From assembly GCA_013180625.2 (NCBI GenBank), contig SNVD02009130.1, positions 248,001 to 312,000 on the forward strand: a stretch of DNA of 64,000 nucleotides, read 5' to 3'. The DNA is from Boswellia sacra. Lineage: Eukaryota; Streptophyta; Magnoliopsida; Sapindales; Burseraceae. The notes below the pieces were generated by a model that saw only the letters and a program-made list of their open reading frames with translations, searched no databases and was not told the origin of the DNA. Numbering within the stretch: position 1 is the first letter of the stretch; each line of letters opens with the position of its first letter. Of the stretch, positions 1-64,000 are shown piece after piece. The translations under genes and the position numbers were made by a program.

Positions 1-1400
1 TTCAAGAAACAAAAAGATGCAGGCTAACAAAGAAACAATTTCCCATCCAATCAGTTGAGAAAGAACCACCAAACATGACAAACACTTCAGAACATTAACT
101 TCAGAAATAATTTTTTTTTTTTATCGCAAATTGGAAATGGCAAAAGGCTTGCAATAGATATTAATGAACCTTCAACTTCTCAAGATGGAATGCACAACTA
201 CTTCACTGATATAAGCTTATTCATTCTTTCTGCCACTATGGCCAATGAAATTTGCTTCATCATTGATAGATGAGCACACATTCAGGCACAAGTGGGACTG
301 TTGTGGTGTATTAAGATTGTTTTTTATGCAAGAAAACTCTTATATGCTATAATGCACAGCTTAATAGATTGTTTTTTTGTGGCATGACGAAGAAAGGCCA
401 CATGAAGAAACGATTATTGATGGGGTAGGTTGGAACACCCTTTATTTTCACTTATACATAGTTATCCTTTGATCTTATTATAGTACTCAATATTAACGAA
501 ATGGTATCATCCTTGCAACCCAAAATGAAGGACATAGAGTTTTTTCCTGCAAAGATAACATGTAGGTCAAAGGTCAATGAGGTTTTAGACAACATTCGAC
601 AAACTCTTTCGAAGATTCAAATTAAATTGTTTAAGGATTCATGCTTCGGGCATTTTCTGGGCATGTAAAAAATGCAATTTTCATCATGCATTTGCCATAA
701 CATGCTTTTGAGGGAAGTGGACAAATATGTTTGGTGACACTCCATCAAAAAGTCACATGCATTATGTTCTTGCAACTCCTCTCAAACTCTGTAATACTCT
801 TTTGGATCTATGTCTTTGATTCAAGGGAATGAGTTATTGCAGATTCATATAACCTTTGTTGATTTTATCGTCTTTGTATCGATGTATAAATTACTGAATA
901 GTTGTATCATTTTGGTAATTATGTGCCAATTTTTTTAAGTCTCTTGGCTTCTGCTTACTGTATTTTTTGATCAAGAGTTCACTTTATTTTCCTTCTAGCA
1001 AATATTTTCATGCCAAATGTAATGGCATTTGTTTGCATATAAAAAAATTAATGCTAGTATGACTATGATGATATAGTTTGTTTAGTCTTAAACTAATGCA
1101 TCCACAAACAAGTGAGATGAAGTTTTGGATGTTAATTACAAATATTGTTTAAAACTTTTGTAACAGAGGTAAAGGTGACTATCAAATCAAAATGTACCAG
1201 GTCCCTGCATTACTGAAGCTAACAAAACGAATGATAGAAAGTAAGAGGATTTTTACTATTTAAATTTACTTATGTTCTACTTCATGATTTTCCTTCCTTG
1301 TTGTTAGCAGATATATGATAACTCTGCTGCTATTTGAATGCTCATTATTGATTTTCTACTTTGTTGTACTTGCCGATCTATTTTATTTTATCTCTATAAA
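1..1400. other. AT-rich degraded sequence, no gene
   Basis: No open reading frame of a recognisable family is present. The stretch is AT-rich with homopolymer runs. The only structured element is the first copy of a 131-bp direct repeat at 816-946, whose partner lies at 2058-2188. With the Ulp1-type protease remnant that follows, this is best read as the interior of an old, degraded DNA transposon. That is inference; no terminal repeats were found. Confidence 0.4.
816..946 (+). repeat. 131-bp direct repeat, copy 1
   Basis: This copy runs from TTGATTCAAGGGAATGAG to TTAAGTCTCTTG and is nearly identical to 2058-2188, with only a handful of substitutions. The two copies flank the Ulp1-like fragment about 1.1 kb apart. 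They could be a local duplication or terminal parts of a degraded element. Confidence 0.75.
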
Positions 1401-1659
1401 TATTCTGTGACATCTTCTTGGATGGCATTCAGTTGGAGATTGTGGCAAGTGCACTAACAGTATACAGAAACATATTGTTTTTAGAAAGTTTTGGTGATGA
1501 ATTACTTGGAACCATAGTTATCAAGATTTTTATGACCTTTTCTTGTATTTTGACCCACTACATCTAGATAAGTATGTGGAGCAGAATGCATTAGTCAATT
1601 TTAGGGAAAATTTTCTACCTATTTTCTTACTAACTTGATGCAGTCCATTTTTACTGACG

Positions 1660-1992
1660 TTGTCCTTCATAATGGGACAACAGGATGAGTTTGATGCATT
1701 TTATTGCACGGTTGTTGTCTGTTTGAGTTCAAGGTGTTCCCCAACAACAGATAAGGTGCCACTCCAATTTATCGATAAACTTGTTTCTTTTATCATAATA
1801 TCCTTTCTTGAACAAGCAACTAACCATTATGTTTTTTTCTCGTGCAATAGAGATTGTGGAGTTTTTGTTATATTGTATCTTCGTTGTCTGATTACTGGTG
1901 AGTCAATGGAAGATATACATCATCCAGACCATGCTCGAAACTACAGGAAGGAGTTAGTGGCATATATGTTTGATATGAGAACATGGAAATGA
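1660..1992 (+). pseudogene. Ulp1-like (C48) cysteine protease fragment, probably transposon-borne
   Basis: The 110-residue reading frame ends with a segment typical of Ulp1/SUMO-protease C48 domains: an Asp-Cys-Gly box followed by hydrophobic residues (NRDCGVFVILYLRCLITGE, near residues 63-81), where the Cys would be the nucleophile. The His and Asp parts of the catalytic domain and any N-terminal region are not present in a continuous frame, so this is only the C-terminal part. In plants such fragments are usually found in MULE (Kaonashi-type) and CACTA transposons rather than in host SUMO proteases, and the absence of exons around it fits that. The first residues of the frame look like read-through from an intron or decayed sequence, so the start is not meaningful. 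Confidence 0.6.
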
Positions 1993-2057
1993 GTTGCTAC
2001 ACCATGTTGATTCAAGGGATTGAGTTGCATTTTACAAACCATGACAAAATGGAATAG

Positions 2058-2188
2058 TTGATTCAAGGGAATGAGTAATTGCAGATTCATATAACCTTTG
2101 CTGATTTTATCGTCTTTGTATCGATGTATAAGTTATTGAATAGTTGTATCATTTTGATAATTATATGCCAATTTTTTTAAGTCTCTTG
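2058..2188 (+). repeat. 131-bp direct repeat, copy 2
   Basis: Second copy of the 816-946 repeat, same orientation and same length. It starts about 65 bp after the stop codon of the Ulp1-like fragment. A partial third match to its first bases (TTGATTCAAGGGATTGAG) lies just before it near 2008. Confidence 0.75.
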
Positions 2189-2610
2189 CCCGACACAAAT
2201 AAATCGGTTGCCATATGACGAAAATACGGATGACAAATCTCGAGTTAGAAAATGGACACTTATCGCTTGATTCATATCAACTACGACGCTCTACATGCTG
2301 TCAATAACAATTTTAAACACATCATCCTTTAACTTCTTACAATATTTTAGGCATTTTTATTAGTCATGTTTGCAGTTGGATGTAATTCAGTTCACCCTTA
2401 CAAAACCATTAGAAGGAAATTGCTTCAAATGCGAAAAATATTTGTGTTATATGGAGAGGGATGAGTCATCTTCTTTCGAATGTTTCTCTCTTTTCGGTCA
2501 GGTTTACACGACAAAAGCACGATGACATCGTTCTTAAAATAGTGATATCTATAAAAAGTTGTTTGCATGACTAGAAAAACAACTCTACAAAATTTCCATT
2601 TTCACGTTTA

Positions 2611-3222
2611 CTACACGACCAGGTCGTGTAGGTAGCACAACTACGTCGTGCAAAATTTTCGGTTTCATATTCGTTGCACGACCTGGTCGTGCAGGTAGCA
2701 CGACTAGGTTGTGCAAAATTTCTGATTTCACTTTGTTGCACGACTAACTAGCACGACTAGGTCGTGCCCAATTTCAGACTGTAATTTGTTGCAGTTGATT
2801 TTATTCACTGCACGACCCAATCGTGCAACAGAACCGATTTCACTTTGTTGCACGACCTGGTCGTGCAACTATCACGACTAGGTCGTGCCAATTTTCAGAC
2901 TATAATTTGTGCACGACCTGGTCGTGCAACACTTACTGGTTTTGCAATGACATGGCTATTGATATTATAGATAATTGCAATGTCAGAGAAATAAAATTGC
3001 ATTACATTGACATGGCTAACCGGTACACATGAATGACTTAATAATAATTTTTAACATTGAAGTCATTAGTCAACACGACTATTTGGAGACAAGCATTATG
3101 TACCATGATTGGTTAGAAGAAAGAGTCGTGCAGCACGACTCTTTGGGGAGAAGAGTTGTGCAGCACGACTGTTTGGAGAGAAGGGTCGTGCAACACGACT
3201 CTTTGGAGAAAAAAGTCGTGCA
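2611..3222. repeat. Palindromic GCACGACC/GGTCGTGC repeat array
   Basis: A roughly 600-bp block holds many copies of CACGAC and its complement GTCGTG. In the left part they form palindromes such as GCACGACCTGGTCGTGC separated by 20-40 bp. In the right part (from about 3120) the order flips to GTCGTGCAGCACGAC with a period near 30 bp, which makes the open frame at 3029-3241 encode a repeated VVQHDSLERR-like decapeptide. I take that frame to be a by-product of the repeat, not a gene. Dense short palindromes resemble the subterminal transposase-binding repeats of CACTA elements, but no CACTA terminus was found next to it. Confidence 0.7.
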
Positions 3223-3699
3223 AAATATTTTTAGACCATAAAACCACAGTTTCAATACTTATTTTTCTTCAACATGGTCCATATCAAACATAAACAATGG
3301 AAAAAACAAATCTGAAAAACAAATCTAAAAAATAAATCTAAACCAAACTTTACATAACAATAGTTATCAACACCATGAATAAGGCTTTAGGAATTACCTT
3401 CATTTTTTCAATGTTGACTCAACAATCAACTTCTTTGATTTCAACCTTCACTCACTGGCTTCACAATCCTTTTGTGAGAAATTGTTGAGTTTGCCGTTTT
3501 GGGGTGTGAGTGCTGGAGAGTGAGTGTTTGTATTTCAAGTCATCTTTTCATAATAACTAACAAGGGTAATTTAGACTTTTCAAGTGTAAAAGGGGTTAGA
3601 TTTATTCAAATACAAGAAAGGGGTCATGTTTGAAAAAAGGACCCCAAAAGGGGTTATTTAAAAAAAATCCCCTTTTTTCCTTTTTAGAAAATTCTCCGA
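3223..3699. other. AT-rich spacer, no gene
   Basis: No reading frame or RNA gene is recognisable. The right half has the A-rich and GGGG/CCCC-containing sequence (near 3585-3680) often seen at ends of degraded plant transposons, but no paired inverted end could be assigned. Confidence 0.35.
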
Positions 3700-6170
3700 C
3701 CTTTCAAAATCCTTCGACATTTAGATGATTTTGACTTCATAGAGAAGCAAGAATGATTTCGAGAAGATTATTATCTGGAAAAGATGTTATGGGATTGGTA
3801 CATGGATTCGCTACACAAGCATTGACCAAAGTTTGTCTCTCTAATAAATTTTTTTCTATCCTTCTCCTTTTGGGTATATGATTCTAGTGGTAGCAGTATA
3901 TCGATCCATTAACAGCTTTTTTTTTTTTTAACAAGAATTTTGGCAGAATTTTGAACATTAAGAATTTAAGACTTTTTTATTGGGCTATGTATATCACATA
4001 TGTTTGTCTTAATAGAGTAAGATACAAGTTTTCCGTTTCAGGTTTCGTTGCAATTTTTCAATTTGGGTCAACTTTGATTAGTATATCCTTGATTGTTATT
4101 AATCATAATATAATAAGCAAAATTGTTTCTCAATATCAATCATCAAGCTATACAAACATAAACACAAAATTTTGTTAGATTTTCGTAAATAAGTAAAAAT
4201 AACATAGTTAGAATAGTAAAGTAATAGAGAGAAGTCAATAGTATATAAAGTGGGAGCTAACACATATAAAGTGGAAAAAAAGCTTTTCTTTCTATCCTCT
4301 CACATCTCTTCGTCAACCTACAACCTGCAATTGGTTTAATCTCTCTGTCGTATCTCTTCTACCAAACCTAGAATCCATCCTCTATCTTCGCTTTGGATTA
4401 AATCAATACAATCCCTACTCAAAAACCCTTTCCGAATCAATTAGGATTTATGCAAACAAATAATTTTTCCAATCACAGCCAACACCATCATCCTTTAACT
4501 TTTTTCAATCTACAATTTATTCCCAAAGCCCACCTATCATTTGACCAACCAAAGGGTTCAAACAAAACATATAGCCTAGAGCCACGACAGCCTTGTTGTC
4601 GATCAACTGGAAGCAGCGAATTCGGCTAACAGCTACAAGAGAGAAATTGAAACCATTAATTCCATCGTCCTCCTCTCTGCAACCACTTACTTCTGAAAAA
4701 ATGTCTCCAGCTGAGGCTGAGACGGATTTTTTTTTTTTTAATTGAGTTGGCCTTTTTGTGGTTTGATTAAGACCCAATGGCACTCAAAGGCAAAGGTAAT
4801 TGTTGAAAAAGTGGTAATGGTGGTGGAAAGGATGAGTGAACGCAAGTGGTTGGCATGGAGGCTTTGAATACTGGTGGTGGATTTTAAGGAGAGCAAAGGG
4901 GACCGTGGATGGCTTGATGTTTTTAATTTTTTTTTAATAAGTAGTTAAGGATAAATAGAATAATTCTGTGAATGTTATCTTTGAATTTTATAGGTGGTAT
5001 GATGGTAATGTAGAGGGTTTCTTTTAGGGCAAAGGTTGAAGTCCCATCAAGCAAAATCATTTTTACTCAATTATAGTTAAGGGCTATTCTGGTAATTTTG
5101 ATAAAATTAGATAGAAAAATAATATCATCTAACGGTAAAGCTAACAAAAGGTAGTCCGTGATTATTTTTGAAAAAGGTAGCAAAATTTACAAAGGATGAC
5201 TTTGGTGTAATTAGGCTAAAATATAAGGGTGGTCCGTGACATTATCTTATTAATTATTATTTTCTAAAATTTATTCACACCTATTTTCATAAGAAGTTGG
5301 CAAAAATTTGTTTACAACAATTTAGTATCTAAAATCCGAACTATTTTTTTTTCTTCAAATTAAAACTCTATCGGGAATGAGATACATATGATTAGGTAGA
5401 AATTTGAAAATGTGATATGTTCAACCATATATCCAAAAAAATGTACGTGTTTTAATTGGGTCAAAGCCAGTTCCCAAGTTGAAGAGAAGCTGCGGCAGAG
5501 AGTTATTTGAGCTGGCGCGGCTGAAATGAATTCATTAGTGAAAGAGAGATTAGTAGTGTAGAAATAGAGGATGGCCAAGAGAATATTAATTTGCAATATT
5601 CAGTAATTTTTTTCCGCCATTCACGTTATTCCCAACTTTACTTCATTTCTTATTTATTGGCTTCAATCTTGGCCATTGAGAATTCTGGTTTATGACGTCG
5701 CATAGGCATAGTATCATATTTACATTTCAGGGAAGCCATGCAGAACGACAGCTTTTGCTTTAGCGAAAAATGATTGGATGATTTGCATGACCTGTATGTA
5801 TCGCTTATTTTTACCAGTATTGTACAATAAAGATTCATGGAATCGTGGTCCTACTAAAAAGTCACAAAAGCGACTTGAACCATATCCTTCAAGAATCAAA
5901 AGTGGTTTTTTCTGTTTGTACATTTAACTAAAAAAAAAAATGAAAATTTTACATCCAAATATATCCAATAGATAAAAAATTAGCAAAAAAAAAAAAAAAA
6001 ACCCACGATTGCCATTATAGGGATCGGTTCCCCTCCTTCCATATACACGTTAAATTTGCAACGTGATATCAGTTGATATATCACGAATATATGTATTGCT
6101 GGCCCACTAAGCTTTCCCATCCAGAGCAAACGGTAGTGCTTGCGAAACAACAAAAGAGTTCATTGGGAAA

Positions 6171-6352
6171 GAAGAGAAGACCTAGCATGAGAGAGAAAGG
6201 CCTGTCAACAAAGCCAAGGAAGACTGCCTGAGTACTAAACAAGGATTTCTCTTGCCTTAAGAGATCATAATTTGAAACCTCTTGGGAGGCGCAGGCAAGT
6301 CATCCTTGGCTACCCGACAAAACTCATATCCTCATGTAAGGCATCTCTCCTT
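6171..6352 (-). ncRNA. MIR169: miR169 precursor 1a
   Basis: Read on the minus strand, the 5' arm holds the mature miR169 (UAGCCAAGGAUGACUUGCC plus two more bases, 6292-6312). The 3' arm holds the star-side segment ending in CUUCCUUGGCUUUG (6210-6230). The lower stem pairs a CCTCATGTAAGG-type segment (6331-6342) with CCTAGCATGAG (6181-6191), giving a long imperfect hairpin with a loop of about 60 nt, the normal shape for this family. miR169 guides cleavage of NF-YA mRNAs in the cytoplasm after DCL1 processing in the nucleus. It lies downstream of hairpin 1b on the same strand, about 140 bp away, across an AT-rich spacer. Folding was judged by eye. Confidence 0.9.
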
Positions 6353-6492
6353 AACTTTAAGCTCCAATGCTTCTGCAATGCAAACTAAAAATTCTCTTAA
6401 TTTTATATTTATATATATAATTATATAATTATATATATAAATAAAGCGTAATATTGGAATTGCTAAGCTGATAGTAATATAATTTGTGGGTG

Positions 6493-6670
6493 AAGAAAAG
6501 AAGTTCTAACATGAGAGGAAGAGCCTGTCTAGATAGCCAAGGAATGACTGCCTGGTACCAGGTTTTGGTTTTAATCAATATTTTGAATCCTCCTGGGAAG
6601 GATCTGCAGGCAAGTCATCCTTGGCTACTAAACTACACACTTATCTTCATGTTAGACCTCTCTTCCTCTT
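6493..6670 (-). ncRNA. MIR169: miR169 precursor 1b
   Basis: The mature miR169 is canonical at 6607-6627 (minus strand), and the star arm is at 6534-6554. The lower stem pairs GAGGTCTAACATG-like sequence with the TTCTAACATGAG block near 6504-6515. The star arm read on the plus strand is itself miR169-like (UAGCCAAGGAAUGACUGCC), because the duplex is nearly palindromic. It is promoter-proximal: a TATA box lies 46 bp upstream. Probably co-transcribed with 1a. Confidence 0.9.
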
Positions 6671-6715
6671 AAATTAAGCATTCATGCATTCAACAATGGA
6701 TGCCAACACTAAGTG

Positions 6716-6726
6716 TCTATTTATAG
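6716..6726 (-). promoter_or_regulatory. TATA box of miR169 unit 1
   Basis: CTATAAATAGA on the minus strand, followed about 30 nt later by a purine start region and, 46 bp later, by the base of hairpin 1b. Equivalent boxes sit at the same place in units 2, 3 and 4. Confidence 0.7.
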
Positions 6727-7359
6727 CCGATAAAAGTGTAATGATGAGCATCTATATATAATTTACAATTTTACATGTCGTCCCATCAATAAGTTTTCTT
6801 ACCTCTACTTACTTTTACATATTTTTGATCTGCCACTTATCAGGTGCATGTATAATTCAAGAGGACAATGTAACGGAATACATACTTTTAGGTCGCATTG
6901 ACTCCGTATATAATTGAAATTAATTTACTTAATCAACCCATATGCGGCTCTAAAAAGCTGCTGGAAACCCCTCGAATGTTTAGAATATTTAGCAAAGTGG
7001 CAGTCCTGATCATGACCAAGAAATTTTGCTAGACAACTTGCTTTAGATAAGACCCTTTGGTTTCTCCAAAGTCCAAATGATATAAAGACTTTATGCCTTT
7101 CGCTTTCCGTTGACAATTCATTGATGTTAACAAGTGCATGCATTGTTTTGAGAATATTAGATTCGTAACTCTAGTTTGACGCAATTTAATTTTTGGGCAT
7201 TTTTACACCTTAGCTTTGCCGTTAATCATTCTAGTTTGGTTTGCAACATAATTGCATAAATCTTAATTTACTTCCTTGATTGAAATAATTTCTAGCATCA
7301 AGTCAAAATTTGGTATTCTCAAGCCAATATTTTACTATCTAGACAATAGGAAAACAAAA

Positions 7360-7761
7360 GGGTTAATTCTAATTTGCCCCCTGAGGTTAGGCCTAAAAAA
7401 ATTGAGGACCTCAGTTTTCTGAAATCTAAGAATGCCCCCTGAGGTTACTGTAGCGCCGTTGATTTAACGGAAAATGTATTAAACCGTTAGATTTAACGGA
7501 AAATGTATTGAATAATAACTTAATGCTAATATTAGATTTAACAAAAAATGTATTAAATAATAAATTAACGCTAATAAGTAGTAAAATAGACTATAATACC
7601 CTTTTCTAAATGGTTTCTAAAGCGTTAAGTTACTATTTAATACATTTTTCGTTAAATCTAACGGTGCTACAGTAACATCAGGGGGTAATTTTGAGTTTCA
7701 GAAAACTGAGGTCCTCAATTTTATGTTGGCCTAACCTCAGGGGGCAAATTAGAATTAACCC
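7360..7761. mobile_element. Mutator-like fold-back MITE, 402 bp
   Basis: The ends are long inverted repeats starting GGGTTAATTCTAATTTGCCC, and the inner arms (ACTGAGGTCCTCAATTTT, AACGGAAAATGTATT) also pair, so nearly the whole element can fold back. It is flanked by a perfect 9-bp target duplication AAAACAAAA (7351-7359 and 7762-7770). A 9-bp duplication with long TIRs points to the Mutator superfamily. There is no coding capacity. Confidence 0.85.
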
Positions 7762-7858
7762 AAAACAAAAAGGATGTGATTCAATTCTCTTTTAATAATC
7801 AAAATGCATCTGGCAAATTCAGCTGCAAAGTCAATAAATACAATTTTTTTTCAGAATA

Positions 7859-8735
7859 TGTAAGTTTTGGATGTATGCAGTTATAAGAAATATAACAGTA
7901 AACTGTAAAGTAAATCGGCACAGGAGGATTTTTACGTGGTTCGGTTATAAAACCTACATCCAGGGACAGCCATAGAGCTGCAATTCACTCATTTCTTGTT
8001 TGTACAATCTTTATGATCTTTTACAGTGCTGACTCACCCTCACACACTGACCTAATCTTTGTAAAACAAACTCCCGTCAAGATCTTAAACTCTAGTGACA
8101 ATGCTCACTCTCTATCGCAGATAACTTAACAACACACTGTTAAGTTATACATAACAAACGACATCTGACGTTGAGTTACATAAACACTTAACCCGCAAGT
8201 TATCCCAAGTGCCTACTAACTCATACAGACCGAATCAACAACTCATATATGATTTCTACCTCTCATACATGAATCAAAGACTCATAAAATCAAAACAATA
8301 AAGACATTCCTCTTTGCGTTGAAGCTCTCTCTCTTTGTTGTTAGAATGCCGAAACAAAAACTCACACAACACACCACGTAATCTGCATACTCCGTTATGC
8401 AGAAATAACTTTGTATATATAGTGGTATGCCTAGACGAAATCTCCTAGAAATCCTGTAAAAATTCTAATCAAAATCATATTAGGATTAGGAGAAATAAAA
8501 TAGGAAGGAATATAATTAAACTCCTAAAGGAATTAGGACACAAATAAATATTCTCCTATTTTAACTAGGATACAAGATACTATATCCTAATCTAAGGAGA
8601 TATTCATTATAAATCAAATACTTCCTAAAATATACTTGTAGAAACAGTAAAATAAGAAACAAAATAATATTCTTGTTTTATCACAAGTTGAACAAAATTC
8701 ATAATGTGCATGGCACATGCACGTTAACACCAACA
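7859..8735 (-). repeat. Copia element 1, 3' LTR
   Basis: 877 bp, with TG...CA ends on the minus strand (TGTTGGTGTTAACGTGCATG at the right end, CAAAACTTACA at the left). It is the downstream LTR because the polypurine tract adjoins its right side. Confidence 0.93.
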
Positions 8736-8749
8736 ATCTCCCCCTTTTT
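8736..8749 (-). other. Polypurine tract of copia element 1
   Basis: AAAAAGGGGGAGAT on the minus strand, immediately before the 3' LTR. This is the standard position of the plus-strand primer of reverse transcription. Confidence 0.85.
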
Positions 8750-9142
8750 GGTAACTTGTGATGAAAACACTAAACTGTTTCTGATCAAAGAAAAACACAC
8801 ATGATAAGTTAGACATAACAATAAGCTATCATGAAATAGCAAACAGAAAATATTATGTGTAAAGAATTATCTAGTGTGCTGTTATTAATCTCATAACAGA
8901 ACACTATCAGAATTTGTATATCTTGCAAATAAAATGAAGTTGTCAAACTGATCAAACAACACATTAATCAATTCATGATACGAACAATCAGATCAGCAAT
9001 AAAATCATGATCAGAGCAAAAACATCTGAGCAAAACATTCATCAAAGCAAGATAACACAAACAGAGTAAAAACACAATGTATCAAAAAACACAAAGCAAG
9101 CATAAGCATAAGAAGTTCTTCTTACTCCCCTTTACTCCTTAC

Positions 9143-10715
9143 TTACATCCCTTGAGCATAAGAAATATAAACAAAGTTAGAAGTAACAGGGATATAGGAA
9201 TATAGAAACAAAAACAAATCAGAACAACTCCTTTTATCTCTCCCCCTTGATTTTAGCACAAGTGCCAAAAGCACTTTAATGAAGTCTTGGAGACTTTCGA
9301 ACTGGTGGGGAAGATGAACTGCCAGGACGCTTCTTGAATCTGCCAGCCTTCTCTTTATATCTCTTCCTAGTTGTGGTAGGAGTTGGCTGCTCACAAGCCT
9401 CAGGAGCAGGTGGCTCTGCAGTTGTTTCAGAAGAGGTGGCAGTGACTTCAACTACAACTCTATGAATCTCCTTCTCAAATCGCTCTGCAGTGGTTTCTGT
9501 TGTGGGTAACTCAACAGCAGTTTGTGCAGCTTGTCCTGCTGCAGGAATTTGTTCAGCTTCTGTAGGTAATGGTGCTTCTGGTTCTGGTATTTGCTCAGCT
9601 GACTTCTCAGGAACCACATTCTCAGTAGGTAATGGTGCTTCTGTTTTGCTTTAATTTCCTTCAAATCCTGCACAATCTCAGTCAAAGCAGAGTTGATCAA
9701 AGCAAGTTGTTCTTCAACATATTTCATTTGATTTTTCCTTACTCTCGTTGGCTTTGGTTCAAGTAGAGGCAAGTCAATCTTATCATGCAATCTGTGAAGA
9801 AATCCTTTGGTGATGGATTTAGACAGAATTTCTGTCTATTCCTTGGGGCTTATAGGAATGCTATGTTGCACAAAAATCCCTTGAATCAAGCAGAGAAACA
9901 CAAGCAAGTGATGGTCAGAATGATATGGACCTATCTGAACTATCATCCTATAGGCTAGAAAACCAAAATTTATTGGTCGATGGTGCCGAAGCAGTACAAA
10001 AATTTTACTCAGTCTTTCTGAACCTAATTTTGATGGGAAGAGAGAAGCCAATTGAACTATGCAATCTTATGCATCACTCTATACTTCTTCCTGAGGTACT
10101 GTTGATCTATACCATCTCTCGATTTCTATTCAATGTCTGTTCTACCCGTCAATTCCTTAATCACTTCAGCCATGTTAAATTCCTCATCTAAAGAATGCAA
10201 ACTGCTTATGGGAATGTCAAGGAATATGTTAATGACATTTGGAGAGAATTTAACGAACTTTCCTCTACAATAGACTTTGTGATAATGAAAGCTTTTTGGG
10301 TCATCAATGTCAGTAGTGATATTTGCATAGAATTCTTGAATGAAAGGCTTCACAGGGGGTAGGAAATTTGTTACCGTCCGAGTCCAGTAGATAGACTCAA
10401 GCATCTCACTCAGACCATAGGTGTTGAAATCTGTCAGTTTCACCAGCCTTTCTATCTATAGGTTCCTTTTTTAGGTGTATTTCACAAACTTCTGTTTGAT
10501 GGCTTCCGTAAGAAACTTGTTGAACTTTGTTTTACTTCGTCTTTCATCCTCTTTATTGGAACTTGATCATCCGTACTCATGGCGGTATCAACAGCGATCT
10601 CTGCATGTGCTTGTTGTGTTGGAGATGACGGTACACTGTTGTCACTGTCGTAACCAGAGTCATTCTGTGAAGATGAAGAACTGGTGGATTTTGAGGATTC
10701 TGTGTTCGTCGCCAT
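9143..10715 (-). pseudogene. Env-like / extra ORF of copia element 1
   Basis: A third coding region lies between RNase H and the polypurine tract. It starts at the ATG at 10715 with a Ser/Thr-rich N terminus (MATNTESSKSTSSSSSQND). It then continues, after a frameshift near 10540 and stops near 10450-10475, into a globular segment (10443-10126) with NFLPPVKPFIQEFYANI and YCRGKFVKFSP. This segment resembles the plant 'putative transposon protein' domain found in env-like ORFs of Sireviruses and Athila elements. The C-terminal part (9790-9276) is Pro/Glu/Thr/Gln-rich with a short helical stretch. No clear signal peptide or fusion peptide was seen. Function in the family is unproven. Confidence 0.6.
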
Positions 10716-11550
10716 TGTTAAGGTTTGTAATCTGCACAAAGTTCTCAGAACAAGAAGAGAAGCAAGACGAGGGATAGTGGAGAAACTGTTGAATGGGTAT
10801 GGAATGAACAAGAGAAGCCCTAAGCAGTTTCGTAATATACTAGGCTAATTTAAAAAATTTTGTTTTTAACAAAAAAATTAATGTTAATTTCCTTTCCAAA
10901 AACTGTTTCATAACTGACATTAATGAATAAAAATTCAAAATTTGATTCCCATTAGAATAGGGAATTCTAATAGAATTAGGATTCCCGCCACTGAAACTTC
11001 TTCCCCTCAATTCAATACAACTGACATGGCATTTTGACACATAGACACACAAGAAAAGTCAAATTTCAGATTGGCACAAAGAACATCGTATGTTATGAAA
11101 AATGTAACAAAAAACAGTTAACAATGACATAACAACAATATCTGAACATCATATGAATCATTTTAAGAAAGCATATTTCAAAGCTGTTTTATTTACTTTT
11201 ATTTTATTTTATCACTTAATCCAATTGAGTGATCAACTTGAGCATGCTTCTTACACACACAAAAGTTAGTCTCAATGTGAATTTTCTAAATAAATACAGT
11301 AGCTTTCACACATGTATAGAGGTAGCCCTTTTCCATTTGAGTGGGTGACCTCACCATGTTTCCCAGATACAATAAAGTTTCTCTCAATGGATGGCTTTCA
11401 CACATCATATACTGGTAGCTCTCTCTGTATTTTTCATTTTTAAACCAGTATTTTATCATTCACACAATTTTTGTATCACAGCTCACACATGCTTAATTAG
11501 AAGAAAACGTATGACATTACAGATACAATTAACATAACAGTAAACAGTGT

Positions 11551-14500
11551 TTATTCAGATAACTGACAGATGCCTAAGGCCTTTCTTAGATTTTCAAATC
11601 TTGTTGTATCCAATGCCTTAGTGAACAAGTCAGCCAATTGTTTATCAGTGGAGATGTGTTCAATGTGTATCACCTTAGACTCTACTAGTTCCCTTATTAA
11701 ATGGTATCTTATGTCAATGTGTTTTATTCTAAAATGCTGAATAGGATTTTTGGAAATATTTATAGCACTAGTATTATCACAAAACACAGTTATAGGCTTT
11801 TGTTCAATACCAAAATCACTCAACATTTGCTTCATCCACAATAGTTGTGTGCAACAACTCCCTGCTGCTATGTATTCGGCTTCAGCAGTAGATAAAGAAA
11901 CAGAAATTTGTTTTTTGTTGTGCCAAGAAACTAAGTTAGTACCAAGATAAAAACATCATCCTGAGGTACTTTTTTTGTCATCTGTATTTTATGCCCAATC
12001 AGCATCACTAAACCCTGCAAGATAATCATTTGTATCTTTAGAAAACTATATTCCATAATCATGTGTTCCATGAACATACATGATGATTCTCTTAGCTGCT
12101 ACCAGATGTGATTCTTTGAGATTTGCTTGAAATCTTGCACACAATCCTACACTAAAGCACAAGTCTAGTCTGCTTGCTGTGAGGTATAGCAGGCTGCCAA
12201 TAATGCTTCTGTACAAACTTGCATCAACAACTTTTCCTGTATTGTCTTTTGAAAGTTTAAGGCTAGTACTGATAGGAGTTTTCATTGGTTTTGATTTCTC
12301 AAGCCCAAATTTCTTTACAAGATCTTTTGCATATTTTGATTGAGATATGAATATCCCATCATTCATTTGCTTAACCTGCAATCCAAGAAAGAAATTTAAT
12401 TCTCCTACCATGCTTATCTCAAACTCTTCCTGCATCAACTTAACAAACTCATTAGTTTTGCTTTTGTTAGTTGATCCGAATACAATGTCATCCACATATA
12501 TTTGTGCAACAATAAAATAGTTAGATGCATGTTTGATCAAAGTCTTATCATTGCTGCCTCTTTTATAACCTCTGTTGATCAAAAAGTTCGTCAACCTTTC
12601 ATACCAAGCTCTAGGAGCTTGTTTCAAACTATACAAAGCTTTATGTAATTTGTACACAAAATCAAGATGTTTAGGATCTTCAAAACCTTTAGGCTGTTCA
12701 ACAAAAACTTCTTCATTGAGATAGCCATTTAAAAATGTTGTTTTAACATCCATTTGGTACAATTTAAAATCAAGCAAACAAGCAATTGCAAGTAGTAATC
12801 TGATTGACTCAAGTCTAGCTACTATTGCAAAGGTCTCATCAAAGTCTATGCCTTCTACTTTTGTGTAACCTTGTGCAACTAGCCTAGCCTTATTTCTTGC
12901 TACTTGTCCACTTTCATCAATTTTATTTTTGAATATCCATTTAGTTCCAATGACATTTGCATTTTCTGGCCTAGGAACTAATTCCCATACTTTATTTCTT
13001 TTAAACTGATTAAGTTCATCTTGCATAGCTTGAATCCACACATCTTCTTTTAAGGCTTCTTTCACATTTTTTGGTTCAACTAAAGAAACATAACATGCAA
13101 ATCTTACCTGATTTCTTACCTTGCTTTGAGTCTTCATCATGCCATCTGCTGTTCCAATGATAGAGCTTGTTGGATGTGCCTTCTGAATCCATGTGGGTGG
13201 ATCTTTCTTTTCATCTTCATCCCTGATTGAATTTCTGTTCAAATTTGAGTTGTCAGATGTTACAGTTACGTCGGATGTAATAGTAGTTGTTTTCTCTTTT
13301 ATAACAGAGTCATCTTTATTACTGTTGCTGTCTGAATCTGATTTCTCTATATCTTCTGTGAAGTTGGTTATGTTTTCCTCTTGTGAGTACTTTACATAAT
13401 CATCCAGATTATCAAATACTACATTTGCAGATTCCATGACTGCCTTAGTTCTCATATTGTAAACTCGAAACGCTTTGCTGTTTTGTGCATATCCCACAAA
13501 GACTCATTCATCACTCCTTGGATCCAATTTTTCTAACTGCTCTCTGTCATTTAAGATGTAACACCTACATCCAAAAACATGAAAATATTTCAAATTCGGT
13601 TTTCTACCTTTCAAAATTTCATAAGGTATCTGGTTAGTGCCAGGTCTAAGCAAAACTCTATTTGAAATATAACAAGCAATGCTTATTGCTTCAACCCATA
13701 GCCTTTTGGTCAACTTCTTGCTATTGAGCATCACTCTAGCCATCTCTTGAAGAGTTCTATTCTTCCTTTCCACAATGCCATTCTGTTCAGGGGTTTTGGG
13801 AGCTGAAAATTCATGATCAATTCCATGATATTTGCAAAAGTCAGCATAGCTAACGTTTTCAAACTCCTTTCCATGATCACTTCTTATCCTCACAATCCTG
13901 CCAATGTTCTTGTTTTGTTCGTTTTCAAGTTTAACACAAAGATTCCTGAAAGCTTCAAAAGTGTCAGATTTTTCTTTAATGAAATCAACCCAAGTGTATC
14001 TAGAAAAATCACCACACAAACAAATATGTATCTCTTACCTGTAATGCTTTCAATTTGCATAGGACCCATAAGATCCATGTGAAGCAAATCAAGTATTTTG
14101 GATGTGCTAAGATGTGGATTTGATTTGTGTGAACTTCTAATTTGTTTTCCCATTTGGCATGGTCTACAAATTTCATTAACTTTGTCATCAAGTTTAGGAA
14201 CTCTTTTTACAGCACCTAACTTAGTTAATTTAACCAAGTCTTTGTAATTTAAGTGTCCTAATTTTTGATGCCACAATTCTAAATCTGAAATCCTAGCTTG
14301 AAATGCAATATTTACCAAATAACAATTATCCGAAGATCTATTACCTTCTAGAATGCATTTACCAAAATTATCTAAGACCATGCATTTGTTTTGTGTGAAA
14401 TTAACAATATACTTGTTATCACAAATCTGACTAATACTAATAAGATTAGCTTTCAAACCTTCAACCAGCAAGACATTTTGAAAATTGGGTAGGCCTTTGA

Positions 14501-14621
14501 CATTCAAAGTGCTTTTACCAATGATCTTACTCTTTGCTCCATCCCTGCATGCTTTAAAATCTGTTAAAAAATATTTATTTCCAGTCATGTGCCTGGAACA
14601 ACCACTGTCAAAATACCACAA
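11551..14621 (-). pseudogene. Copia element 1 pol: protease, integrase, RT, RNase H
   Basis: The minus-strand polyprotein is interrupted by a few stops. Protease: WYFDSGCSRHMTG at 14618-14580 (active-site D-S-G). Pre-integrase zinc-binding region LWHQKLGHLNYKDL near 14275. Integrase core: DHGKEFENV and PEQNGIVERKNRTLQEMAR within 14019-13504. RT: a 483-residue frame (13497-12046) with the YVDDIVFGS catalytic motif, [17 protein letters not shown] and [11 protein letters not shown]. RNase H: LSTAEAEYIAAGSCC and VFCDNTSAINISKNP down to the stop near 11551. Order INT-RT-RH is diagnostic of copia. Stops near 13501 and 12045 make it inactive as it stands. Confidence 0.93.
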
Positions 14622-14687
14622 ACCGTTAGAAGTATGTTCAAGAGTAGTAAGAGCAACATGGCATACTGTCTTGTCTTTCTTAACTCA

Positions 14688-16424
14688 CTACAACTGTGAT
14701 TTTGGTAACAGTTTGAACTGTTTTGATCTTTTATGTAAAAGATTCAACAATTTAAAGCATCTAGGTCTAATATGTCCCTTTTTACCACAAAAATAACAAA
14801 TTGGGATAAATTTCCTTACCTTTTCAGGACTGGATTTGAAAGAACTCAGAGGAGAAACAAATGTCTCATTGCTCTTGGAATTAGGACTTGACTTTAAAGA
14901 GTTAAGTTCAAAATTCTTACCTGATGTTGAAGCTTTAACAAAAATAGTTGTTGATGAAGATGCAACATTACCTTCTGTATACCCCAATCCATGTTTGTTA
15001 GAGTTGTCTCTTCCAAAGCTTAAGATCTGATCAAGTTTGGCTGCTCCAATTTTGAGTTGATCAATACACCTTTTGCTTTCAACCAGTTCTATTGTAATTT
15101 TCTCAATATGTGCTGTTTTGTCTGTCAAAATAGTCTCCAGTTCTGTGATATGGTTTCCAGCATAGGATTTTTCACATTCCAGCACCTCAGTTTTCTTTTT
15201 TAAGATTTTGATTTCTTTTTTCTGAATCAGCCATTCACTATATAGTGCATTGTATGTTTCTTGCAACTCTTCATAGTATTCTAGTCCATCTTCTTCATCA
15301 GAATGATCAACACTGGTTCTGTAATTTTTTGTTATGTCAGACATAACAGCTTTCCCTTTATCAGCTGCAGATGCAGTAAAAGCAACAAAATTGCTCATGC
15401 AATCTTGATCTTCTGAATCCGATTCTGATTCATCACTCCATGTTGCTATTAGGCCTTTGTTCTTCTTCTTAAGATTAGCACATTCAGACTAAATATGCCC
15501 ATAACTGGAACATTCATAGCACTGAATCTGCCCTTTCTTTTCAGGTTGTTTTGGCTTCTTCTTGTCATTCTCCTTGTTAAACTTTTTGAATTTTTCATCA
15601 CTTGAGTTTGATGGCTTTCCTTGATTCTTTTTCCTGAAATTTCTTTTCATGAACTTGATATAGTTTTTTGTTAGAAAAGCAATCTGTTTAGAATCTGTTT
15701 CATCAAGCTCATCATTACTTTCATCATTAGATTTTTTAGTTTTCACATTGAATGCAATGCTTTTACCTTTTTGCTTCCTAGTACTTTGATTAATTTCAAA
15801 ATTTTGGAGAATGCCAATCAGTTCATCAACCCTCATCTCATCAGTATTTTTAACTTCCTCAATGGCTGAAATTTTAGGTTAAAATTTATCTAGGACAGAC
15901 CTAATTATTTTACTAACAATTTCTGCATCAGTGAAAGTTTTTCCAAGCATGTATGCAGAATTTGTGATGTGACATATCTTAGAGTAAAACTTAGAAATTG
16001 ATTCATCCTCATGCATCATTAAATTTTCAAATTAAGAGTTAAGTCTCATCAATTTAGATCTTTTAACCAATGTTGTACCTTCATGTTTTACCTCAAGTAT
16101 GTCCCATGCTTCTTTGGCCACTTTGCACCTGGAAATCTGTCCGAAATTGTTTAGGTCCACTGCAACAAAAATTGCATTGAGAGCCTTTGAATTCCAGCTG
16201 GAATATCGGTATTCTTTATCAGTCCAGTCATCCTCGGGTTTGGGTTCGGAATCACCAAAAGCATTCACCTTCGTTGGCGGTGTCCATCCTTTGAGTACAC
16301 TAGTCCATGCCCTGTCATCAAGAGATTTGATATACATCATCATTCTTACCTTCCAATATGAGTAATTACTATCATCAAGAATAGGTGGTTGTGTTCCGGA
16401 TCCTCCATTGCGAATAAACTCCAT
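14688..16424 (-). pseudogene. Copia element 1 gag
   Basis: Starts at ATG 16424 (MEFIRNGGSGTQPPILDDSN) with the YSYWKVRMMMYIKSLD segment typical of copia gag (DUF4219/UBN2). A CCHC knuckle CYECSSYGHI lies near 15510, then a Lys/Glu-rich predicted coiled coil near 15180-15260. A second knuckle CYFCGKKGHIRPRC lies near 14775. In-frame stops occur near 16032, 15880 and 15489; at least the last fits a Gln codon changed to TAG, as expected from C-to-T change. The long coiled-coil C-terminal gag fits Sireviruses. Confidence 0.85.
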
Positions 16425-16473
16425 CCTTCCAGATCAACGTGATCGTTTTCTTCACTTGTCTATCAGTGAACAT

Positions 16474-16485
16474 GCTCTAATACCA
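16474..16485 (-). other. Primer binding site of copia element 1
   Basis: TGGTATTAGAGC on the minus strand, two bases after the 5' LTR. It matches the complement of the initiator methionine tRNA 3' end with one difference from the usual TGGTATCAGAGC. Confidence 0.85.
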
Positions 16486-16487
16486 AT

Positions 16488-17364
16488 TGTAAGTTTTGGA
16501 AGTATGCAGTTATAAGAAATATAATAGTAAACTGTAAAGTAAATCGGCACAGGATGATTTTTACGTGGTTCAGTTATAAAACCTACATCCATGGACAGCT
16601 ATAGAGCTACAATTCACTAAGTTCTTATTTGTACAATCTTTAGGACCTTTTACAGCACTAACTCACCCTCACACACTGACCTAATCTTTATAAAATAAAA
16701 TCCCGCCAAGATCTTAAACTTTAGTGACACTGCTCACTCTATGTTGCAGATAACTTAATAACACATTGTTAAGTTATACATAACAAACGACGTCTGACGT
16801 TGAATTACATAAACACTTAACCCGCAAGTTATCCCAAGTGTCTACTAACCCACACAGACCTAATCAACAACTCATATACGATTTCTACCTCTCATACATG
16901 AATCAAAGACTCATAAAATCAAAACAATAAAGACATTCCTCTTTGCGTTGAAGCTCTCTCCCTTTGTTGTTGGAATGCCGAAACAAAAACTCACACAACA
17001 CACCACATAATCAGCATACTCCATTATGTAGAAATAACTTTGTATATATAGTGGTATGCCTGGACGAAATCTCATAGAAATCCTATAAAAATTCTAATCA
17101 AAATCATATTAGGATTAGGAGAAATAAAATAGGAAGGAATATAATTAAACTCCTAAAGGAATTAGGACACAAATAAATATTCTCTTATTTTAATTAGGAT
17201 ACAAGATACTATATCCTAATCTAAGGAGATATTCATTATAAATCAAATACTTCCTAAAATAGACTTCTAGAAACAGTAAAATAAGAAACAAAATAATATT
17301 CTTGTTTTATCACAAGTTGAACAAAATTCATCATGTGCATGACACATGCACGTTGACACCAACA
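16488..17364 (-). repeat. Copia element 1, 5' LTR
   Basis: 877 bp, same length as the other LTR and colinear along its whole length. It is upstream of the primer binding site on the minus strand and would hold the element's promoter. Confidence 0.93.
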
Positions 17365-18227
17365 GAATATATAGAGCTGAATTTTAAAATGAATATTAAT
17401 TGTACACACTATATATGCATATGCAATTTGCTAGAGTTAAATACTCATAAGTGAAAAACTAGCATTAACATATAAATGGTGAAGATAATAAGCAAGTAAA
17501 AGTAGCATTATTATATGCTTATAAAGTTGTTATTAACCCCAATTTTGTATTCCAAATAGTTAATATAGTTAATGTAGACTTGATTTGACAATCAAAGTCA
17601 TGGATGATATGATTAATGACAATTATACTAAATCATCCATGAAATCCACTTGGAATACAAAGCAAGTCTAATTGAAGCTGAGCTGATGTTCATTGGAGAT
17701 GTTATCTCTGTTTTTAATAAGTACTTCAATTATCTTATGTCTAGACCTCTTTTCACTTTCTAGTAAATTATTTTACCTTTCTAGGTTCTTTTCCTTTGAC
17801 ATTAACTAGAGACGATTTTGACTTTATGTCTAGTGGGGAAAGTTAAACAATATATAGCAAACAAAAATGTATATTGTTTAAAGGATTATGGTGTATCAGG
17901 TAGACTAATTTGCAGGTGGCTAGTCCATTTATATTATATGATAATTTTGGTCATTATTGAATCTAACAGTACTAATATATTAGTACAATATTCATATATG
18001 GTTAATGCGTATTCCTTTGTCATATTTCATTTTATTATGAATCAAATCCTTGTATTTATTAATAAATATAACTAGATAAAGAAAGATGAATGGATTTGAT
18101 TCTTTAATTGACCATTGAAAAATTGACCAAGTCCCTCTCTTCTCACTTTTCTCTCATTCTCTTCTGATGCATGCATATGATTCTACTGGAGACCACATCA
18201 ATCCATGAATATGATTTTCTTTGTTCA

Positions 18228-18776
18228 TATTATAATATTTTAAGTAGAATAAGGTTACGGGTTGGCGCCATTATTTGTAGTGTAATGAAATAAGCTAACA
18301 TGAATATTGTAAATGGAGTACTAGTAATATTGTTTGCCAGATGAAGAGGTGAAAGAAAGCTGGCCACGTCTAATATGAAAAGCAAATAAAAGTGGGAGGA
18401 GAGAAATAGGCCAAAGAAGGAAACAGAAAATGAGATAAGAACTTCAAGCAGTGTTCTATAACTAAATCTGACAACAACTCCTTATAACTTAAGTTGGCAA
18501 AAACTACTTTTTTTTGTTAACTCACGTTGTAATTATGCGCAATTGCAAAATGTTCTTGAGCCACCTCAAGCCACCCATTTTCGTCAATCAAATGCTGCCT
18601 TTAGGGGTCTATTTATAAACGTGAGAACCGCCCCAAGCCACCCATTTTCACCAATCATATGCTGCCTTTACAATAGCCAATAACATTATGCTTATTCATG
18701 AACCAATCAAAATACGATGATACAAATTTTGTCACACACGTGTAAAGTGATGGTAAATCCACCTGTACTTACAGCA
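18228..18776. mobile_element. 549-bp insertion in unit 2, type unknown
   Basis: Unit 3 reads TTTGTTCAAGAATTTT without a break near 27828, whereas unit 2 has 549 extra bases between two copies of GTTCA (18223-18227 and 18777-18781). That looks like a 5-bp target duplication, as made by LTR elements, but a clear LTR (TG...CA) is not seen. Inside is a 35-bp direct repeat (18568-18603 and 18633-18668, CAAGCCACCCATTTTC...) and several CCAAT motifs. A loss from unit 3 is possible instead. Confidence 0.55.
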
Positions 18777-19511
18777 GTTCAAGAATTTCCATATTAATAA
18801 CTAATTAAGAAGACTTTTTCTTTTTTCAATCAAGCATATGGGAGAGAATTATTTACATGGCTAGCTAGCTTATACTTGAAGGCAACTATAAAATTAAAAT
18901 AATAAATAATTTATTAAAAAAGAATTCAAAAGGGTTTGTTAACTCATGAATTAAATTTTTTTTTTTAATAACAACAACAGCAATAATGATTTATTATTTT
19001 TAAATTTTGTTTCACTTAGGACGTTGCCACTTTTCCTGCGTATAATACATATAAACCCCTAAAGTGAATTATTGCATCTTCTGAATTAGATTTAATCCTT
19101 TAATTTATCGTATGATGTCTTGAGCAAGTTTATATATCATCATGTATTCTTTATAACTTATAAATACAACATTCTTTCTCATCATGATCATCAAGCAAGT
19201 ATAAACAAACGCAACCAATATATATTTGGCTTGGAGAAGACAAATCAGTAGCTAGTATATATAATCCTGCAGATTAATTTTACAATACGAGGATAGTAAT
19301 TTAATTAATTATGCGCGAATGAGGGAGCTAGTGCATAGAGTGAATTTCAGATAGAGTTTATAGGGAAGAAAATAATAAAAAGAATATCAATGATGTGTTT
19401 TTCAATCAAGAGAGACTTATTCATGAATATAAATGTAACTCGCTCAGAATAATTAAGCTCTCGCCAGATATTCGCACGATACACTGAAATACAAACACAA
19501 TAGCTCCTTGA

Positions 19512-19694
19512 GAAGAAGAGAAGGCCTAGCATGAGCGGAAAGCGCCTGTCAGCATAGCCAAGGAGACTGCCTGAGAACCAAATAATAAGGGTTCTAGCCT
19601 TAAATTGTCTCAACCTGAAACCTCCTTGCAAGGCGCAGGCAAGTCATCCTTGGCTACCAAACAATACTCTTAGCTTCATGCAAGAACTCTCTCC
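19512..19694 (-). ncRNA. MIR169: miR169 precursor 2a
   Basis: Canonical mature miR169 at 19636-19656 on the minus strand, and the star arm reading CAGGCAGTCTCCTTGGCTA at 19555-19573, which matches the star sequence known for miR169i-n type precursors. The lower stem pairs TTCATGCAAGAACTC with GGCCTAGCATGAG. The terminal loop region of about 60 nt lies between the arms. It is downstream of 2b with a spacer of about 90 bp. Confidence 0.93.
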
Positions 19695-19782
19695 TTCGTT
19701 AAATTCAAGCTCTTAATGCGATGCTAAACAATACCTTTAGGAATCTGACAGTAGCAATTTAGATAAATATAATTTGTTGAAG

Positions 19783-19954
19783 AAGACAAGGTCTAGCATG
19801 ATTAGAAAACAAGCCTGTCTAGCTGGCCCAGGAAACTGCCCGGTACCCATCAAGGGATTTTAATAGCGTATTGAAACCATTGGAAGGGATCAGGCAAGTC
19901 ATCCTTGGCTACCAAACCAGATTCTTATCTTCATGTTAGACCTCTCTTCCTCTT
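19783..19954 (-). ncRNA. MIR169: miR169 precursor 2b
   Basis: Canonical mature miR169 at 19891-19911 (minus). The star arm (19824-19842) has diverged to a CCGGGCAGTTTCCTGGGCCA-like sequence with several changes, so the duplex has extra mismatches or wobble pairs, yet the lower stem (GTCTAACATGAAG with GGTCTAGCATGA) is kept. It is the promoter-proximal hairpin, about 52 bp from the TATA box. Processing may be less accurate than for the other copies. Confidence 0.87.
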
Positions 19955-20006
19955 AAGATATCCATGCACTACTTAATTTGGATGCCAAAACTAATGTTTT
20001 CAAGTG

Positions 20007-20017
20007 TCTTTTTATAG
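20007..20017 (-). promoter_or_regulatory. TATA box of miR169 unit 2
   Basis: CTATAAAAAGA on the minus strand, 52 bp upstream of the base of hairpin 2b and inside a segment shared with units 1, 3 and 4 (TTTCATTGACTATAAA in units 2 and 3). Confidence 0.7.
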
Positions 20018-20293
20018 TCAATGAAAGAATAGACATTAGATTCGGATTGCTCAATAAAATCATAAATACATAATATTATCTTGATCATCATGATCGATAT
20101 ATGAGTTTTCTTGTTTCTATATATTTTTTATATTTATCTTTTTCCACATACCAATATTGCATTATTCTTCTGAGCATAGCGGAATATATTCTCTTCAGTT
20201 CCAGTGACTCGATGCTAGCCATAGGCGGCCCATACTTCATCCCTTCTGCGGAGACAGAATTTCCACCAAGATTCAAAGCCCTCTTAAGGTTTG

Positions 20294-20353
20294 AATCGGC
20301 AAAGTGGCACTGCAAACAAGTCACATGTGCTACGCAACTTGCTTCTGACTTTT
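20294..20353 (-). promoter_or_regulatory. Conserved distal block upstream of miR169
   Basis: GGCAAAGTGGCACTGCAAAC to TCTGACTTTTAGCTC (plus-strand reading) recurs in unit 1 (from about 6992, weaker) and in unit 4, where it is split by the gypsy element (GCAAAG at 47570 and TCTGACTTTTAGCTCC near 62251). It lies about 280-340 bp upstream of the TATA box. It is conserved across units, so it may hold cis-regulatory sites; that is inference. Confidence 0.4.
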
Positions 20354-20882
20354 AGCTCTTCCAATTAATGCGTCCAAAGAATATAAAGGTTGTCAAACGA
20401 TACCCTTTGGGTCGTGACGTTCCATTGATGGTGGCATATTGTGCATGCATATTTAAGCATAATTTTGGGACATGTTTCTGTTCAATAGCTACATATGATT
20501 GAAATATATATATAAAATTAGGATCCTCTTCTTATCTTATTTGAGCTTCACTTTCTAATTTCTTTTTTTTTCTATTTTTAAATAACAATTATTAGCCTAA
20601 ATTGTTTTAAATAGACAAAACTCAAATTAGTACAGAATCTTGACAGATGGGATTTAAATTTTCTCTCTACTTTGATTTGATATAAAAACAATAATTTGAA
20701 AATCGGTTCACAGATTGTCAAGTAGCAAACTCATGTTCTTATTAAAGCAGAAATTTTCACACTTTGATAGAAATAGTATATGTCCATAATTTTTATCCCA
20801 AATCATGAATCTCAAATAATGAGGTATTAATTTAAGATTGAATAATGATAATCTTCCCAAAATTTATCCTAAATGATGTATA

Positions 20883-21947
20883 TTGACGAATTTACAGTCA
20901 ATAGTTTTCTAATTTGTCCTATTAATTAAAACATACATCATCAATTTTTCTCTTATCCAATCTCCCAGAATTTCACTAATCACGGACCAAAATTTTAACC
21001 CGTTAGATTCATCTAACGACTGATATTTAGACAATTGAATAAAAAAAGAAAAAAACGTGTCTTCTCTCTCTGTACACCTACCACTTATGCAGTCTTCTCC
21101 ACCTGTCTTCTACCTCTTTTTACTTTGTTTATTTTTATTTGCGTCTCTTCTTTTTCTTTAACGCTTCATTCATTTAGAATACGTTTATTGTTTTAGCTTC
21201 ATTTACCCGGATTGTTTAAGTCTTACCCATGCTAAAACAAAATGCATTTTATTTGAGTCTCTTCTTGTCCTTGCATTTGCAATGTTATTGCTTTTCACTG
21301 TAAAACAAGATCACGAGCTGTGTATGGTATAGAATGTCAAAAATTGTAGTTCTAACTCATGTAGGACTTTTGCAATGGATTACAGGTTTTACAAATGAGT
21401 TGTTCATTAGTCATAAAATAATGGATTTCACTCTCTTTCCTCGTATATTCTATTTAAGATAAGTATGGACGATGTATGGTTTTCTTTCGCGCAAGAGTTA
21501 CATTGTCAAATGATGGGTTTGTGAATTAGATTGATTAATTTAATTGAGTTACTAAATATTCAGTTTCGTTCATCTATGGGATTTAATAAACTCAATTATT
21601 TACAACAGAGAGATCTCTCAAAGCCTGGTATCAAATGATTAAAACAAATAAGGAAGAGGAATGGAAAGTTCATTCAAAGTCTAGTACCAAATAGTTAAAA
21701 GCAAATAAGAAAGAGGATGGAGACAGGAGTACATATGTGCAGAGTGCAAAGGGAGAGAGAAGACAGGCTTTTTTTCTTTCTTTATTTAATTGTTTACATA
21801 TCACTTGTTAGATGAATCTAATGGATGAAAATTTTGGTCCATAATTAAGTGAAATTCTAAGAGACCAGATGAAAGAAAAATTGATGATGTGTACTTTAAT
21901 TAATAGGACAAATTGGAACCCTTAACTATTGACTGTGAATTCATCAA
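20883..21947. mobile_element. Non-autonomous DNA transposon with about 230-bp TIRs
   Basis: The left end TTGACGAATTTACAGTCAAT pairs with the right end ATTGACTGTGAATTCATCAA. The inverted repeats continue inward through GGACCAAAATTTTAACCC/ATGAAAATTTTGGTCC and the CTTCTCTCTC/GAGAGAGAAG region to about 21110 and 21720. No transposase frame lies in the middle. Unit 3 lacks the element at the matching point (near 44835). Target duplication was not resolved. Very long TIRs suggest a Mutator-like element. Confidence 0.75.
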
Positions 21948-22625
21948 CGACCCTTTGAATTTCAATATCCCAAATGTTGTTTCCCTTTACCAATTAGATG
22001 ATGTGATGACGTAATGAATAAGTGGTATCTTTAACTTCATACCATGTTTTTTGGGATGCATGATTTTAGAATAAATTTTAGGATTTGTATTGCTACTTTT
22101 TAAGATTAGCTATCACATTATTTATTGTATCATCATATTATATAAATCATTCATTAATACAAATAATTTCATTATGCAAATTTAGGATAGAAAATTGAGA
22201 TGAGTAGTATTATTCTTATTCATCTCCTATCCAGTATTTCCAAGTTAAAATGCACTTAAAACACAATGATAGTCCAATTGGCCAAGTACTCAAAAGATCT
22301 CTGATTACAAACTTTTAATTTTTCTCCAAAATATAGTTCTTTTTAATTGAACTTTATGTAATTTTCATAAACGATCCTAGTCACACCATACTCCAAAATT
22401 ATACGTAGAATGGGCAAACCACATCAATGTCTATTAGCCAAGCACACAAGCAAGCAAATTAAGCTCTGGTTTTTGTCACGACTCACGATGTTTAGTACTC
22501 TTCTTTTCTAAACTCCATTTTATTAATGCACGTATGGACCTATCTGACGTCTCTTCCTTTTCTAATTATAATTCTCTAACATTTCAATATCCTTTGACAT
22601 TATCAAATATTTCTACAATCTCAAT

Positions 22626-23620
22626 CAAATAAAAGTTTAATTTTAAGAGAACGGGGCGGCAATAGAATTACTTTCTAGAATCTAAAACAACTGCAACTCT
22701 CGAAGAAAAGGTACAGGTACCTAACATGTAAATTTTTTTATTCAAAACACGAGCCTTAACTCCGACTTCGATCTCCTACATCTACAAAAGCCTCACTTCA
22801 AAAGATCATCATATACATATTCCAAAGGAAAAAGTTGCCTACTTTTATTTTTTTGTGGTGATTATTCCAAGAGAATTTAATGACCAGTAACATGACTGTT
22901 GTTACCTACATAGTGGTCGAAGACACGCAGTTTGCTGTTATGGAAATTTCCCCCATCTTGCTCACCATGCGGGCGAATAACAATGCAGTGATCACTGCTA
23001 CAGCTCACTTCCATGACTCTCAGCAGGGTCAGGCCATCATGAATGCTGCTTCCGTTCCTGGCACTAATGTTATGGGAATCATCAGTTAATTAGCAGCCCA
23101 CAGACGTGGGTGGTGGTAACACTCCACATATATAGGCAGAATGGCCATATATCAAACTTGACTATACCGGTACAAAAGCATCGCAAAGCATTCCTTAAGA
23201 AAGCGTCTTCAATCTTCAACAAGTTTCTTCTAGGTTGTCTCAGCATCAGTGTTGGTGTCGTCCATAATTTGGTGCTCAATTGAATTGATCAGGTTGAGTT
23301 AGTGCAATAATTCCTTTACAGAATTTGCAATATTAATTGTTGTTGTAGTCTCTCTGTTATAATTAAACCCAACTTTCCTTGACATGCTAATCGGCTGGGC
23401 TCTTGTATTGGTTAGTAATAGTTCGGTATATACCAAGCAAAGTGTTGTTGTATTGTTTATAGTTTGCAATTTGAATTGTTCTCAGTTCTTGAAATCAATA
23501 TTTTAATGTGTATATGTTTTTTTATCAATTGTTGAGGAATTAGGTGTCCAATTCGAAAGATTAGCCTATTAGTGGGTAACCCAAGATCTCCCCATTAAAT
23601 GTGGGACTTCCAACGTCAAT
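22626..23620. other. Spacer between units 2 and 3
   Basis: This stretch is not matched by the other units. It contains one small open frame (22880-23089) with composition richer in G+C than its surroundings, described separately. The part from 23540 to 23615 (AACCCAAGATCTCCCCATTAAATGTGGGACTTCC) looks like the plant LTR or gene-tail sequence commonly seen dispersed, but it was not assigned. Confidence 0.4.
22880..23089 (+). CDS. Small open frame of unknown function
   Basis: A 69-residue frame from ATG 22880 to TAA 23089. It is moderately hydrophobic with no membrane segment or motif that I recognise. Base composition is visibly richer in G+C than the flanks and codon use looks protein-like, so it could be an exon of a decayed or captured gene. 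There is no matching copy in the other units. I would not assign a function, and it may simply be chance. Confidence 0.25.
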   Translation: MTSNMTVVTYIVVEDTQFAVMEISPILLTMRANNNAVITATAHFHDSQQGQAIMNAASVPGTNVMGIIS

Positions 23621-24753
23621 GAAAAACTAGCATTAACATATATATGGCAAAGATAATAAGGAAGTAAAAGTAGCATTATTATATACTTATAAAGTTATTA
23701 TTACCCCAAATTTGTATTTCAAATAGTTAATAAAGTTAATGTAGAATTGATTTGACAATCAAAGTCATGGGTGAAATGATTAATCACATTACTATACTAA
23801 ATCATCCATTCACTACAAGAAAATGGGCCTTTTACCGCGGGCCGAAACCGTTGTAAAAGGCCTTCTACGGCGGTTTAAGCCCGCCGTATAAAATGGCGCC
23901 GTAAAAAATAATTTTACTTTTTACCTTGGTTGCGGCCCGCGGTGAAACGGATTTTACCGCGGGCTCAAGGCCTGCCATAAAAATTCGTGGTGTGGTCCAA
24001 ATTTTTTTACCGCGAGCTTGTGGCCCGCCGTAAAAAGTGACTAAAAAATTCCCAGGTATTTACCGCGGGCGTTGGCCCGCCGTAAAAAGTCCTTGCTGTT
24101 CTTTTAAAACAACAAATAAAAATAAAACAACGCCAGTACTTTAAATACATGCCAAAGACCATGTAGATAGATTGAAACGCCAGTACCAATCCAAAAAGAA
24201 CAAGAGGAAATTGATGCACAACAAATTTTTCAAAGTTCAATAAATCTAAAGAATCAACATATGAAACTCGAAAAAACTCATGAAAAAACTCATAAATGAA
24301 TTTTTATTTTCAGATATATTTACAATTACAAGTGGGGACACATCTATTTTGTTATGTGTCATGTTGTACAAAGCATACAAAATTTCCTTTCAGATTAACT
24401 TTGACCATGTAAAAAGATTGCAGTTGAAGCATCTATGAATTTGCAACCGCAACTTGAGTTATAAAAGGTTTCAAGATAAAGCAGAACAACAGAAACATAA
24501 AAGAGAAGTGGAAGAGTGGAAAATTAAATGGTTAAACCATGAAACCCTATACAATCTTTGAGCCTCTAAAGGCATATTCATCTTGAAGGAAGTACATTGC
24601 TCTTCATTTATTGCAAAGGCTAATACCAATTCACTTCTACGTTGAAAGAAAAACTAAACAAGCATCTCTGTGTGAAGGAATGATAGGCAGACTTGAGAAA
24701 CAAAAGAAAAACATGTGATGGTTATCCTCTTTATGTTCATTGGCGATTATTTC

Positions 24754-25032
24754 CTAACGTTTTGACAAATCACCAAACACCTCAGTGTAACATATAGGGC
24801 AAGCCTGAAGAAACAAAAAAGGAAAAGATAAATAAATAATAAGTCAGCCACTTCTAAGACAAGCAAGACAATAAATAAAAATGTTTCTTTCTAAATTCTG
24901 CTTGAAACTGTCAACTCCCTTACCTTGTTGATGCTAAGCCATCTGGATCCGCATCCAGCATGATAGATATGTTTGCATGGTAGAGTGATGCGCCTGTCAC
25001 CGTGTTTATACTCCATCTGGCAGATTACACAT
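24754..25032 (-). pseudogene. BIG BROTHER-type RING E3 ligase, last two exons (captured)
   Basis: The penultimate exon (24924-25032) encodes CVICQMEYKHGDRRITLPCK followed by HIYHAGCGSRWLSINK, the RING-H2 core of BIG BROTHER-like ubiquitin ligases. A GT donor at its end and an AG acceptor join it in frame to the last exon (24754-24804), which supplies the final zinc ligands ACPICYTEVFGD and a stop. The RING would bind E2 enzymes in the intact protein. The upstream exons of that family are not recognisable here, so this is a gene fragment inside CACTA 1, not a working gene. Exon boundaries were read by eye. Confidence 0.8.
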
Positions 25033-25377
25033 CTATTTCCAAAATGAGACAGTAGGTCAGACTCATTGGCAAAGAAACAAAAGACAGAAAACTTGGTCAA
25101 TGAAGATAAGATTCATATTTTATGGAAGGCCTCAATGTTTAAGGCAACCAACCAACACCAACTTGTGCCTAGTTGAACATGCAATGGGGACATAATTAGC
25201 ACAAAAAACCACTGCAATTTTGACATACTTAGTAGATAACCATGCAAGTGTGAATCCGACTAGGTTTTCATATTTTTATTTGTTAAGAGATCTAAAACTG
25301 TGTTGCATGGTAACCACAAGATAATTAAATGTTCAAACCGAACACTTGTGTTATTGATCATGCTACACTATGCCAGT

Positions 25378-25915
25378 CTAGTGTGCTTAAAACCAGAAAA
25401 GAAAGAAATTTATGACAAAGCTTGAGTCCACCCCTTCTTCCCACCCACAATTCAGAAACGCCAACACTAGCTGGATCCTGAAAGCTAATTTGGCTAAGAG
25501 GAGTTGGCCTAGAGCTCCCATCGGGGCTTGATATCTGAGAAATATCTTGCAAGCTATCAGTGCATGCATTTACTTCTACTATATGACCTTCAGTCTGCAA
25601 TTTTGCTGCTAACCCTATGACATCAAGATTAAATTCTGCATTAAGCAATCCATCAGTTTCTTGATGCAATTCTTGCAACAGAGGCCTCTCATGAGAACCT
25701 AATTAAGCCAAATCCTTGTTACAATAATCATACAAAAGATCGATGTACACAAATCAGCCAATCAGAATTGCCAGAAAAAAGGTTTTGAGTAGTCAAAAGT
25801 TTTTCCTTCAATAAATAGCCACAAAAAGCTGTTAAAGATTTACCTTTCAGAGGAGGAGGATCCAATGATGCTTTATTTATCTCTTCAGAAGAACCTGAAA
25901 TTCCACAACCAGAAA
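25378..25915 (-). pseudogene. Captured exons of unidentified gene
   Basis: Between the RING and MRG fragments, the minus strand has at least two exon-like open stretches (25680-25400 and 25897-25843). They encode a Ser/Gln/Asp-rich segment with QELHQETDGLLNAEFNLD and SSEEINKASLDPPPLKG. Splice-like junctions surround them. They may belong to one of the two recognised genes or to a third. I do not recognise the family. Confidence 0.35.
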
Positions 25916-26552
25916 CTTAAAATCGAAACTCAAAGAACACCTTTATATCATTTTTTCAACTGGAAACTGAAGATGCATATTGCTTACCATAAACGGGTAT
26001 TATATGGAAAATTCATTTGCAAACTCTTATTCAAAGAACATATAGAGGTTTTACCCAAATAAGGAAAAACAAAATCAACGATATTGAAAATGCAACATAA
26101 TGTACCTTCATGATCTTCCATATCAACAAGATAAAGCAACAGGGTTTTGTAGATGAACATAATGCATTTTCAGATACTCCATCTTTGCAGTCTGGCATAA
26201 CAACAACAACATTGGCATAACTAAAACTGCCACTTAGATGTGCTCATAAAAATAGTAACAATTTAACTCCATCAAGAAAATAACAATTGAACCGATATAT
26301 TTTCCAACGGAAAACGAAGGCAGTAAAGACACAAACAAATTAAACCCTAATTTCAACAATCAAAGCTTCTAAATTAACAAAGAGCTACAACAATTAAGTT
26401 AATTCAACTATTATTTTATGCAAATAACAACTAAAAAGAAAGCAAGAAACGAGCTAGAAGTGAGAAACCAAAGCATAATTCAAAAATTACAAGTGAGAAA
26501 GCAGAGAAAGAAAAGAAAAGAAAATAATTCGAAGAAGAAATGCCTTTGCTTC

Positions 26553-26681
26553 GTAGATGCGAGGGCAGTGATAAGCGAGGACACGCTCGCCCTCAGTGAA
26601 GAGGCTGGAATTCGAGGGAGGCGTTTCTCTGCTGGAGCTGTCGGCGTCGCTGGTGGTGTCCTCCTTCGATGAGCTCACCAT
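26553..26681 (-). pseudogene. MRG-family chromodomain protein, first exon (captured)
   Basis: From ATG 26681 the minus strand encodes MVSSSKEDTTSDADSSSRET, then PPSNSSLFTEGERVLAYH and PRIYEAK. This is the N terminus and beginning of the chromo barrel of plant MRG1/MRG2 (EAF3/MORF4-like) proteins, which read H3K36 methylation. The frame ends at the usual first-exon boundary, but the next bases are GC rather than GT. The remainder of the gene is absent. A region upstream (26690-26950) may be its promoter or 5' leader carried along. Confidence 0.65.
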
Positions 26682-28768
26682 TTTCTCAGCTTATCAGAAG
26701 CAGAGAAAACGATCTCTGCAGCGCTCTCTGCTGTGAGCCTGTGACTGGTCCCCGTGGGCTTCTCTCGTTGTTTTCCAACAGTTTGAAATGGTTTAACAAT
26801 TCGACTTCCAAACCAGCGAGGAACGGTGCGACCGAGCTTTCGTATGAGATAATGGCGAGTGTTGGACTAACGAGGTTGAAAGGCTGTGAGTGTAGGAGAT
26901 TTGTTGCACAGATTTTCATCGGTTTCAGGAAGCATAAGAGAGATTTCAAAGGTTGAAAGGCTTTGGGCGGAAAAAATTAGGGAAGGAAAATTAGGGATTT
27001 TAGAGGGAAAAGTTAGAGAAAAGCGGGAGAATGGGGGCAAAATAAAAAAAAAAAATTGATTATATTACAGCCTTCTACTGCGGGCCTACGAAACCGCAGT
27101 AAAATCCGTAACATCTACTGCGGGCTTCATGGCGCACCGTAGAATTTTAAGTTTTACCGCGGTTTTGGAGGCCCGCGGTAAATAGGTGCAGCAAAAAGCC
27201 CATTATCTTGTAGTGATTGAAATTCACTTGGAATACAAAGCAAGTCAATTGAAGCTGAGCCAATGCTCATTGGAGATGTTATCTCTGTTTTTATTGAGTA
27301 TTTAAATTATCTTCTGTCTCGACCTCTCTGACCTCTTTCCATTTTCTAGTAAATTCTTTCACCTTCCCATATTCTTTTCCATTGACATTAATTGGAGATG
27401 ATTTTGACTTTACGTATAGTGGGGAAAGTAGAACAATATATACCAAACAAAGATGTATTTTGTTTAAAGGATTATGGTGTATCAATTAAGTAGACTAATC
27501 TGCAGGCGTGGCTAGCTAGTCTATTTGTATTATATAACAATCTTCGTCATTATTGAATCTAACAGTACTAATATGTTCATATATGGTTAGTTCATATTAG
27601 TTTGCAATATTTCTTTTTATATATTATGAATCAAATCCTTGTGTTTATTAATAAAATACAATTAGATAAAGCAACATTAATGAATTTGACTTGTTATAGA
27701 TTGGCCACTTAAACATTGACCAAGTCCACCTCTTCTCACTTCTCTCTCGTTGTCTTCTATTGCATGCTTATGATTCTAGTAGCAGATTCCAGTGGCAACC
27801 ACATCAATCTATGAATATGATTTTCTTTGTTCAAGAATTTTAATATTAATAACTAATTAATAAAACTTTTTCTTTTTTTCAATCAAGCATATGAGAGAAA
27901 ATTATTTATAAGGCTAGCTAGCTTATAATTAAAGTCTTATATAAAATTGAAATAATTAAAAATTAATAAAACTTTTTTTTTTTTAATCAGGCATGTGAGA
28001 GAGAATTATTTACAAGGCTAGCTAGCTTATATTTAAAGGCATATATAAAATTGAAATAATTAAAAATTTATTAAAAAGGAATTCAAAAGGGTTTGTTAAC
28101 TGAATTAAATAATTTTTTTTAATGACAACAACAACAGCAATAATACTTTATTATTTTTTATATTCTGTTTTTAAGGATACACTTTTTTTGTTCTTATGTT
28201 TAATTTTAATCTAGTAAGTAGTAAAAGCTGGTCTATTTAATTATACAGAGAGTGCAATAAATGCAAATTTTCATATAGGACGTTGCCACTTTTCCTGCAT
28301 ATAGATAATATATAAAAACCTCTAAAGTGAATTATTGCATCTTTTGAATTATATTAAATCCTTTAATTTATCGTGTGATATCTTGAACGAGCTTATATAT
28401 CGTCATATATTCTTTATAAATTATAAACACAACATTCTTTATCATGATCATCACGCAAAAGCAAATGCAACCAATATATATATATTGCTTGGAGAAGACA
28501 AAAGCAGTAGCTAGCATATATAATCCTGCAGATCATTAATTTTAGACTCCAAGATAGTAATTAATTACGCGCGAATGAGGAAGCTAGTACATAAAGTAAA
28601 ATTACGATAGAGTTAATGGGGAAGAAAATAATAAAAAGAATATCATCAATTCTTGGATCAATCATACATATACTTTTCCGTCATAAAAAGAACTCGCTCA
28701 GTATATATAATTAAGCTCTCGCCAGATCTTCACACGATACCCCGAAGTACGAACACAAGAGCTCCTTA

Positions 28769-28956
28769 AGAAGTTAGAGAAGGCCTAGCATGAGAGAAAA
28801 GAGCCTGTCAGCATAGCCAAGGAGAATGCCTGAGAACCAAACAATAAGGGTTCTAGCCTTAAATTTTCTCAACCTGAAACTAACTTGCAAGTCGCAGGCA
28901 AGTCATCCTTGGCCACCAAACAATACTCTTACCTTCATGTAAGAACTCTCTCCTTC
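28769..28956 (-). ncRNA. MIR169: miR169 precursor 3a (variant mature)
   Basis: The mature region 28895-28915 differs from canonical miR169 at its second base (UGGCCAAGGAUGACUUGCC plus two). The star arm at 28814-28832 also has one change (CAGGCATTCTCCTTGGCTA). The stem is otherwise kept (CTTCATGTAAGAAC with GGCCTAGCATGAG). A change at base 2 of the mature RNA alters the 5' seed, so target choice could shift slightly. Lies downstream of 3b, about 85 bp away. Confidence 0.85.
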
Positions 28957-29039
28957 ATTAAATTCAAGCTCCCAATGCGATATTGCTAAATAATATCTCT
29001 CTGAATCTCACAGTAGTGATCAAGATAAATGTAATTTGT

Positions 29040-29228
29040 TGAAGAAGAGAAGGTCTAGCATGATTTAGAAAAGAGCCTGTCAAGCTAGCCAAGGTGACTG
29101 CCTGGTAACCATCAAGGGATTTTAATTAATTATTTCTTTCAACATATTGAAACCGTTGGAAGGGATCAGGCAAGTTATTCTTGGCTACCAAACCAGACTC
29201 TTGTCTTCATGTTAGACCTCTCTTCCTC
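29040..29228 (-). ncRNA. MIR169: miR169 precursor 3b (degenerate mature)
   Basis: The mature region 29167-29187 carries two substitutions relative to canonical miR169 (bases 9 and 12 become A: UAGCCAAGAAUAACUUGCC plus two). Base 9 lies beside the AGO cleavage position, so strong NF-YA cleavage would be expected to suffer. On the plus strand both changes are C to T, as methylated cytosines tend to mutate. The star arm (29086-29104) remains CAGGCAGTCACCTTGGCTA, and the lower stem survives. Probably a decaying copy. Confidence 0.75.
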
Positions 29229-29277
29229 TAAGATATTCATGCACTACTTAATTTGGATGCCAAAACTTGTTTTCAAG

Positions 29278-29288
29278 TGTATTTATAG
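29278..29288 (-). promoter_or_regulatory. TATA box of miR169 unit 3
   Basis: CTATAAATACA on the minus strand, 49 bp upstream of the base of hairpin 3b. Unit 2-like sequence further upstream is kept only to about 29510 and then replaced. Confidence 0.7.
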
Positions 29289-29384
29289 TCAATGAAAGAA
29301 TAGACATTAGATTCGGATTGCCTAATAAAATCTTAAATATACATTATTATCTTGGTCATCATGATCAATCTATGAGTTTCTTGT

Positions 29385-29436
<52 letters not shown>

Positions 29437-29713
29437 TTTTCCACTGATCAATAGTGCAGTATTCATCTGAACATAATGGAATATATTCTTGTAAGTTCCA
29501 GTGACTCCACGGAATATATTCTGAACTTAGAGATCAGTTATATATAATAAATATTAAACATTTTATAATATTATTAAATTAATACAGATTTTAAATAATT
29601 TAATATGTAATTATATATTAAAATTAAAGAAATTGCAAAAAGCATTGCTGCCAGTCGACCACCATCTCTGCTGCTACGGTTCAATGACGGTCACACGTGG
29701 TAGTGACTAACAT
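29289..29713. other. Truncated unit 3 upstream region and unassigned insert edge
   Basis: It matches unit 2 up to TTCCAGTGACTC (about 29507), including a long (TA)n run. After that it is unrelated AT-rich sequence to 29640, followed by a more balanced stretch (GCTGCCAGTCGACCACC...) up to the copia LTR. This stretch may be the left side of an older insertion whose right side is 43710-44345. Confidence 0.4.
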
Positions 29714-30020
29714 TAAAGATAATTTAGGGAAAAAGAAAATGTATTAACTTTATTTCTGAATAAATTTTCAGTATAAGGTACAAGGAAATATATAGGAGAA
29801 AGAAAGCTAGTCTGCAATACAAATCTCCCATAAATAAGAAAAGAAAATAATAATCCCTTTGATCAAGGGATGTATAATAAAGACAGCTAATCAACCAAAT
29901 CTAGTCACTGACTAAATCTATTTATTTCAACTAATTAATTCCTGAAAATCAGAAAATTAATTCCTAAAAATCAGAACATTGATTCCTAAAAATCAGAACA
30001 TTAAATGTAGAATTTCCACA
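29714..30020 (-). repeat. Copia element 2, 3' LTR
   Basis: 307 bp, begins TGTGGAAATTCTAC on the minus strand. It is adjacent to the GAAGGGGAA purine tract at 30021-30030. It is highly similar to the partner at 43403-43709. Confidence 0.92.
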
Positions 30021-30027
30021 TTCCCCT

Positions 30028-30473
30028 TCAAGCTGGGGAGTAAATGTCAATCATTCCCAGCTTGGATATTGGTAGTTGGAATTTAATTCTTGGAAGGTCT
30101 TTTGTAAGAACATCAGCCATTTGAAGATTGGTTGGAGTATAGTTGAGACTAAGTATGCCACCCTCAATCTTCTCCTTGATAAAATGCCGATCCAGCTCCA
30201 CATGCTTAGTTCTGTCGTGATGGACTGGATTTTTAGCAATACTTATTGCAACCATGTTATCACAAAATACCTTCATTGAAGCGTGTGTAATTCTTAATTC
30301 TTCAAGGATTCTCTTCAGCCACATTCCTTCGCAGATTCCTTGTGCTAAGGCTCGAAATTCTGCTTCAGCACTACTTCTTGCTACCACTGTCTACTTTTTA
30401 CTCCTCCATCTGACTAAATTTCCCCAAACGTAGGTACAATAGCCAGTTGTAGATCTTCTATCAGTTATGCTTC
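30028..30473 (-). pseudogene. Copia element 2 RNase H, 3' portion of pol
   Basis: The minus-strand frame encodes VARSSAEAEFRALAQGICEG, VFCDNMVAISIAKNPVHHDR and HVELDRHFIKEKIEGG, the C-terminal RNase H of copia. The preceding segment (TTGYCTYVWGNLVRW-like) reads into the CACTA junction at 30474. The matching upstream part resumes at 39267 with ELFTDADWAG, so the CACTA element sits inside the RNase H coding region. Confidence 0.9.
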
Positions 30474-31429
30474 CACTACAACAAAAAAGGTTTTTTGTGT
30501 CGGCCGAAAACTGACACATATCAAAATACATGTCGGTTTTTACGTGACATCTATGGCCCTGACACGTATTCTATACGTGTCACTTGGTCAAACCGACACA
30601 AGCATATGTGTCGTTCACAAACAGACATGTATTAACAAATATGTGTCACATAGTAACGGATTTTATCAAATATGTGTCAGTGATTAAGCGACACATATTT
30701 TGTGTCGGTCAAAAAACGACATACTAGTGTCATTCCTTGACTGACACATAATATGTGTCAGTCAGAGAACGACACTAGCGTGTCAAACTATGACCGACAC
30801 ATATTGACTCCTGAAACATATGTGTCATACAATGACCGACACATAAATATTCACTAAGTGACACATATTCTGTTACGTATGCGTCGGTTATTGGCCGACA
30901 CTTATAATTAAAAAAATTTAATACGTGTCATTCTCTGGCCGACACATAATTCGTTCACTAAGTGACACATATTCCGTTTTTTCGTGTAACCTTTATGTGT
31001 CGGTTTTTTGTCGACACGTACCTTTTAAAAATATATAATACGTGTCAGGATAAACATCCTGACACGTATTTTATATATTTTTTATTTTAAAAAGTACATA
31101 AAACTCATGAATAATCATACAAGAAACCAAATAAGCAATAATACATAAAACTCAACAGAGCAATAACAGACAAAGGAATCAACTAAGATTTGTAGTCAAA
31201 GTACATAAAATGGCATATGTGGCAATGCATTTATCAGTGCTATATGGCTTTGGACAGTATAAGTGGCAACTCATTAACTAGAACAAAAAGAAAAAAATAG
31301 AAACACAGACATGAAAACCAAGTTAGATCTGGCACTGCATTAGAAAATCTAACCCCAAAGCTTAAACTAAGTAGCCATGTCACTCAAACTCAATGGATAT
31401 GCGGGATATCTAGACGGAGAGTAGGTGTC

Positions 31430-32415
31430 TCTAGATCAACCACTGGCATTGGCCCAAGTTGAAAGGTCTTGAGATGAAGGACTTGCGTGCCAAAGTCACT
31501 CTAAAGAAGATAGGAAGGGCATAAGCAATGTATAGACCAATTGTAGCAATAGATACCATGGCCTGAAATGCCATTGTACTCCCAAGATACTACACAAGAT
31601 AAGAAGAAACAAATATGAAATGAGAATTTGAAAGAAGAAGAGTAACAGAACCAAATGGAAGTAAAATATACTTTTCCAGTGAGTGAATGTGAGCCAATGT
31701 CAAATTGAATTGCCTGGGGCTTAAGCTAGTCGATGATGAGCAAGATCATGTCTATGGCATACCCACAATAACAAACCACCACACTTTGTTATCCCAGAAG
31801 GACCAATGCATTTATCAAGACTGTAATTTCGTAAAATATAACAAAAAGTAACTCATAAAACAAAAATAAAAGCATGAAAAGAGATAGCCATCACAAATAT
31901 TCCATAAAACTTAAATTAAAGTCTGCTCTAGATTTTTAATTTTTGTCTGGCCTCTAAATATTTCTAAAAATGTAGGACAAAAATACAAGCAACTTGGAAG
32001 AAAATCTAAAGCATTGTCATGAGGAAAGATATCATTAAGAAAGTTTCAGATAGTTTTGACAATTGGACAGCTAAAATATATATATGGTGTGCATGTATCT
32101 GTCTGAGAGAGGGAGAGGTGCATACTATTAGTGCCATGCAAAATGATATAAATGCAGAAAGCCAAACTGCATTTTTGGGGACCTCCTGTTTGTTCACTTT
32201 GTGCCAAAAAGATGAAAATGGCATGGCTCCATCTCTTGAAAATGCATATGCCATCTTGAAAATGAAGTTTTATTACAATTAGGAACTATATAAGAGAACT
32301 GAAAGCAACCAATGTGCCCTTTTGTTCCAAAGAAATCAATAGGAAAGCAAGTGTACCTGGAGTTGCTTATTACTGAACTCATACCACAGAAAAGCATCGC
32401 AAAGCAACCACCCCC
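31430..32415 (-). pseudogene. BAT1-like amino acid transporter fragment (captured)
   Basis: Three exon pieces in order on the minus strand: CFAMLFCGMSSVISNSR (about 32410-32350), MAYAFSRDGAMPFSSFWHKV with NKQEVPKNAVWLSAFISFCM (32254-32130), and MAFQAMVSIATIGLYIAYAL with PIFFRVTLARKSF (about 31570-31470). These are consecutive membrane-spanning segments of plant BAT1/GABA-permease-type transporters of the APC superfamily. The N-terminal half and the C terminus are absent. The order and introns show capture of genomic DNA, not a retrocopy. Confidence 0.75.
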
Positions 32416-32465
32416 AAACAAACAATTCCACCAACTCCCTTTTCTTTACTGTATGAGTTTTATTG

Positions 32466-32705
32466 TTATTTGTTGATTTTATTGAGGTTGATTCCACCTC
32501 CTCTCACTGATATATTTGGGGACTTCATAGAGCTAGCCCTACTCACGTGATTTGAGTCAAGAAACACAACTATTACAGTGATGTCATCGTGGAAATGGCG
32601 GCGGACACCACGGTCAATCTTCTTCAGGTCAGAATACCTCATTTCTCGCTTCTTTGTTGCTTCTTGCAGAGCAACTTTCACCACCCTCCTAGCACTTCCC
32701 TGCAT
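32466..32705 (-). pseudogene. Clade D PP2C phosphatase, last exon (captured)
   Basis: The minus strand encodes [40 protein letters not shown] and the tail [18 protein letters not shown]. This is the final exon of clade D type 2C protein phosphatases; [11 protein letters not shown] contains the last metal-binding Asp of the catalytic domain. The other exons are missing. An AG acceptor-like sequence precedes the first codon near 32700. Confidence 0.8.
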
Positions 32706-33729
32706 GAAGGTTCACACAAAAGTGAATTTTCATCTCATTTTTTACTTTCCTGATTTGAAATTACAAAATTTTCTGATAGAAATCTGATTGCAAGTAGAAT
32801 ACACAAAAGGATATATCCTGAATTTCTTCAGCATGTACCAAAATCAGACGGGGCAGTAGTAAACTTATAATATGTAACCAGAAGATTCTCAAAATTGTAG
32901 TAGAAAATTGATTTCTCTCAGGCGGCTCAACAATCAACAAAAAAGTACATCCATAGAAGGGCTATTTTATAAGGTTCAGGATTCTTGGACCACTGACAAT
33001 TTCAAAGATATGCCGGACAACTTTTTTAATTATGAATTTAACAAACACATTAAAATAAGATCAACAAGCATGCTTGAGATGGTCAATGAAAATGAAAAAC
33101 ATTTCAAAGTACATTGCACCAAAAGGAACTTCAAATTCTTCACGTAATATGCCATATGTTTATTGTAATTGTGCTAGTTCCATAGATGCATTTGAACATT
33201 TAAACACACCAAATAACAAATTGGAAAGCTTTTATTAAAACATGCAAGCAATCATTGACATAACATAGTGTGATGTAATAGTAAACCAATTAAAGCCACC
33301 ACCAACCTAAAGTTCCCAATCACCTCATAACAGATGATTGAAAAGGTTTAAGCAAAAATGTTGTCACACCATTGAGGGCCATCCACATCATTGGCCAAAA
33401 TTAAATGTTTCTCCCTTTGTTCTTTTTCTCTGTCCCTTCAAAAGTTATTATCAACACAAAATACATGATGAAAAAAGTTGCAATAAGAGAGGACAGAAAC
33501 CAAATACTCTAAATACAAACTAAAACACTTTAATAATATATGCCAGCTCCAAATAGTTAGGATCACGAAAAGATCATCATAAAGTTGATGGCTCTTCTAG
33601 CAATAATCTAGAAATCAAGATAGAACTAGTGCTTCATTGATCTAAAGACAACTAAACATAAATTTCAACAAACAATTTGAACTCTAAGATCAAGTAACAT
33701 GAACAAACGGGGACAAGTACCCTCAGAAT

Positions 33730-34600
33730 AACTGAAAGAACTTTGTAAGCTTTCTTTTGAATTAAACCTTCATCATCCTGCAATTCCAGAACAGCCTCAT
33801 TTTAGTCATCATTACAAAAAAAAAAGGAAGTTTTTCCCATTGAAAACAATATCACTCACCTTTAATGCAGTTTTTCTTGCAATGAATAAGACATCAATCT
33901 CTTCAGAGTTCAAACCAGGCAAAAGTGAAACTGCCAGGTCAAAAAGTCGAGCCCTGCAGTTAAGATCAGGAGGTAAGTGGACTGTTGGCTGCTGCATAAT
34001 CACACTAAACATCTATGAAAATGTATTGAGATTAAAGGAGCCATTATATCACCTCATAAGAGATGGTGAGCTTTCATTGGAAAAATCATCAATCTGCATA
34101 CGATTAGAATTTTTAGTATTTTTTGCTTTTCCAGCCTCTTGGGTTGCCTCCAAAAGCCCATGCATTGTCCTTTTAAATAACCTTGTTACTACTTCTTTAT
34201 CCACTATGGAGGCAAATTTGCTCATTGTGGACTGTCAACCAAATAAACACCACCATGAACTCCATTTAACTCACACTACCATATAATGAAAATACTATCA
34301 TATGAAGACTATATTCACTGTCCAAAAACGTAATACTCATACATATATAATTAGAAAAGCAACGCCCACTCAGCATTTTCTAGTATGTAGATAAAGAAAT
34401 AACAGTCATTTATCCATTGAGAATAGAAGTACCTGCAAACAACCTCCTTCATCCTTTGCTGTTTCCAGGAAAATCTGTGACAAAATAGACAAAATTTCAC
34501 AAGCCGACAACTTCAGAACATTCAAATTATCAGCTGCGACCTGTGAGGTATAATAAAACCACAGGTGGTTGGCTGTCTGTGAGCTGGGAAATTTCACTTA
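33730..34600 (-). pseudogene. RRP12-like ribosome biogenesis gene fragment (captured)
   Basis: Four exon-like pieces on the minus strand: DNLNVLKLSACEILSILSQI with FLETAKDEGGCLQ (34540-34430), MSKFASIVDKEVVTRLFKRT with MHGLLEATQEAGKAK (about 34230-34110), DLNCRARLFDLAVSLLPGLN with SEEIDVLFIARKTALK (33970-33860), and ELQDDEGLIQKKAYKVLSVI (about 33785-33725). Together they match the middle HEAT-repeat region of plant RRP12-like proteins, needed for ribosomal subunit export in yeast. The order and spacing of introns look native. Both ends are missing. The 32710-33725 stretch before it has no recognisable exon. Confidence 0.7.
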
Positions 34601-36130
34601 GTTGCCAACGAACACACACACAAACACTGATCATTCCAGTAAAGCACTGAATTAAGCTGTGGAAATATCAGCAGACAGGAGTCTTTTGGCTGGTGGAAGC
34701 AGGGCAACGGCTCCACGCTGAGAACTTGAGTACTTTTTGTACACAACTTGAAGCTTACTTTGCGGAACTTTTGAGTGGAAGTCCACCAGAAGTCTAGCAC
34801 AATCCCTGGTATGAAGAAACATAGTATTTAAGTCTTAATTTAATATTAATAATTAAAGCAAAGGAAAAACATAGTATTAAGATGACTTACATGAGCTGTG
34901 CTTCTGAGAAATCGGTATGAAGCTTGAGTGTCCCGGTCCAAACAGGAGTCTTGTTTAGTGTGCAATGAGCAACATAAATAGCTGACGCAACAACCATTGA
35001 TGGGTAGAAGATTAGAGTATCATAATTCATCATGCCCAACTCAGCAAGAAAATACACCATGTTCTCCATCTAAACAGGTGAAAACAAAACCAAATACATA
35101 TAAATAAGAATAACGGTTCCAACAAAAAGAGTTTTTAGGTTTACAGCTTTAGAGAGTAAATATTACTTACTTGCTAATCAGGAATAGATGCCTTGATGAA
35201 CTGAGCCAGAAATACATAATGGGTAGGTACTGTCAAGGTCCATTCAAGTTTTCCCAGTATAGTTTTCTCCATTGCCAGTACCTGTTGATGAGAGTAAGCT
35301 CTGTCTGCAATGCATACAAGATCATTGACCTGTAATATTTTCATTTCATTTTACGGTTAAGCAAGGTCTTTAAATACCAAAAGAACAGACTGAAAAAGAT
35401 ATCGACATAACAACAATCAAACAGCTACCTCAGGTGCCCAGATTTCTTCATAATTGGAAGCTATAAGCATGGCGCCCATGCCCACCAACTGCAGTTCCCT
35501 CCTAGGCACAATCTTCACCGCTAGGAACCGATCAATTATGTTGATGGTTAGATAGAGAGTCTCAGATGAAAGCTCGAACTTGTTATGAACATTTATCAAC
35601 CAATCTATCAAAATGGCTATCATCTTCTCATTAATTTCTGTCTGTAAATGCATATAGTTGTGTGGTCTGTTTTCATTCTGCAACATCAATTAAACAAACA
35701 CTAAGAATATCAGATACAGAACTTGAAATACACAAAAAAAAAAACATATAGAGTAAAGCTGAGCAAGAACAGTAATATAATACCTCTACTAGCTTGTAGA
35801 ACTTGTAAATGTCTTCAACATATTCCACTCCAGCCAAATCATTGTTAGCATCTTTTGCATCAATATCAATAATCTGCTCTTTTGGCTTCTGAGCCAGACC
35901 GCAAGCTGCCTTGCTTCTGGCAGTAAGTACTGAAGTAAGAGTCTGTGATTTCTTCTTGGATGATGCTACTGTTGCTTCTGCCTCCTTCTTCTTGTTCACA
36001 GGAGCTACTTCTGCCTCCTTCTTCTTATTCAAAAGAGCAGCTTTCTCTTTCTTTTTATCCTTGACTTACTCCTCTGTGTCAGGGCTTATTTCAATCACTT
36101 CTTCAGGCTTTGGTTTAACTTGCAAGATCA
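34600..36130 (-). pseudogene. B-type mitotic cyclin, nearly whole gene (captured)
   Basis: The minus strand holds, in order: a Lys-rich N-terminal segment with LTARSKAACGLAQKPKEQI and EYVEDIYKFYKLVE (36060-35780); the cyclin box [20 protein letters not shown] with [17 protein letters not shown] and [15 protein letters not shown] (35680-35417); YSHQQVLAMEKTILGKLEWT (35330-35175); ENMVYFLAELGMMNYDTLIF (35069-34890); and a C-terminal KLQVVYKKYSS-like exon (34800-34650). That covers the cyclin N and C folds of a CYCB1-type protein that activates CDK in mitosis. Premature stops (for example after ASIPD near 35175) and absence of a recognisable destruction box make it a pseudogene. Confidence 0.8.
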
Positions 36131-36199
36131 TCAAGTTCATCAGAAGAACCTAGCAGAATGTAGAAACATGAAAGTGTAATTAGAAAGCACTAACTGAAA

Positions 36200-38572
36200 G
36201 AACAGAAGAATATCCACCAAGAGAGAGTGAGAGACATTAGAAAATGATGTTTTTGAGGAACAGGGCGATTTTGTTGCCGGCCAGCAGGAACCTGCACTGG
36301 AGCTGCTGGAGCTGTTGTTGCAGGCTGAAGAAGCTGTTCTTCCAACTCAGCACCTTCAAGTTCTTCAAGTTCAGCTTCCAACTCATCCTGCAATGACAAC
36401 CATGTTAAGACTTTCTGTCATAAGTACATATACACTCCATACAATAGCAGAAAATGTGAAAGAAAATGTTCTCTCAGAAGATTTTCAATATGCATCAGAA
36501 AATATCAACCTCATCAAAATCAGCCGCAGCACCAATAGGAGTCGACAATGCTTCCTGAATCTGTTTCATGTTCTCTGTCTGCTCATTGATCTCATCCATG
36601 GTCTTGTCGACATCATCTATATTCCTGAAAACAACCCACCATTTTCACACACATTAGCCGTGATTATTGTCTAATTTCTATGGTGAAAGATTTGTGTGAT
36701 TCTTCAGTGTTCCTCATGAAACACGAGGATAAGTGATCATTGTATTATATAGACTTCAGGTTGAAAATCATAATCAAGAAAAAAGTATATTTGCAAATCC
36801 ATAGTTCTCTATTACAGCCAGTATAACCAAGCTCGGAGAAAGCGAACTGCAATGTAAATCAAACATTTAAAAAAGGAAGAAAAAAGGGCCAAGTTAGAGG
36901 TAATCATGGACTTAGGTAATGCATAGTAGTTCTAAGTAGATTTGCAAAAGTTACAAACTCTGCTGGTTAACCGTGTATCAGACCATGTAATTAATTTCCA
37001 AAAGGATAAAAAACTTGCATTATTGAAAGCAAGTAAAAGAATAAAAGAAAAAACACACACAAATAATTGATTCCATTAGCATGGATATAAAGTAACAACC
37101 AATAGAGTATACCATGGAAGTGAAAGTTATTTTGATAAAAAATATTTGAAATGAAATTGAAGAGATACATACGTAGCTTTCTGCATTGCCTTCATAGCAG
37201 CTGCTCCTGTCCTCAATGCATCAACAGTCTCAGTTGTGGCTTTTGCGCCTTCTAACATTATCATCTGTGACATTATACATAGTATAAGCTGATGCAGCAA
37301 AAGCTCAATAACAGTTGCAAAGTTTCATATGCACCTGATCATGAATTCGTAATTGGAAATTGCCAAGTTGCTCTATTTATTGTTCGTATAGCCTCTTCCT
37401 CTTCAAACATTGTATCACCGCTGCATGCATGGATCATAGGTGAATACTTGACCAATAAACAACAATAATTTTTTACTAAATAATATTTAACATAAGACAG
37501 AAAAGTCAAACTGAATTCTTATAACTGGTTTTTCACCTTTTCTATTTTGATAGTTGCAAGAGGACTTTAAACATCCAGGGATAAAACAAAACAACAATAA
37601 ACTAGTACGAACTTTTGCTTTTGACATCATTTTAGCATTTAAAAGAATACTCCTAGTATTCCATTATTTAAGCTCAAAATTAGGAACAGAAGGACTTGTA
37701 TACATCAAAATGCAGGGTGGGAAGAATAGACTGGTTTCAGTGACAATGGCAATAAAATTTCCTTGCACTTTACAAGCATACCTCTTTTGTTCTTCGCTTT
37801 GGAAAATTCCTTCGCCTTTTCAAGCTCTGCAGAAGCCTTTTTCAGGAGTACTTTCTCCTTTTTCTCAAGCATTTCAAGTGTCTACAGATTGGACAAAAGA
37901 TATGATTTATGATAAGCATAATGACAAAGAACACAGAAGCATAATAGTAAAGCGCAACAATATTATGTTCATGAAATATATAACTAAAGCATGCAACAGT
38001 TGACATAAAATAAAATGATATCACCACAACAGCCATCCTTATTTGCTTTGCTTATAAACACAAACTTTCTACGTTCGTGAACTGTGTAAACGAAAACCAC
38101 AATTCCATTACCTTAACATGCAACAACTACGGAAAAAAAAAAATTCAAACACGGGCCTAATGCCCTTCATCCTTCCAAAGGGTTAGTATAACATCTGAAA
38201 AAGTCTTCTATGGGATTACCCCAATATGATTCAGAGGGATTTGTATAGTCGAACTAAAACCCCTATTAGAACATCAAAGAATCTCTTCTCATGTGATTTC
38301 CACTTCTAATTCAACTCTATCATTCCCTCCCCAACCAAATTAATTTATCAGCCAAGATCATAATACAATCCAAAAACCCAATATAGAAAAACACAAAGAG
38401 ATATATAAATCAAAAAATCGAATCCAATATCAGTTACACAGAAAAAGATAGATTAATTAATTAATAAATAAGTGAAATCAAGAATTGTAAGCAATAATAC
38501 CTTATTTAACTTGTCAAGCGTGGTTAGAGCATTGGTTTCCTGTTTAGGTTTCCCAAAAAGCCGATTAAACAT
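36200..38572 (-). pseudogene. VPS32/SNF7 ESCRT-III gene, nearly whole (captured)
   Basis: Exon 1 (38501-38572) encodes MFNRLFGKPKQETNALTTLD and KLNK, ending at a GT donor. Further exons give TLEMLEKKEKVLLKKASAEL (about 37880-37785), IQCLKRKRLYEQ then QLGNFQLRIHDQ-type sequence (about 37420-37338), MIMLEGAKATTETVDALRTG (about 37262-37172), DDVDKTMDEINEQTENMKQI (about 36625-36510) and DELEAELEELEGAELEEQLL to PQKH (36390-36240). This is the exon series of plant SNF7/VPS32 (CHMP4), the main ESCRT-III filament protein. In the third exon a Gln codon is replaced by TAA (about 37380), and the C-terminal end is unclear, so it cannot encode a full protein. Confidence 0.85.
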
Positions 38573-38769
38573 GGTTGATTCTCGGCGATTATTTAAAACC
38601 CTCGATCTTCCCTATCACAATTAAACACCAACGTGAATAGATCATCAAAAGCCCTAATTTCTAAATTCCACAACCGATCTACCTAAAACGACGAAGTTTG
38701 GATGATCGAAATCGAAACGATTGATCCCTTGAACAAACGTAAGGAGTAAAAATTCGGTTAAAATTAATT

Positions 38770-39104
38770 AAAAATACACGCATACCTGTTAAATTAATTG
38801 ATTGGGTGATTTAATAGAAAGTATATATGCAGCTTCAAAACAAGACAGTAGGGGGAATTACAGAAGAACAAGACAAGATTCGAGAGGGAAATCGAGAGGG
38901 AAGACAGAATCGAGAGGGAAATCGAGCGGGAGGATAGAATCGAGAGGGAAATCGACAGAAATTGCAAGAAGGACGAGGGAAAATTGCAAGCGGGAAGAGT
39001 TGGGATTTTTAGGGTTGTCGCGGGAAAGGTCGAAAAAGCGAGAGGAAAGGTCGATCGAGGAGGTTTCCTTTTATATTTTCTAATTTCTTTTTTATTTTTT
39101 AATT
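38770..39104 (+). repeat. Purine-rich repeat block at the right end of CACTA 2
   Basis: Short tandem repeats of AATCGAGAGGGAAATCGAG-type sequence (unit about 24 bp, 38878-38960) create an open frame (38802-39083) rich in Ser, Arg, Gly and Lys. No known family is visible. I regard the frame as a by-product of the repeat, possibly from the 5' leader of the captured VPS32 gene. Confidence 0.5.
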
Positions 39105-39266
39105 AGTTATATGTGTCACATATTCAATTTACGTCACAGAGCTTAGTCCATTTTTTACTAGGTGTGACATATATTTAGTTTGACCGATTTTTATGTTTAC
39201 ATATGTGTCATTCTCTTAGAAACCGACACAAAATTTGTGACACAAAAACACTATTTTCTTGTAGTG

Positions 39267-42200
39267 CCAGCCCAATCAGCATCAGTGAAAAGCTCAATCT
39301 CTTTGGTGGTATTTTTCTTAAAAAACAACCCTTTTCCTGGTGACATTTTGAGATACCTAAGAATTCTATTTACTGCCTCTTGGTGAACTTCTTTCGGATC
39401 ATTCATAAACTGACTTATAAAGCTAACAGCGAACCCAATGTCAGGTCTAGTATGGGAGAGGTAAATGAGTTTTCCCATTAGGCGTTGGTACCCTCCTTTG
39501 TCAATGGGTGGACTCTCTTCTTCTAAGCATGCTTTATAACCAGGTTCCATAGGTGTGTCAGCTGGCTTACACCCTAACATACCTGTCTCCTTGAGTAGGT
39601 CCAAGACATACTTTCGTTGAGAAACAACAATCCCTGCTTTTGACCTAGCTACCTCCATTCCTAGAAAATATTTGAGATATCCTAGGTCTTTAATTTCAAA
39701 TTCTTTAGCGAGTCCCTTCTTTAGATTCTCAATTTCTTCATGGAAATCTCCGGTAATAATTATATCATCCACATACACAATCAGAATAGAAATCCTCCCA
39801 CTTGTAGAGTGTTTGACAAACATGGTATGATCGGCTTGCGCCTGTATGTACCCATGTTGCTTAACTGCTCTTGTGAATCTATCAAACCAAGCCCTTGGTG
39901 GTTATTTGAGTCCATAAAGTGATTTTTTAAGTTTGCACACTTTGTGGACGTTGTTCTTGGTCTCAAATCCAGGTGGAATCTCCATATATACTTTTTCCTC
40001 TAGGTCTCCATTTAAAAATGCATTCTTGACATCCATCTGATTTAGAGGCTAGTCAAGATTATCAGCTAGTGAGAGTATAACACGAACGGTATTTAACTTA
40101 GCAACCGGGGAGAAGGTTTCTTGGTAGTCAATACCGTAAGTTTGAGTAAATCCTTTTGCTACCGATCTGGCCTTATACCGATCTATACTTCCATCTGGTT
40201 TGTATTTGACGTTGAAAACCCATTTACGTCCCACTGGTCATTTTCCTTGTGGCAATTCATAGAGTTCCCATGTGCCATTCTTCGTAAGGGCTCTAATCTC
40301 TTCTTCAATAGCTGCCCTCCACTCAAGCTTACCTAGAGCTTCTTGAACATTTTTAGGTATTTCAACAGTAGACATATTAGTAACAAAGGCACGATATTGA
40401 GAGGACAATCCCTTATATGAAACAAACTGATGTATAGGATGTTGAGTGCAGGATCTTACTCCTTTCCTTAATGCAATAGGGATGCCTAAGTCATTATTAG
40501 TGTGAAAGTTATGAGTTGTGTTACCTGGAAGTTCTGAACTCGGATTAGTCGGATTAAACTCTTGAGTTTGCTCAGAAAATGTTGGGGACTCCTCTTCTAG
40601 GACCTTTTCCCTCCTTGAATAAACACGTAACTCTTTGTTGGTAGTAGTATGATTGTGGATTTCTGGAGTGAGTGTATTGGAAAACATTTCTGAATTTTTC
40701 GATGTGAGAATAGGCAGGGTAGGCTCAGATGAAGGTCTATATGGTTCGTAGGATGCCTTTTTTGAAGGAGACTCAGTTTCCAACTCATTTTGTAGACTCG
40801 GATTAACCGTTGGAACATTAGTGGCAGGAGTAAAGGTAGGCTCGGGTATTGTGACATTAGGCAGCCAAAAACACGTTCATTTGTGTTTGAGTTCTCCCCC
40901 TGAATGTGGGTTTTATGATAATAGGGTTGATTCTCAAATAAGGTTACATCCATAGTGATATAGGTTTTCTTGGTAACAGGAGAGTAACATTTATACCCTT
41001 TTTGAGTGGAGGAATATCCTAGAAACAAACATTTTATGGCTCTAGGATCAAGTTTGCTAGGGTTAGGTTGGTGGTTATGGACAAAAGTAGTGCACCCAAA
41101 TATTTTTAGTGGAAGGAAAGAGAGTATTCGAAGCTGAGGATAGGATTGGTAAAGTGTTTGCCATGGTGTTTGAAAATGAATAACTCTAGATGGCATTCTA
41201 TTGATGAGATATGTAGCTGTAAGGACGGCCTCCCCCTAAAAATAACTTGGGACATTCATGGTGTACATAATGGATCGGGCCACCTCCAAGAGGTGTCTGT
41301 TTTTTCGTTCTGCAACCCCATTTTGTTGGGGTGTATTCACGCAAGAACTCTGGTGGATTATTCCGTGGGTTGAAAAGTAATCTTCTAGGATTGAATTGAA
41401 ATAATCTGTGGCATTGTCAGTCCAAAGGATATTGATTTTAGCTTGAAACTAATTTTGGACCATGCTAAAGAAATTTTTCAAGATGATACCTGCATCTGAT
41501 TTTTGTCTCATTAAATACACCCACGTCACTCTTGTATGATCATCAATGAAAGAGATAAACCACTTAAATCCATAAATGTTATTAACCCGAGAAGGTCCCC
41601 AAATATCACTATGAATGATTGAAAAAGGATGAGATGTTTTATAACCTTGGATTAGATAATTGTTTGTCACATGTTTTGAAATTTGACATGCCTCACATTG
41701 AAAGTGTTTGGTGGTTTTATCATTGAATAAATTGGGAAACAACTTTTTCAAATAAAGAAAATTACGATGTCCTAATCTATAATGCCACAACATAATAGCA
41801 TTTTCGTTATTGGACAAACCAGGAAATGACACACTACTAGCAGATAGAGTTTGTTCATCAGGATTACTATGAGTCTTGAGAAGATAGAGTCCACCAAACT
41901 CCTTAGCATTGCCAATCGTCCTCCCCGATTCCAAGTCCTGAAATTCACAATGAGTAGAGAAAAATTTAGTAACACAGTTCATATCCCTTGTAAGTTTACT
42001 AATAGACAATAGGCTATAAGATAATTTGGGAACCAACAAGACAGATTTTAGGGTTAGATTATCGGAAATGACCAATGAACCCATTCCTTCCACCTTGGAT
42101 AGAGACCCATCAGCTATTCTCACCATAAAGTCTCCTGAATAAGGTTTGTACGTATGGAAAAGTGAAGCATTACCAGTCATGTGATCCGACGCACCAGAGT

Positions 42201-42430
42201 CTATTATCCAAGAAGTTAAGGTTTCCATATGTGATTTAAAAGCTACTACAAGATTACCTCTTTGCGCCACCAAACTTGTGCTCACAATAGGATCATGTTG
42301 AGAGGGCTGTGGTGCTATTGAAGAGGAACTGAACATTTTTTTAAGTAGTTCTATCTGTTCTTTGCTAAATAGATTTGTCTCATATGTCAGCTGTGGTATT
42401 TCTCTGGCTGAGGTAAAACCATGACTTTCT
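39267..42430 (-). pseudogene. Copia element 2 pol: protease, integrase, RT
   Basis: Protease WIIDSGASDHMTG near 42210. Pre-integrase LWHYRLGHRNFLYLKKLF near 41790. Integrase begins SHPFSIIHSDIWGPSRV near 41630 and continues, after stops near 41448 and 41230, to LKIFGCTTFVHNHQPNPSKL (41110). A linker with poor frames follows. RT starts [20 protein letters not shown] (40234) and includes LIVYVDDIIITGD near 39780. RNase H begins LFTDADWAG at the CACTA junction (39267). At least four stops or frameshifts are present. The order INT-RT-RH identifies copia. Confidence 0.9.
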
Positions 42431-43364
42431 GCTGCTCCCTTTGGCTTCCAATCTGGGGGTTTGCCATGGAGTTTCCAACACTTCTCACGGGTATGACCAG
42501 GTCGATTGCAGTGATCACACCAAGGTCGTTCACCTCGCTTGTTCATGCGTGGATCATGATTGGATTTTCCATTCGAAGTAAAATTCCTGGACACCAAGGC
42601 AGATCCTTCTGAGTTAGATGTGAGAGGAGAAGGATCATCAGATAACATCACCTTACGACGTCCCTCTTCACGTCGTACTTCAGCAAATGCCTCCTCTGTT
42701 AAAGGAAAAGGATCTTGAGCTACCACACAACCACGAACTTCATCAAGATTCCGATTTAGCCCAGCCAGAAAATCATACACCCGTTCACTTCGAGCTTGCG
42801 CCGTTGTTTAACAATACACTCAGCACAACATGAGTCATCATCATTGAATAGGTCAAGTTCTTGCCATAAATCTTGGAGATCAAAAAAGTACTAAGTAACT
42901 CAACTTGTACCTTGCTTTAAAGCTTTTAGTTTTAACCGGAGTTCAAATATTTAGGAAGCATTGCCAAGATCTGAATACATTCTGCGGGCTGCATCCTAGA
43001 CTTCTTTAGCCGTTTTGAAGAACAAATAGCGATGACTAATCTTGGGCTCCATAGAGTTGATAAGCCATGCGAGAACAATAGAGTTTTCAGCCATCCAAGT
43101 ATTATAGATGGGACTATTTGGTGAGGGAGCAGCAAGCTCACCTGTGATGCAACCAAATTTGCCTCGACCGCAGATAACAATTTTGACAGATTGTGCCCAC
43201 TGTAGATAGTTTTTTCCATCCAACTTGTGGGCTGTGATATGAAGAGAAGAAAGATCACCACCGGAAAGAGTGGTGATGGAGGAAGAGTGAGGTGTCTCAT
43301 GGGACTGGCCAGAAGTTGGGGATTCAGGATTATCTCCTGTCATGGCAGCACCATATTTCACCAT
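42431..43364 (-). pseudogene. Copia element 2 gag
   Basis: Starts at ATG 43364, 27 bp after the primer site. It contains ITAHKLDGKNYLQWAQSVKI (UBN2-type gag) near 43240, breaks near 42990-42790, then resumes with MYDFLAGLNRNLDEVRGCV and a CCHC knuckle WCDHCNRPGHTREKCWKL near 42520-42470. Two or more stops or frameshifts separate the parts. Confidence 0.87.
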
Positions 43365-43390
43365 TTTTGGGAGAAGAAATCAGATTTCCT

Positions 43391-43402
43391 GCTCTGATAC
43401 CA
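43391..43402 (-). other. Primer binding site of copia element 2
   Basis: TGGTATCAGAGC on the minus strand, directly adjoining the 5' LTR. It is the exact complement of the initiator methionine tRNA 3' end used by plant LTR elements. Confidence 0.9.
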
Positions 43403-43709
43403 TAAAGATAATTTAGGAAAAAAGAAAATATATTAACTTTATTTCTGAATAAATTTTCAGTACAAGGTACAAGGAAATATATAGGAGAAAGACAGCTGGT
43501 CTGCCATACAAATCTCCCATAAATAAGGAAAGAAAATAATAATCCCTTTGATCAAGGGATGTATAATAAAGACAACTAATCAACCAGATTTAGTCACTGA
43601 CTAAATCTGTTTATTTCAGCTAATTAATTCTTGAAAATCAGAAAATTAATTCCTAAAAATCAGAACATTGATTCCTAAAAATCAGAATATTAAATGTAGA
43701 ATTTCCACA
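43403..43709 (-). repeat. Copia element 2, 5' LTR
   Basis: 307 bp, colinear with 29714-30020 with only a few substitutions by eye, so the copia insertion appears younger than copia element 1. Confidence 0.92.
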
Positions 43710-44345
43710 GATATCACTGGCAGTATCGTCGTCCAATGATCTATCTGATTGTGCAACTTATATCACCAGATATGCCCCTTGTCTTTTGCACACGATGGGT
43801 CTTTATTTTGATTCACCGTTAAACTTCCCTTCTGATGATGAATGGTGCTTCCAATGATGATGACACCACTTGATACAAGGGGATGACCGACCGACGATCA
43901 ATTTGATACTAGCGGTGACACCATATGCTCGGATGTGCTGGCCGTCGTCCACGAAGCCAGCTGAAATTATTTTTTTCAAATCTTACAATTTTTTAATTTT
44001 TGAAAAATATTACCTTTGTAATTTTCTAATTTTTTAAAAAAAGTAATGAATTATATTTATTATTATTTTTAAATTATTTATAAAATAATTTAATCAGTTA
44101 TTTGAATAAAGTTAGTTTTGGATATATACAAAATATACAAGGTTAGTTTAGTAATTTAATTTAGTATTCCTAAAAAAGCTAAGTTTTTCTAAGGTGGGGG
44201 ACTGTAAAATTGATTATTTAAACTTAGATAATCCAAATCCCTAGGAGAAACTTTTTCCTAAGTTACAAACTTCAAGCAAACAAAAGACTTTCCTACGTAA
44301 TCCTAAGTCATTTCCCCCTTGGATTAATGCAACCAAAAACACCCT
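43710..44345. other. Unassigned insertion right of copia 2
   Basis: Not matched by unit 2. The first 270 bp has mixed composition without a usable frame. The rest is AT-rich and ends in GGATTAATGCAACCAAAAACACCC, whose inverse begins GGGTGTTTTTGGTTGCATTA, similar to ends of many plant TIR elements. The expected left end was not found in 29510-29713. Confidence 0.35.
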
Positions 44346-44467
44346 AAAGGTTGTAAAACGATACCCTTTGCATCACAACGTTTCATTGATGGAGGCATGT
44401 GCATGTACGTATTTAAGGATAATTTTGCAACATGTATGTGTGAAATAACTATATATGATTGAGAGAT

Positions 44468-44505
<38 letters not shown>

Positions 44506-46785
44506 CAATTTATTTTTTCCCTTTTTAACTAACAATTATTAGCCTAAATTTTTTTAAATAGACAAAACTCAAATTAGTACATATCTTGTGAGAGATGGGA
44601 TGTAGATTTTCTCTCCAATTTGATTTGATTAAAAAAACTACTGATTTGAGAACAGGTTCTGAAGTTTTTAAGTAGAAAACTCATATTCTTACGAAGGCAC
44701 AAATTTGAGCTTAATATTGTTCACACTTGATAGCAATGTTATATGTCCATAATTTTTATCCCAAATCATGAATCTCAAATATTGTGGTATTGATTTAAGA
44801 TTGAATAATAATACTCTTCTCAAAATTTATCGTAAATGATGTATATTTTAATCAATATTTACCAAGCTGATAATGTGATGATATAATGAGAGATATGGTA
44901 CCTTTAACTTCATGTTATGTTATTTGGGATATATAATTTTGGAATGTGTATTGCTACTTTTTAAAATTAGCTATCACATTATTTATTATATCATCACATT
45001 ATATAATTAATGCAAACAATTTGATATACAAATTTAGGATAGAAAATTGAGATGAGTATTATTATTCTTATTCATCTCCTATCTAGTATTTCCATGTACT
45101 CAAAAGATCTTTGATTTAAAATTTTTAATTTTTCTCCAAAATACAGTTCTTTTTAATTGAACTTTATGTAATTCTTAGAACCGATCTTAATCGCACCATA
45201 CTTCAAAGTTATACATAGAACGGGCAAACCACATCAAGGTCTATTAGCCAAGCTCACAAGCAAGCCAATTGAAGCAAGCAAATTAAGCTCTGGTCCATGT
45301 CACGACTTGCGATGTTTAGCACTCTTCTCTTCTAAACTTCATTTTAATACACGTATGGACCTATCTGACTTCTCTACCATTTCTAATAATTATCTGACCT
45401 TTCGATATCCTTTGACATTATACGATTTTGACTTCACACTTACATTCACATAGATGGAAAGAAGAAGAATATATATCAAGAAAGTGTATATTTTCTTGGG
45501 CGACGGTATGATATTGATAAGGCTTTAATTTGCCATGTAGAATCACTAGGCGGGTGCATCTCCTCACTTTTGTATTGTATTAAGGCTCCCTAGTTTTCAG
45601 TTTGAGAATAACACGCAAATTTAAACAGTAGTCCCTTCTCAATAGCGTATAATTGTATTAGATTGTCAAATATATGAAGTGATGACATAACCAATAGCGT
45701 ATTAATTGTAAATTAATGTCACATCGTTAAGAATGTATAATTTGAAATAAAATTTTAAAATTTGTAATTTTCAATTAATTTATATTTAATTTTTAATTAA
45801 AAATTCAAGTTAAAATATATTATATTTTATCCTTAACTTTTTAATCATTACAATATCACCTCATTTTAGATGATCTCCAACAAATACAATGAACTAAGAG
45901 CTATGGGTGATCTATCTTATTTTTATGTAAGATTTGCAAAGTCAGTTTTTTGAAATTGTTTGAATTAATAGTTTCATATGATCTAGGAGATTTGGATTAT
46001 ATCATTCTATTCAGGCATTACGATTTGGCTAATCAGCAATTATTATGTTTCATATTTAGGAAATTAAAAGAAAAAAAATTGAAATACTGTGACATGAACG
46101 ATCCAAAAACGTCCTTACGTAATCTTTTGGGAAAAAAGAGGCAGTTAATTTGATTTCACCCACCTGTACAGACCTTTTACCTTAATTTACAAGCAATATT
46201 GGATAAGAAATTTTCACATACCCACTAAAATTGACTAATTAATTACGAAATCATGTCCTTAAAAAATGGATCTCGTGTTTGTGAATTAAATCAAATAATC
46301 GGGAATTTTGAGGAAATTACGGAGCCGTTAAAATATGTAAAAAGGTGATAATCCCATTACTAAAAAGAGTCCGCAAGAAATCACATCTATTCCCAAACTC
46401 TCATTAGAGAAAAAAAAAATTACATCCACATATAAATATTAATAATTCATAAATATTAATTTGACACAAATTTATAATAATTTTGGGATACAAGTCATTC
46501 CTTCTTTCTCTTGTCACATCTACTTAAACAGTAATGCTACACGTACAACTCATTTACAACCAATTTTCTTGTAAACTGAGTTGGCAAAAATTCATTAGAG
46601 AGGAAAAAAAATGAAAAATAAAAGTTATATCTCCAATAGAATTTTGTTAACTCAAATCCCTAAAGAAATTTGATTAGAAATGAGTTGTACGTGTACTATT
46701 ATTCCTATCTAAAATAAGCTTGAAGAGTGGATGGATGTAATGTAAATATGGTGATTGGTGGAGTGCTTTCACTAAAGGACTTATA

Positions 46786-46978
46786 GAGGAAGAAGAGAAA
46801 GCCTAGCATGAGAGAGAAAAGCCAGTCAGAATAGCCAAGGAGACTGCCTGAGAACCGAAAAGGGGCTTCTATAGCTAGCCTTGAGTTTCCATAACTTGAA
46901 GTAACCGCTTACGAGGAGCAGGCAAGTCATCCTTGGCTACCAGACAAAACTCGCATCTTCATGTATGACCTTTCTTCC
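46786..46978 (-). ncRNA. MIR169: miR169 precursor 4a
   Basis: Canonical mature miR169 at 46919-46939 on the minus strand, and star arm CAGGCAGTCTCCTTGGCTA at 46832-46850. The lower stem pairs GGTCATACATGAAG with GCCTAGCATGAG. The loop is about 65 nt. Duplex and star match miR169i-n type precursors. Downstream of 4b by about 85 bp. Confidence 0.93.
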
Positions 46979-47061
46979 ATAATTAAATTACCTAGCGTGA
47001 ATGGAATTGCTGGTGAAGAAAATTACTTGACAGAAGGAGATAATTTAATTAATTTGTTGGT

Positions 47062-47256
47062 GAAGAAAAGAAGGTCTAACATGGGAGGCAAGAGGTTGTC
47101 TAGATAGCCAAGGAGTGACTGCCTGCTACTGCCATCAAGGGTTTTTTATTTAATCAATGTTTGGAATTTTGAAATTAACCACTTGGAAGGATCAGGCAAG
47201 TCATCCTTGGCTACAAAACTAGGCTCTTATCTTCATGTTGGACCTCTCTTCCTCTT
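47062..47256 (-). ncRNA. MIR169: miR169 precursor 4b
   Basis: Canonical mature miR169 at 47193-47213 (minus) and star arm at 47105-47125 (CAGGCAGTCACTCCTTGGCT plus A). The lower stem pairs AGAGGTCCAACATGAAG with GGTCTAACATGGG. Promoter-proximal, 51 bp downstream of a TATA box. The star arm read on the plus strand again resembles miR169 itself. Confidence 0.93.
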
Positions 47257-47306
47257 AATTTATCCATGCATGCAGCAATGGGATGCCAATACTACATTTT
47301 TAAGAG

Positions 47307-47317
47307 TCTACTTATAG
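47307..47317 (-). promoter_or_regulatory. TATA box of miR169 unit 4
   Basis: CTATAAGTAGA on the minus strand, 51 bp upstream of hairpin 4b. The gypsy insertion begins 259 bp further upstream. Confidence 0.68.
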
Positions 47318-47575
47318 CCGATCGATGAAAGAATTAATAGAGATGAGATATAGATGTCGCTGCATATTTTGGATATCATTTTCAATTTCTCATCAATTTG
47401 CCTCATCGTTTCAGCTGAACGTGTATGACAGACGAATATATTCTCTACATTAAATGCAATATTGACCCTTCCCTACCTCCTACAACCGACTTTTCATCGC
47501 TTCCGTATTTAGAGACAATTAATTAATTTCCCCTCTAAGAAGGAAAGCCCTCTTAAAGGTTTCTTTTCAGCAAAG

Positions 47576-50280
47576 TGTCACGCCTCCACGCATGCGCCCG
47601 AAAAATTGCTCGGATGACCCTCAAGGAGTTAGAATTTGGGGCAAGTGTTATAGTATTCCGACATTCTTATAACAAGAGGAATTCAATAGCGCATAAATTA
47701 GGCGTGACGTTCCGGAAGTTTCTAGAAGGTTCTAAGATGTTCCAGAATGTTCCAGACACTTCTAGAATTAGGCTTGGAACCGGGGCGGGGCGGGTATGGG
47801 GCATTAGATATCCAGCCCTGCCCCGTTGGGCTTTTTTTGGCCCCGTCCCGCCCCGCCCCGCCCCTGGACAGGACAAAGGGGTGGGGCGGGGCCAAAAAAA
47901 ACTTAATGGCCCCGTACCTGGCCCCGCCCCGCCCCGCCTGGCCTGTTTATAAATTTTTTCATATTTTTCTTATAAATCTTCCATTAAATATACTTATGTC
48001 TATCCCCAATAAACAACAATCCAACAAATAAACAATACAAATACATTGGATAAAATCACCTAATTAACTCAATAAGTGCATAACTACAAGATGCCTACAA
48101 AATAAAAATAAAAAACAAGTATAAATCCAATAAATACAAGTATAAAACATTTGTCATCAATGAAAGTAAACAAATTTGCACAGCCCGATAACACTTCAAA
48201 ACTAAAACATTCTAATAAAAAGGTGCATGTATACTTTGAATATCAAATCATCATTATCATTCTATTGAATATCATGCATTTGTGGCCAATATCATCCAAT
48301 TCAATTAGTCATTGTCCATCCACATGGCCATTCCTCATTTTCATTCGAGTTAATTTCTGTCCATCCAATGTCGACCAACCCCTCACTTAGCCGCAGATTT
48401 TTATTTGTTTATTGTTTTTCATCATCATCAGTATGAATATCAATTATTGCGTTAAAGAAAAAAAAAAGATTTGTCCCTAATGAAGCTACATTTTAGAATT
48501 AGATTTCAGGAGAAAATTAAGCATAATACAAATAACACAAAGTATCAATAACTGAACACATATTTTAGAAGATTTATTGTGTGAACTTGCTGTCTCTCTC
48601 AAGTCTAATAAATATCATCTAATAAGTAGAAACTTATGGTCCCGAATAGTGGTCAATTAATTTATTGATACTTGCCTACAATCCTCTGGTTCATAACCAT
48701 TACTGGTGTTGGTTTACCGAATTCTATTAATCAAAGCAAGAATAGAGCACATTACACATATGAACATCGTAGTTGGCGTTACATTATTGTCAAAGTGACA
48801 CATACTTTGCTCAATACATTAATTTGATTTGTATCCGTATCTAAATTTAGTTTTTAATGCTCTGTAAATTTGTGCACCACTTCTTTTCTAATCTCTGCTC
48901 TCCAGCACATACTTATTATTTACAAAATTCAAAGTGTAGAAAACAGGGTTCTTCTAAACAAGAGAATAAATGCAAGCCTGTTCTTCGTAGATCCTAGAAT
49001 GTGTGAAGATACCAACGCGACTTTAGCTATTTTTGTACATGGAATTTGTTTTCCTGAGTGACGAACCTGAGTGAGAGATTGAGAGTGACGAACCCAGCAG
49101 GCCTGGCGGAGGCGGAGCTAGACAACTGACGGGAGGGTGCAGCTGTGGACAGTCGTGTCACAACGAGGAGGGTGCAGCGTAGCCGTGAACGGTGGTCGCT
49201 GCAAATCACCGAGGCAGGCGAGCCGCGACACGGACAAGCTTGAAGGCTGCAAATCAAGGGCTATCGACAGTGGAACAGACGCAGATCGACAGATGGTGTC
49301 ACGAACTGGCGGTGGAACGGCGACGGTGGCAGAGCAGATCAAGATTTGGGGTAGGCCGGGAGGGTAGCGTGGTGTCGCGGCTGTAGCCGTGTTGAGGGAT
49401 TTGATTTTGAAATTGGGGGATTTGAATATATAGTTTGCCATATATCCTGGAAACTTACATATATTAAAACTTAACAAAATGACCCCTTTTAATTTCCTCT
49501 AAGTCCCTAAATTTTAAATTTTTTTATTTCTACCCTTTAACTGTACGGGTCGGGGCGGGTCAAACGGGTCTATATGCAGGACCCAGCCCCGGACCCGCCC
49601 CGGGCCGGGCATAATTTACACAGCCCCATACCCGCCCCAAAGGTGCTCCGGGGCGGGTCCAGACCCGCCCCGTTTGTCCGGGTTTGATCGGGGCCCCGGA
49701 CCCAACGGGTCAAATGCCCAACCCTATCTAGAATACTCTGGAAGGCTTTGGAAGCGTGCGGAAGACTTGAGAAGACCCTAGAAGACTCTAGAAGGGTCCG
49801 GGTGGTAATGGAAGAGCGTGGAAGACTATGGAAGCTTCTAGAAGACCATGGAGCTCTCTAGTGTCTAGGGTTCTCTAGAAATGTCTTAAGCCTAGTAGAT
49901 TTTTCTAGGTAGATATTTCTAAGCTACAAGATAAGCATTGTAAAATACCTTAGGATGCTTCTAGAGAACAAATAAGGTGTAGACAAGTGGCGCATTGATA
50001 GCCACACGTTGAGGAGGTGCTCCTCTATAAATAGGGGTGAGCACTCATTTGTGGGTAGATGTTCTATCCTTGAGTTCTTGTCCAACACACTTCATTGTAA
50101 CACCTCTCTTGTACAAATGCCTTATAAAGTAATAACAATTGTACATTCCCTAACTCTCTCTTGCTTCCCTTGATCTTGCTTAGCATTGTCAAGTGCTTGA
50201 AGGCTTACTTAGGTGCAAGTTTGGGTCATTGAGCGCCTAAGGCCGCACGGTCTAAGCAGTGAAACATTAAGGCCGTGAAA
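47576..50280 (+). repeat. Gypsy 5' LTR, interrupted by hAT
   Basis: LTR sequence runs 47576-47768, is interrupted by the hAT element, and continues 49735-50280. It contains repeated TCTAGAAG/TGGAAGACT motifs, a CTATAAATAGGGGTGAG TATA region near 50023, and ends at the primer site. Confidence 0.9.
47769..49726. mobile_element. Non-autonomous hAT transposon, 1958 bp
   Basis: A perfect 8-bp target duplication TCTAGAAT (47761-47768 and 49727-49734) flanks ends TAGGCTTGG and the inverse TAGGGTTGG. The right gypsy LTR shows the empty site TTCTAGAATACTCC near 61659. About 170 bp at each end is very GC-rich, with repeated GGGGCGGG and CCCCGCCCC motifs (47778-47940 and 49545-49705), while the middle is AT-rich. 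No transposase is visible; small frames inside have no family features. Confidence 0.9.
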
Positions 50281-50281
50281 G

Positions 50282-50294
50282 TTGGTATCAGAGC
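50282..50294 (+). other. Primer binding site of the gypsy element
   Basis: TTGGTATCAGAGC, one base after the 5' LTR end as I place it; complementary to initiator methionine tRNA. Confidence 0.85.
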
Positions 50295-50348
50295 AAAGGT
50301 TTGCTAAGCCAAGTTCTTGTGTGATCAAGAGCAAGAAGGGTAGGAGGT

Positions 50349-51008
50349 ATGGCATCAGAGGTGACTGTGACTGAGGAGTCACGAGGGCGTGAAACTGTCC
50401 CCACCGTCGGCAAGAAACCCCATGGCCAAGAGAAATCTCGTGATGTGGTGAGCGCTTTAGAGACTCGATTAGTCAAGGTAGAGCTAGCCATGGCCGATAC
50501 GCGGGAGAGGCTAGACAAACTATGCCAAGAGGTACATGCCTTTCAAGCCAGGGTGCTGGAGGTCTTGGCTAAGGTTGAAAATCGGATGGACGAGTTGAGC
50601 AAGGGGTTAGACGACACAAAGGCTGAGGTGGCCTTGTGTAAGAAGTCAGTGGCTAGTGGCGCTTCAGTAGTGCCACCTACGCTCGTTATTTCGAGGGTTG
50701 AAGCCCTTAAACCCAAGGAATACTCGGGAAAGAGGGATGCCAAGGAGTTGGACAACTTCCTATAACATATGGAGCGCTACTTCAATGCACTGAACTTGCT
50801 CGATAAGAAAAGTAGGGTGAAGACCGCTACGCTTTACCTTACCGATCTCGCAGCAAGTTGGTGGCGTCGCAAGTATGCGGAAGTGCAGTCTGGAACATGT
50901 GCCATTAACACATGGGATGACTTGAAGAAGGAGTTGAAGCGCCAGTTCTATCCAGAGAATGTGGCGCATGATGCTCGAAAGAGGAGACACATTAAACAGA
51001 AGCAGTAG
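50349..51008 (+). pseudogene. Gypsy gag, 5' part
   Basis: Starts at ATG 50349 with a charged N-terminal region and a coiled-coil-like stretch (ETRLVKVELAMADTRERLDK). It then reads VEALKPKEYSGKRDAKELDN before a TAA at 50764, and continues MERYFNALNLLDKKSRVKTA, ASWWRRKYAE and LKKELKRQFYPENVAHDARK, the retrotransposon gag core. The frame is cut by the LINE insertion near 51005; the rest resumes at 57598. Confidence 0.88.
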
Positions 51009-51139
51009 TGACGGTAATGGGTAATGGAGGGAACTTACTAAAATAGATCTTTTTAGTAACGTATAGGGTTTAGGGAAGGAATCTCTGAACCAGCCGTCGG
51101 ATCTTGATCCCTACATTCAATTTTCGGCATCATCGTCGA

Positions 51140-51990
51140 GCAACAATGGTACCATCAAAAAGCTGACAGACTCACGATTTCAACGGTGTATGGTAGAAGG
51201 TCAGCCGCCGTCGAAAGTGGGAGAAATCGATCGGAACAGTAACGCCGCCAGGTAACTCTGTTCTAAACTTTCATCGAACAGTCCGCACTCTTTTGCTCTT
51301 TTGGGAGGATTCTGCCATTGGAATTGAGCTTGTAATATGGCGTTGGAAAGCTGAGACATAGACGATTCTAGCCTTGGTTGGCAGGTTGCCAGAAGACTAC
51401 GGTGGCCAGAGATATTGCTGGAAACAGTAGCACCGTCAAATTCTATTCTTGGCCTGCCAGATCGATCCAGTTACACTCTTTTGCCTCTACAGATCGATCC
51501 AACCGTTAGATTTTCGCCTATCATACGGCGTTGGAAAGCTGACTTCCAGATGATTCCAACCATACTAGCTGGTTGATTGAAGTTATTTGTGGAAGGAGAT
51601 ATTGGCCTGGACATTAGCGCCTCTGGTACACGTTTTTGCACTTTCCTGATCGACGTTGCTACACATTTTGGCCTATACGAGTTGATCCAGACATTGGATT
51701 TGTGCTGGCCATATGGCGTTTGAAAGCTGACTGAAAGCCGGTTCTAATCTCACCAGGCACATTTCCAGAAGAGTTTGGAGGAGGGAGATATCCCCTGAAA
51801 TAGAAGCATTGCCAAAATTTTTCTAGTTTAGTCTCTTTGATCCAGCCACGGTTTTTTGCTTCTATCATCTGATCCATCTGTTGGATTTGGGCGTATCATA
51901 CATTTTTGGAAAGGGGTCAGACACAAGATTCCAACGGCATATATTGGGTGGTCATACCATGTCTAACGAAGGAGATTTCAGTTCACAACC
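51140..51990 (+). repeat. LINE 5' leader modules, five copies
   Basis: Five diverged modules of about 180-188 bp follow one another, with cores near 51159, 51338, 51523, 51711 and 51899. Each core reads like CATACGGCGTTGGAAAGCTGA followed by a GATTC(C/T)AAC-like end about 20 bp later, and most modules have a GATCGATCCA-type segment in front. Monomer arrays of this type act as promoters in some mammalian L1 elements; here that is only an analogy. Confidence 0.65.
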
Positions 51991-52443
51991 TTACCTAAAT
52001 GGGAATATGGCTCTCGATTGGTGACCAGTTTACGTTTCTTGTGCTCTTTTCTTGCTTCTTCCTTTGTGTTTGCTATTTTTGAGTTGTTTTTACTTGGGAT
52101 ATTGCTGAGTTTGTGGCCTGGTTGATAACAGACTCGAGTCATTGTGTTGATTTGTTGAGGCTTGATTGGTTTCCTTTTGGACAGTTTAGTGCTTCGGATT
52201 GGTTTTTTGGGTTTGTTATTGATCTTGTGGCTTTGGTTGGCTTTGCAATCCTACCTTTGTTTGATTTGACTGTTTTTAAGATATTTGGTTTTGGAGTTTG
52301 ATCTCGGTTGAGTGCTTTGGTTGATTTGATTGTTGGTTGGATATTTTGGAGTTTTAGAGTTGATTTGGGTTGATTGCTACGGGTTGGAGTTTTCCCACTA
52401 TTTCCACCACAAATTTCCTAGCCTGCACCACACCATCCCTACC

Positions 52444-53802
52444 ATGGTCACCTTCGCCCCTAACAAACTTAACCAGCCCCAACGCCCACCTCGCACCACT
52501 CAAACACACCCACCTACTCGAAACACCACCCACACACAACCCTTACCCAAATCACCCGGCTCTTGGGCAGATAGGGTTCAGGTTACTAAGGCTAACACTA
52601 TATTTTATCTTGACTCGATAGCCCGGAAGGACCCGGGTTCGATTCTTGAGGTCTCTGATGATTTGGTTGATGATGCTGGGGCTGTTTGGTTGTGTTATAT
52701 TGTGAGATTTTTTCTGAGGTATACTATGCCTTTCCATGCTGCATGTTCCATTGCTATGCGTGCATAGAAATCTAGTAGTTTGGAGGATGTCCGCTCTACT
52801 GGGACGGGTTTCTTGATATTCAGATTTAGAACTATAGAGGAGGTTCATGATATTTTAGAGCGAGGGCCTTGGATGTTTGGTGGGAAGCACATCATTCTCC
52901 AACAGTGGAATCCTCATTTCTCTTTTGACCAGAGTAGGATTTCCAGGATCCCAGTCTGGGTTCGGTTACATAGACTGCCATTTTCATTGTGGTCAGCTAG
53001 AGCACTCAGTGCTGTTTCTAGTATGGTTGGTCGACCATTATCATGTGACAGGATGACTTTTGAGCAGACTAGGTTATTCTATGCCAGGGTTTGTGTTGAG
53101 ATAGATGCAGAACATTCTCCAGTGCAAGACTTTAAGATCCGGTGTAAGCTCTCCTCTGAGCCTATCAAGATCAAAGTGGAATATGAATGGAAACCAAAGC
53201 GCTGTTCCAAGTGTTGTTTATTTGACCATACTTGTCCTGTGCCTGTTGTGCTTTCTTCTTTTAGAGAGGCCGAGGCACCAGATACTACTATAGCCCTGTC
53301 TTGCGAGACAATGGGAAGACGGATGATCCAGCTATTGCAGTAGTAGAGGCTAATCAGGATCTGATTATTGCTACAAGACAAAGGTAAAGGTATTGCTACA
53401 GAATCCACACCAGCCGGACCTCTTGCTCCACTGACTTCAAATCCAGTGAATACAGAGACAGATTCGATTGATAGGATCTTTGCTGAGATAGGTCAGGTTA
53501 CTGCCACTAGTTTGGGTTCTGAGTCTGCTTTTGATTCTAATTCACTATCTCCTATTGAGGATCACCAGGATCAGATATTGAAGTGCTCTTTTAGCCCTAT
53601 AGCTGCTTTGCCTGATTCTTTAGGGATTGCCCCTCCAGAGGGGTTTGTTGCTCCGGATCCTCCAAAATCTACTGTGACGCCTTTGGATAGTCGGCCACCT
53701 ACCACTGTTACAAAATCCACTATTGCTTCTCCTGCTAGAAAGGGTAACAAAGTTCAGATTAAAAAGGGTGGTAATAGGGGTAGAGGGGGCACACACCTCT
53801 GA
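52444..53802 (+). pseudogene. LINE ORF1 (DUF4283 and zinc knuckle)
   Basis: From ATG 52444 it has a Pro/Thr-rich N terminus, then a DUF4283-type domain (GTGFLIFRFRTIEEVHDILE, RGPWMFGGKHIILQQWNP, IPVWVRLHRLPFSLWS), then CSKCCLFDHTC, a degenerate knuckle near 53212. The tail is Ser/Pro/Thr-rich. A TAG at 52766 and a frameshift near 53340 break it. The protein would bind LINE RNA. Confidence 0.8.
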
Positions 53803-53843
53803 TGATTTTCTTTATTGAGTTCTGAGTTTTTTTCCAATTTCCT

Positions 53844-56800
53844 ATGATAGGAAGTTGGAATATTAGAGGCCTTAATGGCTTCTCTACGCAGCGAGCAGTT
53901 AGAAACTGGATTTCTAGGTACTCTTTAGGTTTGATTGGTCTCTTAGAAACTAAGGTTGATCAACAGCGCCTTGCTTCAGTTGTTTCGGATATTTGTCCTT
54001 CCTGGAAGTTCTTATCCAATGCCACTGAGTTAATTGCTTGTCGAGTTTTGGTGTGTTGGGATCCTACTTTGTACAGTTTGAGTGGTTTGCAGCTTTCTCC
54101 ACAGTGGATCGTTTGTCGGGCTACCAGATTATCAGATAGGGTTTCTTTTGGTTTGATCTTTGTTTATGGTTCTAACGCTCCGGGTGTTCGTCGACAGTTG
54201 TGGGATTTTCTCAAAGCTCAGTCCATGAGGTTTGATGACTTACCTTGGTTGGCATTGGGTGATTTCAATGCGATTTTACGCTATTCGGATAGAGTTGGTG
54301 GGGATCAGGTATGGCATGGTTACATGGATGAGTTTGGTCAGTGTATTCATGATGCAGCATTACTCAGGGTACCATCCTTTGGGCTTTGGTATACTTGGCA
54401 TAATGGGCAGCAGGGGGAGAGTACTATTCTTAGGACTGTTGATTGGAGTTTTGGTAGTGCTTCATGGTTCTTAACTTGGCCTAACACATCTTCTGAGGTT
54501 CTTCCACAGGATGTTTTTGATCATAGTGCTATGGTCATCAAGTTTGGAGATCAGCGTAGGCATATCTCTAGTCCATTTAAATTTTTGAACTTTTGGGCTG
54601 ACCGAGAGGATTTCTTAGAGATTGTTCAGCGAGTATGGTCTATGCCTGTGGACGGGGATCCTATGTTTCGAGTCACACAGAAATTGGGCCTATTGAAGCG
54701 TGAGTTTAAGACTTTGCATGCCAAGGATTCTAGCCACATCTCTAGTAGAGTTATTGAGGCTAGGGCTCAGTGGGCTGCAGCTCAGGCTGCTTTGGATGAG
54801 AACCCATATTCCCTAGATTATATTTTGGCTGAGAGGGATTATGCTAAGCAGTATTCCCAGTTGTGCAGGGATGAGGAGGCTTTCTTTCGGCAGAGGTTAA
54901 GGATCCAATGGCTTTCTTTGGGGGATCAGAATACCAAGTTCTTTCACAAGTCTCTGATCCATAGACAGGTCAGGAATCAGATTCATCAGCTTGAGGATGA
55001 GGATATTCTCGACCTTCTATTGAAGAGGCTTCTCAGTTTTTCTCTAGAAGAGTTTCTGCGGAGATGCTGCCTTCTTTGGTGTGCCCTATTACCGATGATG
55101 AGATCAGGTCAGCTTTATTCTCGATTCCCGATGATAAAGCTCTCGGATCGGATGGGTACACTTCTCTGTTCTTTAAGAGGGCTTAGGACATTATTAGTGT
55201 GGAGTTTACGGCTGTTGTGCGCTACTTCTTTGTAACTTGCCGGATGTCGAAGCGTGTTAATGCCACTAAGATTGTCTTGGTCCCCAAGGTTGAGACTCCG
55301 AGGACTATAAGTGACTTTCGACCAATCTCTTGTTGTAATGTACTTTATAAGTGCATCTCTAAAGTGATCGTGAACCGGTTCAAAGCAGTTTTACCTGATG
55401 TAATTGGGAGTTCGCAGTCAGCTTTTGTCCCAGGTCGGAGGATCTCTGATGCCATTCTATTGACTCAAGAGCTCATGCATAATTATCATCTTGGGCATTC
55501 ACCTCCCCGGTGCGCTTTAAAGGTGGATATTCGCAAAGCTTTTGATACTATCAGTTGGGATTTCATCCTTTCGGGGTTAAGAACGATCGATATTCCAGAG
55601 TGTATAGTTCGATGGATTGCGACTTGCATGTCTTCTGCACATTTCTCGGTTGCTTTAAATGGAGAGCTTCATGGGTTCTTTACCCCCTCCAGAGGTGTTC
55701 GACAGGGTGATCCGTTATCACCATACCTTTTTGTGTTGGCCATGGAGGGTTTGAGTGGTATTCTTCGAGAGGCCTCTCAGCAGCCTGGTTTTCGATACCA
55801 TTGGAGATGCCAGCAGATTTCTCTTACTCATCTTTGTTTTGCAGATGATCTGATGGTTTTTTACAGGCAGATGTGGGCTCTGTTAAGGTGGTTCGCACTG
55901 CTTTGCAGAAATTTACAGAGCTCTCTGGTTTGGTTACGAATTCGGCCAAGAGTCATGTCTTCTTTTTCGGAGTCAATGATGAGGATCGAACAGTGTTGTA
56001 ATCCATTTTGGGTTTTCAAGTGGGAAGTTTGTCGGTCCGATATTTGGGGGTGCCACTGATCAGTACCAGATTGCGTCTTTCAGATTGCGCTCCATTGATA
56101 GAACGGATTCTGTCTGGCCGTCTCCAGTTGATTAAGTCGGTATTATTTTCCATCCAAGTCTATTGGTCATCTATGTTCATTTTACCAGCTGCTGTGGTGC
56201 GGAAGATCGAGGGTATTCTGGCTACTTTCCTCTAGACAATGACCTCTTTATCTCGTTCTAGGGTCAAAGTAGCTTGGGATTCGGTTTGCTATCCATTGAA
56301 GGAATGGGGATTGAGAATTAAGCGAGTGAAGGAGTGGAATCGTGCTGCTATTCTGAAGCATATTTGGAGACTTCTTTCTGACAAGTCTTCCACATGGACT
56401 TCTTGGGTTCATAAGGTGCTCCTTCGAGGTCGCTCATTTTGGTAGGTTCGAGTTACTTCTGGAGCCTCCTGGTCTTGGAGGAAGATTTTGTACAGTTGAG
56501 ATTAGTGTAAGGGTAAATTTGTATCTTGTATTGGAGATGGACGTGATACCTCACTTTGGCAGGATTACTGGTTGCTACAGAGACGTCTTTGTGATCTATT
56601 TTCTTTCAGGACTCTTTTGTCTACAGGTCTTCCCTCAGATGCCAAGGTCTCAGCTATTACTCAGGATGGGGATTGGGCTTTTCCTGATGGTGGGCTGGTC
56701 CTTGGACGGGTTTGGAACTCTGTCAGCATCCGGCCTATGATGGGGACTCCTAACCATATTGTTTGGAAGGGCCACACTTCTAGTATTTTCTCCATTGACT

Positions 56801-57348
56801 CAGCATGGAAATTATTGCGGAGTAGACGATCGGTGAACTCCTTTCATCATCTTCTCTGGTTCCCTGGCCATGTTCCAAGGCACTCCTTTATTCTTTGGCT
56901 TGCTTCATTGGGTCGTCTTCATACTATGGATCGACTACGACGTCATGGCATGTTATCTTCTTCGGACTGTGTTCTTTGTGCTTCAGCAAATGAGACTCAC
57001 GAGCATCTTTTCTTTAGCTATCCTTTCTCGTCTTCTGTATGGGGGGAGATTTCAGCTAAGACACTCATTGTTTGGCCATCTTTTGGTTGGCTCTCTCTAC
57101 TTCATTGGGCTTCTCTTCATCTTCAAGGCAGGAAGAATTTTGGACATATCCTTGCACGTTTGGTCTTTTCTGCTACAGTTTATTTTCTATGGTATGAGAG
57201 AAATGATCGTGTGTATCGACAGCGTCATCAAACTCGTCGTCAGGTGATTGATAAGATTTTTGCTTTGGTTTACTCTCGGCTTCTAACATTGGAGGCCAAG
57301 TATGTGATCACTCCTCACCTTCGTGCCATATGGGGCCTAAATCGTTAG
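53844..57348 (+). pseudogene. LINE ORF2: endonuclease, reverse transcriptase, zf-RVT
   Basis: The AP endonuclease starts at 53844 (IGSWNIRGLNGFSTQRAVRN, LLETKVD, LGDFNAILRYSDRVGG, and DHSAMVIKF near 54520). RT motifs: NATKIVLVPKVETPRTISDF, LKVDIRKAFDTISWDF, SRGVRQGDPLSPYLFVLAME, and HLCFADDLMVF with the catalytic FADD near 55845. The zf-RVT domain (HIVWKGHTSSIFSIDSAWKL, CVLCASANETHEHLFFSYPF) lies at 56755-57040. Frameshifts near 55010, 55190, 55865 and 56020 and stops at 56236 and 56445 make it dead. Confidence 0.88.
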
Positions 57349-57599
57349 TTTTGTTTCTTGGACTTTGTTTTTTTGTTGCTTAGGCCAATGCACCCTTTTG
57401 TTTTGTTGCTTTGGTGATGATAGTTTTGTTGTGGTTGCTTTTGGGCCAATGTGCCATCTTCTATTTGTTTGGGGCATTTGGGCTTTATTTTTTCCTTTTG
57501 GACTTGTGAGTACTAGGTACTCTTCTTATGGTATGCCCCTCGTATCTTGTACTTTTGTTTTTCTTTTTATATAAATAGTAATTTTTCCAAAAAAAAGAA

Positions 57600-58118
57600 T
57601 TGAGGCACACCCGCTCAATAATGGAGTATGTCGAGGCGTTCTCGGTGCTCATGCTACAGATTGACAACATGAGCGAGACGGATCTCCTCTTTAACTTCAT
57701 GGACGGCCTCCAAACGTGGGCTTTTCAAGAGTTGCAGCGGCGTGGCATGAAGGATATCTCATCCGCGCTAACCATTGCGGAAACCTTGATGGAGTATCGA
57801 CGAGCGGAGTCCTCCAAGCACTCCAAGACCCATCATGGCAAAGGTGGGGGAGCAAAAAGCTCCCAACCTTCACAAAAAGAAGGGAAAGGCAAACCACCAA
57901 AGGGCAAGGAGTGGAGGAAGGAACCAAAAAAGAAGACCCAACCAAGGATGAATTGCTTCTTATGCGATGGTCCGCATTGGGCAAGGGACTGTCCTAAGCG
58001 GAAGTCACTCAATGCCATGCTTGAAGAGCCGGAGACCCAAGAACAAGCGTATATGGGTAGCCTCCAAATCCTCAATGCCTTGAACACCAATCCTACTCTA
58101 GCCAAACCACATGATTAG
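57600..58118 (+). pseudogene. Gypsy gag, 3' part
   Basis: Continues the gag after the LINE: RSIMEYVEAFSVLMLQIDNM, FMDGLQTWAFQELQRRGMKD, then a Lys/Gln-rich stretch and one CCHC knuckle, CFLCDGPHWARDCPKRK (57956-58006). A TAG at 58116 separates it from the protease frame. Confidence 0.88.
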
Positions 58119-58124
58119 TCCCTC

Positions 58125-61100
58125 ATGTACGTTGAAGCGAGCATTAATGGGACGAAAGCGCTTGCGTTGGTGGATACGGGCGCTTCCCACAACTTCATTA
58201 AGAAAGAAGAGGCAGAATGGCTACGCCTCAAGGTAAACAAGGAGCGCGGATGGTTGAAGACAGTAAACTCTGAGGCAAAGCCACTTCTAGGAGTAACGCG
58301 CCAAGTAGAGACGCGTCTAGGCACTTGGAGCGGCAAGGTAAACTTCTCCATTGTCCCCTTAGATGATTTTAATATTGTTTTAGGGATGGAGTTCCTTTGC
58401 CAATGCAATGTAGTGCCACTTCCTCGGCTTAACACCGTGTGCACCTTTAGGGAGGACCGTGCATGGTGCCTACTATGACGAAGCCATATTCCCATCCCAA
58501 ACTCCTCTCCGCCATGCAACTTTGCAAGGGTATGAAACGTGGGGAGGAAACTTACTTGGCATCAATATAGGAGATGGATGATGAGAGAAACACTTTGGGG
58601 GAGGGAGTTCCACAAGAGGTTACGGAAGTCCTTGAAGAGTTCAAGGACGTAATGCCTCCAGAGTTGCCTAAGAGACTCCCACCTAGGAGGAAGGTGGATC
58701 ATCAGATTGATCTAGAACCAGGGGCATAAGCACCTGCCAAGGCACCCTATCGAATGTTGCCACCCGAGTTAGAGGAGCTGCGGTGACAACTAAATGAGTT
58801 ATTGACGTCGGGTACATTAGACCGTCCAAAGCGCCGTATGGAGCACCGGTGTTGTTTCAACGAAAGCACGATGGATCGCTTCGATTATGCATCGACTATC
58901 GAGCACTCAACAAGGTAACAAACAAAAACAAATACCCCATTCCTTTGATTACAGATTTATCTGATCAATTAGGGCACACTAGATACTTCTCCAAGTTAGA
59001 CTTGAGGTTCGGATATTATTCGGATTGCAGAAGCTGATGAGCCAAAGACTACATGTGTAACACGCTATGGCGCATACGAGTTTCTCTTCATGCCCTTTGG
59101 CCTCACCAACGCCCCAGCAACATTTTGCACTCTCATGAATCGGATCTTCCATCCATACTTGGATCGATTCGTGGTAGTGTATTTGGATGATATAGTTGTA
59201 TATAGCCGCACGCTTGAGGAACATGTGCAACACCTCCAGATAGTTTTTCAATTGTTGCGTGAAAATAAACTCTATGTCAAGAGGGAGAAGTGCTCATTCG
59301 CCAAACGCGAGGTGGACTTCCTTGGTCATAAAATATGAGACGGCAAACTTATCATGGACCAAGGAAAGGTGCGTGTCAACGTAGAATGGGAGCCGCCTAC
59401 AAAGGTTTCTGAGTTGAGATCTTTCCTTGGATTGGTAAATTACTGTAGGCGGTTCATACCAAGGTATTCAGCAAAAGCGTCTCCACTCACCGACTTATTG
59501 AAGAAGAATCGAAGTTGGGAGTGGACAGATGAGTGCCAACAAGCATTCGAAGGACTAAAGGGTGCAGTGATAAAAGAACCTGTCCTCGCTCTTCCGGATT
59601 ACAACGTGCCATTTGAGGTACATACGGATGCCTCTGACTTTGCCATTGGTAGCGTGTTGATGCAAAATGGGCATCCAATTGCTTTTGAAAGTCGAAAGCT
59701 AAACGACACAGAGCGGCGCTACACGGTGCAAGAAAAAGAAATGACCACCATCATCCACTGCTTGTGCACTTGGAGACATTACTTGTTGGGATCCAAGTTT
59801 GTGATAAAGATGGACAATGTGGCTACGAGTTATTTTCAAAGCCAAAAGAAACTAAGTCCAAAGCAGGCAAGGTGGCAAGACTTCTTGGCGAAATTCGACT
59901 ACGTCTTGGAGTACAAACCAGGATGAGCCAACATCGTGGCGAATGCGCTAAATAAGAAGGTCGAGTTGGCTGCTTTAAGCAAGGTCCAAGAAGAGATTCT
60001 TGGCCTCGTCAAGCAAGGTATGTCCCATGACCCTTTGACTCAACAGTTAATTTCCTTAGCACGTGAAGGGAATACCAAAAGGTTTTGGGAGGAAGGTGGC
60101 CTTCTCTACACCAAGGGACGTAGAATCTATGTTCCTAGATGGGGAAACTTGAGGAGAAACCTAATCAAAGAATGCCATGACACGCGATGGGCTGGTCACC
60201 CGGGGCAAAGGCATACACAGACATTACTTGAGGCAGTGTACTATTGGCCTCAAATGCAGGATGATATCGAGCAGTTTGTGAAGACTTGCCTTGTTTGTCG
60301 ACAAGACAAGATCGAGAATCAAAGTCCCACAGGATTATTGGAGCCCTTACCTACGCCCACACAACCATGGAAAGTCTTACCATGGATTTCATTGGACTTC
60401 CTAAATCCGAAGGTTATGGCAGAATCATCGTGGTGGTGGATCGATTTTCCAAATACGCAACCTTCATCCCGGCTTGCAAGGATTGCACAGCCGAAGAAAC
60501 CGCCAAGCTATTCTTCAAGAATGTGGTTAAGTATTGGGGGTTACCTAAGACAATTGTGAGTGATCGAGATCCACGATTCAGTAGGAGGTTTTGGATCGAA
60601 TTATTCAAACTCATGGGATCCACACTCCACTTCTCTACGAGCTTTCACCCACAAACAGATGGGCAAACTGAGAGATTGAACGCGCTCTTGGAGTTATACT
60701 TACGGCACTTCGTGAGCGCTAACTAGAAGGATTGGGCCAAATTGCTAGACGTGGCATAGTTCTCATATAACTTGCAGAGGAGTGAGTCTACCAATCAAAG
60801 TCCATTCGAGTTGGCGACGGGTCAGCAACCTCTCACACCACATACACTCGAGGCACGCTACACAGGAAGAAGTCCTTCTACCTTCAAGGTTGCTAAGAGT
60901 TGGCACAAGTAAGCGGATATTGCGAGGGCTTACTTGGACAAGGCAACCAAGAAGATGAAGAAGTGGGCAGACACCAAGCGGCGACGTGTGGAGTACAACG
61001 TTGGTGATTTGGTATTCATCAAGATACTCCCCCAACAACACAAATGGACGCAATCAATACACAAGGGCCTTGTGCGGAGATATGAGGGGCCATTCCCAAT

Positions 61101-61458
61101 CATAAAGAAGGTGGGTCCTGTAGCCTACAAAGTCGAGTTACCTTCAAGACTTAGGCTCCATCCTATCTTTCATGTGAGTTGCTTAAAACCATTTCATGAA
61201 GCCAAGGGAGATGTTTCAAGAAACAAGCCTAAGAGGATACTCATTGGCACTACCATCTCCTACGACAAGGAGGTTGATCACATCATGGCTGAAAGAGTGC
61301 TACGACGACAAGGCTATCCTCCAAGTCGCGAGTATTTGGTGAGATGGAAGGGACTCCCTAATACAGAGGTAAGTTGGGAACCAGAAGAGTCCTTGTGGCA
61401 ATTCAAAGATAAGATACGTGAGTTTCGCGAAGACGCGACGAGGGCGTCGCGAGCTTAG
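58125..61458 (+). pseudogene. Gypsy pol: protease, RT, RNase H, integrase, chromodomain
   Basis: Protease ALALVDTGASHNFIKKEEAE (58155-58214). [54 protein letters not shown] and [11 protein letters not shown] (59176-59208). RNase [21 protein letters not shown] with [15 protein letters not shown]. Integrase: zinc finger near 60170-60300, MDFIGLPKSEGYGRIIVVVD, TIVSDRDPRFSRRFW, HPQTDGQTERLNALLELYLR. C-terminal chromodomain: ERVLRRQGYPPSREYLVRWK and EVSWEPEESLWQFKDKI (61285-61410). Stops and frameshifts near 58728, 58784, 59020, 59337, 59925, 60724 and 60910 inactivate it. Confidence 0.92.
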
Positions 61459-61469
61459 GTGAGGGAGGA
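61455..61469 (+). other. Polypurine tract of the gypsy element
   Basis: Purine-rich AGGTGAGGGAGGA, directly before the 3' LTR. Confidence 0.8.
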
Positions 61470-62206
61470 TGTCACGCCCCGCATGCATGCGCCCGAAAAA
61501 TTGCTCGGATGACCCCCAAGGAGTTAGAATTTGGGGCAAGTGTTATAGTATTCCGACATTCTTATAGCAAGAGGAATTCAATAGCGCATAAATTAGGCGT
61601 GACGTTTCGAAAATTTCTAGAAGGTTCCAAGACGTTCCAGAATGTTCCAGACACTTCTAGAATACTCCGAAAGGCTTTGGAAGCGTGCGGAAGACTTGAG
61701 AAGACCCTAGAAGACTCTAAAAGGGTCCGGGTGGTAATGGAAGAGCATGGAAGACTATGGAAGCTTTTAGAAGACCATGGAGCTCTCTAGTGTCTAGGGT
61801 TCTCTAATGTCTTGAGCTTAGTAGATATTTCTAGGTAGATATTTCTAAGCTACAAGATAAGCATTGTAAAATATCTTAGGATGCTTTTAGAGAACAAATA
61901 GGGTGTAGACAAGTGGCGCATTTATAGCCACACGTTGAGGAGGTGCTCCTCTATAAATAGGGGTGAGCACTCATTTGTAGGTAAATGTTCTCTCCTTGAG
62001 TGCTTGTCCAACACACTTCCTTATAACATCTCTCTTGTACAATTGCCTTATAAAGTAATAACAATTGTACATTCCCTAACTCTCTCTTGCTTCCCTTGAT
62101 TTTGCTTGGCATTGTCAAGTGCTTGAAGGCTTACTTAGGTGCAAGTTTGGGTCATTGCGTGCCTAAGGTCGCACGGTCTAAGCGGTGAAACATTAAGGCC
62201 GTGACA
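61470..62206 (+). repeat. Gypsy 3' LTR
   Basis: 737 bp, colinear with the left LTR apart from the hAT insertion and some substitutions. It contains the CTATAAATAGGGGTGAGCAC region near 61951. Confidence 0.92.
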
Positions 62207-62590
62207 AAAGTGTGGTAGAATACTGCTCACCAGGCACATCTGCTAGGCAATTTGGGTCTGACTTTTAGCTCCTCCAGAGGGTGTAAGGGGCAGCAAGAGA
62301 CTACTCTAGATGTGGCTTGGTTGTTGAGGTTTCACTTTCAATAGTAATAATCCTTCAAAGCTAATTAAATTTGTGCAGCTAGCTCTAGCTCCAATACTAA
62401 TTAACAGAAATTTACGAAAGTTAATCTTATTCATATTAATATGCGCGGTTCTCTCTCACTCACCGGAAGGAAGCTCAGCTAGATGATTAGTTCATATACA
62501 TTTTCTTATCATGATAATGTATACAACCCCATATACCTTCTTTACAGTAGTTTATATCTTCACTTCTCTAACTTCTTTTTCGTTACAAAT

Positions 62591-64000
62591 AAATTCACTG
62601 AACCTTCTGTATCCCTTTCGACATTATATGATTTTGAGCTCACATAAAGGAAAGAATAGAATTGAAGAATTACAATACCAAGAAATCAATTATTAAGATC
62701 CTCTCCTCATATAAGCTTTCCTGAACTTTTGTAAATCTTATGCTACATAAATTTTATTAACTATGAGTGGTTAAGATTCATTATATTATTTCTCCTCTCT
62801 CATGTATTTTATATTAACACCAATTATGTTTTTGCATTTTTACTGTGGTGAAAATCATATCAGGAAGCTATATATATATATATATATATATATATGGGAA
62901 GGCTTTAAGACGTTGCTCAGCTGGGAGCCATTTACCATGTTGATCTCTCTCTCTCGTGCACTTTTTCCATCTCCCTTCTCAGGCACATAATTCTAGTGGC
63001 AAGCATCAATCCATTCAAGATGCCTCTCTCCATGGCCTAAAGAGTAAAGTCAATTAATACGCCTTTGCCACTAAACAAAGGGTTCTATGTTTAGGAATGT
63101 TAACTAAGATAAGAAACTTAACTTGAAGATATTTGAACCTTATAATCAATATTCCAAGATAGCTTCCTTCCAGATTAATGCAATCATGCCATAATGGTAG
63201 TAACTTTTTTTTTTTTTCTAACAACTGGAGTTACCACATCCTAATAAATGATAATTCTATGGGTATGAGGTACTAGTACAAGTTTACAACATTTATATAA
63301 TCTATATTGAAACATATATTATAAGATTTTGATACATGTTGATTAGTAATAGGAAGTAATTTTCTGCGACATGGATATTTGAAAATTATAATATTGAAAA
63401 TCAAAAAAGGGAAACGAAAACATAAAACTATTTAAGCAGCATCATCCTCTCAACTTTTAACTCATATATTTACCAATTTTAAAGTGATATATAATTATTA
63501 AAAATTAGGATAAGTTTTCTAAATTAAAATTTAATTTGAAGTGGAAGATCATTAGCTTCAATTTGGAATACCATTAAGACAATTTTTATGCATCCTAGAG
63601 TTCTGTTTCTCAGAAACCCAAAAAAAAAAATGTCTTTCTTTCATAATCTAAAACCCTTCAAAATTCTAACTTCTCGGATATCAAATCTCATATATAGTCC
63701 TTTTCGATTTTCTCTTCATTGGTCAAACACCTAATCAGCAAATTGAAACACTCTCCAAAACCTACACACTGGATGAACTAGTCCATAACTACATCCAGAA
63801 GTTTCGTACTTATTGATCTCATGCATAAACAAAAATGGAAAATGTAACAAATTAAACCCTCCATCTGATTATTATACAAATATAAGATATAAATATTGAA
63901 AAAGAGGTGGAAAATTCAATAATTTTTAAAGCTCGACAGAAAAAGACAAAAAGACGAACAAGTATATATCAAATGAAATAGAAGGTGGAATTAAATTGAT
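62591..64000 (-). repeat. Start of a fifth miR169-type unit, cut by the window edge
   Basis: CCCTTTCGACATTATATGATTTTGAGCTCACA (from 62608) matches the opening block of the other units, and ATTCTAGTGGCAAGCATCAATCCATTCA near 62990 matches 3873-3912, 18180-18206 and 27772-27812. No hairpin is present before position 64000; in the other units hairpins come 1.3-2.4 kb (insertions excluded) after this block. A (TA)n run lies at 62870-62894. No gene is visible. Confidence 0.5.

Follow-up and report, generated by a model that had tools for sequence, protein, structure and literature searches.

Copies of MIR169 genes in flowering plants have reportedly been treated by Calvino and Messing in 2013. In Arabidopsis, the MIR169i-n genes are described as one cluster of i/j, k/l and m/n pairs that is syntenic across monocots and dicots (PMC2812943). 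The survey that describes it puts the maximum number of microRNAs per cluster at 6 for Arabidopsis, 8 for rice (MIR395) and 4 for poplar, and the largest Arabidopsis cluster in its table holds 6 microRNAs within 5,522 bp (PMC2812943), an entry that presumably corresponds to MIR169i-n. The 21-mer TAGCCAAGGATGACTTGCCTG is common to Arabidopsis miR169h-n (PMC2945783, PMC3485258), and the tandem m/n precursors are reported to repress NF-YA (PMC3485258).

The locus described here lies in a 64,000-nt stretch of Boswellia sacra DNA, which was analysed as a whole and is referred to as the window. It is a plant nuclear locus with eight MIR169 hairpins, all on the minus strand and arranged in four pairs, each of an a and a b hairpin. 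Rfam matches, folds and shuffles confirm this arrangement, which a preliminary description had proposed. We consider it very probable that the array is an enlarged cluster of the MIR169i-n type, consisting of four minus-strand genes with two hairpins each and their own TATA promoters, and yielding functional miR169 directed at NF-YA.

Pair 1 comprises hairpins 1a (6171-6351, mature arm 6292-6312) and 1b (6494-6666, mature arm 6607-6627), pair 2 hairpins 2a (19515-19695, mature arm 19636-19656) and 2b (19783-19950, mature arm 19891-19911), pair 3 hairpins 3a (28774-28954, mature arm 28895-28915) and 3b (29046-29226, mature arm 29167-29187), and pair 4 hairpins 4a (46792-46978, mature arm 46919-46939) and 4b (47065-47252, mature arm 47193-47213). 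Six of the eight mature arms are identical to TAGCCAAGGATGACTTGCCTG, at the six places where the preliminary description had put the canonical sequence, with one change in 3a and two in 3b. Searching with a common miR169 21-mer and up to three mismatches returned seven matches, all on the minus strand, against none in 100 shuffles; the eighth hairpin, 3b, differs from it at more positions. No match to the mature 21-mer was found in viral contigs or in prokaryote contigs (0 and 0).

On the minus strand, the Rfam model MIR169_2 (RF00645) scores above its gathering threshold at seven hairpins (60.5 bits in 1a, 59.6 in 1b, 61.7 in 2a, 59.2 in 3a, 55.2 in 3b, 64.7 in 4a and 58.7 in 4b), and 2b, with a canonical mature but altered star arm, reaches 37.2 bits against a cut-off of 50. 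All eight intervals fold on the minus strand such that the miR169-like arm is the 5' arm. Fold stability relative to 100 dinucleotide shuffles per hairpin ranges from z -3.0 to -8.0 (1a, -4.9; 1b, -8.0; 2a, -4.6; 2b, -3.5; 3a, -3.5; 3b, -7.0; 4a, -3.0, the weakest; 4b, -7.1); none of the shuffles was as stable as the native sequence for seven hairpins, and one of 100 was for 2b. A mature/star duplex tolerates about five unpaired bases, and the minimum-energy minus-strand folds leave one to five mature bases unpaired, most of them in 3b (five) and 2b (four). With a profile built from the eight hairpins, no ninth minus-strand copy was found in the window above the inclusion threshold, the next match having an E-value of 0.054.

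In rice, a reverse-complement miR169 has been proposed for MIR169p/q, whose hairpins have a miR169-like 5' arm on both strands, as the sequence here does, and RC-osa-miR169p and q are reported to be DCL1-dependent, with p-1 enriched in AGO1 (PMC3479107). At our locus, MIR169_5 (RF00865) exceeds its cut-off on the plus strand at all eight places, scoring 58.5 to 88.2 bits, a signal that the preliminary description does not mention. In bits it outscores the minus-strand MIR169_2 match at every one, its E-value is better at four (pairs 2 and 3), and the plus-strand folds are stable too (z -3.4 to -7.9). A working plus strand, or two working strands, with a reverse-complement miR169 resembling TAGCCAAGGAGACTGCCTG, is nevertheless distinctly unlikely. 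Mean identity among the hairpins is 96.4% in the minus-strand mature arm and 86.0% in the star arm, which would be the plus-strand guide, then 77-78% in the lower stem, 58% in the loop and 47-49% in the flanks; this fall-off is the pattern of a microRNA precursor, with the minus-strand mature arm best conserved. G-U pairs also favour the minus strand overall, making up 64 of 521 pairs in the minus folds and 33 of 485 in the plus folds. The minus fold is the more stable in six of the eight hairpins; in 3b and 4b the plus fold is better and G-U pairs are more numerous on the plus strand. Furthermore, upstream on the plus side there is no TATA position common to the four pairs. The rice reverse-complement forms are identical in sequence to ordinary miR169 members, and the authors of that report call their source hard to tell (PMC3479107). 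Compensatory change, considered as structural proof, is weak, being seen in 2 of 46 consensus pairs with an unfavourable covariation term of +1.64.

The reading of minus-strand genes is also consistent with a shared block containing TATAA, TTGGCATCC and TGCATG, which lies upstream of the b hairpin in all four pairs. The putative TATA elements that start this promoter-like block, a motif picked post hoc after inspection of the sequences, are on the minus strand at 6715-6728 (pair 1), 20006-20019 (pair 2), 29277-29290 (pair 3) and 47306-47319 (pair 4, TATAAG), 59-66 nt from the b hairpin as delimited in this analysis. Because the block precedes b and the spacer between b and a is only 86-142 nt, each pair would represent one bicistronic gene, transcribed in the order b then a. 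Further TATA-like strings occur near pairs 1-3. The spacer of pair 1 (142 nt) is TATA-rich, and 1a may therefore have a separate promoter.

In an unrooted tree of the hairpins, the a and b types separate with support of 100/99, a split recovered in 100% of the 200 bootstrap trees, and the groupings 2a+3a and 2b+3b each receive 100/99. Given this division into types, it is most likely that the two-hairpin gene already existed when it was copied as a whole. One hairpin would have doubled to give an a-b gene, followed by tandem copying of that gene, with the 2/3 copy as the youngest; units 2 and 3 diverge by 0.136 and 0.146.

Three LTR retrotransposons now lie between or beside the pairs. Element 1 (7859-17364, minus strand) is of copia type, with an LTR divergence of 0.058 and the target duplication GAATA; element 2 (29704-43709, minus strand), also of copia type, has an LTR divergence of 0.050 and no target duplication was seen; and element 3 (47576-62206 with putative ends, plus strand) is of gypsy type, encodes RT-RNase H and a chromodomain, has an LTR divergence of 0.049-0.050 and contains other nested elements. 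All three are younger than the array, with LTR divergences of 0.049-0.058 against the 0.136 and 0.146 of units 2 and 3. They would have inserted later between the genes, sparing hairpins and TATA blocks, and stretched the gaps from about 3.5 kb to 13-18 kb. Rfam matches, the hairpin tree and the LTR elements thus bear out the proposed local expansion of same-strand tandem pairs with intervening retrotransposons. Tandem repeats are in general prone to assembly error, but it is highly improbable that haplotypes or repeats were misplaced in a row here: hairpins of the same type differ by 8 to 25% across pairs, the flanking sequence is different for each pair, the target duplication of element 1 is clean and the window is free of N.

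Transposons make up most of the surroundings of the array. Of 87 frames of at least 80 residues that touch the elements, eight were scanned, and all eight contain transposon-type domains. Genes for bHLH proteins and carboxypeptidases are known neighbours of MIR169 clusters; both were ruled out among the 17 frames of at least 80 residues outside the three elements, none of which has a Pfam match, a result that applies to frames of this length. By this measure the window contains no recognisable neighbour gene. Six copies of a repeated element, here termed E, flank the four pairs in the same orientation (plus strand, 3675-3742, to the left of pair 1; 17744-17824, 22543-22605, 27327-27412, 45364-45439 and 62567-62645), with copies outside both end pairs and no MIR169 pair between those at 22.5 and 27.3 kb. 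The pair-less interval and the outer copies would fit pairs that were lost or lie off the window. It is nonetheless unlikely that the four pairs belong to an even larger tandem array of MIR169 genes that is actively turning over, with units bounded by E as direct repeats favouring unequal crossing-over, and with a different miR169 form from each strand to give two guides for NF-YA.

The copies differ in how well they have been kept. Between pairs 1 and 4, the mature and star arms changed at 2 of 81 positions and the rest at 89 of 416, and the excess of change outside the arms is also seen for 1 v 2 (P = 0.0001), 4 v 2 (P = 0.0006) and 4 v 3 (P = 0.0045); judged by these comparisons, pairs 1 and 4 are still constrained, although the constraint that they record could be old and recently lost. 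No constraint on the arms is detectable since pairs 2 and 3 parted (8 of 80 against 117 of 1,025 positions, P = 0.44). This last result, together with the score of 2b below the Rfam cut-off on the minus strand and a neighbourhood of mainly transposons, would suit an array that is mostly a relic with few or no expressed hairpins, yet the comparisons involving pairs 1 and 4 make that reading quite improbable. Hairpins 2b, 3a and 3b are altered in the mature or star arm, and therefore probably about five of the eight are clearly intact. Element 2 lies 477 nt upstream of 3b, and the idea that it cut off pair 3 and led to its decay is weakened, as pair 3 still has its TATA block and pair 4 is intact with element 3 at a distance of 323 nt upstream. 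The raised dose of an NF-YA repressor claimed in the preliminary description is probably overstated, since three of eight hairpins are altered and constraint on the arms of pairs 2 and 3 is undetectable.

For the enlarged cluster of functional genes that we favour, we infer transcription, bicistronic transcripts, processing and NF-YA targeting. Each gene would start at its own TATA promoter just before the b hairpin and run from b to a, and a 21-nt 5p miR169 of the h-n type, excised from each long stem by Dicer-like 1, would direct the cleavage of NF-YA mRNAs. A single stretch of DNA illustrates how a microRNA cluster can grow, by doubling within a gene and then tandem copying of the gene, which copies remain under selection, and how retrotransposons that insert afterwards can lengthen a cluster and leave hairpins and TATA blocks untouched. 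It also warns that hairpin counts overstate dose and that the better Rfam bit score can indicate the opposite strand.

The mature and star arms agree with Arabidopsis reads, the star arm to a varying degree: the star of miR169i and m matches 18 of 19 bases in 2a and 4a but, without gaps, 12-13 of 19 in 1a, 1b and 4b. For miR169i.2-5p, the 22-nt register is the best place in seven of the eight hairpins, exceeding all 200 shuffles in only three, and miR169i.2-3p gives no convincing match. Among other plants, soybean chromosomes 9 and 15 also carry MIR169 tandem copies, intact ones alongside decayed 'MIR169-like' ones; the account of these regions names three and two MIR169 genes and, in its available portion, leaves a-b pairs and intervening retrotransposons undescribed (PMC3481472). 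Rice MIR169n/o is tandem too and starts 130 bp before the microRNA, with RT-PCR support, but its two genes are separated by 3.7 kb and their stems exceed 300 nt (PMC2670843). A banana miR169 paper yielded no mention of tandem, chromosome or duplication, and no larger MIR169 array was noticed in the titles and opening lines of abstracts in the literature searched. The description of the array as unusually large is fair against the maxima of the one survey given above (PMC2812943). Arabidopsis MIR169i-n likewise consists of tandem pairs with the same 21-mer (PMC2945783, PMC3485258, PMC2812943), in three pairs as against four here, where they extend over 41 kb and are spread by retrotransposons. 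As i/j, k/l and m/n form one cluster, the array described here is of the same kind with at least one more pair, and is a larger member of a class of cluster that is already known.

In an Rfam scan of the window (64,000 bases, 36.7% G+C, zero N), eight places match MIR169 precursors, and MIR169 is the only family to exceed its gathering score. The preliminary description had proposed eight miR169 hairpins on the minus strand, arranged in pairs, and this is borne out by both the Rfam matches and the folds: all eight intervals, here named 1a, 1b, 2a, 2b, 3a, 3b, 4a and 4b from left to right, form a hairpin on that strand whose 5′ arm is the miR169 one, with folds 3.0 to 8.0 standard deviations below shuffles (100 per hairpin). 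The MIR169_2 model (RF00645) passes its cut-off on the minus strand at seven of the eight places, the exception being 2b (37.2 bits against a cut-off of 50). Six canonical mature sequences had also been claimed, and six hairpins indeed carry an identical 21-mer; the remaining two are 3a, with one change, and 3b, with two.

Every pair reads b, spacer, a on the minus strand, with spacers of 142, 87, 91 and 86 nt in pairs 1 to 4. Upstream of b, a CTATAA 59–66 nt ahead of the hairpin (as delimited in this analysis) is followed by TTGGCATCC and then TGCATG, all three unchanged in the four pairs. We infer a transcription start near TTGGCATCC; that of rice miR169n lies 130 bp ahead of the microRNA, with RT-PCR support (PMC2670843). 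Each pair can thus be read as one putative bicistronic gene with its own promoter, and a separate promoter for 1a is possible because the spacer of pair 1 contains TATA-rich sequence.

The opposite strand also has to be weighed. On the plus strand every one of the eight places passes for MIR169_5 (RF00865), each with more bits than MIR169_2 gains there on the minus strand, although bit scores from two different models allow no direct comparison; E-values are better on the minus strand for 1a, 1b, 4a and 4b, and on the plus strand for 2a, 2b, 3a and 3b. Read from the opposite strand, the star arm is miR169-like too, and two bases shorter in most copies. The reverse complements of all eight hairpins fold stably and pass as MIR169_5 (for example, 28794–28934 and 19535–19675). 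As the two sets of scores are not directly comparable, the strand was judged from sequence features. Conservation peaks in the minus-strand mature arm (mean pairwise identity 96.4%; star arm, 86.0%). G–U pairs are lost when the opposite strand is read; they make up 64 of 521 pairs in the minus folds and 33 of 485 in the plus folds, and the minus strand exceeds the plus strand in both G–U pairs and stability for six of the eight hairpins, the exceptions being 3b and 4b. The TATA block common to the pairs lies upstream on the minus side, and comparison of the plus-side upstream stretches of the four pairs gave no common TATA position. On the basis of mature-arm conservation, G–U pairs, stability and the TATA block, the minus strand is the likelier main strand, and plus-strand miR169-like products are possible. 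Rice RC-miR169p and q are DCL1-dependent; their sequences are those of ordinary miR169 members, and the authors were unable to tell their source (PMC3479107).

In an unrooted tree of the eight hairpins, a splits from b (support 100/99); one change is enough for this split in every one of 200 bootstrap trees (100%), and 13 of 500 shuffles of the a/b labels gave a value as low. In the same tree 2a joins 3a, and 2b joins 3b. The simplest reading is that the hairpin would have doubled first and the double gene been copied afterwards. The repeat units holding pairs 2 and 3 can be aligned across some 1.1 kb that includes the pair (84.8%), as can more flanking blocks, and they diverge by 0.136 and 0.146 in two blocks. 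This is 2.3 to 3 times the LTR–LTR divergence of the three retrotransposons, namely element 1 (7859–17364, minus; 0.058), element 2 (29704–43709, minus; 0.050) and element 3 (47576–62206, plus; 0.050 and 0.049 in two parts), so that, given equal rates, the array would have been complete before any of them arrived. A clean target duplication, GAATA, borders element 1; element 3 has a doubtful candidate only, and none was seen at the ends of element 2. Without element 1 the gap between pairs 1 and 2 shrinks from 12.8 to 3.3 kb, and without element 2 that between pairs 3 and 4 from 17.6 to 3.6 kb; pairs 2 and 3 are 8.8 kb apart. Elements 1, 2 and 3 lie 1,192, 477 and 323 nt upstream of 1b, 3b and 4b, respectively. 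A stretch of about 3.4 kb (23810–27217) parts two blocks that are contiguous in unit 2 (17452–17640 and 17640–18239), and apparently reflects either an insertion into unit 3 or a loss from unit 2.

A short direct repeat, element E, flanks the pairs. A profile places copies of about 65–85 bases, all in one orientation, at 3675, 17744, 22543, 27327, 45364 and 62567. The profile was built without the copy at 17744, which matches it at E = 5.3e-9; because this copy sits in the block common to units 2 and 3, it is not independent of that at 27327. A single E query gave matches at 3690, 62567 and 27321 (3e-9, 5e-7 and 2e-5), against a best E-value of 0.003 in 50 block-shuffled windows. Copies occur between all adjacent pairs and outside both end pairs, with two between pairs 2 and 3 that enclose no pair. 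As leads only, this layout would fit tandem duplication, perhaps by unequal crossing-over at E, and it would likewise fit former or off-window pairs.

The MIR169 genes and the plant-like retrotransposons both point to plant DNA. Outside the elements, no non-transposon protein gene was recognised in any of the 17 frames of at least 80 residues. Directly ahead of element 1, about 400 bases (7360–7761) that are their own inverted repeat (75%) are probably a fold-back element, and a 131-base direct repeat (816–946 and 2058–2188; 95% identical, 1.1 kb apart) may represent the two termini of a small LTR element. A palindromic repeat at 30700–30802, matched sub-threshold by several microRNA families (MIR2593, 45.3 bits; cut-off 96.2), is probably a fold-back repeat within element 2. 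Element 3 contains LINE-type endonuclease and reverse transcriptase frames (53826–56056).

Five pair comparisons (1 with 4, 1 with 2, 4 with 2, 4 with 3 and 2 with 3; one-sided Fisher P) bear on selection. In the comparison of pair 1 with pair 4, changes fall on 2 of 81 sites in the mature and star arms, as against 89 of 416 in the remainder (for the mature arms by themselves, 0 of 42, with 91 of 455 outside them). The arms are likewise less changed than sites elsewhere in 1 with 2 (4/79 against 93/409, P = 0.0001), 4 with 2 (5/80 against 86/407, P = 0.0006) and 4 with 3 (6/80 against 72/364, P = 0.0045), whereas no arm constraint was detected in 2 with 3 (8/80 against 117/1,025, P = 0.44) or in 2a with 3a alone (2/40 against 85/672, P = 0.11). 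By these counts, arm constraint is plain on pairs 1 and 4, and none can be detected after the separation of pairs 2 and 3. In hairpin 2a the mature arm is still canonical and the star differs from that of Arabidopsis by one base; altered arms are the star of 2b, both arms of 3a and the mature arm of 3b. In our judgement, rather than by measurement, five hairpins appear clearly intact and three doubtful.

The 21-mer of the six canonical hairpins is given, base for base, for Arabidopsis miR169i, j, l, m and n, and GGCAGTCTCCTTGGCTATC is given as the star of miR169i and m (PMC2945783). Of the 19 bases of this star, 2a and 4a share 18, 3a and 3b 17, 2b 15 and, in an ungapped comparison, 1a, 1b and 4b 12–13. 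A second Arabidopsis small RNA, miR169i.2-5p, lies directly below the mature arm (PMC2945783); in seven of the eight hairpins its best place falls in the same 22-nt register, beating every one of 200 shuffles in just three of them (2a, 2b and 3b), and its 3p partner found no convincing match in the eight. Arabidopsis miR169h–n share one mature sequence, with i/j, k/l and m/n in tandem, and m/n overexpression lowers NF-YA2, 3, 5 and 10 (PMC3485258). One study counts Ath-MIR169i–n as a single cluster with monocot–dicot synteny and puts the largest cluster sizes at 6 in Arabidopsis, 8 in rice (MIR395) and 4 in poplar (PMC2812943). Regions of the soybean genome combine MIR169 genes with decayed, MIR169-like copies (PMC3481472), and many MIR169 copies are usual, given families of 14 in Arabidopsis, 33 in poplar and 25 in grape (PMC5708078). 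The Boswellia sacra array is real and in part well preserved; it exceeds in size the MIR169 clusters of the few papers compared, and is otherwise ordinary.
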